IMG/VR virus record: IMGVR_UViG_3300034110_001256
Location: 1-47,362 of that record
DNA: 47,362 nucleotides
Strand: one strand, 5' to 3'
Origin: a virus
The notes under the pieces are model-generated. The model was not told the DNA's origin, ran no database searches, and saw only the letters and a list, made by a program, of their open reading frames with translations. Within the stretch, counting starts at the first letter, position 1. Every line of letters starts with the position of its first letter. The translations under genes and the position numbers were made by a program. Positions 1 through 47,362 of this stretch are shown one piece after another.

Positions 1-951
1 TCAAGCAGTCTCGTCCAGGAAAGCGTCGATCCGGGCCAGCGCATCGAGCCGGACCGGGTCCAGTTCGCGCAATATTTCATGCGCGGCTTCGGGCCCATAG
101 ACATGCAGCCGCGCCGTCGCAATGCGCGCCGCGACCCGCCGGATGGCGGGCGTGGATACCAGCTGATCCACCGCCGTCGCCAGGATCAGCATCGGCGTGG
201 CTATGCGTGCGACCGCTTCCGACCGTTCCAGCGCCCGTGTCGATTCCAGCGCCTGCAATACCCAGGTCCAGCTGGGCGGTCCCAGCGCGATCTCCCGGCT
301 ATGGTCGCGCCACCAGATTTCGTCGGCATAACGGTCCGGATCGTGCGTCAGCCGCTTTTGCCGCATCTTGCGCTGCCGTTCCGACTGTTCCTTCTGCGTC
401 CAGGCGCGGTCCTCGCCATGGCCGCTGCGCACCATCGCACGGGCGATTCCCACCGCCAGCCAGCGCGGCAGCGGGGCGGTATGGACGCCCAGCATCGGCG
501 CCACCACGGCGGCGGCATCCGGCGGGGTCATCCCCTCCGCCAGCGCGCGGACCAGCATATGACCGCCCATGGAGTGCGCCACCATTGCGGTCGGCCCCTC
601 CCCCTCCGCGCGCCAATCGACCGCCAGCGCGCCTAGGTCCGCGATCCAGTCGGCAAAGTCGCCAATATGGCCGCATAGCGGATCGTCGGTCAGCCGGCCC
701 GATCCCCCCTGCCCGCGCCAGTCGAAGCTGGTCACGGCCCAGCCGCGCGACGCCCAATGGTGGATCACCTCCAGATATTTTTCGATCATGTCGCCGCGCC
801 CGCCCAGCACCAGCATGCGGCCACGCGCACCCGACCCCAATCGATAGCGGCGGACCGGCCAGCCGTCGGGCGCATGCCAATAATCCAGCCGCCCGCCCAT
901 CGGCCAGGCGCGCCGGTCGAAAGCGGCTGTAGGAAAGTCGGGTGAATCCAT
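1..951 (-). CDS. alpha/beta hydrolase (lysophospholipase-like)
   Basis: A protein of 316 residues with an alpha/beta-hydrolase fold. The nucleophile elbow AHSMGG places the catalytic serine near residue 127, the oxyanion region FDWRGQGGSG lies near 76-85, and a late AHEIL motif supplies a candidate histidine. The family (monoacylglycerol lipase or lysophospholipase-like) hydrolyses ester bonds of lipids; the substrate cannot be read here. The ATG at 951 is chosen because homology-like sequence starts there, although the reading frame stays open upstream to 1353, antisense to the integrase. It has no phage character and is probably the chromosomal neighbour of the prophage. The stop codon is at the window edge and is present, so the gene appears complete. 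Confidence 0.85.
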   Translation of the reverse strand: MDSPDFPTAAFDRRAWPMGGRLDYWHAPDGWPVRRYRLGSGARGRMLVLGGRGDMIEKYLEVIHHWASRGWAVTSFDWRGQGGSGRLTDDPLCGHIGDFADWIADLGALAVDWRAEGEGPTAMVAHSMGGHMLVRALAEGMTPPDAAAVVAPMLGVHTAPLPRWLAVGIARAMVRSGHGEDRAWTQKEQSERQRKMRQKRLTHDPDRYADEIWWRDHSREIALGPPSWTWVLQALESTRALERSEAVARIATPMLILATAVDQLVSTPAIRRVAARIATARLHVYGPEAAHEILRELDPVRLDALARIDAFLDETA

Positions 952-1042
952 CGCCCGATGGTTACCCTTTGGTAAAACACATGGACAGTCCCCTGCGGTA
1001 AAAAATGGCGGTTGGAATGGGTTTGAAAGTTCTGGTTCCGTA
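952..1042. other. chromosome/prophage junction, candidate attL region
   Basis: A 91-base gap between the host-type hydrolase and the stop codon of the integrase. Integrase genes usually lie next to an attachment site, so attL should lie here or in the start of the hydrolase. No tRNA or other recognisable target is visible. The core cannot be defined without the right end of the prophage, which is outside the window. This is inference from gene order only. Confidence 0.3.
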
Positions 1043-2047
1043 CTAATCGCTTTTGCGCTGCCATTTGAGCATGGCCGCCTGACCCAGTTTCTTCTGCGAT
1101 CGCTGCTTGGCATAATACTCCACCATCGCGAGCGACTGACCGCTGATCGCCGCCGTCTCGCCCGTGCTGCATCCGGCCTCCAGCAGCGAGTTGACCGCGT
1201 TCTTGCGCAGGCCGTGCGGCACGACCTTGACCGGCGCGCACGCTGCCTGGAGGGCCAGCCGGATCTTGTTGTTCTTCCCCTCGGTTGCCAGGCCGGGGAT
1301 GATGGTCGAGAGGCTGCGCGGGTGGCGGGCCAGCTCCTTCGCGAGCTCGGCATGGATCGGGATATCCAGCGCCTTGCCCGTCTTCTTCTGGGTCATGACG
1401 ATCGTGTCGCCCACGATATCGCGCCAGGTCAGCGCGGCGACGTCACCGATTCGCTGAGCGGTATAGTAGAGCAGGTGAACGGACAGGCGCACGAAGTCGT
1501 CCTCGCTCGCCAGCGCTTTCGCCAGCACATCGTCGGGCCACGGCTGGTGCTCGCCGGTCGCCATCTCCTCGATGTCGGCGAAGGGATCGTTGGTCACATG
1601 ACCGCGGCGTCGCGCCCAGGTGTAGGCCGCGCTCCCGGCGCGCTGGACCATGTTGGCCGCACCCGGTCGATCCGCCATCTTGTCAAGCAGCAGGACGATG
1701 TCCTTGCGCTCCACCAGCTGCGCGGGCGCGGCGCCCAGCTTGTCGATCAGCTCGCGGTGATAGAGCTCGTACAGGCTGCGCGTCGAAGCCGCGAGCTTGC
1801 TGAATTTGTCGCTGCCCTGGAACAGCTCGATCATGCCGGTGAGGCTGAGTTGCGCGACGGCGTTGGCGCGGCGGGTCCGGTGGCCCATCATGGCGGCATA
1901 GACGGCACCGAAGGTCCGGTCGCTCGGCGACGGCAGCTTTTTCCAGATGCGCTTGCCCTTTTCGTTCACCTGACCGGTGTCGAAATAATAATAGGTGTGG
2001 CCCTTCGCCTTGGTCCGCTTGACGTGCGGGATGGTCTTAGTCGGCAT
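1043..2047 (-). CDS. int: tyrosine-type site-specific integrase
   Basis: A phage integrase of 334 residues that catalyses recombination between attP and attB. The C-terminal catalytic domain shows the family signature: an arginine in YTAQRIGDVAALTW, the H-x-x-R box HGLRKN, and the nucleophile tyrosine in VEYYAKQR near the end. The N-terminal part (about residues 1-60) looks like the usual arm-binding domain, and the middle (about 65-165) like a core-binding SAM-like domain. It is the last gene of the leftward operon and overlaps the upstream AlpA-like gene by 11 bases. Its position next to a host gene marks the left end of the prophage. Confidence 0.95.
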   Translation of the reverse strand: MPTKTIPHVKRTKAKGHTYYYFDTGQVNEKGKRIWKKLPSPSDRTFGAVYAAMMGHRTRRANAVAQLSLTGMIELFQGSDKFSKLAASTRSLYELYHRELIDKLGAAPAQLVERKDIVLLLDKMADRPGAANMVQRAGSAAYTWARRRGHVTNDPFADIEEMATGEHQPWPDDVLAKALASEDDFVRLSVHLLYYTAQRIGDVAALTWRDIVGDTIVMTQKKTGKALDIPIHAELAKELARHPRSLSTIIPGLATEGKNNKIRLALQAACAPVKVVPHGLRKNAVNSLLEAGCSTGETAAISGQSLAMVEYYAKQRSQKKLGQAAMLKWQRKSD

Positions 2048-2279
2048 AGAGCTTTACTCCTTTGCGCCAATCGGCCGAGACCTCCGCCTCGCCGGTGAGG
2101 CGTTCCAGATAGGTATCGATCTCAGCGCGGCTCCAGTGCAAGCCGTTGCCCAGCTTCACCGGGTGCGGCAGGCGTCCTGTCGCGATCTCACGCTCCAGCT
2201 CGGCCGTCGACAAATCGAGATAGGCGCAGGCCGTCGCTCGCTTCATCATGCGCGGCCAGAATGGAGCATGGGCGCCCAT
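2037..2279 (-). CDS. AlpA/excisionase-like helix-turn-helix protein
   Basis: A small DNA-binding protein of 80 residues. The core ATACAYLDLSTAELEREIA, then LPHPVKLGNGLHWSR and AEIDTYLERL, matches the AlpA/MerR-like excisionase helix-turn-helix layout, including the conserved W before the last helix. Members of this family act as excisionases or as activators of integrase transcription. The start at 2279 forms a TAATG junction with the stop of the upstream gene; an earlier in-frame ATG at 2288 is possible. It overlaps the integrase start, which fits a paired int/xis role. Confidence 0.7.
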   Translation of the reverse strand: MGAHAPFWPRMMKRATACAYLDLSTAELEREIATGRLPHPVKLGNGLHWSRAEIDTYLERLTGEAEVSADWRKGVKLYAD

Positions 2280-2845
2280 TAGAAACACCTACTTTGCGCC
2301 AGCGCGCGGCGAGCGTTGCGCAGCAGGCGAAGACGGTGCGTCGCCTCGTTCATGTTGACCGCCCCGGACAGCAGGTAATCGTAGCTCTCGATGATGCTGC
2401 GCGCCGTCAGCAAAACCGGCCGCGCATTACCCCAGGTCATGACCCATCCAATGCTGCCATGATGGCTGGCCATAGGATTCGCGATGCTCATGAACGCCCC
2501 ATCGCCGATGCAAACGTGGGCGACCATACCATCGGCGACATGGGGCGGCTGGCTGTGGCCCACGCTGTAGGCGCCTGGGCTGTCCCTCTCAGGTGTCCAT
2601 TCGATGACAGGAGCGACATCGTCGTGGTGGCGATGCGTCATGTTTTCCCGCGCGATCCGGCAGAGCGCCGCCAAAGCGCACGCATCTACCGCGCGCGGCT
2701 CGGTATCATAGATCTCCCACCGGATGCCGGCACGATTGATAAGGCGCTCGAGCCAGAGGGCGGATATGGGGATGTGCATGTCGCCCATGTCGCTCATCAG
2801 CGTTTCGAGGGCGGCGATCATCGCAAGGTCGCGTTTCTCGGTCAT
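2279..2845 (-). CDS. hypothetical phage protein (188 aa)
   Basis: I do not recognise this protein. It is 188 residues, has no membrane segment or signal peptide, and is fairly rich in His, Met and Ala, with a cluster THRHHDD near residue 70. Its start overlaps the stop of the preceding gene in an ATGA junction at 2842-2845, and its stop overlaps the start of the AlpA-like gene. This tight coupling inside the leftward operon supports it as a real gene. It is probably a cytoplasmic early protein; no function can be assigned. Confidence 0.6.
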   Translation of the reverse strand: MTEKRDLAMIAALETLMSDMGDMHIPISALWLERLINRAGIRWEIYDTEPRAVDACALAALCRIARENMTHRHHDDVAPVIEWTPERDSPGAYSVGHSQPPHVADGMVAHVCIGDGAFMSIANPMASHHGSIGWVMTWGNARPVLLTARSIIESYDYLLSGAVNMNEATHRLRLLRNARRALAQSRCF

Positions 2846-3240
2846 GCCGCCTCCTGCATCGATACGAGGGCTATCAGATTACCGATCGTCCGCGCCGCCA
2901 GCGCGTCGGCATCCGAGATCGGCGTGCCGCGCAGGATCTCCAGATGAAAGGCGATCCACAGACGGCGGAAGTCGGTCGCGCGGACGATCCCTTCATCGTC
3001 GGCCAGCTTGACCGGGATGTAGAGGTGCGCCGCGATGATGATGCGCGCGGCGCGTTCCGGATCGACGTCCCGTTCCCACGCCTTGGCGATGAACGCCATC
3101 GGCTGGCGCTCGCCATCAACGTTGCACTGGCGGCAGAAGCCGGGCTCCGCGCATTTCGCGGCCATCCATGTGCCGTTGGGCTGGCGGAACTCGTGCCGCA
3201 CATCGATCCAGTCGCGGCGGACGCGGATATAATCATGCAT
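2842..3240 (-). CDS. hypothetical phage protein with Cys cluster (132 aa)
   Basis: Unrecognised protein of 132 residues. It opens with MHDYIRVRRDWIDVRHEF and contains the cysteine cluster CAEPGFCRQC (about residues 30-39), which could bind a metal. No transmembrane segment is seen. It overlaps both neighbours by 4 to 8 bases on the leftward operon, so translation is probably coupled. Confidence 0.6.
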   Translation of the reverse strand: MHDYIRVRRDWIDVRHEFRQPNGTWMAAKCAEPGFCRQCNVDGERQPMAFIAKAWERDVDPERAARIIIAAHLYIPVKLADDEGIVRATDFRRLWIAFHLEILRGTPISDADALAARTIGNLIALVSMQEAA

Positions 3241-3472
3241 CGGCTGGCTCCTCGAACGCGAGGGCGATCTGCGCGGCGTCGGTGAAATGGCCGGCCACGG
3301 CTTCGAGGATGCGGACCGCCTTCTTCATGGACGCGGCCCGGCGGTGCTTGTCCTGCTTGCGCATCCGGGCGGAATCGCGGAGCACCTTGCGGCCGACCAG
3401 ATGCATCGTGTTGCGCTCGCCCCATGCGGGTGCGTCGATGATGGCGGCGATGGTCTGGGCGATGCCGCTCAT
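3233..3472 (-). CDS. hypothetical phage protein (79 aa)
   Basis: Small basic protein of 79 residues with a charged middle (RKVLRDSARMRKQDKHRR) followed by a predicted amphipathic helix. I do not recognise it. It overlaps the next leftward gene by 8 bases and the upstream gene by 4 bases (ATGA). The evidence for it is the unbroken overlap pattern of the operon. Confidence 0.5.
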   Translation of the reverse strand: MSGIAQTIAAIIDAPAWGERNTMHLVGRKVLRDSARMRKQDKHRRAASMKKAVRILEAVAGHFTDAAQIALAFEEPADA

Positions 3473-3792
3473 TGCACGGGGTCCCTGTTAATGATGGCGC
3501 GCGCACGCTTGCCACCATCGTCCGCCAATGCGTGACGCCCTGAGTCACCCTCGCTGTGGATCAGCCTCGCCAATCTGGCTTGCTCGCCATACCATTCCAG
3601 CGCCGCTTTAAGCTCCTTCACATCAGCAGAGAGGGCGCGGGTTGCTTCGGTGCGGTGGCGGGCGATTTCCGCCACTTGATCGGCGCGATACCATCCTTGG
3701 TTGACCTGAGCCTCTAAAACGCTGCCTTTGCCAAAGCCCCGTAGGCTGATCAGCAAATCCCGATCCGCCTGCTCCACTTTCACGTCGCTCAT
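3469..3792 (-). CDS. hypothetical phage protein (107 aa)
   Basis: Protein of 107 residues, mostly helical. Residues about 45-75 (HRTEATRALSADVKELKAAL) have the heptad look of a short coiled coil. Many phages carry small proteins of this general build, but no family is certain. It starts in an ATGA overlap with the winged-helix gene and ends in an ATGA overlap with the next gene. Confidence 0.55.
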   Translation of the reverse strand: MSDVKVEQADRDLLISLRGFGKGSVLEAQVNQGWYRADQVAEIARHRTEATRALSADVKELKAALEWYGEQARLARLIHSEGDSGRHALADDGGKRARAIINRDPVQ

Positions 3793-4076
3793 GCCGCACC
3801 CCCAGCCCGGAACGCCCTGCCCGCGTCCGTCACATGGATGAAGCAGTCGCGCCGGTCCCTGCCCTTCCGCCGCTCCAGCAGCCCGTCCCGCTCCATGCGG
3901 TCCAGCGCGCGTGTGATGACGGGCTTCTCCACCTTGATCGCGGCGGCCATGTCCTTCACGCGCAGCGGCTCGACGGCGTCGGCCGCCACGCCGATGATGG
4001 CGAGCTGGCGGATCGTGAGGTCCATGTAGGCGGGCGAGGTTACGAAGGTCATCGCCTGGTCGATGAGGTTAGACAT
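3789..4076 (-). CDS. MarR-like winged-helix protein
   Basis: A 95-residue protein made almost entirely of one winged helix-turn-helix domain. The stretch LTIRQLAIIGVAADA, then VKDMAAAIKVEKPVITRALD (recognition helix), then a wing with ERRKGRDRRDCFIHVT, follows the MarR family. It lacks the long dimerisation helices of full MarR proteins, so it is a minimal version. It is probably a cytoplasmic DNA-binding regulator of phage genes; its target is unknown. It sits in the middle of the leftward operon with short overlaps on both sides. Confidence 0.75.
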   Translation of the reverse strand: MSNLIDQAMTFVTSPAYMDLTIRQLAIIGVAADAVEPLRVKDMAAAIKVEKPVITRALDRMERDGLLERRKGRDRRDCFIHVTDAGRAFRAGGAA

Positions 4077-4659
4077 GGGCGAGCAGCTCCAATTCGAGCA
4101 TGTAGGGCAGGCACTTGGCCGGGCGCGGGCGGACGCAGCGCGCCATCTTCTCGATGTCCAGCGGCTGGCCGCGCCAGGTTCGCACCCAATCGGCGATGAC
4201 GCCTACCGTATGCTCCGGGTCGTGGATCAGGTTCTCGAACGGAATATTGAGATATCGGCCGTCCCCGACCTTCGTCATGGCCTGACGAGCGAGAGCTTCG
4301 TCCGTGCGGACCGCCTGCTCCATCGACTTTCGGGCACGGCGGTTGTTCGTCATCCCCAGCAGCTTCAACATGCTCTTGGCCTGCTCGGCTGGATTCCGCG
4401 AAAGGAAGATGTTGCGATAGTCGAGGCCGATCGGCGGTTTGTTCAGATGCGGGTCAAGTAGCTTGACCGCCCTGCCCTTCGCCGCTTCGTAGAACGCGCG
4501 CTGACCCTCTATGTCTTTGGGATCGAGCAGCACGGAAACCGCATCCTCAAAATCGGGATAGGTGCCGACGCATGGCGCGCCGGCGGCGGCCAGCATCTGC
4601 ATGACGAGGGAAGATCCGCAACGGCCGAGGCCTGCGACTATGATGGTGGGGTTAGCCAT
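4069..4659 (-). CDS. sulfotransferase-like P-loop protein
   Basis: Protein of 196 residues with the fold marks of PAPS-dependent sulfotransferases. The phosphosulfate-binding loop GLGRCGSSLVMQML is at residues 10-23, and a second block, YRNIFLSRNPAEQAKSM, matches the R...S region that contacts the 3'-phosphate of PAPS. The family transfers sulfate to an acceptor. A more general P-loop kinase-like role cannot be excluded. It is short for the family (usually 250 or more residues). Such a gene within an early leftward operon is unusual. It overlaps the zinc-ribbon gene by 8 bases and the winged-helix gene by 8. Confidence 0.6.
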   Translation of the reverse strand: MANPTIIVAGLGRCGSSLVMQMLAAAGAPCVGTYPDFEDAVSVLLDPKDIEGQRAFYEAAKGRAVKLLDPHLNKPPIGLDYRNIFLSRNPAEQAKSMLKLLGMTNNRRARKSMEQAVRTDEALARQAMTKVGDGRYLNIPFENLIHDPEHTVGVIADWVRTWRGQPLDIEKMARCVRPRPAKCLPYMLELELLAHV

Positions 4660-4828
4660 TGGCCAGCACCGGGTGATTGTGGCAGCACTTCGGGCAGGCC
4701 GCCCGCTGCATCAGCATCGCCACCTTGTCGATCGACATCGGCAGGTGCGCGACGATCCAGACGTGCGCACAGGCTTCATCGCCGCACCGGGCGGTGATGG
4801 TGTTGGTGGACACTCGCTCAGCGCTCAT
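4652..4828 (-). CDS. small zinc-ribbon-like protein (58 aa)
   Basis: A 58-residue protein with two cysteine pairs, ARCGDEACAHVW and AACPKCCHNH, separated by about 25 residues, as in a small zinc ribbon. It probably binds one zinc ion and may bind nucleic acid or a protein partner; the role is unknown. The start at 4828 is fixed by an ATGA overlap with the upstream gene. Confidence 0.6.
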   Translation of the reverse strand: MSAERVSTNTITARCGDEACAHVWIVAHLPMSIDKVAMLMQRAACPKCCHNHPVLANG

Positions 4829-5148
4829 GACGGGTTCACCTCGCCAGCGTGGACGGCGACGCCCCGGTCGATCAGCGCCGCGATCCACAGGTCGCGCATC
4901 TCTGGCGTGCAATGCTCCAGCGCGTCCAGCCAGGTCGGCGCACGGCCATGCTCCGCATTGAAGCGGACCGCGTAGAACAGGCTCTGCGCGTTGTGGGGCA
5001 GCTCCGGCCCATGCTCGGACCCGCACATCTCGCACTTCCCCGGCGCGGCTGGCATCATCATCATGGTGGTCGTGCCGACGGTTTCCTCGCCGGTGGTCAT
5101 GTCGATGGTCGACATCTTGGTTTCGATCGGGATCATGGGGCGCGTCAT
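4825..5148 (-). CDS. hypothetical phage protein with CxxC motif (107 aa)
   Basis: Unrecognised protein of about 107 residues. It has a Thr/Met-rich stretch (TTTMMMMP) followed by CEMCGSEHG, a possible half metal site, and a helical C-terminal part beginning AQSLFYAVRFNAEHG. The ATG at 5148 is preferred over an upstream in-frame ATG at 5235 because GGAAGG lies about 7 bases before it and because the upstream stretch encodes another gene in a different frame. Confidence 0.55.
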   Translation of the reverse strand: MTRPMIPIETKMSTIDMTTGEETVGTTTMMMMPAAPGKCEMCGSEHGPELPHNAQSLFYAVRFNAEHGRAPTWLDALEHCTPEMRDLWIAALIDRGVAVHAGEVNPS

Positions 5149-5294
5149 CGGCTGGCCTTCCAGAACTGCCACCAGCGCGGGCGGCGGGGTTTCTCCATCG
5201 GCAGGATCGGGCCGCGCGTGCGCTGCGCCTGCCATTGCGTCTGGGGTGCGGTCGTGAAGGGATCACGGCCGTTCGATTTGATACGGAGGGTCAC
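5145..5294 (-). CDS. small basic hypothetical protein (49 aa, GTG start)
   Basis: A 49-codon frame that begins with GTG at 5294 in a GTGA overlap with the stop of the gene upstream. Its own TGA overlaps the ATG of the next gene. The product ends in a Trp- and Arg-rich tail (RRPRWWQFWKASR). It fills what would otherwise be a hole in an operon where every gene overlaps the next. No function is known. Confidence 0.5.
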   Translation of the reverse strand: MTLRIKSNGRDPFTTAPQTQWQAQRTRGPILPMEKPRRPRWWQFWKASR

Positions 5295-5533
5295 GACGGC
5301 GCACCGCTGCGGCTGGCCTCGTAGGCGGCCATGGCTTCAAGCGCCTGCTCCCGCGCGCCAGCCGCGCCGATCGACAGGCCGATCCCGTCCGCCAAGTCCG
5401 TGTCTACGGTAGCGGACAGAAGCCGGTTGAGCGCGCGAGCCAGCAGCGTCGGGACATCGCCCGCGATCGGGCCGGGCGAGACGGGCGCTGTGGTGCCGAG
5501 GGCGCGCTGGACGGGGAAAGCGATGACGTCCAT
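5291..5533 (-). CDS. hypothetical phage protein (80 aa)
   Basis: Unrecognised protein of 80 residues starting MDVIAFPVQRALGTT. It is Ala/Leu-rich and probably helical. The start at 5533 makes a TGATG junction with the stop of the upstream gene, which is why it is preferred over longer in-frame starts reaching to 5980. Confidence 0.55.
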   Translation of the reverse strand: MDVIAFPVQRALGTTAPVSPGPIAGDVPTLLARALNRLLSATVDTDLADGIGLSIGAAGAREQALEAMAAYEASRSGAPS

Positions 5534-5925
5534 CAGTTCGCGCCCGCTGCGACGGCGTAGAACAGCAGGCCGAGCGTGACCGCGAGGAACAGCACCTGCA
5601 CCGCCTCGTGCCAAAGGCCCGCGGTCCAAAGCATCGCGATATGGTGACGGCGATATTCGTCGCTGCCGATCACGCCGGACAGGTTGATCGGCACATAGCG
5701 GCCATGGCGGGCGAGATAGTCGGCGACCCAGGCGGCGGCGCTGACGTCGATGTCCTCGGCCATGCCCATATTGATGGCGAGGCGTTCCAGCCGGGCCCAG
5801 GCGAGATCGTTGTGCAGGCCGGGCGTTTCGGCGTCGCGCAGTGCGGCTTCGAGCCAGTCTAGTTCGAGCGCGGTGACGTCGGCTTCGATGTCGAGCGGCT
5901 GGGCGGTGATGGAGAGTGCAGGCAT
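5533..5925 (-). CDS. hypothetical protein with C-terminal membrane helix (130 aa)
   Basis: First gene of the leftward operon. It encodes 130 residues, acidic and helical at the N-terminus, with one hydrophobic segment near the C-terminus (about residues 108-128, VLFLAVTLGLLFYAVAAG), so it is probably tail-anchored in the inner membrane. The ATG at 5925 follows GGGAGG. I do not recognise the family. Being first under the repressor-controlled leftward promoter, it should be made early in induction. Confidence 0.65.
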   Translation of the reverse strand: MPALSITAQPLDIEADVTALELDWLEAALRDAETPGLHNDLAWARLERLAINMGMAEDIDVSAAAWVADYLARHGRYVPINLSGVIGSDEYRRHHIAMLWTAGLWHEAVQVLFLAVTLGLLFYAVAAGAN

Positions 5926-5951
5926 ATGGCCTCCCGTTGATTACGGGAGTA

Positions 5952-5980
5952 GAATTAGTTGGATGTTTCCTACCTGTCAA
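5952..5980 (-). promoter_or_regulatory. leftward early promoter PL
   Basis: Read on the minus strand, a perfect -35 box TTGACA (5975-5980), a 17-base spacer, then a -10-like TAATTC (5952-5957). It is about 27 bases upstream of the first gene of the leftward operon. The spacer is filled by operator copy 1, so a bound repressor would block RNA polymerase. Confidence 0.75.
5958..5973 (-). promoter_or_regulatory. repressor operator copy 1 (in PL spacer)
   Basis: GTAGGAAACATCCAAC on the minus strand, one of five related 16-base copies in this region with consensus GTAGG-N5-ATCCAAC. It lies exactly between the -35 and -10 of PL. Confidence 0.65.
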
Positions 5981-5986
5981 CGCGAA

Positions 5987-6002
5987 GTTGGATTTAACCT
6001 AC
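5987..6002 (-). promoter_or_regulatory. repressor operator copy 2 (upstream of PL)
   Basis: GTAGGTTAAATCCAAC on the minus strand, 29 bases upstream of copy 1 and just upstream of the PL -35 box. It is probably bound cooperatively with copy 1. Confidence 0.6.
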
Positions 6003-6035
6003 GCAAAAATCATACCTGCTTGATTTTGCATATTT

Positions 6036-6437
6036 CTATCCTGCTCCGCGCACATCCTCATCGATCACGGCTGCTTCGTGTCTCGCGTCAGCATCAGTCA
6101 TGAAACCATTTGCCACCAGAAGCTCCATAGCGACCAGAGCTATCCCACGATAACTCGCGCCTATCATGCTGAGCTTTCCCCGGTACGCGTGGTTCCGGCC
6201 AGATGTGGCCGCCGATGCACTCAGCCTCATCACCGCATAAAGCACGGCATTCGCAGCATCTACTTCACGCAACCCTAGTTGCAGTTTCCGACGTGTCGGG
6301 CTGTAGATGTGCGCCCGGACCTCCAGCCGGACACTCTCCCAAGCGAAGTGGTCTCGAAATACCGCATCACACCGCCGGAGTGCACTGAGAAGTCTCTTCT
6401 GAGCGCGGCTGGGGAAGATCCGAGAAAGCAGCGACAT
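6036..6437 (-). CDS. hypothetical protein downstream of repressor (133 aa)
   Basis: Unrecognised basic protein of 133 residues starting 5 bases after the repressor stop, so it is probably cotranscribed with the repressor and expressed in the lysogen. It is helical with an Arg-rich N-terminus and no clear membrane segment. Its sequence is less GC-rich than the operon to its left. Its position suggests a lysogeny-expressed accessory gene, for example one affecting immunity or host fitness, but this is inference from location alone. Confidence 0.6.
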   Translation of the reverse strand: MSLLSRIFPSRAQKRLLSALRRCDAVFRDHFAWESVRLEVRAHIYSPTRRKLQLGLREVDAANAVLYAVMRLSASAATSGRNHAYRGKLSMIGASYRGIALVAMELLVANGFMTDADARHEAAVIDEDVRGAG

Positions 6438-6442
6438 GGCTC

Positions 6443-7198
6443 TTATGCGTAGTCGTCCGCTGTCAACACGCGGTCTATCCGCAAGACGTCCGACATGGGG
6501 ATGCGAAACACCTTCGACGGAGTGTATTGCTCCAATTCGACGTGCTGGGCGGTGCGTTTCACCAGGCGCTTTACCAGCACGCAGCGGGCAGTGCTTCCAT
6601 CGTCCGATTCATCCAGCGGCCGGAGGTAAACGACCACGTCGTCACCGACGCGCAACGGCGCTTCATACTGAGCAAACAGGAAGGCTCCGTCGCGATGTGC
6701 GGGATACATGGAGGAGCCTTGCACATACAAACCATAGACGCGCTCAACCCCATTCGTGATGGGAGGCCGCTTCCGATACTCGATTACATCCCCCGAATTC
6801 AGCATCGTCTGCTCGATTGCCTCCCCATCAATCACTCGCTCCGCACCCAGCGCGGTACCAAAAACAGGGCAGTCACCCCGAACCCTTTCAAGCGATTGCC
6901 CTTCGAATTTAACGGGCTCAGCATTAGATGCTGGCCGCGCTGGCACACTGGCCAAGTCGGCGACAGACTTGCCGATGTAGGCCAGGAGCTTCTCCAGATT
7001 GTCGCTGCGAATGCTTCCGACACCGCCCTTCATGTTGGTGAAGAACGCTTTGTTCAGACCGGACTCTGTGGCCCACTTCGTCTCGGCGAGCTTGGGCGGC
7101 TTTAGCGCCATCAGCAGGTCGTAAAGCGCCCTGCCTCGTGGGAAATCAGCGTTAGTCATGTTGGATTTTTCCCACAATCGCGGGTCTGTTTCGAGCAT
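6443..7198 (-). CDS. LexA/CI-type phage repressor (S24 peptidase)
   Basis: Protein of 251 residues with an N-terminal helix-turn-helix (about 35-85, with KWATESGLNKAFFTN and IRSDNLEKLL) and a C-terminal S24 peptidase domain. The catalytic serine is in VQGSSMYP (about residue 165) and the lysine in VLVKRLVKR (about 208). Such repressors hold the prophage silent and cleave themselves when RecA is activated. The start at 7198 has GGAAAG 5 bases upstream; a second ATG at 7159 directly follows operator copy 5 and is an alternative. It is divergent from the gene at 7246 and flanked by the operator copies. Confidence 0.85.
   Translation of the reverse strand: MLETDPRLWEKSNMTNADFPRGRALYDLLMALKPPKLAETKWATESGLNKAFFTNMKGGVGSIRSDNLEKLLAYIGKSVADLASVPARPASNAEPVKFEGQSLERVRGDCPVFGTALGAERVIDGEAIEQTMLNSGDVIEYRKRPPITNGVERVYGLYVQGSSMYPAHRDGAFLFAQYEAPLRVGDDVVVYLRPLDESDDGSTARCVLVKRLVKRTAQHVELEQYTPSKVFRIPMSDVLRIDRVLTADDYA
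7160..7175 (-). promoter_or_regulatory. repressor operator copy 5
   Basis: GTGGGAAAAATCCAAC on the minus strand, a weaker match to the same 16-base consensus. It lies within the first codons of the repressor if the 7198 start is used, or directly before the alternative ATG at 7159. It could serve autoregulation. Confidence 0.45.
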
Positions 7199-7210
7199 GA
7201 TCTTTCCAAC

Positions 7211-7239
7211 TTGTAGGGTAGGATTTATCCGTTTATGTA
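7211..7239 (+). promoter_or_regulatory. rightward early promoter PR
   Basis: TTGTAG (7211-7216), a 17-base spacer, then TATGTA (7234-7239). The arrangement copies PL: the spacer contains the operator in the same register. Transcription would begin about 7 bases later, at or near the ATG at 7246. Confidence 0.6.
7218..7233 (+). promoter_or_regulatory. repressor operator copy 3 (in PR spacer)
   Basis: GTAGGATTTATCCGTT on the plus strand, with an inverted repeat GGAT..ATCC at its centre. It fills the PR spacer just as copy 1 fills the PL spacer. Confidence 0.65.
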
Positions 7240-7252
7240 GGATTTATGGAAC
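7237..7252 (+). promoter_or_regulatory. repressor operator copy 4 (over the start codon)
   Basis: GTAGGATTTATGGAAC on the plus strand, 19 bases after copy 3. It overlaps the PR -10 and the ATG at 7246. Confidence 0.6.
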
Positions 7253-7491
7253 AGGCACTTTTGACCGACGCGGAGATGCTCCGACGCATTGAGGAATTCT
7301 GCGTCGAGAACTCGTTGCCCCCTTCCACGTTCGGCCGCCTGGCCGTCGGTGACAGCAATCTAGTGACCGGATTGAAGAAGGATCGGTCGATCACGCTTCG
7401 CACCGGTCAGCGGATCGTCGAGTTCATGCAGAGCTACGACCCAGCCGCCAACCCGCCTAGCGAGCCCGCAAGGACATTTCCAACAGATTAA
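7246..7491 (+). CDS. Cro-like regulator, probably leaderless
   Basis: Protein of 81 residues divergent from the repressor. Residues about 10-60 form a small helix-turn-helix-like domain (EMLRRIEEFCVENSLPPSTF, then GDSNLVTGLKK and TLRTGQRIVEFM). Its place, opposite the repressor across shared operators, is that of cro in lambdoid phages. No Shine-Dalgarno is present before the ATG, and the predicted PR start site coincides with the ATG, so a leaderless mRNA is likely. An internal ATG at 7276 is possible but has poor spacing. Confidence 0.65.
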   Translation: MEQALLTDAEMLRRIEEFCVENSLPPSTFGRLAVGDSNLVTGLKKDRSITLRTGQRIVEFMQSYDPAANPPSEPARTFPTD

Positions 7492-7498
7492 CCATCAT

Positions 7499-7526
7499 TT
7501 GTTCACTTAACGTTCTTTTTCATAAT
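7499..7526 (+). promoter_or_regulatory. promoter with alphaproteobacterial LexA box
   Basis: TTGTTC (7499-7504), 16 bases, CATAAT (7521-7526), upstream of the gene at 7547. The -35 and spacer contain GTTCACTTAACGTTC (7501-7515), an exact GTTC-N7-GTTC direct repeat, which is the LexA box known from alphaproteobacteria such as Caulobacter and Rhodobacter. Host LexA would block this promoter until DNA damage. Confidence 0.6.
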
Positions 7527-7546
7527 TTCCTTTCGCGGAGCACATC

Positions 7547-7981
7547 ATGTCAGATCAACCCACGGCTGGACCGTTCACGCCCGAGCAGGAAGCGCGCATT
7601 CGTGAATTGATCGCGCAGATGTCGGGTAACGCACCTGCGAGCCTGGTAGAAGTTGGGCGCATGTCGCGTGAAACGGCAGATGAACTGATCGACGACTATG
7701 TCAGCCGGTTCCCGGATTTAGCGGCGAAGCTTTTCGGCCGCGGAGCGACGGGCGCAGATTTCCTTGCCGCGCCTATCGAGGCCCAGCACCGCGTCCTCGA
7801 CGTAGCAGTTCCTCCCGATGTTTTACCTCCAGCCTCTCCCGCAACCGAACGAAAAACTCCGCGAGGCGTGCTGCGGTATATTCGTCAGATGCTGCTGGCG
7901 TTTCTCCAAGGTGCAGTTCCCACTTTGCGAGAGCCCGCTCCGAAACAGCCTCCATATCGTCGGGTGCGAGGCCATGACTGA
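7547..7981 (+). CDS. hypothetical protein under LexA-type promoter (144 aa)
   Basis: Frame of 144 codons with GGAG about 8 bases before its ATG. The first 75 residues have a natural composition ([18 protein letters not shown], then [15 protein letters not shown]). The last part is Pro/Arg-rich and is antisense to another good frame on the minus strand (7773-8060), so the true C-terminus is less certain. Function is unknown. It is the first gene after the putative LexA-controlled promoter and could be made on SOS induction. Confidence 0.55.
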
Positions 7982-8060
7982 ACATCTCTTCGGTCCAGAT
8001 CAACTCCATCAGGAAGTTGATCTTGTTGAGCTCTCCCCGAAGCCACTCGTCTTCATCCAT
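7773..8060 (-). CDS. hypothetical acidic protein, antisense to early operon (95 aa)
   Basis: Minus-strand frame of 95 codons. The product has strongly protein-like composition: [16 protein letters not shown], then acidic helices with [23 protein letters not shown] lies about 8 bases before the ATG. It lies on the opposite strand to the rightward early genes and overlaps the end of the 7547 gene by about 209 bases. It could be an independently expressed small gene. The alternative is that it is a shadow of the plus frame, but its composition and ribosome binding site argue otherwise. Confidence 0.5.
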
Positions 8061-8091
8061 CCCGAATCTCCCTTCGGCGGAAAGGTATCAT

Positions 8092-8658
8092 ATGTCTGAG
8101 GGCAACGTAGCAGCGGACCAACTCCGCCTTCTCATCGAGCGCATCGAGCGGCTGGAGGAAGAGAAGAAGGGCATCAACGACGACATCAAGGACGTCTATC
8201 TGGAGGCGAAAGCCACTGGGTACGACGCAAAAATCATGCGTCAGATCATCCGCCTGCGCAAAATGCCCGTCCATGATCGCCAGGAGATGCAGGCCGTTCT
8301 CGAAACCTACCTGTCCGCTCTGGGCATGGAAGACGGTCCCGGCCGCCAGCAGTCGATGTACGACGGCCATGACGGTCGGCCCGATCCTACGACGCCCGCC
8401 CCTGCCCCGACTGCCACAGAAGAGGAGCGCTTCAAGACGGCGCTCTCCCTGGTGGTCAAGCATCAGAACGCGTCCACCTCATGGCTCCAGCGCCAGATGC
8501 GCATCGGATACAACTCCGCTGCCAAGCTGGTCGAAGAGCTGGAACAGAAGGGCGTCGTCGGACCGCCTGATCACATCGGCAAACGCGAGATCCTCGTGCC
8601 GCCCAATGGCGAGGCGCATCCCGCTCTGGCCATGATGTACGAGGCGGCTGGAGGATGA
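8092..8658 (+). CDS. GapR (DUF2312)-FtsK gamma domain fusion protein
   Basis: Protein of 188 residues with two recognisable domains. Residues 8-79 match GapR/DUF2312, the alphaproteobacterial nucleoid protein that clamps overtwisted DNA ([20 protein letters not shown], then [20 protein letters not shown]). Residues about 110-170 match the FtsK gamma winged helix that reads KOPS sites in FtsK translocase ([20 protein letters not shown], then [20 protein letters not shown] and GVVGP). A Pro/Ala linker joins them. No translocase motor is present. The ATG at 8092 has AAAGG 8 bases upstream. Its TGA overlaps the methyltransferase ATG. It is probably a DNA-binding protein used in replication or segregation of phage DNA. 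Confidence 0.8.
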
Positions 8659-9392
8659 GCGTCGAGCCCCTTCCAACTGTCGTCGTGATGCCGCGCGCGA
8701 CGCTCTATCTGGGCGACGCGAACGAGCTGCTGCACCGCATTGGCCGTGTCGAGCTGGTGACAGACCCGCCGTACCTGTTCGACAACAGCGGCGGCGGCGC
8801 ATTCCGTGCGGCGCGTGGCGCCAGCGACCAGATCGTCGAGGAGCGGCTGGATCAGGGCTTCGATCATACGCTGATCAATCCGTTGCTGCATCCCAGCGTC
8901 GTCGTGTTCTGCCATAACGACCAGCTGCCAGCGTTGCTCGCCTACCTGACGGGCAATTACAGGCGCGTCGTGGTCCATGTGTGGATCAAGCCAAACCCGT
9001 CGCCGCACCGGAACAAGCATTATCTGGCGGACACGGAATTCTATCTGGTCGCCTCCGATGACATCTCGGACACCGAGTTCTTCGTCCACGCTTGGCAGGA
9101 GGGGTATCACCCTGTCGGCGAGCACCATGACATGCACCGTCATGTCACCGCGCCGAGCCAGCCGGCCAAGGTCTATGGGCATCCCACGGTGAAGCCGGAC
9201 GAGGTGATGGACAAGATCATCACCAACGTCGCGGGCGAGGTCATCTGCGACCCGTTCATGGGTACCGGTTCGACCGGCGTCGCGGCGGTGAAGGCCGGCC
9301 GCCGGTTCATTGGGATCGAGCACAACCCCAAGCATTTCGCCACCGCTGTCGAGCGGCTGCGCAAGGCGCACGAGGATCATGTGCCGCCGTGA
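8655..9392 (+). CDS. DNA (adenine/cytosine-N4) methyltransferase
   Basis: Protein of 245 residues with the order of motifs of beta-class amino-methyltransferases: motif IV DPPY (about residue 37) comes first and motif [12 protein letters not shown] (about 201-211) near the end, with [11 protein letters not shown] before it. It transfers a methyl group from S-adenosylmethionine to an adenine or cytosine amino group. No restriction nuclease lies next to it, so it is an orphan phage methylase, perhaps for anti-restriction or regulation. It starts in an ATGA overlap with the GapR-FtsK gamma gene. The target sequence cannot be deduced. Confidence 0.85.
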
Positions 9393-9461
9393 TTTCCAGT
9401 TACCCCCTTTCGGTATTCAGGTCCGGACGCCCGCGTCGGCCCGGACGAAAACAAGGACACG

Positions 9462-9563
9462 ATGTCCCAACGGGCGGTCCCGTACATGCCGCCCGGCTGG
9501 TCGCAAGACTGGCAGGGGCCAAGCGGTTCGATTGGGGGCGAGGTAGTCTGCCGCAAATCGTGA
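9462..9563 (+). CDS. possible small protein (33 aa)
   Basis: Short frame in the 200-base gap between the methyltransferase and the Gp49-like gene. AAGGA lies about 6 bases before the ATG, and the product (MSQRAVPYMPPGWSQDWQ, then a Gly-rich tail) is Pro/Trp-rich with a plausible composition. It is too short for a firm call and the family is unknown. Confidence 0.35.
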   Translation: MSQRAVPYMPPGWSQDWQGPSGSIGGEVVCRKS

Positions 9564-9595
9564 CCACCGACGCGCATTATTCTGAGGAGATCATC

Positions 9596-9961
9596 ATGGA
9601 ATCCAAATCACTCGAGACCACCGAAGCGGAATGCGCTGAAGGTCGCACCGCACCGCGCGTGTCTCTCTCCGATATCAATGCGAAGATCGCGAGCGAATAT
9701 TACTACAATGCGGGCTGCTTGGCGCAGGCCTTCGGTCACCCTGAGCACCCTTCCCTGAACGTGCTTACCATCTGCCTCGTAGTTCTCGACAATGGCTTCA
9801 CGATCATTGGCAAGTCGGCGCCTGCCAGTCCCGATAACTTCGACGAAGCGCTGGGCCAGAAGCTCGCTTACGAAGACGCCATCCGCCAGATTTGGCCCCT
9901 GATGGGCTTCGCGTTGCGCGAGCAGCTGTACAGACCTGTGGTCGACGGCCTGGGTGGCTGA
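9596..9961 (+). CDS. Gp49-family phage protein (121 aa)
   Basis: Protein of 121 residues matching the phage Gp49-like family (Sf6 gene 66 / PF13876 type): SLSDINAKIASEYYYNAG, then HPSLNVLTICLVVLDNGFTI, a conserved SAPASPDNFD block, and AIRQIWPLMGFALRE at the end. The family is common in early regions of tailed phages and its biochemical role is unknown. The start at 9596 has GAGGAG 6-7 bases upstream; the frame stays open further upstream, but that part is not conserved-looking. Confidence 0.8.
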   Translation: MESKSLETTEAECAEGRTAPRVSLSDINAKIASEYYYNAGCLAQAFGHPEHPSLNVLTICLVVLDNGFTIIGKSAPASPDNFDEALGQKLAYEDAIRQIWPLMGFALREQLYRPVVDGLGG

Positions 9962-9971
9962 CATCTCCGGA

Positions 9972-9991
9972 CCCCGGACACCTGTCCGGGG
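9972..9991 (+). repeat. hairpin before rusA-like gene
   Basis: CCCCGGACA and TGTCCGGGG, perfect 9-base arms separated by 2 bases (8 bp and a 4-base loop as RNA). It lies between the Gp49-like gene and the ATG of the RusA-like gene. There is no T-tract, so it is not a standard terminator. It could modulate translation of the resolvase. Confidence 0.5.
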
Positions 9992-10016
9992 CGAGGCTGA
10001 GATCAGCGGGTGCATC

Positions 10017-10367
10017 ATGATTATCGAACTGCCCTTCCCAGCGCCGATTCTGTGGCCCAATGGTCGCGGGCATCACATGCGCAAGCATAAGGCGACCAAG
10101 ACCCACAAGGGTTGGGCGCGCGTGGCTGCGCTGTCGAAGCGCGCAGACGCGCCGGCTGGCGAGCAGCTGCACCTCGTCGTCACCTTTCATTGCAAACCGG
10201 CTGGCCCGCTCCCCGACAAGGACAATGCCGGGGCGAGCATCAAAGCCTATCAGGATGGCATCGCCTGGGCGCTCGGCGTCGATGATCGCCATTTTGGCCA
10301 GCCTGTCGTCCAGTTCGGCGACCGCGCCAAATACGGTAAGGTCGTGATCGAGGTCGTTGCCACATGA
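10017..10367 (+). CDS. rusA: RusA-like Holliday junction resolvase
   Basis: Protein of 116 residues related to RusA, which cuts Holliday junctions symmetrically during phage recombination and replication. It shows the N-terminal ELPFPAPILWPNG, the catalytic acidic block PLPDKDNAGASIKAYQDGI, and VDDRHF, as in RusA (PD-x-DN, then DD). ATG 10017 is used; a GTG at 9954 that overlaps the previous stop would add 21 residues across the hairpin. The TGA overlaps the next ATG. Confidence 0.8.
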   Translation: MIIELPFPAPILWPNGRGHHMRKHKATKTHKGWARVAALSKRADAPAGEQLHLVVTFHCKPAGPLPDKDNAGASIKAYQDGIAWALGVDDRHFGQPVVQFGDRAKYGKVVIEVVAT

Positions 10368-10756
10368 GCGATACCACGCTGTACTTTATCGCCGACCATG
10401 AGCGCAGTTTCGTCAAGATAGGCGTGTCTCGGAATCCTGAACGCCGGCTTCATCAGATTCAGGCGGCCAGTCCGATCATCCTAGAACTGGATCATTGGGT
10501 GCAAGGTGTTGCACCAAGCATCGAAGTGGATTTGCACCAACATTTCGCTGCGCATTGGTTGCACCGGGAATGGTTCAGATATGACCCTCACATTCGCCTT
10601 CTAGTTGACGATCTCAAGGCTGGCGCGAACGCCCTGGCTTCCATCCCGCCTGCGCCGTACCCTAAAGGCTATCGCTGCGAATTTGGTTGGCTTATGTCGG
10701 CCGAGGATACCTTGGATTATCTTCGCCGTCGCGCCCGTGGGAGCGACGAGAAATGA
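10364..10756 (+). CDS. T5orf172 / GIY-YIG-related protein
   Basis: Protein of 130 residues. LYFIADHERSFVKIGVSRNP, then ERRLHQIQAASP and a later EVDLHQHFAAHWLHREWF, follow the T5orf172/MUG113 domain, a branch of the GIY-YIG nuclease superfamily. FVKIGVS replaces the canonical GIY-YIG pair as usual in this branch. Nuclease activity is possible but unproven. It overlaps both neighbours by 4 bases (ATGA), tying it to the RusA and initiator genes. Confidence 0.75.
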   Translation: MSDTTLYFIADHERSFVKIGVSRNPERRLHQIQAASPIILELDHWVQGVAPSIEVDLHQHFAAHWLHREWFRYDPHIRLLVDDLKAGANALASIPPAPYPKGYRCEFGWLMSAEDTLDYLRRRARGSDEK

Positions 10757-11805
10757 GCTGGGAAGCGGAAAGCTGGGCGCGCCAGCAACGCACCGGCGAC
10801 CCCGTCACCAAGGCGGTGTTGGTCGGCATCGCCAACTGGATGAACCCCAAGGGTGACCAGTGCCAGGTGTCCATGCGTCGGCTGGCGGACGAGGTGGAAA
10901 TCTCCGTCCGGACGGCGCAGCGCCATGTCCAGAAGCTCGAGACCCTCGGCCTGCTGGTCAAGGATATCGCGCATCGGCTGGACGGCGGACAGGGCTGGAA
11001 CAGCTTCGTTTTTCCGACGTACAAGCCGCCCAAGGTCAGCCATGTCGACGCGCCTGCAAAGACCGCCACCCCCCGCGACAAATTGACAGGGGGGGAGGAT
11101 GACAAATTGTCGCCCCCCTATGCCAAATTGTCACCCTCCCCTGCGTCAGATTGTCATGGGGAGGGTGACACAGCTGTGTCAGGGGAAGGATATGTAAAGG
11201 ATAATAATTCCCCCCTTAGTCCCCCCCAAGGGGAAACCGCCGCTGAAAAACGTAATCGGGGAAAGAGGATTTCCGACGACTGGAAGCCCCCTGCCATCGC
11301 CGACCTGCCGCCAGCCGCCAAGGCCAAGGTTCGCCAGTGGCCAGCAGGGGCGTACGAGGCCGAGGCGGAAGCGTTCGTGAACTTCTGGCTGTCGGAAGCG
11401 AGTGCCCGCGCCGCCAAGCTCGACTGGTCGAAGGCCTGGGTGAGCTGGATCAACCGAGCGACGGGGCAGGTGTTGCGCGACGCCAAGGCAGGCGTCCGCC
11501 ACACCGCGCCAGCCGCCACCGGCCCCGTCCAGCCGGCCAAGGCCCACGATACCAGCCGCGAGAACAGCGCGGCGGCGAAGATCCGCGCCCACGCCAAGGC
11601 CAAGCTAGGCGAGCAGGTCTATGTCCAGTGGGTCGCCCCCTGCCGAATGGACATCGATGCCGGCACGCTCACCGTCGTGTCGGTCAGCAGCTTTGCCGCC
11701 GATCATCTGCGCGGCAATTTCGCCAACGAGATCGGGCAGGCCATGCACGCCGTGCTGGGGCCTGATGCAGAATTGCGGTTTTCGCACGAAAAACCACCAG
11801 CATGA
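10753..11805 (+). CDS. phage replication initiator (O-like, HTH + DnaA-N-like)
   Basis: Protein of 350 residues. The N-terminal region (about 1-85) is a helix-turn-helix initiator domain (QVSMRRLADEVEISVRTAQR, then HVQKLETLGLL). The middle (about 105-185) is a low-complexity linker with repeated DKLS/AKLS units encoded by an iteron array. The C-terminal region (about 285-345) resembles the DnaA N-terminal domain (CRMDIDAGTLTVVSVSS, then FAADHLRGNFANEI), used to contact helicase. The layout, initiator gene containing its own origin, is that of lambda O. The ATG at 10753 overlaps the upstream stop in ATGA. Confidence 0.75.
   Translation: MSWEAESWARQQRTGDPVTKAVLVGIANWMNPKGDQCQVSMRRLADEVEISVRTAQRHVQKLETLGLLVKDIAHRLDGGQGWNSFVFPTYKPPKVSHVDAPAKTATPRDKLTGGEDDKLSPPYAKLSPSPASDCHGEGDTAVSGEGYVKDNNSPLSPPQGETAAEKRNRGKRISDDWKPPAIADLPPAAKAKVRQWPAGAYEAEAEAFVNFWLSEASARAAKLDWSKAWVSWINRATGQVLRDAKAGVRHTAPAATGPVQPAKAHDTSRENSAAAKIRAHAKAKLGEQVYVQWVAPCRMDIDAGTLTVVSVSSFAADHLRGNFANEIGQAMHAVLGPDAELRFSHEKPPA
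11077..11210 (+). other. candidate phage replication origin (iterons + AT-rich tract)
   Basis: Inside the initiator gene. Four related copies of TGACAAATTGTCA start near 11076, 11100, 11121 and 11144 (a: GACAAATTGACA, b: GACAAATTGTCG, c: GCCAAATTGTCA, d: GTCAGATTGTCA), followed by a 16-base palindrome TGACACAGCTGTGTCA at 11166-11181. Spacing is 21-24 bases, about two helical turns. An AT-rich stretch (about 11188-11208, GATATGTAAAGGATAATAA) follows, as in the lambda origin. A 13-base inverted repeat (11129-11141 and 11158-11170) encloses copy d. Confidence 0.7.
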
Positions 11806-12272
11806 GGACGGAAGCGGGGGATATGATCAGAGAGCCGATACCGGGGCGCGCGCTCAACAACCGAGAACAGATCCTGATGGGGATCATTCGCGAATGCACG
11901 GACGCGGCTCTGCCCATCCCAACCATCGACGACATCGCCGAGCGTCTCAACGTCGCGAACGGCGGCACCGTGCCTGAAATCTTCCGCCGCCTGCACGACA
12001 TGGGCCTCATCATCAATGAGCCGTTCCAGCGCGGCCGCCGCGTCCAGTTGGTCGAGACCGGCAAATGGTCGGCCCTGCCTCTCAACGCCGCCCCGCACTG
12101 GCGCAGCCGACCGAAGAACGTGCCCGCCCCCGCCCCGGTCACGATCCGCACGCGTCGTCCTGATATCGCGGCTGAGATCTTCACCGAGGCCGCGCGCCTG
12201 GGAAAGCCCGCCGTTGAATATCTCGCCGACCTCGTCTTCGTAGGCTGGGAGGTCGAGAAGAGCCGTGGCTAA
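11802..12272 (+). CDS. winged-helix DNA-binding protein (156 aa)
   Basis: Protein of 156 residues with a winged helix-turn-helix in its first half (NNREQILMGIIRECTDA, then TIDDIAERLNVANGGTVPEI and LHDMGLI), similar in build to the LexA N-terminal domain but with no peptidase domain. The C-terminal half is Pro/Arg-rich, then helical. It lies between the initiator and the terminase genes with overlaps on both sides. It might regulate late genes or help at the origin; this is inference from position. Confidence 0.65.
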   Translation: MRTEAGDMIREPIPGRALNNREQILMGIIRECTDAALPIPTIDDIAERLNVANGGTVPEIFRRLHDMGLIINEPFQRGRRVQLVETGKWSALPLNAAPHWRSRPKNVPAPAPVTIRTRRPDIAAEIFTEAARLGKPAVEYLADLVFVGWEVEKSRG

Positions 12273-12969
12273 GCTCACCGCGAAGCAACAGCGCTTCGTT
12301 GACGAATATCTGATCGACCTCAACGGCGCGGCCGCCGCGCGCCGGGCGGGCTACAGCGTGAAGACGGCGCGACAGATCGCGGACGAAAACCTTTCTAAAC
12401 CTGACATCATCGCCGCGATCGACGACGCGCAGCGGGTATTGAGCGAACGCACCCAGATCACACAGGAGATGGTGCTGCGCCGCTGGTGGGATATCGCCAC
12501 CGCCGATCCCAATGAGCTGATCCAGTACCGCCGCACCAATTGCCGGCACTGCCACGGTACCGACTTCGCCTATCAATGGTTGGACCAGGCCGAGTTTGAT
12601 CAGGCGCTCAAGACGGCGGCCATGGTCGAGAACGCGGATCCACGCACATTCCCCACCGACGACGGCGGGTTCGGTTTCAGCAAGAAGGGCGACCCACACC
12701 CCAGCTGCCCCAATTGCAGCGGCGAAGGTCGCGAGGATATATTCGCGCACGACACCCGCCACCTGCTCGGCGCCGCGCGCCTTCTCTACGCCGGCGTGAA
12801 GATCACGAAGGACGGCCTGGAGATCAAGCTGAAGGATCAGGACAAGGCGCTGGAGAACGTCGCCCGCCACCTCGGCATGTTCAAGGAACGGGTCGAGCAC
12901 GACATCACCGACGATCTTGCTGCCGCTATCATCGCCGGCAATGCCAGGGTGAATAATGGCCGCCAGTGA
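12265..12969 (+). CDS. terS: terminase small subunit
   Basis: Protein of 234 residues starting at a GTG that overlaps the previous gene. The N-terminal helix-turn-helix LTAKQQRFVDEYLIDLNG, then AAAARRAGYSVKTARQIA, matches the Terminase_2 (XtmA-like) family, which binds phage DNA and directs packaging initiation. About residues 93-155 hold an insert with two CxxC pairs (CRHCHG and CPNCSG), a likely zinc site. The C-terminal helices (LKDQDKALENVARHLGMF) are typical of the family. It overlaps the large subunit by 14 bases. Confidence 0.85.
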   Translation: MAKLTAKQQRFVDEYLIDLNGAAAARRAGYSVKTARQIADENLSKPDIIAAIDDAQRVLSERTQITQEMVLRRWWDIATADPNELIQYRRTNCRHCHGTDFAYQWLDQAEFDQALKTAAMVENADPRTFPTDDGGFGFSKKGDPHPSCPNCSGEGREDIFAHDTRHLLGAARLLYAGVKITKDGLEIKLKDQDKALENVARHLGMFKERVEHDITDDLAAAIIAGNARVNNGRQ

Positions 12970-14452
12970 CCGTGTTGCGCTGGCCGAGCGCATCGGCGAA
13001 TTTCGCTATTCGCCTCTCGATCACGCCCACTTCGCCTATCCTTGGGAAACTGAGGCTTTGCCCGCCTCCGGCCCGCGCACATGGCAGGCCGAAACCTTCC
13101 AGCAAATAGGTGAGCATCTCGCCGATCCCGACAGGCGTCATTCGCCCTGCCGTATCGCGGTCGCGTCGGGCCACGGCATCGGCAAGTCCGGCTGTGTGTC
13201 GATGATCAACAAGTGGGCGCTGGACACCTGTGTCGATACACGCATCGTCATCACCGCTAACACGGAAGGGCAGCTGCTCACCAAGACAGGGCCGGAGCTG
13301 GCGAAGTGGGCGCAGCTGGCAGTCACCCGCGACTGGTTCAAGGTGAACGCCACCAGCATCGTGTCGACCATGGGCGATCGCTCCAAATCGTGGCGCACGG
13401 ACCTTGTCACCTGGTCGGCGAACAATACTGAGGCATTCGCGGGCCTGCACAACCAGGGCAAGCGCATCGTCCTGATCTTCGACGAAGCGTCCGGCATCAT
13501 CAACAAGGTTTGGGAGGTGGCCCTCGGCGCACTGACCGACGAAGATACCGAGATCCTCTGGCTCGCCTTTGGCAACCCCACGCTCAACACCGGCGCTTTC
13601 CGCGACTGCTATGGCAAGAGCCGCAACCTGTGGAAGACGCGGCAGATCGACAGCCGCAACGTCGAGGGCACGAACAAGAAGTATCTCGAAGAGCTGGTCA
13701 CAACCTACGGGGCCGACAGCGATATCGTGAAGGTCCGCGTGCGCGGCATGTTCCCTTCCGCGTCGTCCATGCAGTTCATCGGCATGGACATGGTCGAGCA
13801 GGCGCAGAAGCGCGAGGTCGAGGCGATGCGCTCCGACCCGCTGATCTACGGCGTGGACTGCGCGCGGTTCGGTGATGACCATAGCACGCTGGCAAAGCGC
13901 TGCGGGCGCGACGCCAAGTCCCGGCCGTGGCTGCGCTGGTATGGCGCTGATACCATGAAGGTGGCAGGCGACATCGCGATCGAGGCGATGCGCGAACATC
14001 CGGACGCGATCTTCGTCGATGTCGGCAATATGGGCGCGGGTGTGGTCGATCGCCTTCGCCAGCTGCTGCCCGACATGCTTGTCATTGAGGTGAACTTCGG
14101 CGGCAAGGGGCGCGATGCCGTCTGGGCCAATGGCGTGCGCGTGAAGACGGCGAACAAGAGAACCGAGATCTGGACGTCGATGCGCTCTTGGCTGGAGCAT
14201 GGTGCGATCCCGGACGATCAGGGGCTGTCGGACGATCTCACCGGGCCTGAATATGGCTATGATGAGGAGCAGCGGCTGGCGCTGGAGAAGAAGAAGCACA
14301 TGAAAGCGCGCGGCCTGCCCTCGCCTGACGATGGTGACGCGCTCGCCACTACGTTCGCGGAGCCGGTCGCGCCGCGTTCCGTGCCTGAATATATGAACCC
14401 CGAGAATTACGGCCGGTCGCGCGGGGGCGATCGCTATGCGGAGTTGGATTGA
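12956..14452 (+). CDS. terL: terminase large subunit
   Basis: Packaging motor of 498 residues. The ATPase has Walker A ASGHGIGKS (about residues 69-77) and Walker B VLIFDEASG (about 173-181). The C-terminal RNase H-like nuclease shows YGVDCARFGDD, FVDVGNMGAG and a final SPDDGDA, the acidic residues that bind metal. It powers DNA entry into the prohead through the portal and cuts the concatemer. Length and motifs are complete. Confidence 0.93.
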   Translation: MAASDRVALAERIGEFRYSPLDHAHFAYPWETEALPASGPRTWQAETFQQIGEHLADPDRRHSPCRIAVASGHGIGKSGCVSMINKWALDTCVDTRIVITANTEGQLLTKTGPELAKWAQLAVTRDWFKVNATSIVSTMGDRSKSWRTDLVTWSANNTEAFAGLHNQGKRIVLIFDEASGIINKVWEVALGALTDEDTEILWLAFGNPTLNTGAFRDCYGKSRNLWKTRQIDSRNVEGTNKKYLEELVTTYGADSDIVKVRVRGMFPSASSMQFIGMDMVEQAQKREVEAMRSDPLIYGVDCARFGDDHSTLAKRCGRDAKSRPWLRWYGADTMKVAGDIAIEAMREHPDAIFVDVGNMGAGVVDRLRQLLPDMLVIEVNFGGKGRDAVWANGVRVKTANKRTEIWTSMRSWLEHGAIPDDQGLSDDLTGPEYGYDEEQRLALEKKKHMKARGLPSPDDGDALATTFAEPVAPRSVPEYMNPENYGRSRGGDRYAELD

Positions 14453-14483
14453 TGATTCATTTTGAAGGCGTTACAACTGCGCC

Positions 14484-15134
14484 ATGTCGATTCCTAAACT
14501 AGAGTACTGGATGTCCGGAGGGGTTTGGATCTCCTTCCTCCCGACAGCTTTGACCGCCATTTTAGGAGTTGTAGCGTTGCCGTCCGGCTTGTCAGATCAA
14601 CAGTTTTTCGGGCTATTGCTTTTCGCTGTACTGGCGAGCGTGATCGTCTGGTGGAATGGGGCGATGCAAGCACAAAGGGCAGATCAGGATCGGCAGGTTG
14701 TAAATGACTTACTGGCTCGACTCAGCGCTGATACGCAGCCGATTTCAGTGGCTGTGGCAGCTGACCTTCGAGGACTTTCATCGGCTCAGTTAAGGCAGAA
14801 GGTCGATGATATTGCACAGCGTATGCGGGGCATGGAGCAATCATTTTCAACTGCGCGGCACAGTGTCCTTCATGGACCGGTGCAAGGCGACCGGAATGCT
14901 TATACTGCTCAACTAATTGCACAAAGTGACCAACAAACGCAGCAATGGCGTGCAGAGGGTCAGCCAGTAGCTGTGGCATTATGGAAAGAACTGCTTCGCC
15001 GTATCTACGGAGCACCCCCATATCCTTCCGATTATCGCGCAGATGTGGCCCTAGAATACGGTATGCTTTCAGGGGTCGCTCCCCTGAGCAATGCAGCATT
15101 AGTTTTGGAAGAGCTTGCTCGCCAGCTTCCTTGA
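14484..15134 (+). CDS. AT-rich membrane protein inserted in late region (216 aa)
   Basis: Protein of 216 residues with two hydrophobic segments near the N-terminus (about 15-33 and 40-58, SFLPTALTAILGVVALPSG and FGLLLFAVLASVIVWW), then a long soluble helical part. Its base composition is clearly less GC-rich than the terminase and portal on either side, which points to recent acquisition. It is not part of the usual head operon. It is a candidate cargo (moron) gene, perhaps for superinfection exclusion, but the function is unknown. The late-promoter-like motif directly follows it. Confidence 0.65.
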   Translation: MSIPKLEYWMSGGVWISFLPTALTAILGVVALPSGLSDQQFFGLLLFAVLASVIVWWNGAMQAQRADQDRQVVNDLLARLSADTQPISVAVAADLRGLSSAQLRQKVDDIAQRMRGMEQSFSTARHSVLHGPVQGDRNAYTAQLIAQSDQQTQQWRAEGQPVAVALWKELLRRIYGAPPYPSDYRADVALEYGMLSGVAPLSNAALVLEELARQLP

Positions 15135-15144
15135 GACGGCTTCC

Positions 15145-15175
15145 GTCGATTCAACGCCCGCCCCATAGGCCCTAG
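15145..15175 (+). promoter_or_regulatory. late promoter-like motif, copy 1
   Basis: GTCGATTCAAC (15145-15155), 16 bases, CTAG (15172-15175). It follows the 14484 gene and precedes the small lipoprotein gene at 15227 by about 50 bases. First of six copies in the late region. Confidence 0.6.
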
Positions 15176-15226
15176 CCCATCCCCACCGTGATCGTTCACA
15201 CTTCACCCACGGATAGGGAGAACCCC

Positions 15227-15439
15227 ATGAAGCGCTTCTTCACCATCTTCGCACTGCTCGCCGTGTCCGCCTGCGTGGGCGTCATGTCCTTCGCGTCCAG
15301 TGTCGTCGCTGCCGTCGACCGATCGATGGACTTCGCGTTCAACCTGCTGCCCGACATGCTCAGCGCCAATGCTCCCTTCGTCATCGACAACGGCCATCCG
15401 CGTTCGCCGCTGGCATCGATGCGTGCCGGCCTGGCCTGA
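15227..15439 (+). CDS. small lipoprotein-like protein (70 aa)
   Basis: A 70-residue protein with a hydrophobic N-terminal segment (FFTIFALLAVSACVG) that ends in a lipobox-like VSAC, so it is either a small lipoprotein (Cys at about residue 16) or has one membrane anchor. The rest has no recognised domain. GGGAG lies 7 bases before the ATG. It forms its own transcription unit: motif copy 1 before it and a strong terminator after it. This isolation suggests a cargo gene such as a surface exclusion lipoprotein; unproven. Confidence 0.65.
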   Translation: MKRFFTIFALLAVSACVGVMSFASSVVAAVDRSMDFAFNLLPDMLSANAPFVIDNGHPRSPLASMRAGLA

Positions 15440-15463
15440 CGCCAACACGGCGTAGATAATGAG

Positions 15464-15490
15464 GGGCGGTCATCGATGGCCGCCCTTTTT
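15464..15490 (+). terminator. rho-independent terminator
   Basis: GGGCGG paired with CCGCCC, extended by TCA/TGG to about 9 pairs around loop TCGA, followed by TTTTT (15486-15490). It ends the small lipoprotein unit, 12 bases before motif copy 2. Confidence 0.85.
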
Positions 15491-15501
15491 CGTTGCTCGC
15501 C

Positions 15502-15532
15502 GTCGATTCAACCCAATGGCGCAGCGCCATAT
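15502..15532 (+). promoter_or_regulatory. late promoter-like motif, copy 2
   Basis: GTCGATTCAAC (15502-15512), 16 bases, ATAT (15529-15532). It sits directly after a terminator and before the portal/capsid gene block, exactly where a promoter is needed. Confidence 0.7.
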
Positions 15533-15564
15533 CCCTGCCCCCGCATTCCAGCGGGAGACAGGTC

Positions 15565-15759
15565 ATTTGCACATCCACCCCCGACGTTCCGACGGTGCCG
15601 GAGCGCCAGTCCGTGCAGCTGCCCGACAAGGGTGCTGATCCCGTAGCGGACCGCGACGCCGCCCGTCGCCGGCGCGCGACGATCGCGGGCATGATGACCA
15701 GCCCGTCCGGTGCGCTCGGCACCGCCAACACCTCCGCCACCTCCAGCACGCTCGGCTGA
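15565..15759 (+). CDS. small phage protein upstream of portal (64 aa, ATT start)
   Basis: A 64-codon frame encoding a small Pro/Arg-rich protein (CTSTPDVPTVPERQ, then ARRRRATIAGMMTSPSGALG). Small proteins of this type, starting Met-Cys, commonly precede the T7-like portal gene in podoviruses of this group. Here the codon before the Cys is ATT (15565), with GGGAG 7 bases upstream and no in-frame ATG, GTG or TTG nearby. The stop makes a TGATG junction with the portal start. An in-frame TTG at 15493 would overlap motif copy 2 and lacks a ribosome binding site. Confidence 0.6.
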   Translation: MCTSTPDVPTVPERQSVQLPDKGADPVADRDAARRRRATIAGMMTSPSGALGTANTSATSSTLG

Positions 15760-17414
15760 TGGCCTCCATCCGCCAGGACTGCGAGACGCGCCTTACCGGG
15801 ATGAAGGCGATCCGCTCCGACTATGAGGCGGAGTGGAAAGAGATCGCGCGTTTCTGCCAGCCGGCACGCTCGCGCTTCCTCAATGGCGACACCAACAAGA
15901 CGGCCCGCCGCGCCCGCAACGCCCGGCTGTACGACGAATATGCGATCGGCTCCTATCGGACGCTCGCCAATGGCATGACGTCCGGCCTCTCCTCGCCTTC
16001 GCGGCCCTGGAAGAAGCTCTCCACCTACGACGACGCGCTGCTCGACGAGCCCGAGGTGCGCTTCTGGCTGTCCGAGGTCGATCGACTGATGGACGCCTTC
16101 TTCGCCCGCACCAACTTCTATGGCGCGGCAAAGACCGGTTATCACGAGCTGGGCCTGTTCGGCACAGAGGCCTGCGTCATGATGGAGCATGGCGACGTCG
16201 GCATGGTGTGCCACCCGCTCACGGCTGGAGAATATTGGATTTCCATGTCCGATGCGATGGTGGCGGACACGCTCTATCGCCGCTGCCCCATGACTGCGCG
16301 CCAGGCGGTGCAGTCGTTCGGGCTGGACAGGGTGAGCAACGCCGTGCGTCAGGCCTACAACACGTCGAACAGCGAGCAGCTTGTAGACGTGTTCCAGGCG
16401 ATCGAGCCGAACCCGCAATGGCGGCCGGGCGATCCGTTCTCGCACCGCTTCCGCTCCATATACTGGGACGAGAAGGATCAAGCCGACCGCGTGCTGCGCG
16501 TCTCTGGTCATCACGACCAGCCCTTCTATGCGCCGCGCTGGGATCTGACCGGCTCCGACATCTACGGCTACAGCCCGGCCATGGAAGGCCTCGCCTCGAT
16601 CCGCGAACTGCAAATGCAGAACAAGCGGGAGAATGAGGCGATCGACGGGATCGTGAAGCCCGAGAAGGTGACGAAACCGGGCCTGAAGCTCACCGGTCAG
16701 CCCGGCAACATCGTGTCCGCCGCAGACGTCGACAAGGATGCGGTGATGGTGCCGTATCAGATGCCGTGGCAAGCCATAGAGCAGATCTCGAACAAGATCG
16801 GCCGCCTCTACCAGCGCATCGATGCCACCTCCTACGCCGACCTCTTCATGGCCATTACCAATATGCAGGGCATCCAGCCCCGCAATATCGAGGAGATCGC
16901 GGCGCGCAACGAGGAGAAGCTGACCCAGCTCGGCCCGACGATCGAGCGCGTGAACAATGAGAAGCTGGCCGTCGCCATCGATCGCGTGTTCGGGATCATG
17001 ATGCGCGGCAACATGCTGCCGCCGATCCCGCAAGCGATGCAGGGGCAGAGCGAGATCAAGGTCGAGTTCGTCTCCATCCTTACCCAGATGCAGCGCATGG
17101 TCGGTCTGGGCCAGATCGAGCGCACCGCGTCTTTCGTGGGCAACCTCGCCGGTGCGTTCCCGGAAGCGGCCGACAAGCTCAACACTGACGAGATGATCGA
17201 CGAATATGCCGATCGCGCCGGCACGCCGCCCAAGCTGATCCGCACGGCCGAGGAAGTCGGCAAGATGCGCAACCAGCGCGCGCAGCAGCAGAACCAGCAG
17301 CGCATGGCCGAGATGATGCCCGCCATGCAGCAGGGCGCGGACGCTGCCCGCCTGCTCTCAGAAACCGACGTCGGCGGGGCGCCGATGCTCGACACGCTGC
17401 TGGGTGCGGGATGA
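15759..17414 (+). CDS. portal (head-tail connector) protein, T7 gp8-like
   Basis: Protein of 551 residues of the podoviral head-tail connecting family (PF12236). It begins with the family pattern of a helical N-terminus plus W/F-rich segment (EWKEIARFCQPARSRFLN), GMTSGLSSPSRPW near residues 71-83, and later GYSPAMEGLASIRELQMQNK. A Gln-rich tail (RAQQQNQQRM) ends it. Twelve copies form the ring through which DNA enters and leaves the capsid. Length is normal. Confidence 0.9.
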   Translation: MASIRQDCETRLTGMKAIRSDYEAEWKEIARFCQPARSRFLNGDTNKTARRARNARLYDEYAIGSYRTLANGMTSGLSSPSRPWKKLSTYDDALLDEPEVRFWLSEVDRLMDAFFARTNFYGAAKTGYHELGLFGTEACVMMEHGDVGMVCHPLTAGEYWISMSDAMVADTLYRRCPMTARQAVQSFGLDRVSNAVRQAYNTSNSEQLVDVFQAIEPNPQWRPGDPFSHRFRSIYWDEKDQADRVLRVSGHHDQPFYAPRWDLTGSDIYGYSPAMEGLASIRELQMQNKRENEAIDGIVKPEKVTKPGLKLTGQPGNIVSAADVDKDAVMVPYQMPWQAIEQISNKIGRLYQRIDATSYADLFMAITNMQGIQPRNIEEIAARNEEKLTQLGPTIERVNNEKLAVAIDRVFGIMMRGNMLPPIPQAMQGQSEIKVEFVSILTQMQRMVGLGQIERTASFVGNLAGAFPEAADKLNTDEMIDEYADRAGTPPKLIRTAEEVGKMRNQRAQQQNQQRMAEMMPAMQQGADAARLLSETDVGGAPMLDTLLGAG

Positions 17415-17725
17415 GCAAGCCAGCTGATGACATGGCCACGCTGATCGCGATGCCAGAATTTCGTCGTTTCCTGTGGCGGTCGATTCAATCGAGCGGAATT
17501 CTCAGCCAATTCACCACTGGGGCTGATGGTCGCGATCTCTCATTCGCAGAGGGGCGGCGCAGCCACATGTTCGCGATCCTGAGCGACGTCGAGAGCGGCC
17601 AGCCCGAAGCGCTGCGCCATCCCAACAGCATCATGACGCTGCTCGCTGTCCTGCGCGAGGAAGCGAACCCAGCCCCGAAGGAGAAGAAGAGTGCGACTGT
17701 TCGGTATGACGAACTTCCGGAATAG
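17411..17725 (+). CDS. Bbp19-like phage protein (104 aa)
   Basis: Protein of 104 residues resembling Bbp19 of Bordetella phage BPP-1: FRRFLWRSIQSSGILSQ, then RDLSFAEGRRSHMFAILSDV, placed between portal and scaffold as in BPP-1-like phages. The exact role in head assembly is unknown. It overlaps the portal by 4 bases. Confidence 0.65.
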   Translation: MSKPADDMATLIAMPEFRRFLWRSIQSSGILSQFTTGADGRDLSFAEGRRSHMFAILSDVESGQPEALRHPNSIMTLLAVLREEANPAPKEKKSATVRYDELPE

Positions 17726-18530
17726 CCTGCTGGCTGGCGTTGCGATGACGGCGGCGGAGCGGCGCGTCGGCCGCTATATGCGTGCGCCCGATCATCCGGC
17801 CGATCCTGCGCCCGCCGCGCCTGCCGCCGATCCCGCCCCTGCGCCCGCTGATCCGGCAACGCCTCCGGCCGACCCGGCGGCCCCGCCTGCCGATCCCGCG
17901 CCCGCAGCCCCCGCAGACCCCGCTGCACCGCCCGCCGCTGATCCAGACGACAGCGATGACACGGCACTGGGCGGCAAGAAGCCCGATCCTGATCCGGGCA
18001 AGCCAGCCGATCCCGATCCGGCCGACCCGGAAGCGCCCGCGCATGTCGTGCCCGAAGCCTATGAGCTGACCGCGCCCGAGGGCCTGACGATCGACGCCGA
18101 CCTCCTCGCCGAGGCCACGCCGATCTTCAAGGAGGCTGGCCTGTCCAACGACCAGGCGCAGGCGATCCTGCCCGCCGCCAAGTCTCTGATGGAAAAGACG
18201 CAGCAGGCGACCATCCAGACGATGATCGATGGCGGCAACCAGCAGCGCAAGGCGTGGCTGGATGCCGCGAAAGCCGATGAGCAGATCGGCGGAAACAAGT
18301 GGGATGCCAGCCTGGGCAGCGCCGCCAAGGCGCTCGATGCGCTGGGCCATCCCGAGGGGTCCGAATTCCGGACGGCCCTCAATGAAACCGGCTTCGGCAA
18401 CCATCCCGAGATGATCCGCATCTTTGCGCGGCTCGGCCTAATGGTTGGCGAGGATGGTGACTTCGTTCGCGCGGATGCAGGCGTGCCAGTGAACGAGCCT
18501 GCCTGGAAGCGCCTCTATCCAAACGACTAA
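17691..18530 (+). CDS. scaffold / capsid assembly protein
   Basis: Protein of 279 residues starting at a GTG with GGAG 8 bases upstream, overlapping the Bbp19-like gene by 35 bases. Residues about 33-115 are a long Pro-Ala-Asp repeat (units such as PADPA), an unstructured acidic linker. The C-terminal part is helical (LAEATPIFKEAGLSNDQAQA, then GSEFRTALNETGF), as in phage scaffold or endopeptidase-type assembly proteins directly before the major capsid gene. No protease motif is seen. Confidence 0.7.
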   Translation: MRLFGMTNFRNSLLAGVAMTAAERRVGRYMRAPDHPADPAPAAPAADPAPAPADPATPPADPAAPPADPAPAAPADPAAPPAADPDDSDDTALGGKKPDPDPGKPADPDPADPEAPAHVVPEAYELTAPEGLTIDADLLAEATPIFKEAGLSNDQAQAILPAAKSLMEKTQQATIQTMIDGGNQQRKAWLDAAKADEQIGGNKWDASLGSAAKALDALGHPEGSEFRTALNETGFGNHPEMIRIFARLGLMVGEDGDFVRADAGVPVNEPAWKRLYPND

Positions 18531-18542
18531 GGGAGACTTGGA

Positions 18543-19559
18543 ATGGCCGTTCTCGGCACATCTTACTGGAACCTTATCGACGTCATGAAAGCTGGCGGCG
18601 ATAATATTGGCGACGTGGTCGAGGCGCTCGTGCAACTCACCCCGTTCATGCAGGATGCGAACGTCATCACCTGCAATGACGGGACGAAGCACCGCAACTC
18701 GATCCGCACCGGCCTGCCGTCCGTCAGCTGGGGCGCGCTCTATCAGGGCATCGCCCAGAGCAAGGGCAACTATACGCAGGTGGAAGACACGACCGGCTTC
18801 GTCGAAGGCCTGTCGAGCGTCGACGAACGCCTGCTAGATCTGAAGCCCGCTGAGGCTGGCAAGCTGCGCATGATGGAAGGCCAGGGCTTCCTGGAAGCCA
18901 TCGCCCAGACGATCGACAGTGCCATTTGGTATTCGAACGTCGCGATCAACGGCAAGCGCTTCCATGGACTGGCGCCGCGGTACAACTCGCTGACCAATCC
19001 CAACGTCGTCAGCGGCGGTGGTGTCGGTGGCGATAACACCTCGATCTGGTTCGTCACCCACGGCGACATGCAGACGTCGGTCATCACGCCTGAGAATATC
19101 TCGGCTGGCGTGAAGCGCGAGGACATGGGTCGCCAGCGCGTGCAGGATGGCAACGGCAATCCTTACTACGTCAAGGAAGAGAAGTTCACCCAGCATGTCG
19201 GTATCACCGTCAAGGACTGGCGCTTCAATTCGCGCGTCTGCAACATCGACGTGTCCGACGTCATCGCCGGCACCGTGTCGGTGAACAAGTTCATGCGGCA
19301 GGCCTATTACCGCATGCACGGTCGCCGTTCGTACAAGATGGAGCGCGAAGGCCAGGTCAGCCCCGGCCGCACCGCCATCTACATGAACAAGACGCTGATG
19401 GAGGCGCTGGACGCGGAGGGCACGAATGCGCGGCCGGGTGTCGACAACTTCGTCCGTCTGAAGCCGATGGAACTTCAGGGCGAAGAGGTCCAGTCGTGGC
19501 GCGGCATGCCGATCCGCGAGACGGACGCTCTCCTCAACACCGAATCGCTGGTTGCATAA
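18543..19559 (+). CDS. major capsid protein (GP7/BPP-1-like)
   Basis: Protein of 338 residues following the scaffold gene. The start MAVLGTSYWNLIDVMK and phrases such as DANVITCNDGTKHRNSIR, RQAYYRMHGRRSY and GMPIRETDALLNTE fit the podoviral GP7-type major capsid group seen in BPP-1-like phages (HK97 fold). It forms the icosahedral shell. GGGAG precedes the ATG. Length is normal for the group. Confidence 0.8.
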   Translation: MAVLGTSYWNLIDVMKAGGDNIGDVVEALVQLTPFMQDANVITCNDGTKHRNSIRTGLPSVSWGALYQGIAQSKGNYTQVEDTTGFVEGLSSVDERLLDLKPAEAGKLRMMEGQGFLEAIAQTIDSAIWYSNVAINGKRFHGLAPRYNSLTNPNVVSGGGVGGDNTSIWFVTHGDMQTSVITPENISAGVKREDMGRQRVQDGNGNPYYVKEEKFTQHVGITVKDWRFNSRVCNIDVSDVIAGTVSVNKFMRQAYYRMHGRRSYKMEREGQVSPGRTAIYMNKTLMEALDAEGTNARPGVDNFVRLKPMELQGEEVQSWRGMPIRETDALLNTESLVA

Positions 19560-19583
19560 GCCGGCCCGCCAAGGAGAAAGCAC

Positions 19584-20033
19584 ATGATTTTCGATAACAC
19601 GCTGCTCTTCAGCGACGGCCAGGCGATCACGGCGGATGCCGCGTCGACCAACGTCGTTGACTTGGGCGCCACCGGTACGCCGTACGGGGACACCCGCGCC
19701 CTCGTCCGCGATATTGGCAAGGGTTCGCCCAAGGTGCCGATCTGGATCTCTGCGACGGAGGCGTTCAACAACCTCACCACCCTGGAGATCCTACTTCAGA
19801 CGGACGACAACAGCGCGTTCGCCTCGCCCAAGACGGTGTCGCGCTCCGGCGCGATCGCGCTCGCTGACCTGCTGGTCGGTAAGCCGATCGACTATCCCGA
19901 CTATGTGCCGCAGGGAACGAACGAGCGGTATTTCCGCCTGTTCTTCGACATCACCGGCACTGCGCCGACCACCGGCAAAATCACTGCCGGCGTCGTGGCC
20001 GATCGCCAGACCAACTTCATCGGAGGCCAGTAA
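19584..20033 (+). CDS. Bbp16-like capsid cement protein
   Basis: Protein of 149 residues, mostly beta in character (MIFDNTLLFSDGQAITADA, then SKVP-type strands and FRLFFDITGTAPTTGKITAG). It is placed directly after the major capsid, as Bbp16, the capsid-stabilising protein of BPP-1-like phages. AAGGAG lies 9 bases before the ATG. It probably decorates the capsid shell. Confidence 0.75.
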   Translation: MIFDNTLLFSDGQAITADAASTNVVDLGATGTPYGDTRALVRDIGKGSPKVPIWISATEAFNNLTTLEILLQTDDNSAFASPKTVSRSGAIALADLLVGKPIDYPDYVPQGTNERYFRLFFDITGTAPTTGKITAGVVADRQTNFIGGQ

Positions 20034-20491
20034 TGGGCGAGCTTAAAACCTACCGCGCCCGCGAGGCGGGCTATGTCGATGACAGTTTTGTCGAGGAAGG
20101 TGCCGTGTTCACCACTGCCAAGCCAAAGGGTCGGTGGATGGCGCTGCTCGACGACAAGGGCAATGAAGTCCCGGAGCCCGAGCCGGAGCCTGTCGCCGAC
20201 CCCGCCGACGCCCTGGACGCTGTCCGCCGCGAGGTGACGGAAAAGTCGCAGGTCGTGTTCGACCAGATGCGCGGCGATTTCGAGACCAAGCTGAAGGCGG
20301 AGACGGCCCGCGCCGACGCGGCCGAGAAGGCGTTCTCCGATTACAAGGCGGAGGCCGAGCAGCTGCTGCGCGATGCCGACGCTGCGACCGACAAGGCCAC
20401 CCAGCGGGCGGAGGCGGCTGAGAAGGAGCGCGACGCTCTGAAAGCCGAGGTCGAGAAGGCGAAGGCTGCGCCGACCACGAAGCCGAAGTGA
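20033..20491 (+). CDS. coiled-coil virion-associated protein (152 aa)
   Basis: Protein of 152 residues starting in a TAATG overlap with the cement gene. The first 50 residues look folded (RAREAGYVDDSFVEEGAVFT), then a Pro-Glu segment (PEPEPEP), then a long Ala/Glu/Lys coiled coil to the end. The N-terminus resembles small phage head proteins that follow the capsid. Its precise role is unknown. A terminator follows it. Confidence 0.6.
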   Translation: MGELKTYRAREAGYVDDSFVEEGAVFTTAKPKGRWMALLDDKGNEVPEPEPEPVADPADALDAVRREVTEKSQVVFDQMRGDFETKLKAETARADAAEKAFSDYKAEAEQLLRDADAATDKATQRAEAAEKERDALKAEVEKAKAAPTTKPK

Positions 20492-20498
20492 AAGATCT

Positions 20499-20526
20499 GG
20501 CGGGGGCTCGCGCTCCCGCCATTTTC
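20499..20526 (+). terminator. rho-independent terminator
   Basis: GGCGGGGGC and GCTCCCGCC pair over 9 positions (one G-T) around loop TCGC, followed by ATTTTC. It lies right after the coiled-coil gene and could attenuate transcription after the capsid genes. Confidence 0.65.
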
Positions 20527-20540
20527 GTATCGAGGACCGC

Positions 20541-20600
20541 ATGGCTGTGATCCCCAACAAAGCGCGAGCAGGTGACGCCCTCCCGTCCCGTCGACATTGA
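20541..20600 (+). other. short frame with strong ribosome binding site before the 20572 gene
   Basis: ATG at 20541 has GAGGA 5 bases upstream and reads MAVIPNKARAGDALPS before a TGA at 20598. The main gene continues in the +1 frame from about the same place (PSRPVDIDGIE). The peptide reads like the natural N-terminus of that gene. A +1 frameshift, an old indel or a short coupled leader are all possible. Confidence 0.4.
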
Positions 20601-21285
20601 TGGCATCGAAGAAACGCTGGCCAGCCAGCAAGCCCAGATCAACAACAAGGCCAATGCGTCCACCGTGGGCGGGCTCACCACAGCTGTTAACAGCAAGGCC
20701 AGCCAGTCGTCGGTCAATGCCCTGGTCGAGACCGTCGCCGGAAAGGCGGACTCCGCCGCCCTCGCTGCCAAGGCCAACACATCCGACATCCCTCTACCCG
20801 CCGACAGCATGCCCAAGGCCGAGGCAACAGCAGCGGCCAAAGGCACGGAACAGAAGAAATACGCGCTGGAGGATCATCAGCACCCGCGCGTCACCAGCAC
20901 GACCGGCCACCCCGCGACCCACATTATCGCGGCAACCGGCCTCGCCACCGTCACCTTCACCCAAGCGTTCGACGCCTTCCCCGGCACCGTATTTACCGAG
21001 GTGCCGCCGCCCACCGGCGTGATGTCAGAGCAGCCTGCGCAGTTTCGCGTACAGAGCTGGATCCGCGAGACCATGACGCCAACACCATCGGGCAAATATG
21101 TGGGTTGCGTCGTGCGGTCGTGGCGCGGCCGCACGCTGCCCGTCATCAATCTCCTGACCGGCTTGCTGTCACTGGTCGGCATCAATGCCGTCATCACCGC
21201 GCTGACCGGCTTCGATCCGTTCGGCGCTCCCGCCACCGGCACGACCTTCACCTGCATCGCCGTCAAGCGCAGTGACGTCGCCTAG
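20572..21285 (+). CDS. tail fibre/appendage-like structural protein
   Basis: Protein of 237 residues if read from GTG 20572, which has no good ribosome binding site; initiation may really be at ATG 20541 in another frame. Residues about 10-75 are repeats of the type ASQQAQINNKANASTVGGL and VNSKASQSSVNALVETVAGK, a trimeric coiled-coil style found in phage fibres. EDHQHPR near residue 101 is a common feature of fibre/collar domains. The C-terminal part is globular. It is probably a minor virion appendage protein. Its stop TAG overlaps motif copy 3. Confidence 0.6.
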   Translation: MTPSRPVDIDGIEETLASQQAQINNKANASTVGGLTTAVNSKASQSSVNALVETVAGKADSAALAAKANTSDIPLPADSMPKAEATAAAKGTEQKKYALEDHQHPRVTSTTGHPATHIIAATGLATVTFTQAFDAFPGTVFTEVPPPTGVMSEQPAQFRVQSWIRETMTPTPSGKYVGCVVRSWRGRTLPVINLLTGLLSLVGINAVITALTGFDPFGAPATGTTFTCIAVKRSDVA

Positions 21286-21315
21286 TCGATTCAACGCATG
21301 GTCGTGCAGCCATAG
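21285..21315 (+). promoter_or_regulatory. late promoter-like motif, copy 3
   Basis: GTCGATTCAAC (21285-21295), 16 bases, ATAG (21312-21315). The next ATG (21325) is only 10 bases further on and has no Shine-Dalgarno, as expected if transcription starts at that ATG. Confidence 0.65.
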
Positions 21316-21324
21316 ACCCACGCC

Positions 21325-21975
21325 ATGGCAACACAGGTCGGCATCTGCAACGAGGCGCTATCCGAGATAGCAGCCGATCCCATCGCTTCGATCGATGAAA
21401 GATCGACTAGCGCCGTTTACTGCAAGCTGCATTATCCCAATGTGCTGGCAGAAATGCTAACCTGGACCGACTGGGATTTCGTGATCCGCCGCGTCACGCT
21501 CGCGGCGCAGCCCAATGATCGCAAAGGCGAATGGCTCTATCGGTACGGGAAGCCTGCCGACATGGCAGACGCAATCCGTGTGCTGCCCGCTGTCGATCGC
21601 CAGGTCGAAAGCCTGCCGGTGGTAGGGCCTTATGCCTTTCCGGCCTGGGATGCGCTGGGCAAGCTGCCTTTCATCATTGCCAATGGTTCGATCTACACGA
21701 ACGTTGCGGCCGCGCTGCTGGAATATCAGGTGAACGCGGTCGATCCCGCCGTAATTGATCCTCTCACTGCCCGCGCCGTCGCGTTGGAGCTCTCTGCGCG
21801 GCTGGCGATGCCACTCAAGAAAAGCCGGGAGCTCAAGAAAGAGAAGGTCGCGGAAGCTGAGGTCGCCCGCCAGCGCGCGATCGCAGAGAGCGAGAACCGT
21901 TCGCCCCGTCGGCAGGCCGACTATATCAGCGAGGTCGAGTATGCGCGCATGGGGCTGATGTCCAATGACCTATAG
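21325..21975 (+). CDS. tail tubular protein A-like (T7 gp11-like)
   Basis: Protein of 216 residues of the podoviral gatekeeper/tail tube A group: VGICNEALSEIAADPIASID, CKLHYPNVLAEMLTWTDWDF and a Tyr-rich middle with WLYRYGKPADM. It attaches below the portal ring. No ribosome binding site is seen before its ATG, so it may be read from a leaderless transcript from motif copy 3. Confidence 0.8.
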   Translation: MATQVGICNEALSEIAADPIASIDERSTSAVYCKLHYPNVLAEMLTWTDWDFVIRRVTLAAQPNDRKGEWLYRYGKPADMADAIRVLPAVDRQVESLPVVGPYAFPAWDALGKLPFIIANGSIYTNVAAALLEYQVNAVDPAVIDPLTARAVALELSARLAMPLKKSRELKKEKVAEAEVARQRAIAESENRSPRRQADYISEVEYARMGLMSNDL

Positions 21976-21982
21976 GCTCACT

Positions 21983-22579
21983 TCACACGACATGCGCCCA
22001 GCGCTCGCGGCGCTTGATCCGGCTCACCTGCTGGAACGACAGCCCATAGTGGTCGGCGATATCGAAGTTTGTCCGCCCGTCCTCTCTGATGGCTCTGACC
22101 ATTGCCTCAGTGATCTTTGCTCTAGGAGCGGTGGACACATCGCCTCCCAAATGCTGCCATGTTCGGCCAGCCTTAATCCCTGCGATGCTCGACCAACACA
22201 CTCCGTATTCTGGGGCTATTTCCTTGGATGTGCGATCATCCGCACGAATAGCCGCGATCTGGGGTTCGGTCAGTTTGGCAAGGTGCATCTTCTCGCCTTG
22301 CATGCCGCGGCGCTTGGCAAGCATATCCTGGATGTTGTCCTTCGGCGTTCCCAACCAAAGATGCTTCGGGTTGCAGCAGGGAGGGTTATCGCAACGATGG
22401 CAAATTATCAGGCCATCAGGGATCGGGCCGTTAACTTCCTGCTAGGCATAACGGTGAGCCTGATATTTAACCGAGTTCCGCTGCACTTGGCCGTAGCCAT
22501 TGGCCAGCCTGTATCCTTGCCATTCAAGGCAGCCGGTGTCCGTCGGCGCCGACAGATTTCTCCAGAAACTTTGGTCCAT
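21983..22579 (-). pseudogene. HNH homing endonuclease broken by one amber codon
   Basis: Minus-strand frame of 198 codons from ATG 22579. It shows the HNH core ICHRCDNPPCCNPKHLWLGT and, after it, two helix-turn-helix-like repeats (LTEPQIAAIRADDRTSKEIA and ITEAMVRAIREDGRTNFDIA) typical of phage homing nucleases. At 22442-22444 an in-frame TAG interrupts HRYA-stop-QEVNGPIPDG. Relatives have Trp in this place, so one TGG-to-TAG change explains it. The rest is intact. It lies opposite to the late genes between two tail genes, a typical site for a homing endonuclease. Confidence 0.75.
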
Positions 22580-22614
22580 GCTGAAAAGCGTACTGGTATT
22601 CAAAGGGCGAAACA

Positions 22615-23265
22615 ATGAGTTTCCGGGTAGCCATTCCTTCCTTCTCGAAAGGGGAGATCGCGCCGGATCTGTACGGCCGGTTCGATGTCGACGCCTATGC
22701 GCAGAGCCTGCGGCTGGCCCGCAACGTCGTCATCCTTAAATATGGCGGCGTCACCAAACGCCCCGGTACGCGACTGGTGGCGGAAGTCCATGACGCATCC
22801 CAGCCGGTGCGGCTCGTGCCGTTCAAATTCTCGATCGAGCAGGCCTACGCACTGGAGCTGGGGCAAGGCTATATGCGTGTTGCCGCGGCTGGCGGCCTGG
22901 TGCTCAATGAGGAACTGGCGATCGCCGGTATCACCAATGAGGGGCAAGCTCGCGTGACGGCGGCCTATCATGGCTACTCGGTCGGGCAGGACATATTCCT
23001 GTCCGGCATCGACGGCACGCTCGGTGAAGAACTGAATTTCCGCTTCTTCTCTGTTGTCGCCGTCATCGATGACAACAATTTCCGCATCGGTGCCGACACC
23101 TCCGGCTTGGGCGCGTTCACCGGCGCAACCGGCGGCATTACGCGAAGCGCAGACCCTGCGCCTGATCCTGTCGCCCCGGTCGTTCCTGATCCCGTCGATC
23201 CGCCTCCCCCGCCCCAAACTGGCGGCGGCGGTCGGCCGCTGGGCCCAAATGAGCAGATACCATAA
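22615..23265 (+). CDS. tail tubular protein B-like, N-terminal part
   Basis: Protein of 216 residues. The start (SFRVAIPSFSKGEIAPDLYG, then YGGVTKRPGTRLVAEV) is that of tail tubular protein B-like/P22 gp10-like nozzle proteins. Residues about 108-180 resemble the FCCH insertion domain common in this family (ITNEGQARVTAAYHGY, VGQDIFLSGIDGT). It ends in a Pro-rich and Gly-rich tail. The remaining part of the usual protein is in the next gene, reached through a TAATG overlap. Confidence 0.75.
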   Translation: MSFRVAIPSFSKGEIAPDLYGRFDVDAYAQSLRLARNVVILKYGGVTKRPGTRLVAEVHDASQPVRLVPFKFSIEQAYALELGQGYMRVAAAGGLVLNEELAIAGITNEGQARVTAAYHGYSVGQDIFLSGIDGTLGEELNFRFFSVVAVIDDNNFRIGADTSGLGAFTGATGGITRSADPAPDPVAPVVPDPVDPPPPPQTGGGGRPLGPNEQIP

Positions 23266-25088
23266 TGGGTGTCTCGCGTGTTTTCCGTGTCGGCTCTCCC
23301 TACAACGGTGTCGAGCTGGAGGAGTTGGATCACGAGCAGCAGTCGGACACTATGTATCTGGCGCACATCGACCACACGCCCGGTCGACTGACCCGGACCG
23401 CGCATGATGCGTGGACCTTTGCCGATGTCGCCTTCGGGCCAAAGCTTTTGCCGCCATCGACGGTAACGGTCGAGGTGAACACGCCAAACACTGATTCCGA
23501 AAATGGTGGCGCCGCCTTCTTCCCGCAGAATGCGCGGTACGCGGTGACGGCCGTGGACGAGGATGGATATGAGAGTCGTTGGACCGGCGCCGGTATAACC
23601 GCCTACAATGATCTGAGCCTCAAACGAAACTTCAACTTCATCGAATGGGGCGCGGTTGCAGGTGCGGCCAGCTATAAGGTGTACAAGGCCGATAACAGCT
23701 CATTCTATGGCTATATCGGCAGCACCAACGTGCTCGAGTTCGTTGACGACAATATCGGGCCGGACCTCAGCACCGCCCCGCCAGAGGCCTACAACCCGTT
23801 CGAGGGGGCAGGCAATTACCCCTCGACGGTCACATTCTTCGAACAGCGCCTTTTGTTCGGCCGGAGCCGCAACAGCCCCAACGCCATTTGGGGCAGTCGA
23901 TCGGCTGAGTTCGAGAATTTCGACCAGTCGATTCCGCTACGCGCCGACGACAGCATCGCCCTTGCCGCCAATGCCGGCCAGGTGAACGCCATCAACCAGC
24001 TCGTCTCCACGACCAGCCTGCTCGCCCTCACGTCCGACAGCCTGTTCCGGATCGATAGCGTTGCCGAGGGCGGCTATCTGACTGCCTCCCCGCCCGCCAC
24101 CGTGCGGCGGCAGATCGGCCGCGGCTCCTCACGTCTCAATCCTCTCGTGATCGACAATGTCGTCTTTTACGCGCCCTCCGTCGGGTCGGGCGTGCGCTCG
24201 CTCAATTATAAGTTCGAGGTCGACGGCCTGACCTCCGACGATGTGACGATCTTCTCGCCGCATTTCTTTGACGACATGCATATCGTGTCGTGGTGCTATG
24301 CGCAGGAACCGCGCTCCATCGTCTGGGCGGTCCGCTCCGATGGCAAGCTGCTGGCCTTCACCTGGGAGCAGGCCCAGCAGGTCTGGGGCTGGACGCTGTG
24401 CGAGACGGACGGCTTCGTGCTGTCGTGCTGCTCGGTGCCGGAGGATGGCGAGGACAGGGTTTATTTGGTCGTGCGGCGCACCATTGCTGGCGTCGATCGC
24501 ACCTTCATCGAGCGTATGGCGGCATCGCGTTGGAACGACGTCGCCGACTGCTGCTTTCTCGACTGCGCGGTGTCCTATGATTACGAGGAGCCGCGAAGCA
24601 CTTTCCGCAACCTGTGGCACTTGGAGGGGCGGACCGTCTGGGGCCTGGTCGACGGCTTCGTGGTCAAGGATCTGCTGGTCGAGAACGGGCAGGTGACGCT
24701 GCCCCCGTCTGCCGGCGCCGTGCGCAAGGCGACGTTCGGCCTGCCATACGACGTTAATATCCAGACGATGCCGGTCATGTTCCAGGGCGGTGCAGGCACG
24801 AACGCAGCCAGGAAGCAGCAGCCGGGCGAGATTGTCCTGCATCTGCGGGATAGCCGCAACATCCTTGCGGGCGCCGGCCGAGAGAATGGCACGCTTCCTG
24901 CTGAGCTCTACGAGATCAAGCCGCGCGGTGATGAGCCGTGGGGCGAGGTCGACGCGCTGAAGGACGGCAAATATCTCATGGATTCGCCCAACGTCGTGAG
25001 CGGGCAGGCTTCGGTCTATGTGAAGCAGACGGACCCGCTCCCTCTCACATTGCTGGGCATCTACCTGGACCCGATCATTGGGGGCTAA
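23265..25088 (+). CDS. tail tubular protein B-like, C-terminal part (nozzle)
   Basis: Protein of 607 residues that continues the preceding gene: RVFRVGSPYNGVELEELDH, then QQSDTMYLAHIDHTPGRLTR, is the segment that normally follows the N-terminal part within a single nozzle protein. Later blocks TVTFFEQRLLFGRS and NAIWGSRSAEFENF are typical of the family. It probably forms the tail nozzle together with the upstream product. It starts by reinitiation at TAATG, or a -1 frameshift could fuse the two. Confidence 0.8.
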   Translation: MGVSRVFRVGSPYNGVELEELDHEQQSDTMYLAHIDHTPGRLTRTAHDAWTFADVAFGPKLLPPSTVTVEVNTPNTDSENGGAAFFPQNARYAVTAVDEDGYESRWTGAGITAYNDLSLKRNFNFIEWGAVAGAASYKVYKADNSSFYGYIGSTNVLEFVDDNIGPDLSTAPPEAYNPFEGAGNYPSTVTFFEQRLLFGRSRNSPNAIWGSRSAEFENFDQSIPLRADDSIALAANAGQVNAINQLVSTTSLLALTSDSLFRIDSVAEGGYLTASPPATVRRQIGRGSSRLNPLVIDNVVFYAPSVGSGVRSLNYKFEVDGLTSDDVTIFSPHFFDDMHIVSWCYAQEPRSIVWAVRSDGKLLAFTWEQAQQVWGWTLCETDGFVLSCCSVPEDGEDRVYLVVRRTIAGVDRTFIERMAASRWNDVADCCFLDCAVSYDYEEPRSTFRNLWHLEGRTVWGLVDGFVVKDLLVENGQVTLPPSAGAVRKATFGLPYDVNIQTMPVMFQGGAGTNAARKQQPGEIVLHLRDSRNILAGAGRENGTLPAELYEIKPRGDEPWGEVDALKDGKYLMDSPNVVSGQASVYVKQTDPLPLTLLGIYLDPIIGG

Positions 25089-25536
25089 AGTCGAGGTCAT
25101 CCCGGCCCGTGTCACCCATGTCGGGCCGATCGCCAGCCGGATCCGCGATATTGACCGGCTGGAGTGCGAGGCGATGGGTCATTCGCCCAAGCACGCGCTG
25201 CGCCAGGGGTTCATGCTCTCCGATCGCTGCTGGACAGCGTTGGTCGATGGGCGTCCGGAGGCGATGTTCGGGTCGGTGACGATATCCGCGATCGATCGCC
25301 GCGCGACGGTCTGGTTCCTCGGCACGGACGAAGTCTATCGCCATGGCCGGGTGCTGCGCTCGTGGGGACCGGCACTGTTGCGGCGGACCGTCGATTCAAG
25401 CTGGTGGGCAGGCAACCTAGTGTCCAGCGCCAACGGGAAGGCAATCAGGCTGCTGCGCGCCTGGGGCTTCACCGTCGAGCCAGAGGAGCAAATGGTGGGC
25501 GGCGTGGCATTTCGACAGTTCTGGATGATCCGATAG
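25078..25536 (+). CDS. GNAT-like / DUF2833 phage internal protein
   Basis: Protein of 152 residues starting at TTG 25078, overlapping the nozzle gene by 11 bases. It has the GNAT acetyltransferase-like fold seen in phage proteins of the T7 gp13/DUF2833 type: DIDRLECEAMGHSPKHALRQ, then ALVDGRPEAMFGSVTI, and a C-terminal GKAIRLLRAWGF. The location between nozzle and internal virion genes fits gp13-like proteins. Enzyme activity is not certain. Motif copy 4 lies inside its 3' part. Confidence 0.65.
   Translation: MGAKVEVIPARVTHVGPIASRIRDIDRLECEAMGHSPKHALRQGFMLSDRCWTALVDGRPEAMFGSVTISAIDRRATVWFLGTDEVYRHGRVLRSWGPALLRRTVDSSWWAGNLVSSANGKAIRLLRAWGFTVEPEEQMVGGVAFRQFWMIR
25390..25420 (+). promoter_or_regulatory. 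late promoter-like motif, copy 4 (inside a gene)
   Basis: GTCGATTCAAG (25390-25400), 16 bases, CTAG (25417-25420). It lies within the GNAT-like gene, about 115 bases before the next start at 25536. Same geometry as the intergenic copies. Confidence 0.5.
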
Positions 25537-26075
25537 TGTGCGAGCCGACAACATTATTGATAGCCGCGACGGCCGTGTCCACGCTCGGTGCAGGCTATGG
25601 CGCGCTTCAGGCGAACGCCCAGTCAACATATGCGGCGCGCGTTGCCGATCAGAACGCGCGGCTATCGGCTGAATCGGCGCGGCAGGAGCAGGACAACACG
25701 CGCGGCGCGGCGCTCCAGCATTATCGCAAGGTCGCCCAGCTTCAGGGGCAGCAGCGCGTTGCGATGGCGGGCGGCGGGCTGGATGTGAATTTCGGCAACG
25801 CGGCTAGCCTGACCGCCGATACCGAGATGCTGGCGCGTGAGGACGCCAGTCGGATCTACCGGCAGGGATCAGAGAATGTGCGCGGGTTCGATATCGAGGG
25901 ATCGAACTATCGATCTCAGGCCGCGGCTTCCCGGCAGGCTGCAAGTGGCGCGCTGGTCGGCGGGGCGTTTGAGATGGCGGGGACGGCGCTTAGTGGGGCG
26001 TCGCAGTATAGCAAGCTCAAGGCGCAGGGGTTTGGTCGGAACAGCTTCGGGATTAAGGGTGGCGAGATTTATTGA
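25536..26075 (+). CDS. internal virion protein B-like (179 aa)
   Basis: Protein of 179 residues starting at GTG 25536 in a TAGTG overlap with the GNAT-like gene. The start (CEPTTLLIAATAVSTLGAGY) followed by a long Ala/Gln helix (YAARVADQNARLSAESARQE) and a Gly-rich end is typical of small internal virion proteins (T7 gp14-like) with a membrane-active N-terminus, which are ejected to build the channel across the envelope. Its stop is overlapped by a minus-strand gene. Confidence 0.7.
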   Translation: MCEPTTLLIAATAVSTLGAGYGALQANAQSTYAARVADQNARLSAESARQEQDNTRGAALQHYRKVAQLQGQQRVAMAGGGLDVNFGNAASLTADTEMLAREDASRIYRQGSENVRGFDIEGSNYRSQAAASRQAASGALVGGAFEMAGTALSGASQYSKLKAQGFGRNSFGIKGGEIY

Positions 26076-26446
26076 AGTGCCGTCCGCCACTTGCCATTTA
26101 CAAGCGCCATAGCTGCGAAAGCAAAAAATAAGGAAGACATGCCCCCTGGATCTGCCGCTTTCGTCACAACAAGGAATATTAAGCTGGCAGCAAAGACAGC
26201 CCCTCGGCGACTAGCAAAGTTGGGTATCCAAGTCTTTGACATTTGCTTTCGGAAGATGTTCACGATTGCGACCAGCAGAAAGCCAATAACGAAGCTCGGC
26301 AGAGCAATAATGCTTGATGCTAACAGCGCGTCGGCGGCAGTATCGATGCCCTTCAGATCGCGGATGGGCATACCAAAACCGAAAATGTAGAGCATCATGG
26401 GCCAAGTGACATACCTCACCCTGTTGCTACCTGCCGTCGCTGCCAT
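26069..26446 (-). CDS. AT-rich membrane protein on opposite strand (125 aa)
   Basis: Protein of about 125 residues with several hydrophobic segments (VTWPMMLYIFGFGM; LLASSIIALPSFVIGFLLVA; AVFAASLIFLVV; LFFAFAAMALV), so probably four membrane helices. ATG 26446 is preferred with GGGGTG upstream; the frame is open to 26485. It runs against the late operon and is poorer in GC than its neighbours, as expected for an inserted cargo gene. It overlaps the 3' end of the internal protein gene by 7 bases. Function is unknown. Confidence 0.65.
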   Translation of the reverse strand: MAATAGSNRVRYVTWPMMLYIFGFGMPIRDLKGIDTAADALLASSIIALPSFVIGFLLVAIVNIFRKQMSKTWIPNFASRRGAVFAASLIFLVVTKAADPGGMSSLFFAFAAMALVNGKWRTALQ

Positions 26447-26456
26447 GCTGCACCCC

Positions 26457-26487
26457 GTCGATTCAACCATGCATCTGCTCGCCATAG
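26457..26487 (+). promoter_or_regulatory. late promoter-like motif, copy 5
   Basis: GTCGATTCAAC (26457-26467), 16 bases, ATAG (26484-26487). It lies right after the inserted minus-strand gene and 30 bases before the large internal virion gene, so it could restore transcription past the insertion. Confidence 0.65.
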
Positions 26488-26516
26488 GTATCCACGCTCC
26501 GCTTTGAGGGCAAGAG

Positions 26517-28532
26517 ATGCCGCGTATTCAGCAATATGGCAGTCCCACTGCGGGACCGGTCCAGACAACCAGCGCCCGCTTCCGTCCAGCTGACAATAAT
26601 GGTGGCGCCGCCGCCGGCGTGGCCCGAGGCCTCCAGCAGATCGGCCGCGTAGGCGCTGATGCCGCCATGGTTCAGGCTCAGATTGAGGATGATCTCGCTC
26701 GCACCAATGCAGACAGCCTGTATCTCACTGCCAGCACGGCAGCCAACAGCGCCGTCAGCGACCTGAAGTCTAAGATGGGCAAGGGCGCGCTGGAGCATCG
26801 CCCAATCGCTGGGAAGGCAGTCGAGGATGCGCTCGCCTCCACGCTGGCGCAGGCTGACCAGCGGACGCGTCGCTATCTGGAGCCTCAACTCGCCCGCCTC
26901 CGCGCCTCGGCCGATGGCGAAATGTCGGGCTATGCCGTCCAGCAGGGCCGTGTCTATCAGCAGGAGGTTGGCAAGGCGAAGGTTGAAAACTCCTTCCAGA
27001 TGGCGGTCGCCGCCGACGATCCAGCCAAGCGTGCAGGCTTCATCCAAGAGGTCCGCGACCAGACCCGCCTCAATCTTGAGATGGCCGGCCTGAGCGATCC
27101 GGATATCATGGAAGCCGAAGAGCGCAAGGCCGTCTCCGGCACCCATTCGGCGATCGCCAATCAGTATATGTCGAAAAAAGACTTCGAGATGGCTGACGCC
27201 TATTTTCAAGCGAACAAGAGTAACATGACCGTTGGCGATCAAGCTACGCTAGCTGCGGCACTCGCTGGGCCAATGCAGAAGCGCTGGGCGGAAACGCAGT
27301 TCGCGGCGATCAGCGCATTACCGACGATTGGGGCGGAGCCTGGAAAGGGTGGAAGCGGCAACCCGGTCGCCGACGGCGGCGCGGCGATCAAGGCACTATT
27401 TCCGGGTGCGTCGATTACGTCGACATATCGGCCGTCCGATCATCCGCTGTCAAAAGCAAACCCCAAGTCGTGGCACACGAAAAGCCACGCCGCCGTGGAC
27501 GTTAAGCCGATCAGCGGAATGACCTTCGACCAGTATGTTAAGCAGGTCGAGGGGGCTGGTTACACGGTGTTGGAGGCCATCAACGAAGTGGGCGCCGGTC
27601 GGTCGAAGCATGCAACTGGCGACCATTGGCACATTGTGCTCGGCAAGGGTGGTGGCGGGTCTCCGCCGTCCGCGAGGCGCTGGGATCTGGAAACTGTAAC
27701 CCAGGGCATATACGCTCGGGCCGAGAAAGAGCGGTGGTCACTTGAACAGCGCGACGCCGTTTTGGACGTCGCCAAAGATCGTATTTCGCTCGATGAGCAG
27801 ATGAAGCGCCGGAACGAGGAGGATGCTGATCGGTCTGCCAGCGAGTGGGTGCTTAAGCAGGGTGCTGGCTTTACCGATATGTCTCAGATGCCAGCCGGAA
27901 TCCGCTCTGCTCTCTCTCCAGATGCGGCCCGTTCCTACATCGGCGTGGCAAAGGCGAACGCCAAGCCGGTCGAAGCTGTCGCGAATGGCGCAGCTGCCAC
28001 GTCGCTTGAGCTGATGCGTATTCTGGAACCAGAGAAATTCACCAATACTCCGTTGGGCAAATACGCCGGGCAGGTAACAAGAGCCGAGATGCAGGGCCTA
28101 TTGATCGAGCAGGCCAAGATGCAGAAGGGCGACCCTGATGCTGATATTCGTAGCAAGGTTGCTTCGACCATCAGCACATACGACACTGCGGATCTCGGCT
28201 TCGGGGACAAGAAAACCGGCGCGACGAAGCGCGTGCGCGTGCAAAAGATCATGGAGCGCGAACTGCGCGCGGTGACGGACGGCAAGCGGAAGCCCACAGA
28301 GGCAGAGCTGTACCAATCTTTCATTTCCGCAACTAAGGATGTCGTGATCCCTCACAAAGGCGTGTTCGGCGGCCTGCGAGATAAGTCATTCCGGCGCTTT
28401 GAGATTGAAGCCGACAATGTCCCGCCGAACGTCCGGCGACAGATTGAAGATGCTTACAAGCGCAAATTCGGCGCGACTGAGGTGCCGCCGGAGGCAGTGG
28501 CAGAAGCCTATCAAGCCATAAAGGTCCGCTGA
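26517..28532 (+). CDS. internal virion protein with M15-like peptidase domain
   Basis: Protein of 671 residues, helical and Ala/Gln-rich, like podoviral internal core proteins. Around residues 295-375 a different domain is inserted: FPGASITSTYRPSDH, then KSWHTKSHAAVDVKP and GDHWHIVLG. The spacing of His, Asp and the final HxH matches zinc peptidoglycan peptidases of the M15 type. It would help the ejected core cross the cell wall. Gly-rich linkers bracket the domain. GAGGG lies before the ATG. Confidence 0.7.
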   Translation: MPRIQQYGSPTAGPVQTTSARFRPADNNGGAAAGVARGLQQIGRVGADAAMVQAQIEDDLARTNADSLYLTASTAANSAVSDLKSKMGKGALEHRPIAGKAVEDALASTLAQADQRTRRYLEPQLARLRASADGEMSGYAVQQGRVYQQEVGKAKVENSFQMAVAADDPAKRAGFIQEVRDQTRLNLEMAGLSDPDIMEAEERKAVSGTHSAIANQYMSKKDFEMADAYFQANKSNMTVGDQATLAAALAGPMQKRWAETQFAAISALPTIGAEPGKGGSGNPVADGGAAIKALFPGASITSTYRPSDHPLSKANPKSWHTKSHAAVDVKPISGMTFDQYVKQVEGAGYTVLEAINEVGAGRSKHATGDHWHIVLGKGGGGSPPSARRWDLETVTQGIYARAEKERWSLEQRDAVLDVAKDRISLDEQMKRRNEEDADRSASEWVLKQGAGFTDMSQMPAGIRSALSPDAARSYIGVAKANAKPVEAVANGAAATSLELMRILEPEKFTNTPLGKYAGQVTRAEMQGLLIEQAKMQKGDPDADIRSKVASTISTYDTADLGFGDKKTGATKRVRVQKIMERELRAVTDGKRKPTEAELYQSFISATKDVVIPHKGVFGGLRDKSFRRFEIEADNVPPNVRRQIEDAYKRKFGATEVPPEAVAEAYQAIKVR

Positions 28533-28533
28533 G

Positions 28534-31500
28534 ATGGCAAGCAACCCGTTCGACGATTATTTTGAAAAGCAGCGCGACGCGCAAACGGCATTCCGAATTC
28601 AGGCGGCAAAACCGGATGAGACAGCGCGCGCGCAAGCGATTGCCCGCGAGCGTGGGATCCCCGCTGCTGTCGTGCAGTCAGACTTGCCGAATTTCGAGGC
28701 GCAGCAGCGCGCTACGAGGGCCAACGAGGTTAACCGACGCCACCCGGCGATCGGTCGATGGTCGGCAAATGCCAGCAATGCGACGATCGCCGCCGACGAC
28801 TATTCCACGCTCGATCGCCTCGGCTCTGCGTTCATGAATCGCGTGGCGCTCGACAAGATGGACATCGTCCAAAACGGCGGCTTCCTCGATCGCATGGGCG
28901 ACCTGTTCAAGTCCGGGCTCTACAGCCTGGAATCGGGCGCAGCCTCGTTCCGTGGCGCGCTTCAGGATTGGTCGGCCCGCAATCCGCTGCCTTGGACCAG
29001 CCGAGAAAACACCGCACGAGATCGCGCCGGCGCGGCCATGGCGCGAGCGCAGGCCCGGATCTACAGCGACGTCGGCGGCACACAGGTTGCTGGCGAAACG
29101 ACGTGGGACACGCTGAAGGCCCGCCCTACTATCGGCAATGTTTTGGCGTTTGGCTTAGACACCGGCGTGAAGAGTGTGCCCGGCATGGCGCAGGCCGCCC
29201 TCGCCGCTCCTCTCTATGTCGCTGGACAGGCTGGCAATATCGGCCAGACCCGCGCGCAGGTGCAGGGTCGCGAAGACGCCACTGCGCAGGATGTCGTTGA
29301 GGCAGCTCCCGCTGCTGTGCTCAGCCTGGTCCTAGAACGCGTCGGCATCCATGGCATCTTCGGCGCCGGCGGCCGGACAGCGCTCGGCCGCATTGCGCAG
29401 GCGGGTGCGACCGAGGCGACCACCGAGTTCGGCCAGAGCATGGTTGAATATATCGGTGGCCATTCGCAGACCGGCACCAAGTTCGATACCGACGAAATGT
29501 TCGATCAGGCGTTCGCCGGCATGGTCGCCGGCGGCCTGATGGGTGGCGGCCTGCGCGCCTCCGGCGAATTGTCGCGGCCCGCGCTACGGCCGGTAGGCGC
29601 GATGGTGTCCCGCATCTCGGATGCCAACAGCGCCATGCACGGCGGCACGTTCCTCAACGAAATCGCCACCGCTACCGCGCAATCCAAAACCGCCAAGCGC
29701 GCCCCAGACGCGATCGCCGACCTGGTGCAGCAGCTGGGCGAGGATAACGGCGTCGATCAGGTCTATCTGCCAGCCGAGGCGGTGCGCTCCTACATGCAGT
29801 CGGATGGCTATGCCGGCGACCTCGACGGCTGGCGCGTCCAGATCGATGAGGCGGAGGCAACCGGCGGCGATCTTGTCCTGCCGGTGGGCGAGCTCACGCG
29901 GCTGGCCACTACGCCAGGCTGGGAATCGCTCAAGAGCGATATCCGCCTGTCGGCCGGCGGCATGTCGCTCCGCGAAGCCGAGACGTTCAACGAGGCCTGG
30001 ACCGACGCCATGGAGCAATTGTCGGATAGCATCGCACAGGAAGCGGAACAGGCCCGTGCCGCCGCCGCCCCGCGCGAGCAACTGCTCCAGTCTCTCACGG
30101 AAAAGCTGACCACGGCTGGCATGTCGCCGTCGATGGCGCGGCAGAACGCCGAGTTCCTCGCCCAGCGTGCCAGCACCCGCGCCACCCGCATGGGGCGCGA
30201 TCTCGCCGGCACGGAATTTGATGGGCTTCAGGTCCGCCAGATCCTGCCGGAAAATATCGCCGCCGCCCAGAAGGCGGACCAGCTCGACATCGCCATCGAT
30301 GTGATGAAGCGGAAACTGGACCCGTCCCAGAACCTTGGTCCCACGCTGATGCAGTTCATCGCGAAGGAGGGCGGCATTGTCGACACTGGCGGCGATCTCA
30401 AATCCATGGGCGCGGACGCATGGCACAAAGGCAGGCCTGGCCAGCGTCGATTGCTCCGCGATCAGGGTGAGCTGCTGGAGGATGGCGGCTTCGGCGAGAA
30501 TGAATATGGGCCGGACGCCTGGGCGCAGCGCGCATGGGAAGCTGGCTATTTCCCCGAGTTCGGCGACCAGCGCCCAAGCGCCAACGACTTGCTGGAGGCG
30601 ATTTCAGAGGGTGTGGCCGGACGAGACCGTACGCTGATCGCACGCGAGAAATCCGTGCGTGACGCGGCCGAAGAGCTGCGCGCCCTGCTGGAGAACCGCG
30701 GGATCGATCCCGACACCACTAGCCGCCGGGAGATACGTGCAGCCGTCGAAGCCTATTCCGCTGAGGAAGCGGACGGCGATGCCTATATGCAGGGCGATCT
30801 CATCCCGCGCGGCCGCATCTTGTTCCCGGGCGGCCAAAGCGCCGCTGCCATCATCGAACTGTACCAGACGCAGAACCCGTCGACGTTCCTGCACGAGTCC
30901 GGACACCTGTGGCTGGAGGAGCTGCGCGAGGACGCGGCCGACGCCGATGCGCCGCAACAGGTGCGCGACGACTGGGCGATCGTCGAAGGCTGGTTCGCTG
31001 CCAACGGGCATCCACTGGAGAATGGTGCGATCCCGGTAGATGCGCACGAGCTGTGGGCGCGCGGCGTTGAGCGTTACCTGATGGAGGGCAAGGCCCCCTC
31101 GCCCGGGCTTCAGCGCTTGTTCCAGACATTCAAAGCGTGGATGATCTCGCTCTACAACAGCGTGTCGCGCCTCAATACGCCGATCAGCGACGAGGTGCGC
31201 GGCGTGATGGACCGCCTGATCGCCACCGACGAGGAGCTGGCCGACGCGATCGCCGCGCAGCATCTGGAGGCGCTCTTCCCGCAAAAGCCGGCATCGATGA
31301 CGGATGCCGAATACACAGCCTATCAGAACCTCGCCGCCACCGCCCGCGATCAGGCACAGAGTCGGATGCTCGCCAAGACGATGAACGCGGTGAAGCGCCG
31401 CGTCACGAAGGAATGGCGCGAGCGCGAAGAAGAGGTGCGCCAGGACGTCACCGAGCGGATCGACGCCCTCCCCGAATTTCGCGCGCTAGTCATGGCGCGC

Positions 31501-34500
31501 GAGACGCCGCTTGATACCCAATGGATCAAGGACACGCTGGGCGAAGACGCGGCCGCCTTGCTGCCGAAGGACTTCAAGCGGCTCCATAAGGAAGGTGGCG
31601 CAAACCCCGACGATGTCGCGGAGCTGGCCGGGTACCGTACCGGCGACGAGATGGTCCGCGCCCTGATGGGCATCGAGATCCGCCGACGCGAGATGCGCGA
31701 GAATGGCGACAAGCGCTCTGTGCGCAAGGCCATGATCGATCAGGAGGTTGAGGGCTTGATGCTGGAGCGCTTCGGCGACCCGTTCACCGACGGCAGCATC
31801 GAACAGGAGGCACTTGCCGCAGCCCAGTCGGACGAAATGGGCGCGGTGATGAGTGCGGAGCTGCGCGTCCTCGGCCGGATGACCGGACAGCGCGTCACCC
31901 CCTACAGCGTGGCGAAGAACTGGGCTGAGCGGCAAATCACCGACGGCCGCGTCCGCGACGTCGCCAGCCGATCGGCGATCATCCGCTATGAGCGTGCCGC
32001 CGCGAAGGCCGGGCGGGCCGCGATGGACGCTGTCATTGCCAAGGATCATGAGGAGGCCTTCCGCCAGAAACAAAGCCAGATGCTCAATAACGCGCTGGTC
32101 GCCGCGGCGCGACGCGGAGCCGATCAGGTGGACGAGGCGGTAAAGCGGCTGGAGAAATGGGCGAAGCGGCGGACCGTGAAGGGCGTCGACCAGGATTATC
32201 TCGAACGCGCGCAGCTGCTGCTCGAACAGGTCGAGATGAAAGAGCGCACCCAGCGCTCGCTCAACCGACAGGAGAGCTTCGAAGCATGGGCGGCGGAGCG
32301 CCAGGCGGAAGGGTTCGACGTCGTCGTGCCGCCATCGTTCGCGGAATCGATCGGCCGGACGCACTGGACCCGGCTTAAGGTCGGGCAGCTGCTGGCGCTG
32401 AATGATGCCGTCGTGCAGATCATACACCTCGGCCGACACAAGCAGTCGCTGCTCGATGCGAAGGAGGAGCGCGATTATCAGGCCGTCGTATCCGATACGA
32501 TCAACCAGGTCGAAGCCCTCATCTCTACTGGTGACCTGAAGGCGATCCCTGAGAACCGCACCTTTCTGGAGCCGGGCTTCTTCAGCCGCGCGAAAAGCTC
32601 CATCCTGTCGATCGACGCCTCTCTGCTGAAAATGGAAACCGTGTTCGACTGGCTCGACGGCGGCCGGTTCGGCATGTTCAAGCGTGTCGTGTTCCAGCGG
32701 ATCGTCGATGCGCAGGAACGCCGCCGCACGATGACGCGAGCCATGGTGGACGCCTTGGAAAAGGCGCAGGCAGAAGTCCCGAAGGAGGTGCGCAAGCGCT
32801 GGGGCCAAAAGGTGGCCCTGCCCTTCATCGATCCTCGAAACGGCCAGCAGTCGGTGATGACGCGCGACCAGCTGATCTCGATGGCGCTCAACCTTGGCAA
32901 CGAAGGAAATGCGGAAAAGCTGGCGGGTGGCTACGGCTGGGGCGAACAGTCCATGCTCGACATGCTCAACCAGGAGCTGACGCCAGCCGAATGGACCTAT
33001 GTCCAGAAGGTCTGGGACATCGTCGATACGCTGTGGCCCGACATCGCCGCGCTCGAGCGACGGATCAACGGCGTCGAGCCGGACAAGATCGAGGCGCGCG
33101 AAGTGCAGACGAACGCCGGCACGTTGCGCGGTGGCTACTTCCCGGTGGTCTATGACACCTCGCGCGATCTGCGCGTCGAGAAGCTGACGGCGATCGATGC
33201 CGACCAGCTGTTCGGCAATGGCTACAAGCGGTCCAGCACGCGGGCCGGGTCGACCAATGAGCGAACCGAGGTTCGCGACATGCCGATCCTGCTGTCGCCG
33301 TCGGTGCTGTCGCGGCACATCACCGAGGTCGTGCATGACATCACCCATCGCGAGGCGATGATGGACACGCACCGATTCCTCAACGATCCACGCATCGTTA
33401 CGGCGGTGCGGGAAGTGATGGGCGAGGAGATCCAGAAGCAGTTCAACCCATGGCTTCACCACATCTCCAACGAGCTGGCCTATGAGGCGCAGGGCCTGGG
33501 TGCGCTTGAAAAAGCGATGAAGTCACTCCGCGTGAACGCGACCTTTGTCGGCCTTGGTTTCAGGTGGACGACGGTGGCGATGCAGATTTCCGGCTTTGTA
33601 CAGACGGCGGAGGTGTTGGGTCCGACTGCAATGGCGAAGGGCGTCTTCAGCTATGCCCAGCACCCGATCGCTTCATTTCCGTTTGTTCTCGAGCGCAGCC
33701 AGGAAGTCCGATCCCGCATGGACACGATGGACCGCGACATGAAGGACATGCTCAACAATGAGAGTAAGCTCGGGAAAACCGTTTCCGACATCCGCGCGAC
33801 CGGCTTTATGGCGATCGGCGCGGTCGATCGCTTCGTCTCCGTTGTGTCGTGGATGGCCGCCTACAACAAATCGTTGGAAACCGGCGCGGCCGAGGATGTG
33901 GCGATCGCCTATGCCGACGAGGTAATCCGAAAATCGCAGGGTTCAGGGGCGGCGAAGGATATTGCCGGCATCATGCGCGGCAAAGGCTCGGCCGGCGAGC
34001 TGCTGAAAGCAATAACGCCATTCTACAGCTTCATGAGCGCCTACTACCAGCGCCAGCGCAATTTTGCGCGCGATACCGGGAAGGCATTTCGTAAGCGCGA
34101 CGCTGCGGCGATCCCCGGTTTGGTGACGCGCTTCCTGCTGCTCTACGTCTTCCCTGCCCTCGCGGCCGAATGGCTGGCCGGGCGCTGGCCGGATGACGAC
34201 GACGAAGAGAGCTTCACCCAGTGGGCGCTCCAGACGATGGGCCTCAATGCGCTAGGTCCGCTCCCGGTCGTGCGCGATCTGGCGAACGTCGCGGTCAAGG
34301 GCTTTGATAGCAGCGTGTCGTCGGTCGACCGCTTCGTCTCCACCGCTTCGCGTACGATCAAGGACATGAAGCGGCTGGCCGAGGGCGAGGACACGAAGCG
34401 CGCTACCAGGAACGCGATGGAGGTGGCGGGCTATTTTGGTGCGCCGACGTCGGGGCAGATGGCAGCGACCAGCCAGTTTCTGGTCGAAGTCTATTCTGGC

Positions 34501-34569
34501 GATCAGAACCCTCAGGGATTTGCCGAATGGTGGGAGGGGCTGACAAAGGGCAAGATCAAGGAAGACTGA
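28534..34569 (+). CDS. giant internal virion protein with HExxH motif (2011 aa)
   Basis: The largest gene, 2011 residues, starting MASNPFDDYFEKQRDAQTAF. It is a polyvalent internal/ejection protein comparable in place to T7 gp16. Near residue 787 lies FLHESGHLWLEEL, an HExxH zinc metallopeptidase-like site, followed by HELWARGVERYLMEGK, as in large polyvalent phage proteins. Long coiled-coil regions occur around 960-1300. The C-terminal third has hydrophobic helices (for example LLLYVFPALAAEWLAG). It would enter the cell with DNA; protease activity is inferred from the motif only. Confidence 0.75.
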   Translation: MASNPFDDYFEKQRDAQTAFRIQAAKPDETARAQAIARERGIPAAVVQSDLPNFEAQQRATRANEVNRRHPAIGRWSANASNATIAADDYSTLDRLGSAFMNRVALDKMDIVQNGGFLDRMGDLFKSGLYSLESGAASFRGALQDWSARNPLPWTSRENTARDRAGAAMARAQARIYSDVGGTQVAGETTWDTLKARPTIGNVLAFGLDTGVKSVPGMAQAALAAPLYVAGQAGNIGQTRAQVQGREDATAQDVVEAAPAAVLSLVLERVGIHGIFGAGGRTALGRIAQAGATEATTEFGQSMVEYIGGHSQTGTKFDTDEMFDQAFAGMVAGGLMGGGLRASGELSRPALRPVGAMVSRISDANSAMHGGTFLNEIATATAQSKTAKRAPDAIADLVQQLGEDNGVDQVYLPAEAVRSYMQSDGYAGDLDGWRVQIDEAEATGGDLVLPVGELTRLATTPGWESLKSDIRLSAGGMSLREAETFNEAWTDAMEQLSDSIAQEAEQARAAAAPREQLLQSLTEKLTTAGMSPSMARQNAEFLAQRASTRATRMGRDLAGTEFDGLQVRQILPENIAAAQKADQLDIAIDVMKRKLDPSQNLGPTLMQFIAKEGGIVDTGGDLKSMGADAWHKGRPGQRRLLRDQGELLEDGGFGENEYGPDAWAQRAWEAGYFPEFGDQRPSANDLLEAISEGVAGRDRTLIAREKSVRDAAEELRALLENRGIDPDTTSRREIRAAVEAYSAEEADGDAYMQGDLIPRGRILFPGGQSAAAIIELYQTQNPSTFLHESGHLWLEELREDAADADAPQQVRDDWAIVEGWFAANGHPLENGAIPVDAHELWARGVERYLMEGKAPSPGLQRLFQTFKAWMISLYNSVSRLNTPISDEVRGVMDRLIATDEELADAIAAQHLEALFPQKPASMTDAEYTAYQNLAATARDQAQSRMLAKTMNAVKRRVTKEWREREEEVRQDVTERIDALPEFRALVMARETPLDTQWIKDTLGEDAAALLPKDFKRLHKEGGANPDDVAELAGYRTGDEMVRALMGIEIRRREMRENGDKRSVRKAMIDQEVEGLMLERFGDPFTDGSIEQEALAAAQSDEMGAVMSAELRVLGRMTGQRVTPYSVAKNWAERQITDGRVRDVASRSAIIRYERAAAKAGRAAMDAVIAKDHEEAFRQKQSQMLNNALVAAARRGADQVDEAVKRLEKWAKRRTVKGVDQDYLERAQLLLEQVEMKERTQRSLNRQESFEAWAAERQAEGFDVVVPPSFAESIGRTHWTRLKVGQLLALNDAVVQIIHLGRHKQSLLDAKEERDYQAVVSDTINQVEALISTGDLKAIPENRTFLEPGFFSRAKSSILSIDASLLKMETVFDWLDGGRFGMFKRVVFQRIVDAQERRRTMTRAMVDALEKAQAEVPKEVRKRWGQKVALPFIDPRNGQQSVMTRDQLISMALNLGNEGNAEKLAGGYGWGEQSMLDMLNQELTPAEWTYVQKVWDIVDTLWPDIAALERRINGVEPDKIEAREVQTNAGTLRGGYFPVVYDTSRDLRVEKLTAIDADQLFGNGYKRSSTRAGSTNERTEVRDMPILLSPSVLSRHITEVVHDITHREAMMDTHRFLNDPRIVTAVREVMGEEIQKQFNPWLHHISNELAYEAQGLGALEKAMKSLRVNATFVGLGFRWTTVAMQISGFVQTAEVLGPTAMAKGVFSYAQHPIASFPFVLERSQEVRSRMDTMDRDMKDMLNNESKLGKTVSDIRATGFMAIGAVDRFVSVVSWMAAYNKSLETGAAEDVAIAYADEVIRKSQGSGAAKDIAGIMRGKGSAGELLKAITPFYSFMSAYYQRQRNFARDTGKAFRKRDAAAIPGLVTRFLLLYVFPALAAEWLAGRWPDDDDEESFTQWALQTMGLNALGPLPVVRDLANVAVKGFDSSVSSVDRFVSTASRTIKDMKRLAEGEDTKRATRNAMEVAGYFGAPTSGQMAATSQFLVEVYSGDQNPQGFAEWWEGLTKGKIKED

Positions 34570-34574
34570 TCCCC

Positions 34575-34605
34575 GTCGATTCAAGATAGCTTCTGCCGCC
34601 CCTAC
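34575..34605 (+). promoter_or_regulatory. late promoter-like motif, copy 6
   Basis: GTCGATTCAAG (34575-34585), 16 bases, CTAC (34602-34605). It stands between the giant internal protein gene and the tail spike gene, 28 bases before the ATG. Confidence 0.65.
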
Positions 34606-34632
34606 CCCCTTGCCATCCGCTCGGAGGCAAGA

Positions 34633-37600
34633 ATGGCAGTTTCCACGACCGACACCTTTTCCGGCCCTTACGAGGCCAATGGCGTAACGGTCGAATTCCC
34701 GTTCACCTTCAAAGCCGTGTCGGTTGACGATGTCGGCGTCTTCATTCGCGACGCCGGCGGCGATGAGGTGATCCTCGATTCATCGGTATATTCGGTAGCG
34801 CTCGCCGTGGAGGGCGGGACCGTCACCATGTTCGCCGCGCCAACGTCGGGCGATCTCTACATTTTCTCTGAGCCCAGTTTCCTTCAGCCAGTCAGCTTTG
34901 CGTCGGGCCAGCCCTTTCTTCCGTCCGTGGTCAATGAGGTGAATGACCGCGATGTCGTCCGCGCTCTTTACCTGAAGCGCGAGATAGACCGATCGCCAAA
35001 GACTCCGCTCGGTGGCGGCGCCGAAAGCCAATATCCCGTCGTCAAACCTGACGGCTCCTGGGGCTTTTCGGCGGGCACCGGCAGCGATCCTGCGTTGCGC
35101 ACGGATTTGTCACAACCTGGCGCGGGCAAAGGCGCGGATATCGTCCGCTATCGTGTGACGGATGATGCTGTTCCAGGCAGTCTCGCCGACAAGCTTCAAC
35201 AGACCGTCAGCGTCAAGGATTTCGGTGCGGCTGGCAACGGAACAGCGGACGATACGACAGCTTTCGAGGAAGCCATCGACTGGGTGATCCAGTCTCCGAA
35301 GACGCGCAAGTTGATCATCCCTGCGGTCGATGTCGGCTATCGTCTGACCCGACCGCTCGAAATTACACAGTCTCTTCAGATAGAAGGTGAAGGGTGGAAC
35401 CCTTATTCCGGATACTTTGGTGACAGGGCTGTACCGGGCCAAGGAAGTTGGCTTCTTGTAGACCATCCGGGATTAGGCGTGAAAGGCCCCACCGTCACGT
35501 CTTCGGCTGACGCCATCAGCGGCTTTAGCTTTCGCAATATTGGTTTTCAGCGACCGTTCCAGCCCACTCCGCACGGATCGTCATGGACGCCGATCGATAA
35601 CGATTTTGACCTTCAACTGCATTCGACAGATTGCATCGTCGAAAACATCATGCACCTCGGCACTTGCCGCGGCATCGATGTGGATCGAGGCAATTTCGGC
35701 CGGTTCAACGGGTCGAATATCTTTGGTCATTTCTTCGAGATCGGCATCCAGATGCAGCGGCAATATGATTTGCCGATGCTGCGCGGGTTTCGCGCCTGGC
35801 CCTATTGGTCGCTGAATAATATCGTTGCGGACCATACTGTCAGTAACCTGAAATCGCTGCGCCTGGGGCGCATGGACAATCCCTTCTTTTCCGACATTTT
35901 CACTATCGCCCATAATGTCGGCATGGATATTGTGCAGTCGGAAAGCCTGGGCGGGGAATATCCGGGCGGGTCTGTCAATAAGGGCAAGTTCAGCAACATC
36001 GACCTGGACCTTGGTCAATATGGCCTGCGCGTGCGCGACGACGTGGGTGTCTGCGATCTCGATTTCAGTGGCTTGTCCATCCAGGCGGACAACCGCGCGG
36101 GCGTGTCGCATGGCATGGATATAGCAGGGAATAGCGCCCGGGTAGGTATCGTCAATTTCGACGCGAGGTTTTTCCGTGGCAACGCGATACGCTGCGTCAC
36201 GGGGACCGGCAACTCGGTATCGATGTCCGGCCGTGTTTATGTCAATGGGTTCAGTGCGGAACCGGACAGCGAGTTCCCCGCGTTCGAATTTGCGTCGGGC
36301 AACGGCCTGCGCATGGCCGCGTGGCCCATCATCGAGGGCAATGGCGGGTCGGCCAGCACCTATGGCGGCGGTGGTGAGTTCCGGCTGATCGAACAATTTA
36401 GCGGTGATCTCGACGCCCTATATGACACCGTTGCGGAAAAGGCCGCGACGGCTGATCTCGCCAATTCGGCCAGCGCCGCCCGCGGCGCCGGGCAAGTCGG
36501 GTTCAACCGCAATCGCCCTTATACCGGGAACACGATAGCGGCCTATGCCAAGCAGACCATCCTGACGATCAGCCCTTTGATGGCAGAATTCGCGGGCGGC
36601 GCGCCGATGAATGGCGTGGACGATGCGGCTGCCGCCATGCGGGCTTGCATCGCCTACGCCAAGACCACCACGACCCGCTACGACGGGACATGCGTCCAGA
36701 TCATGCTGCCAAATGGCAAACTGCGCCTAGACAGTGCGCACCCTAGCTTCGTCGATCGCGCGCTCGACATTACCGGCTGCGATCATGTCAGCATTCATGG
36801 CCTTGGGATGGGCAACAGCACGCTTGCTCTCAATGGCAACTTCGCGGCCCTGAAAGGCGACGACGCTGCCGGGACGCCGCTGCTGGGCTTCACGATGAAG
36901 AACCTGCTGATCCTTGGCCCCGGCCGGTCAAACGTCAACGCGCATGCGATCATGATGGGCGGCAATAATAGCTGCCGGATCGAGGATGTACGCGCCTGGT
37001 CCTGTCGGACCTATCTTGACTATCGTGATGCATGGCAGCTGGAAGTCATACGTCCCCGCTGCGACGGGCAAGGTGGCCTCGCGTGCTACGACGGTCTGTT
37101 CGGCCGTGATGGCACCGCAGGGCTGGCGGAGTGCGTGGTCGATGTGCAGGGCGGCCAGATCGCCTATGTCGAGCGGTACGGATGGCGGGCCCAAAACCCC
37201 ACCGGCATCAAAGGCTTCGGCACCGAGATCCTCGCCTGCGGCTCCATCGGCGTTTACTGGGGCGACAGTCCAAGCGGTAAGGCCTTTAAGTGGGTGACGT
37301 ACAACGATATGATCGTGGATACCTGTCCCGATCTCGTGGTGCTGCGCGCGGGATCTTCCACATACGTCAAAGAAAATCAGATCCATTTCAAATGGCTCGG
37401 CTACGCGTCTGAGCCGCTACCAGGCGAAGGTATCGGCCTCGATGTTAGTGGGATGAAGGACAGCGCCTTCACCGTCGATAAGATCACCAATGTCCAATAC
37501 GGTGTGAAGCTGTCCGGCTGCGACGGGATCGTCGCGCGCCTGGGCCAGATCTCCGACTATGATCGACTGCTGACAGGTGGCGTGGCGATCATCTGCGAAA

Positions 37601-37776
37601 ACACGATTGGCAGCGCCTTTGATGTCGGTCGTACGCGCAAGGCCTCATCGTCGCCGTCGACCGTCGCTTTCGTCGAGTCCGGCACTTCCAACAATAATCG
37701 CATCACCGGCCTGTTCGGTGGGGCCGTCAACACGGTGGGCGCTGGCACCGACAAGACAGGAGCTAAGGTCATATGA
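34633..37776 (+). CDS. tail spike with two pectin-lyase-like beta-helices
   Basis: Protein of 1047 residues. Residues about 1-130 match the T7 tail fibre N-terminal, virion-binding domain (YEANGVTVEFPFTFKAVS, then GGTVTMFAAPTSGDLYIF). From about 193 a beta-helix begins with VKDFGAAGNGTADDTTAFEE, the usual entry of pectate-lyase-like spikes. A second similar start (APMNGVDDAAAAMRACIAYA) near 655 suggests a second helix. Such spikes bind and often degrade capsular or surface polysaccharide. GGAGG lies 6 bases before the ATG. Confidence 0.85.
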   Translation: MAVSTTDTFSGPYEANGVTVEFPFTFKAVSVDDVGVFIRDAGGDEVILDSSVYSVALAVEGGTVTMFAAPTSGDLYIFSEPSFLQPVSFASGQPFLPSVVNEVNDRDVVRALYLKREIDRSPKTPLGGGAESQYPVVKPDGSWGFSAGTGSDPALRTDLSQPGAGKGADIVRYRVTDDAVPGSLADKLQQTVSVKDFGAAGNGTADDTTAFEEAIDWVIQSPKTRKLIIPAVDVGYRLTRPLEITQSLQIEGEGWNPYSGYFGDRAVPGQGSWLLVDHPGLGVKGPTVTSSADAISGFSFRNIGFQRPFQPTPHGSSWTPIDNDFDLQLHSTDCIVENIMHLGTCRGIDVDRGNFGRFNGSNIFGHFFEIGIQMQRQYDLPMLRGFRAWPYWSLNNIVADHTVSNLKSLRLGRMDNPFFSDIFTIAHNVGMDIVQSESLGGEYPGGSVNKGKFSNIDLDLGQYGLRVRDDVGVCDLDFSGLSIQADNRAGVSHGMDIAGNSARVGIVNFDARFFRGNAIRCVTGTGNSVSMSGRVYVNGFSAEPDSEFPAFEFASGNGLRMAAWPIIEGNGGSASTYGGGGEFRLIEQFSGDLDALYDTVAEKAATADLANSASAARGAGQVGFNRNRPYTGNTIAAYAKQTILTISPLMAEFAGGAPMNGVDDAAAAMRACIAYAKTTTTRYDGTCVQIMLPNGKLRLDSAHPSFVDRALDITGCDHVSIHGLGMGNSTLALNGNFAALKGDDAAGTPLLGFTMKNLLILGPGRSNVNAHAIMMGGNNSCRIEDVRAWSCRTYLDYRDAWQLEVIRPRCDGQGGLACYDGLFGRDGTAGLAECVVDVQGGQIAYVERYGWRAQNPTGIKGFGTEILACGSIGVYWGDSPSGKAFKWVTYNDMIVDTCPDLVVLRAGSSTYVKENQIHFKWLGYASEPLPGEGIGLDVSGMKDSAFTVDKITNVQYGVKLSGCDGIVARLGQISDYDRLLTGGVAIICENTIGSAFDVGRTRKASSSPSTVAFVESGTSNNNRITGLFGGAVNTVGAGTDKTGAKVI

Positions 37777-37943
37777 GCGGGCAGGAACCCAAGGTCGAAG
37801 CCGGTGATTTCGTGGTGCTGGCGGAGGAAGACGACAGCATCGTCCCGGCCGGAACCTATCGCGTCAGCAAGGTCAATCCTGATGGCAGCTTCCACGTCGG
37901 CGGGAACACGGCGGTATGGCCGCGCCGTATCCGGACTGAATGA
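37773..37943 (+). CDS. small hypothetical protein (56 aa)
   Basis: A 56-residue frame starting in an ATGA overlap with the spike gene. The sequence (AGDFVVLAEEDDSIVPAG, then YRVSKVNPDGSFHVGG) looks like one small beta-barrel of the SH3 type. The function is unknown; the tight coupling suggests a role with the spike or the start of the lysis genes. Confidence 0.6.
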   Translation: MSGQEPKVEAGDFVVLAEEDDSIVPAGTYRVSKVNPDGSFHVGGNTAVWPRRIRTE

Positions 37944-37952
37944 AGTCACCTG

Positions 37953-38336
37953 ATGCCTCTGACTGACGATCGCACCGCTGAGCAGGTGAAGATTATGGCA
38001 CAGCAGGCGGCCGCCCATGCGCTTGCCGAATATGCACCGCAGATCGGTCAGTTGGAAAGAGCTGTTGCTAGGCTGAGCGGTGCGCTCCCAGACGAAAGCG
38101 AGAAGGTGACGAACCCGGTATTGAAATGGCTTGCCGGGATCGCTGCGGGACTGGTCACCACGATCATCACCGTCGCCATGTTCTGGGTCGCGAGCAGCGT
38201 CACCGAGATGCAGCAGACGCTGGCACGGATCGACGAGCGCCAGAAGGCGCAGACGCAGGCGCAGGACAGCCGCTTCGCCGACTATGATCGGCGCATCACG
38301 CGGCTGGAGAGGAATCACAACGGAGGGCCGACATGA
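37953..38336 (+). CDS. membrane/coiled-coil protein of lysis cassette (127 aa)
   Basis: Protein of 127 residues with a helical N-terminal part, one membrane segment at about 61-82 (IAAGLVTTIITVAMFWVAS) and a charged coiled coil after it (QTLARIDERQKAQTQAQDSR). It directly precedes the holin gene with an ATGA overlap. It might be an antiholin or spanin-like partner. Similar proteins in other phages are often simply called lysis-cassette or DUF2746-like proteins. Confidence 0.55.
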   Translation: MPLTDDRTAEQVKIMAQQAAAHALAEYAPQIGQLERAVARLSGALPDESEKVTNPVLKWLAGIAAGLVTTIITVAMFWVASSVTEMQQTLARIDERQKAQTQAQDSRFADYDRRITRLERNHNGGPT

Positions 38337-38563
38337 GCTTCAGGGAGCGCATCCGTGCGCGGATCATCGACGACTGGCGCACGGTGGGCAAGCGCTGGTC
38401 GGTGTGGCTGACGTCTACCGCGATCGCGGGACAGGCCACTTGGGCGCTGGTGCCGAGTGAGGCGCGCGAACTGCTGCCACAGCCCCAGATCATCGGACTG
38501 GTGCTGGGTGCCGCCGCACTGGTGGCAATGTTCTTCAAGCAGGGGAAAAATGATGGTGAATAA
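38333..38563 (+). CDS. putative holin (76 aa)
   Basis: Small protein of 76 residues with a charged N-terminus (SFRERIRARIIDDWR) and two hydrophobic segments (about 25-42 and 52-68, the second LGLVLGAAALVAMFF-like), placed immediately before the endolysin. Size, topology and position suit a holin that permeabilises the inner membrane at the end of infection. Confidence 0.65.
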   Translation: MSFRERIRARIIDDWRTVGKRWSVWLTSTAIAGQATWALVPSEARELLPQPQIIGLVLGAAALVAMFFKQGKNDGE

Positions 38564-39140
38564 AACGGCTGCGCGCGGCGGTACGCTGGCGGCGATCGTC
38601 GGCTTCGTGACGGCTGGCCTGCTGCTCACCCACATTCCTGAAGACGAGAGCGGCCGGAAGGTCGACGTCAAGATCGCGCGGGACGGCACGGCGACTGTGC
38701 GTCATGTCAGCGGCAAGCAGTATCTGCGCGCCTATCTCGACATCGTCGGCGTCGCCACCGCGTGCGACGGGTTGACCAGCTACAAGGGCCGCAAGATCCG
38801 CATCACGGATCAGTTCACCGAGGCGCAGTGCGCAATCATGCTGGAAGAGGCACTGATCGACCATGCAAAGGGCGTAATGCAGTGCACGCCCGGACTGGCG
38901 CTAACAAATGCAGGCCGCGATCGTGCTCGGTTTGCGGCCGTGTCTCTCGCCTATAATGTCGGCGTCGCGAATTATTGCAGCTCGACCGCGCGCCGCCAGT
39001 TCAACGCGGGGCAGATCGGACTGGCATGCACATCTATGCTCGCCTGGAACAAGGTGACGATCAACGGCAAGAAGGTCGTGAGCAAAGGCCTCGCCGCGCG
39101 CCGCGAGAGGGAGCGCGCCGTCTGCGCGAAGGACGCATGA
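38550..39140 (+). CDS. endolysin, GH24-type lysozyme with signal-anchor
   Basis: Protein of 196 residues overlapping the holin end. It begins with two ATG codons (38550, 38553); AGGGG upstream favours the second by spacing. Residues about 8-30 form a weakly hydrophobic signal-anchor (GGTLAAIVGFVTAGLLL), as in SAR endolysins. The lysozyme domain has YLDIVGVATACDG, which supplies the D and T of the GH24 triad E-8-D-5-T, but Gly stands where the catalytic Glu is expected. The rest (FAAVSLAYNVGVANYC, then RRQFNAGQ) is typical. It cleaves peptidoglycan if active. Confidence 0.75.
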   Translation: MMVNKTAARGGTLAAIVGFVTAGLLLTHIPEDESGRKVDVKIARDGTATVRHVSGKQYLRAYLDIVGVATACDGLTSYKGRKIRITDQFTEAQCAIMLEEALIDHAKGVMQCTPGLALTNAGRDRARFAAVSLAYNVGVANYCSSTARRQFNAGQIGLACTSMLAWNKVTINGKKVVSKGLAARRERERAVCAKDA

Positions 39141-39316
39141 GGGGCCTCATCATCGGTCTCCCGTTGGGTGTTGCCCTCTGGGGTTTGCTCGCCATCGCCT
39201 ACATCCTGCTCACGGGATGCGCGACGGTTCAACCCTACGCCAATTGCCAGACTGCCCGAGCTGCGGCGCAATTGGCGACGGCAGCTATGGCGCGGATCTG
39301 TCCTTTTGTTCGCTAA
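39137..39316 (+). CDS. small lipoprotein, possible o-spanin (59 aa)
   Basis: A 59-residue protein starting in ATGA overlap with the endolysin. The hydrophobic signal (LIIGLPLGVALWGLLAIAYI) ends in a lipobox LLTGC, then a short tail. Position after the endolysin and lipidation fit an Rz1-like outer-membrane spanin, but it lies after rather than within an Rz gene and no clear i-spanin is seen. Confidence 0.55.
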   Translation: MRGLIIGLPLGVALWGLLAIAYILLTGCATVQPYANCQTARAAAQLATAAMARICPFVR

Positions 39317-39330
39317 GGCCGGGCTTCGAA

Positions 39331-40080
39331 CTAGACTTCGATCTCCAGCAACTGGACATTTGTCAGAATGGTGGCAGACTGGTTGATGGAATTTAGCTGG
39401 GCCCGAAGGGTAACCTTGGAACCCACCCTTATATTCCGATACATGGAAATGATTTCGTTTCCTGTAAAGACGACATTACTACTCGTTGATCCTTCATCTT
39501 CGCTTCCCAAGATAACACTGTAGGCACTTCCGATCCTACTGATATTTCGAATTATTCCAGAAATGCGAAATGGATTGCTTTGATATGGCGCCGCGATATC
39601 CTCCTGCTCGCCGACACTTAACTCCGGTCTATAAAGCGCACGTAGCTCTTCAATGCTTACCATGCGCTCATTGGCGGACGCCGCTGGAATGGTGCTGACA
39701 AGTCTGCGCTTGGGTGCAAGATTCTCTTCGGTGCGATCTGGTAGTGCAACCGGTTGCGGCAATCCGATGGTCGCCTGAGGCTCGTCTGTTTGTGCAGGTT
39801 TCTGCTCCACTTCACGATCACTGTCGCTGGTGGCGGCGTCTACAATTGCTACGGCTGCTGTCGACTCCGCAACGGAATGCATTATCTCCCGCGTCTCGAT
39901 CACTTTTTCTAAGTGGGCGATGGTGGCATCTTTGCTCGCCAAGATACCGTCATACCGCCAGCCCATGATTTTCCAGATGCAAAAGCCGACCACGAAAATC
40001 GCGGCTATGAAAAATCCTGGTGCGCCGACGATCGTCGCCCACTCTTGGCCAAACAGTTTGTTAAGCGAATCAAGGTCCAT
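39331..40080 (-). CDS. AT-rich membrane-anchored protein (249 aa)
   Basis: Protein of 249 residues with one N-terminal membrane helix (about 20-40, FFIAAIFVVGFCIWKIM), a coiled-coil and disordered middle (about 45-150), and a C-terminal beta domain (about 165-249, FRISGIIRNISRIG, then YRNIRVGSKVTLRAQL) that looks like an OB-fold. Its composition is clearly less GC-rich than the late genes, and it runs against them. It is a candidate lysogeny-expressed cargo gene; the function is unknown. Confidence 0.6.
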   Translation of the reverse strand: MDLDSLNKLFGQEWATIVGAPGFFIAAIFVVGFCIWKIMGWRYDGILASKDATIAHLEKVIETREIMHSVAESTAAVAIVDAATSDSDREVEQKPAQTDEPQATIGLPQPVALPDRTEENLAPKRRLVSTIPAASANERMVSIEELRALYRPELSVGEQEDIAAPYQSNPFRISGIIRNISRIGSAYSVILGSEDEGSTSSNVVFTGNEIISMYRNIRVGSKVTLRAQLNSINQSATILTNVQLLEIEV

Positions 40081-40167
40081 TCAGGTTTGCTAGCACGGCG
40101 CAATTTATTGAGTCTCAGTCAGTATGTTTTGGCAGAGAAATTGGCAGCGCCTGCCCGCTCGCCAGAA

Positions 40168-40386
40168 TTAGATTGACGGCCTCACGAGATGGTCCATCCC
40201 ATGCAAGGGCCGGGCGTTCATAAAGCCCAGATTGTTTAGGTCGATCTCCTCGATCTCGACGACTGATTCCAGCAGCTTCGCAATATCGTGCATATCCTTG
40301 CCGGTAAGGCCGGTATCTAGCACCGCCTCGTCCTTGCCATATCGATCCGCAAAGGCGCGGAATTTGGCTTTGGTTTCGTCCTGCAT
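40168..40386 (-). CDS. small hypothetical protein (72 aa)
   Basis: A 72-residue acidic protein (MQDETKAKFRAFADRYGKD, then TGLTGKDMHDIAKLLESV). AGAGGA lies 6 bases before ATG 40386. It is divergent from the LexA-box gene at 40468, and the box lies 62 bases upstream of its start, so it could share that control. No family is recognised. The 87 bases on its left (40081-40167) show nothing else. Confidence 0.55.
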   Translation of the reverse strand: MQDETKAKFRAFADRYGKDEAVLDTGLTGKDMHDIAKLLESVVEIEEIDLNNLGFMNARPLHGMDHLVRPSI

Positions 40387-40447
40387 TGCAATTCCTCTTC
40401 GTGTTTTCGAGCAACTCAACCGCGACACCTCTAGTCGAATCGCTAGT

Positions 40448-40462
40448 GTTCGCTTTATGTTC
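40448..40462 (+). promoter_or_regulatory. LexA box (GTTC-N7-GTTC)
   Basis: GTTCGCTTTATGTTC, an exact alphaproteobacterial LexA box, ends 5 bases before the ATG at 40468. It lies in the divergent gap between the genes at 40386 (minus) and 40468 (plus). Confidence 0.6.
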
Positions 40463-40467
40463 TTATC

Positions 40468-40734
40468 ATGAACAAGAACGAGCGCGCCATTATCGACCTG
40501 TCACTAGAGATCCTGACCGATGCCCGAGATCGGGCAGGAAAAGAGAAGGTCGACACCACGGCGGTACGATTGGCCTTGCGCTGCCTGCGTCCTTACATGC
40601 CGCTGCATTGGCCGCTTTCGACGTTCTGGGATGGCACGATCGGGGACGATGAAATCGGCCGTAACGCTAACTGCACGGGGGGACTTAACGGGATCAAGGT
40701 GCAGTTGCGAGCCGGAGGGCTTAAGGTCGAGTAG
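40468..40734 (+). CDS. hypothetical protein behind a LexA box (88 aa)
   Basis: Protein of 88 residues (NKNERAIIDLSLEILTDARD, then VDTTAVRLALRCLRPYMPLH), helical at first and not recognised. It is the only plus-strand gene between the lysis genes and the right end. The LexA box right before its start predicts induction by DNA damage. With so short a distance from the box to the ATG, it may be read from a leaderless or very short leader mRNA. Its end overlaps the convergent DUF1643 gene by 14 bases. Confidence 0.6.
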   Translation: MNKNERAIIDLSLEILTDARDRAGKEKVDTTAVRLALRCLRPYMPLHWPLSTFWDGTIGDDEIGRNANCTGGLNGIKVQLRAGGLKVE

Positions 40735-41299
40735 ACCTCCACAGGATCGGCTTCTGATCGCGCGGTATGCGATGCTTGCCCCGTGCCATGGGATGCGTCG
40801 GCGCTCCGCTCTTAGTCTTGCCCCAGCACCATAGATGTGGCCACGGCTCGACACCCTCCTGGATTTCCTGAATGACATGCTCGATCCACATGTCGTCCCA
40901 TGCGATGTTGCCCCAGCAGACAAAGACCTGCGCGCACTCCTTCGCCACCTTCGTGACGTGCGGCAGGTTCGTCATGATCAGCTGATCGCGCGCATACCAG
41001 TCGTCGGTCAGATGCCAGTCCGCCCGTCTGCGGCACTCAGCCGGGCTGGATGTGCAGAACGGGTAGAGGTTGACCGCCCGGTATCCGCCGAAGCCGAACA
41101 GTTGGAACCAGGCGTTCCACCATAGCGACGTCGGATCATCGCCCAGCGCGTCGGCCGTCGAGGGGTTGCATCCGATGACGCAAGCGATCGGACCTGGTCC
41201 CCATTTTCGGATGAGCTCTAGGCGCTCGGCGCCGGAGAAGATCGCGTCGCGCTGCATCGTCTCGTTGCCGAACAGGTCGGTGGGGAATGGGGCGTTCAC
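40721..41299 (-). CDS. DUF1643 family protein
   Basis: Protein of 192 residues with the DUF1643 signature: CVIGCNPSTADALGDDPTSL, then GYRAVNLYPFCTSSP and a later VFVCWGN. The family is frequent in phages and bacteria and has no established reaction. It is the last gene of the long leftward operon at the right of the window and begins with an ATGA overlap. Confidence 0.8.
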   Translation of the reverse strand: MNAPFPTDLFGNETMQRDAIFSGAERLELIRKWGPGPIACVIGCNPSTADALGDDPTSLWWNAWFQLFGFGGYRAVNLYPFCTSSPAECRRRADWHLTDDWYARDQLIMTNLPHVTKVAKECAQVFVCWGNIAWDDMWIEHVIQEIQEGVEPWPHLWCWGKTKSGAPTHPMARGKHRIPRDQKPILWRSTRP

Positions 41300-41727
41300 A
41301 ATGAATCTCGCAGCAGCTTGATTATCTGTGCCTCGCGTTTCCGCTTCCTCGGGAAATTGTACGGCTGGCCGGCCTGGTCGACATAGATGCGCGGCGAATA
41401 GCGATCGTCGAAGAATTCAGGCTCGTGCGTTTCGACGATGACGCCACGCACATCCATGACATACCGGGCGGCTGGCGGTTCGGTCCAGATGGCGATGCGA
41501 ACGCCCTTCGTGTCCGATGGCTCCCAGCGCTTGCCCTGGTTGGACCAAAGGCCGAAGCAGCGCCAGAACGGGGAGCGTTGGCCAGGCAATGGGCGGGAAA
41601 GGATGTCGCCCTTCCCGTTCGTCAGACTCGGTCCGAAGCGGTCGCTCCAGTCGAAATGCCAGACGGTCGTGCCGTCCGTGATGCGATAGTCCTCGGGCTC
41701 GCTGAATGTGCAGATATGGGGGATCAT
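41296..41727 (-). CDS. hypothetical phage protein (143 aa)
   Basis: Protein of 143 residues rich in Trp, Phe and Arg (TVWHFDWSDRFGPSL, then SPFWRCFGLWSNQGKRWEP), with a basic C-terminus (FPRKRKREAQIIKLL). I do not recognise it. ATG 41727 is set by the ATGA overlap with the helicase stop; the frame remains open to 42000 but that part is antisense-like. Confidence 0.6.
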   Translation of the reverse strand: MIPHICTFSEPEDYRITDGTTVWHFDWSDRFGPSLTNGKGDILSRPLPGQRSPFWRCFGLWSNQGKRWEPSDTKGVRIAIWTEPPAARYVMDVRGVIVETHEPEFFDDRYSPRIYVDQAGQPYNFPRKRKREAQIIKLLRDSL

Positions 41728-43376
41728 GCCGCCCCTCCATCCAGCACCCGCTGGGCTAGTACCTTGATCCGGCTCTCGTCTGTTGCCCGCGGCTTCGGCG
41801 CCTGGCCAGGATCGTTGATCCCGCGCGACTGGTCCGCCTTGATCCCCAGCATTTCCAAGATCACGGGATCGCTGCCCCAGTTCGTGTGCACATAGTGCGC
41901 ATTGACCTGCCCCTCCTGCCCCGGCCGGCGCAAACGCCCGATGAATTGATAGTGGACCTGCGGCGACCAATCGAACTCGCCGATCACGGCGTCCTGACAA
42001 TAGTGCTGGAGCCCGTCGAGGCCAGCCCCCGACCGCAACGACATCATCATCACGCGGGAATCGCCGGTCGTGAAAGCGTCTACGCTGCGCTGTTTGGCTG
42101 GGCCGCTCTCTGATCCGGTGTAGAGTACGGGATTGAACGCGGCGAGCGCCTGGCTCCAGATGCTATAGACCTCACGGTGCCAGCCTGCGAGCAGCACACG
42201 CGGGCTTTCCTTCAGAAGCAGTGACACATATGCGGCGACGGACTTGGCCTTGGCGATGCCGGTTAGCTGGCGCATCTTCATGTCGAGCTCGCGCGCAGCG
42301 CGGCCTGCTTCGGTGAAGCTGGCCCGCAGCACTGTCTGGGCGAGCTGGCGCATGATCTCCTCCTCGCCCGCAACGGCGTCCAGATCATAGTCCAGCTCCC
42401 ATTCCAGCACATTGGCTGGCGGCATGGATGCGTCGACGGTCGGATCGTCTTCCGTGCGCCGAAGGAAAAAGCCCGTGTCGCGAAGGTAGGAGCCGAGGGC
42501 GTCGGGATTGGCGACAACCCGCTCGCGCCCGCACCACTCGCGAAAGAACTCCTCTCGATCGCCAAGGATGTCCGGCTTGATATACTCCATAACGGAGTGC
42601 ATCTCGTCACCATAATTGTAGACCGGAGTTGCGGTCAGCCCCATGCGGAACTGCGCGACCTTGCTCACCTTACCGCACGCATTGCCCTTGTCCGTGCCCC
42701 AGCCGTGTCGCAGCTCCTGGATCTCGTCGTAGAATACAGAGCGGAGCAGGCCGTCTTTCAGTACGTCGACCCAGCCGGCGATGTTGCTGTAGCGGTAGAT
42801 GTAGACGTCCGCCTCGGGCAGGTCATAGGGCGTGCGGCCCTTGATGACGTGGACGCGCAGCGTCGAGAATTCCTCGATCCGCTTCTTCCACTGGCCGGTC
42901 AGGTGCGGCTGGACGACAACGCCGGCTGGCATGGGCGCGCCCATCAGCATGGTAGCGATCGCGGATATCGTTTTGCCGAGGCCAACGTCATCGCCGAGCA
43001 GCAGGCCGCCGTTCGCGATCGCCACCTTCGACGCCTGTGTCTGGTAGAGGTAGGGCGCCCTGCCCTCTTTGAAGCCGAGCACCTCGCCTGGCTTCCATGT
43101 TGGCAGGAGTATGCGATCGCGCTCAGCGGTACGGAACGCCAGCCGGTCCACCGCCTCGTCCAGCTCGCCCCATGAATCATGCTCGAGCGGATAGCGCGCC
43201 ATGAACCAGTGCAGATCGGCCCGCACCTCGTCGGTGTCACTGATCGTGATCTCGGTCGATGTCACCGGCACGCGGGGGAACATGCGCTTGAACGCGATTG
43301 CCACGTGCGGCGCGAGATCCTTGATCCGCCAGCGCCGCGCCAGCGTGTCCAGTTCGAGCTGGCCATATGTCTTCAA
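41724..43376 (-). CDS. SNF2-type DNA helicase/translocase
   Basis: Protein of 550 residues, starting at TTG 43376 with GGGAGG 7-8 bases upstream and overlapping the nuclease stop. Superfamily 2 motifs: Walker A LLGDDVGLGKTISA (about 125-138), DEIQ box (about 217), GLTATPVYN, and motif VI QFIGRLRRPGQEG. This is the phage form of SNF2 ATPase commonly paired with a small nuclease, probably acting in replication or recombination of phage DNA. Length is normal. Confidence 0.85.
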   Translation of the reverse strand: MKTYGQLELDTLARRWRIKDLAPHVAIAFKRMFPRVPVTSTEITISDTDEVRADLHWFMARYPLEHDSWGELDEAVDRLAFRTAERDRILLPTWKPGEVLGFKEGRAPYLYQTQASKVAIANGGLLLGDDVGLGKTISAIATMLMGAPMPAGVVVQPHLTGQWKKRIEEFSTLRVHVIKGRTPYDLPEADVYIYRYSNIAGWVDVLKDGLLRSVFYDEIQELRHGWGTDKGNACGKVSKVAQFRMGLTATPVYNYGDEMHSVMEYIKPDILGDREEFFREWCGRERVVANPDALGSYLRDTGFFLRRTEDDPTVDASMPPANVLEWELDYDLDAVAGEEEIMRQLAQTVLRASFTEAGRAARELDMKMRQLTGIAKAKSVAAYVSLLLKESPRVLLAGWHREVYSIWSQALAAFNPVLYTGSESGPAKQRSVDAFTTGDSRVMMMSLRSGAGLDGLQHYCQDAVIGEFDWSPQVHYQFIGRLRRPGQEGQVNAHYVHTNWGSDPVILEMLGIKADQSRGINDPGQAPKPRATDESRIKVLAQRVLDGGAA

Positions 43377-43723
43377 AGTGCTGCCCTCCCGGTGGAGATG
43401 TAGAATAGCGGACGGCCGTTGATGACGCTGGGCAAGCCGGTGGCGGTACCGCTGATGAGAATGAGGGATGTGATGGCATCGTGCTCGGCATAGCGTTCGA
43501 GCTGACGGAAGATCTGGCGCGGCGCGCAGCGCGTCTTCGCCTCGATGCCGATCCCGCCGTCGATGAGGAAGTCGATGCGATCCCTGGTCGACAGGCAGGC
43601 CTCGCGCTCGAAGGTCACGCCCAGCGCAGTGAGCGCGGCCTCGATGTCCATTTGCAGCCAGGCCTCTTGGCCGACACGATAGCGCTGCCGTCGCAACTGC
43701 TGCACCAGCTCGTTGACGATCAT
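43373..43723 (-). CDS. PD-(D/E)XK nuclease (VRR-NUC-like)
   Basis: Protein of 116 residues with a compact nuclease core: FEREACLSTRDRIDFLIDGG, then IGIEAKTR, giving D-x(n)-E-x-K. An early VQQLRRQRYRVGQEAWLQ helix precedes it. The ATG at 43723 has GAGGGG 5 bases upstream. It is encoded directly before the SNF2 helicase, a pairing frequent in phages, and may cut branched or damaged DNA. Confidence 0.8.
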   Translation of the reverse strand: MIVNELVQQLRRQRYRVGQEAWLQMDIEAALTALGVTFEREACLSTRDRIDFLIDGGIGIEAKTRCAPRQIFRQLERYAEHDAITSLILISGTATGLPSVINGRPLFYISTGRAAL

Positions 43724-43911
43724 ATGCCCCTCGCTGGTTTGATGCCGAGCACGTAACGCCGATCGAGCATCTCGCTCTCGCGACGGTGCGGCAGGGCAAG
43801 CTGCCAATATTCGACGCGCAGACCGATTTCGTTCACCTCGCGGAGCTTGGCGTCCTCGTCGGGGTTCCACGGCTGGGACGGCGGGCGCGGTGGTCGGCGG
43901 CGCCTACGCAT
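43720..43911 (-). CDS. SANT/GcrA-like small DNA-binding protein (63 aa)
   Basis: A 63-residue protein with an Arg/Pro-rich start followed by WNPDEDAKLREVNEIG and YWQLALPHRRESEMLDRR, the pattern of a single SANT/Myb-like or GcrA-like helix-turn-helix. It overlaps the nuclease gene by 4 bases, and its ATG overlaps the end of the DUF4326 gene. Longer in-frame starts reach 44061 but run antisense to the neighbour. Confidence 0.6.
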   Translation of the reverse strand: MRRRRRPPRPPSQPWNPDEDAKLREVNEIGLRVEYWQLALPHRRESEMLDRRYVLGIKPARGI

Positions 43912-44233
43912 TTGCGAGATCCAGCAGCACGTCAGCATGGCACGGCTCGCCCAGCGGGCACCAGCAGGCGAGGTTTTTGCCGCGCATTGTCGCGATCTCA
44001 TCAGCTGACGGATAGTGGCGCTCTGGGAAGGCGAGCATGTTCTGGAATGCCTCGACGGCATCAGCGCGGGTGCGGATGGACTTCGAGACGAAATCCAAGC
44101 GCGTCCCCGAGCTGACGCTGATGCCTATCTTGAACGGGTTGCCCCACTTGCCCGGTCGGGCCACGCTCAACGTGTTATCAGGCATGCGCCAGCCCTTCTT
44201 GCGCGAGAGCTGAATGCGGCGGGGGCGGGTCAT
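43904..44233 (-). CDS. DUF4326 family protein
   Basis: Protein of 109 residues matching DUF4326: RIQLSRKKGWRMPDNTLSV, then RPGKWGNPFKIG, and the C-terminal LACWCPLGEPCHADVLL with conserved Cys and His. The family is common in phage accessory regions and its reaction is unknown to me. It overlaps both neighbours. Confidence 0.85.
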   Translation of the reverse strand: MTRPRRIQLSRKKGWRMPDNTLSVARPGKWGNPFKIGISVSSGTRLDFVSKSIRTRADAVEAFQNMLAFPERHYPSADEIATMRGKNLACWCPLGEPCHADVLLDLANA

Positions 44234-44505
44234 GCTGCCACCTCACTCGGCAATCGCCCGTGCTGATCAACTGGCGGAGGCTGGTCTGGAACCCGATTGA
44301 TGCCGGTCTGATTGAAGGGATCGAGGCACCTCCAGATGCTGTCGCGCGCGTCGTAGCGAAACCATTTACCGCCCTTGCGATGGTCATCCCAGACGTCGGC
44401 CAGCCATTGGAGATCGCCCTCCTGGCTCGGCCCAGCCGGCACCGGCTCACCGTTTCGCCAGCGTGGCTTCGGCCCGGGGCGCATTAGGTCGAGGAGGTCC
44501 ATCAC
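44230..44505 (-). CDS. hypothetical phage protein (91 aa)
   Basis: Unrecognised protein of 91 residues, rich in Pro, Asp and Trp (PGPKPRWRNGEPVPAG, then WLADVWDDHRKGGKWFRYD). Two adjacent ATG codons (44505, 44502) are possible starts. It overlaps the HNH gene upstream and the DUF4326 gene downstream by 4 bases. Confidence 0.55.
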   Translation of the reverse strand: MMDLLDLMRPGPKPRWRNGEPVPAGPSQEGDLQWLADVWDDHRKGGKWFRYDARDSIWRCLDPFNQTGINRVPDQPPPVDQHGRLPSEVAA

Positions 44506-45182
44506 GCCTCCTTTTTCGATCCAGTGGTCAAGCGATCCTTGACGACTTGATGCGCATGGTGCTTCAGCTTCGCCGACGCCATCACCAGCGGCTTAATTTC
44601 AGGCTGGGCATCATCATATGGCACCGTCTTGCGGAACCGTCCGCCGTTGAGACGGGCCAGAACACCCCGCGGCACTGGCTCCCAATTCGATGGATCGGTG
44701 TTCAGCGGATTGCTATCGAGCGCCTTTAACGCGTGCCCTTCCGGCACAGGGCCATGCAGCTGCTCCCAAAGCCACTTGTGTTTCAGAACGTAGCGGCGCT
44801 CGAATCCTGTGTGGGGGTTCGGCTGGTTGACCGAGATCTCGACATAGCCATCCTTCGAGACGCGCTCATGACCGAGATACTTAGTGTTGTGTGGCAGGTT
44901 CCCCTTCTTGAATTGGCTGCGACGGGCGTTGGGATGGCGCCCCCCTTTGCCGGGCTCGCATTGCTTACCCTTGTTGTGCGGAACCTCTCCTTTGACAAAA
45001 CAGCCCGTACGTCCTGTCAGCCATCCATTGCGTTTGCACAGGGAATTGAAGTTCTTAAGGGACACTTCGTCTCGCCGAAATTTCTGGCAGAATGATGCGT
45101 GCGCCTCATGTCGAGGCCACTGACTTACAGAGCGGATGTAATCGCGCTCCTCGCTGCTGTACGGGATCTGCCGCCCTTTCAT
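44502..45182 (-). CDS. HNH endonuclease-like protein
   Basis: Protein of 226 residues. An N-terminal helix-turn-helix-like part (SSEERDYIRSVSQWPRHE, then VSLKNFNSLCKRNGW) is followed by an HNH nuclease region: YVLKHKWLWEQLHGPVPEGH, then ALDSNPLNTDPSNWEPVPR. Unlike the broken HNH at 21983-22579, this copy reads through. In the operon it lies between two unknown genes; it may be a free-standing nuclease or a homing endonuclease. Confidence 0.75.
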   Translation of the reverse strand: MKGRQIPYSSEERDYIRSVSQWPRHEAHASFCQKFRRDEVSLKNFNSLCKRNGWLTGRTGCFVKGEVPHNKGKQCEPGKGGRHPNARRSQFKKGNLPHNTKYLGHERVSKDGYVEISVNQPNPHTGFERRYVLKHKWLWEQLHGPVPEGHALKALDSNPLNTDPSNWEPVPRGVLARLNGGRFRKTVPYDDAQPEIKPLVMASAKLKHHAHQVVKDRLTTGSKKEA

Positions 45183-45418
45183 TCGGACGCGCCTCCGATC
45201 ATTGGCAGCATCGGCTTGAACCGATCACCGTGGTTGGCCAGCACCGTCACTGCCTTGAGTTGGAGATCTGCATTGCGGATGATCTGGTCGGCTACATCGG
45301 TAATGGCTTCGGAGCGCTTCACCTCGTCCTGTATCTGCTCGGAGGTGAGACCTTCCTCGCCAAGGCGTTCGAGCTGGGCGAAGAGGTGATTGTTAAGGTC
45401 AGAAAGCTTGTTCTTCAT
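45179..45418 (-). CDS. small helical phage protein (79 aa)
   Basis: Helical protein of 79 residues (MKNKLSDLNNHLFAQLERL, then EQIQDEVKRSEAITDVADQI). Similar small proteins often precede HNH or terminase-related genes in phages, but no function is known. It has ATGA overlaps on both sides. Confidence 0.6.
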   Translation of the reverse strand: MKNKLSDLNNHLFAQLERLGEEGLTSEQIQDEVKRSEAITDVADQIIRNADLQLKAVTVLANHGDRFKPMLPMIGGASE

Positions 45419-46344
45419 GATTGGATCTCCTGTGGTGTGGGCACCCCATCGTGGGTCTGGCCGTGCAGGCGTCGGCCCGCGTTCTTCTTCCCGACCTTCC
45501 GGAATTCGTACCCAGCCCGGTGAATGTCATCGACCCAGACCGGCAGGATTTCGCCCCACTGCTTGAAGAGGAACGGCACGCCAGCGTCCGCGCACTGATC
45601 GCGTAAGCTGATTGCCCAGTCAGGGTGCATTGGCCTGGCGCGCGGACCGCTTTCGCCGCCGCATATGACCCAGTTGATCGCGAGCTCGTCACCGATGCCG
45701 GTGAAGTCGCAGGCCGAGCAACATTCCTGCGCGCCGCAATCCCTCTGGATCATGGGCGGATAGCCGTCTTCATCGCGCCAGTTCGGACATTCGTGATAAA
45801 GCAGCAGGCTCAAATCAATCGGACCGAGCATCGGCTCGATCGACAGAAAGGCGACGGGCAGATCGTACAGCGTGCGCAGCATCCGAAGCTTTGGAATATC
45901 GCGGTCGGCTTCTGCCTGGTTCACGACAGTGATGCCGAGCCAGACATTATCCGGCAGGCGGCCAGCCGCCTCTGCCATCTTCATGACGTTGCCCACGCGC
46001 TTCGTCACCAGCAGCCAGTCAAGGTGCGGCGTCTCTCGTATCAACTGGAACAACTCTGTGCGCCATTCGGTTGGCACTTCGTTGTCGAACACGTCGGCCA
46101 GCGATGAGCAGAACACACGATAGCGGATGCCCTCCTTCGCCGCCCGGTTGTTCCATCGGCGCGGCTGCTTCCATGTTGACGCCGCCGTGTGCCGGCGCGG
46201 CTGCCCCGCGCCCCACGCAACGCCAAGACGTGCCTGCGCGAGATCCGCCGCATAGCAATTGTCACATCCCGGCCCGACCTTCGTGCAGCCGATCCAGCCG
46301 TTGAAGGTGTGGTGCGCCCACTCGATCTTGGTGTTCTCACCCAT
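45415..46344 (-). CDS. DUF5131 (phage Gp37/Gp68, three-Cys motif) protein
   Basis: Protein of 309 residues of the phage Gp37/Gp68 family. It starts GENTKIEWAHHTFNGWIG and has the three-Cys motif GCTKVGPGCDNCYAADLA near residue 20, reminiscent of radical-SAM-like iron-sulfur binding. Later IEPMLGPIDLSLL and VICGGESGPRARPM are family marks. Another cysteine cluster (CGAQECCSAC) is present near 225-234. The reaction is unproven. ATG 46344 forms a TGATG junction with the ASCH gene. Confidence 0.85.
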   Translation of the reverse strand: MGENTKIEWAHHTFNGWIGCTKVGPGCDNCYAADLAQARLGVAWGAGQPRRHTAASTWKQPRRWNNRAAKEGIRYRVFCSSLADVFDNEVPTEWRTELFQLIRETPHLDWLLVTKRVGNVMKMAEAAGRLPDNVWLGITVVNQAEADRDIPKLRMLRTLYDLPVAFLSIEPMLGPIDLSLLLYHECPNWRDEDGYPPMIQRDCGAQECCSACDFTGIGDELAINWVICGGESGPRARPMHPDWAISLRDQCADAGVPFLFKQWGEILPVWVDDIHRAGYEFRKVGKKNAGRRLHGQTHDGVPTPQEIQS

Positions 46345-46877
46345 CACAGCTTCTCCGCAAATTGGGCAGCGTCCGGCCAATTCCACAGGCCCTGCGCACC
46401 GCGCATCGGCTGGGGTTCGTCCCACTTCTCGATGTCGAGCATCGGCCAGCCCCAATTGGCGTGCTCGCTGCGATCGCTATCGAAGCCGGGCAGACCGGGA
46501 AGCTCGTCCTCCGCCTCTTGGGGGAAGCCGAATTCCTGCACCGCGATCTCGATGCCATCGCGCGGCTCGCCAAGGATGGCGGTGCCAAGGCCAGCCGACA
46601 GCGGCAGACCGATCGGCTTCTTGAAGTGGTAGAGCGGCATCAGCAGTTCGAGCGCCGCGTCCACGTGCAGGCAGGTCGCCGCCGCGTTCGCGCCCCCGAA
46701 TTTCAGATGGTCGACGATGTCGCGGATCTCGCTAGCGCGCATCGGCCGGGCGGCGGCGTGGATGACGATGCGCTGGCCGATCGCGGAGCGCGGGGCTTTC
46801 CAGCCGCGAAACTCGAACGGCTTGGCGCCGACGACGATCAGCGAGGCCCATGGTTGCCAGAGGGTGAGCGCTTTCAT
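46344..46877 (-). CDS. ASCH domain protein
   Basis: Protein of 177 residues with an ASCH domain: MKALTLWQPWASLIVVGAKP, then FEFRGWKAP and RIVIHAAARP, the standard start of phage ASCH proteins. The fold is related to PUA and is thought to bind RNA or modified nucleobases. A Trp-rich C-terminus (LWNWPDAAQF) follows. It overlaps the next upstream gene by 4 bases. Confidence 0.85.
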   Translation of the reverse strand: MKALTLWQPWASLIVVGAKPFEFRGWKAPRSAIGQRIVIHAAARPMRASEIRDIVDHLKFGGANAAATCLHVDAALELLMPLYHFKKPIGLPLSAGLGTAILGEPRDGIEIAVQEFGFPQEAEDELPGLPGFDSDRSEHANWGWPMLDIEKWDEPQPMRGAQGLWNWPDAAQFAEKL

Positions 46878-47362
46878 GCTGCCACCTCATCGGCCTGAGG
46901 GACACAATAGCGGATGCGATGATCGTCCGGCAGATAGTCGCGAAAGACCGCCACGGCTTCGTCCAGGCTAGGGTGGCGCGCGCCCATCCCGCCCTCATGC
47001 GAGCGCTCATGAAACGAGAGTTCGAAATGCCCATTGGCTTTGGCGCGGATCTCGCCACGGATGCGAGCTTCGTGGCAGAGGAACACGAAGAGCGTGAGAG
47101 GGAAATAGTCGAACGTGGCCATACGGCCGTCACGCCATGGCACGAACATGCGACCAACCTTTGCGCTGGCGTCAACGCCCCAATCGACCTTGTCCCAGTT
47201 TACAGGAGCATTGTAGATGCCGCCGCCCACCATCCCGCAAATGTCCATGACCTTTGCCTGGAACGAGGTCAGCTTTTCCGGGGCAGGCCTATAGGCCCGC
47301 CGCTTGGCGTAGATCTCATTCGCGGCCTTGTTGTTTTCCTCCGCCCAACCGGCGTGATCCAT
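46874..47362 (-). CDS. hypothetical phage protein at window edge (162 aa)
   Basis: Protein of 162 residues beginning MDHAGWAEENNKAANEIY, with its ATG at the last three bases of the window. It may be complete or may begin further right. I do not recognise it. The middle is aromatic (VPWRDGRMATFDYFPLTLFV), and HERSHEGGMGARHPSLDEAV near the end is a usual tail of phage early proteins. The operon promoter must lie outside the window. Confidence 0.6.
   Translation of the reverse strand: MDHAGWAEENNKAANEIYAKRRAYRPAPEKLTSFQAKVMDICGMVGGGIYNAPVNWDKVDWGVDASAKVGRMFVPWRDGRMATFDYFPLTLFVFLCHEARIRGEIRAKANGHFELSFHERSHEGGMGARHPSLDEAVAVFRDYLPDDHRIRYCVPQADEVAA

Follow-up and report, generated by a model that had tools for sequence, protein, structure and literature searches.

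The particle-building genes of a family of temperate sphingomonad viruses, about 30 relatives of which were compared, are preceded by a repeated element that reads as a transcriptional switch. The conservation and layout of these sites make it very likely that they are promoters for the late genes. We also consider it likely that the host polymerase, with its housekeeping sigma factor, acts at them after recruitment by a small phage protein (gene 11823-12272) sitting on a box within each promoter. The window, that is, the whole 47,362-nucleotide stretch analyzed, is a 47-kb IMG/VR virus record and represents the genome of a temperate podovirus. Besides the features listed in Table 1, it carries a lysis cassette and genes for replication, terminase, tail and ejection proteins, a tail spike, and a protein of 2011 amino acids.

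Table 1. Features of the window, with putative late promoters and their predicted start points (+1)
Feature	Position	Strand	Box	-10 element	Predicted +1	Genes served or remarks
Integrase gene	1043-2047
cI-like repressor gene	6443-7198
Candidate box reader, 149 aa	11823-12272	+				Last gene before terminase small subunit
Late promoter 1	15145-15185	+	15145-15154	TAGCCC 15173-15178	A15185	Serves 15227-15439
Intrinsic terminator	15461-15488	+				Between promoter 1 unit and promoter 2; -20.3 kcal/mol, z -4.7
Late promoter 2	15502-15542	+	15502-15511	TATCCC 15530-15535	15542	Serves 15565-15759 and portal
BPP-1-like portal gene	15759-17414
In-gene box copy	17479-17519	+				Box codons ATT CAA; CAA at bases 29-31
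Late promoter 3	21285-21325	+	21285-21294	TAGACC 21313-21318	A21325	+1 is first base of tail tubular ATG
Tail tubular protein gene	21325-21975	+				PHROG 394; ATG coincides with predicted +1
Late promoter 4	25390-25430	+				Inside gene 25078-25536; frozen box codons GAT TCA; serves 25557-26075
Late promoter 5	26457-26497	+	26457-26466	TAGGTA 26485-26490		Serves 26517-28532 and 28534-34569
Late promoter 6	34575-34615	+	34575-34584	TACCCC 34603-34608	A34615	Serves 34633-37776 (tail spike)

Motif copies in the window and in related phages

A sequence-only reading of the window had listed six copies of a bipartite motif, and all six were found exactly where it had placed them. As seen in Table 1, the pattern GTCGATTCAA-N18-TA occurs six times, on the plus strand and in the late region only. 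Dinucleotide-preserving shuffles of the window gave a mean of 0.00 matches and none reached six, so a chance origin of the six copies is excluded. At base 11 of the motif, four copies have C and the other two have G; the gap measures 16 bases, and the second box is (A/C)TA(G/T/C), preceded by CC in five of the six copies and by AC in the copy at 25390, as had been described. A seventh exact GTCGATTCAA, at 17479 within gene 17411-17725, had been overlooked; its bases 29-30 are CA, not TA. The first base of the copy at 21285 is the last base of a stop codon, and the copy at 26457 overlaps a minus-strand open reading frame (ORF) only when the first ATG of the frame is taken as its start. The terminator that had been proposed upstream of the copy at 15502 was revealed by folding as a 12-bp hairpin; the terminator scan had overlooked this hairpin at 15461, perhaps because its long stem uses up part of the T run.

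Several neighboring genes have features of their own. The minus-strand ORF (26069-26485) is inserted between late genes, has no PHROG family, and has relatives only in genomes G002 (64%) and G410 (55%), at the identical location; it is probably a moron. Directly before promoter 1 lies a plus-strand gene for 216 amino acids (14484-15134), with a hydrophobic N-terminal part, no family, and no counterpart in any relative compared. The leader after promoter 1 (15185-15200 and the equivalent in relatives) retains CACCGTGATCG in nearly all close relatives, a possible leader element. The approximately 65-amino-acid gene before the portal (15565-15759, plus strand) has a conserved, non-canonical start codon: the window and 12 relatives have ATT there, and two have ATC. 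The Shine-Dalgarno sequence GGGAGAC always precedes the ATT or ATC, and divergent orthologs have ATG or, in one case, TTG. At the far end of the late region, promoter 6 probably also drives the lysis genes downstream of 34633-37776.

The search for the pattern in related sphingomonad phages, which had been suggested as a check, showed sites conserved in place at gene borders. Relatives with portals 90 to 96% identical to that of the window, both contigs and prophages, share the left box and the gene borders, with diverged spacers; in some of the relatives, CA replaces TA in copy 1. Sphingobium sp. Leaf26 and S. xenophagum NBRC 107872 are among the bacteria with close relatives of the phage. 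Six sphingomonad prophages with portals 57 to 62% identical keep the TA spacing and have, at orthologous sites, boxes of related or variant sequence: NGCGATTCAA in G524, G037, and G582b, CGATCCAAA in G619 and G579, and GATTCACG in G582a. The box core is altered in some phage clades (CGATCCAA, GATTCACG), and the first two bases of the box are uniform within a genome and vary between clades (33 of 40 match the commonest pair of their genome, against a shuffled mean of 18; p 5e-5).

Many copies scattered through host DNA had been named as the outcome that would speak against a phage promoter, and the host genomes of relatives gave the opposite picture. In three such genomes of 4.5 to 4.9 Mb, the prophage accounts for 20 of the 24 box 1 matches that have A at base 30, and a reversed control pattern gave none. 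Across 398 Sphingomonadaceae genomes, one match fell outside the known prophage versus two for the reversed control; the sites are thus almost missing from 397 additional genomes of the family. A stricter form of the pattern, scanned against all IMG/VR contigs, returned these phages and four lone matches; the latter (L016, L019, L022, and L027, one match each) lie in AT-richer viral contigs and look like chance. This distribution bears on whether an alternative sigma factor of the host reads the promoters, with the phage exploiting a stress or cell-cycle signal. The two-box layout and the failure to find a phage sigma factor would suit such a reading. It is nevertheless very improbable, given that the sites are almost absent from host chromosomes, that the first bases differ from one phage clade to another, as does the core in some phages, and that the -10 element fits the housekeeping sigma rule described below.

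The copies within genes show that the DNA itself is conserved. In gene 25078-25536, the two box codons are the only 2 of 49 conserved columns in which every genome has a single, identical codon; for gene 17411-17725, the box codons are among the 4 of 31 columns with one codon throughout. Of the 335 isoleucines in the late genes of the window, 53 are encoded by ATT, and of the 326 glutamines, 48 by CAA. The frozen box codons are therefore clear evidence of selection acting on the DNA. In the copy at 17479, bases 29-31 form an in-frame codon at which TAG or TAA would be a stop, and most relatives have CA(G/A) there; this copy probably serves as a weak promoter or as an additional site for binding.

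Promoter anatomy and the host sigma-A rule

The consensus of 78 non-redundant sites is CC-(GT, CC, TC, CT or CG by clade)-CGATTCAA-N15-CC(A/C)TAG-N7-CCAT; L085 has the CT form and L086 the CG form. Of 130 core sites, 97 have TA at bases 29-30, and 0 to 15 have it at each other offset, counts that are not independent since the relatives are akin. A CA step peaks at bases 40-41, and ATG occurs only once within bases 31-40. The peaks for ATG lie at base 41 (23 sites) and at bases 61-63, that for Shine-Dalgarno-like tetramers at bases 50-53. The box is thus fixed in its spacing to the -10 element, the initiator-like CA, the Shine-Dalgarno sequences, and the start codons.

In Zymomonas mobilis, a member of the Sphingomonadales with mapped promoters, sigma-A promoters follow the rule TTGNNN-17-TANNNN, have a discriminator of 6 bp, and show no conservation of a T at -7, and leaderless mRNAs account for 119 of 2,675 TSS-gene pairs (PMC7566282). 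When the motif is aligned with this rule, the TA at bases 29-30 falls at -12/-11 and the -35 slot at bases 6-11. The TA, the 6-bp discriminator, and the CA at bases 40-41 agree with the rule, and transcription is predicted to start at base 41. The left box spans -40 to -31 and is centered at about -35, where a TTG would be expected; in all window copies the slot reads TTCAA(C/G/T), and no consensus TTG lies at 17-bp spacing. At 21325, the ATG is exactly at the predicted +1 in most relatives, and a leaderless tail-tubular mRNA is therefore predicted.

The sequence-only reading had considered the pair of boxes unlike usual sigma-70 promoters. This holds for the -35 part, which is foreign; it does not hold for box 2, which fits the sphingomonad sigma-A TANNNN, and the reading of box 2 as a non-host element was rejected on the Zymomonas promoter data (PMC7566282). 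Box 1 as a perfect dyad was likewise rejected, GTCGA-T-TCAAC being only near-palindromic with a variable base 11. A sigma-70 scan across the late region gave no more matches than in shuffles. Because only the -35 part is foreign, the host RNA polymerase together with an activator is a better fit than a sigma factor or polymerase of the phage; and because the TTG typical of host promoters is missing from the slot TTCAAN, the promoters look weak unaided. Very probably, then, these are activator-dependent late promoters of the sigma-70 type and not sites of a phage sigma factor. Considering the in-place conservation, the single strand, the restriction to phages, and the fixed spacing, the earlier proposal of a phage-specific late promoter has the best support.

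Could both boxes be read by a phage-encoded sigma factor or single-subunit RNA polymerase that belongs to no known family? The strictness of the left box would agree with this, yet box 2 and the discriminator form a host-type -10 region, and PHROG scans of the window proteins scanned named no polymerase. The earlier statement that no phage sigma factor is seen was borne out: Sigma70_r2 and r4_2 (PF04542, PF08281) were absent from all eight phage records searched, including the window, with positive controls. A search for PF00940 (RNA_pol) also found none in the eight records, but its controls were silent too. We regard a phage enzyme of this kind as highly unlikely.

Candidate reader of the box

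Every gene of the window was compared with its counterparts in ten motif-bearing relatives and in eight more. The gene at 11823-12272 is the only non-virion gene present in every motif-bearing genome that covers the early-late junction; given its physical linkage to the late module, part of the co-occurrence could be due to co-inheritance alone. The gene is retained even in genomes with swapped terminase genes. Homologs were detected down to 28% identity, and all contigs with a full-length homolog that reach the late genes contain the CGATTCAA core. The box core is unchanged across wHTH versions just 45 to 60% identical, which speaks against this protein as the reader. In the six prophages with 57 to 62% identical portals, a relative sharing only the winged helix lies upstream of the portal. 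The protein had no match among 50,697 phage records.

The protein consists of a LexA-like winged helix (residues ~9-80), an APHWRxRP linker, and a ribbon-helix-helix (RHH)-like part (residues ~100-149). Its AlphaFold model (pLDDT 83) contains a confident winged helix, and the N-terminal half matches LexA with a Z score of 9.0 over 71 residues (rmsd 2.2), with weak LexA profile matches in addition; the modeled fold corresponds to the wHTH of LexA residues 1-70. The C-terminal half is a helix pair whose top structural matches are RHH proteins, at middling scores (CopASO, Z 5.7; Arc, 5.3; MatP, 5.0). Its first element is modeled as a helix, and Pfam and sequence searches were silent on RHH, so we assign this half to the ribbon-helix-helix fold tentatively. 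A residue code linking the reader helix or the RHH-like strand to the first two box bases looked suggestive by eye and was rejected as inconsistent (L078, L079). Other winged-helix relatives in sphingomonad genomes (L097, L099, and L101) have a C-terminal cysteine cluster, CxRCGxRxD..CxH, and are possibly another regulator family.

These observations suggest that the 11823-12272 protein is probably the reader and activator of the late promoters. The promoter evidence by itself does not single out a reader, and the same promoters might be read by another phage protein, such as a virion-module protein or the product of 8092-8658 (plus strand), which has two DNA-binding domains, a GapR domain fused to an FtsK gamma winged helix. 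We judge this improbable: the 8092-8658 gene was not detected in several motif-bearing genomes and was rejected on that ground, and only 11823-12272 is always present, at the early-late junction, with a DNA-binding fold. A literature search combining GapR and FtsK gamma terms found no paper.

A LexA-like wHTH and a box that overlaps the -35 region would also be compatible with an operator through which the 11823-12272 protein represses the late genes in lysogeny. This is hardly credible given the position of the gene, in a rightward lytic operon just before the terminase and away from the cI-like repressor, and given a -35 slot without the host TTG, which makes the promoters look weak unaided. 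Activation, rather than repression, is what we infer.

Proposed late switch and its relation to known systems

In the proposed mechanism, the 11823-12272 protein would be made early in the lytic program from the rightward early operon and would bind the phage operator NN-CGATTCAA at -40 to -31, in place of TTG. It would then recruit or stabilize host sigma-A polymerase at promoters that have a usable -10 and no -35, with sigma region 2 reading the -10 element (C-M-T-A-G, TA at -12/-11). Head, tail, and ejection genes would thereby be switched on after transcription of the early operon, every late unit having its own putative promoter, one of them directly after a strong terminator. A bolder version, which we consider rather doubtful, is that the 149-aa protein is a detached stand-in for sigma region 4 that docks the host polymerase at the -35 operator. 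If true, the holoenzyme would be re-aimed by one small wHTH-plus-RHH protein without a sigma remodeller, and the clade box variants would represent a set of naturally matched readers and promoters whose specificity differs from pair to pair.

Phage activators at late or middle promoters without a -35 element are already known from T4 (MotA), P2 (Ogr), and Mu (Mor/C). In P2, the small early protein Ogr/Delta turns on several late promoters via the host polymerase, as the candidate reader would do; Ogr, a zinc-finger protein, acts from about -55, and Ogr_Delta was found in none of eight phage records, with a positive E. coli control. In Mu, C and Mor are activators required at late and middle promoters without a good -35, a role like that proposed here, and their dyad site lies further upstream than the box described here. 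Among the Pfam matches listed for the candidate reader, there was none to Mor/C. For Mor, an activator needed at promoters without a good -35 has been described (PMC4287176).

T4 middle promoters carry a box centered near -30 for the phage-encoded MotA, which replaces the -35 element in a sigma appropriation that also involves AsiA (PMC6755090). As in the MotA/AsiA system, a phage DNA-binding protein would act here at a -35-replacing box, with the host -10 kept and host RNA polymerase used (PMC6755090). Unlike the MotA box, the sphingomonad phage box lies at -40 to -31, the genes are late genes of a temperate podovirus, and the candidate reader has a LexA-like wHTH with an RHH-like tail. The MotA model was absent among the Pfam matches to this protein up to E 0.1; a search for AsiA (PF09010) found it nowhere, but the controls were silent too. 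By the tests run, the reader family and the promoter class match none of these three systems. Bordetella phage BPP-1 and Cobetia phage Carin1 share the order of head, tail, and ejection genes with the window (portals 36 to 41% identical), whereas the box and the wHTH protein were found in neither; in these two and in G565, more distant phages without the wHTH protein, the promoters were not found. Literature searches found no description of the promoter, the phage group, or the protein.

A late-gene switch is thus apparently defined for the poorly studied temperate podoviruses of sphingomonads, and one candidate reader protein can be named. The frozen codons point to promoters imposed within coding sequence, and a leaderless late mRNA is to be expected where the predicted +1 falls exactly on an ATG. 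Moreover, the promoters and their clade-specific boxes could serve as specific expression pairs for sphingomonads.
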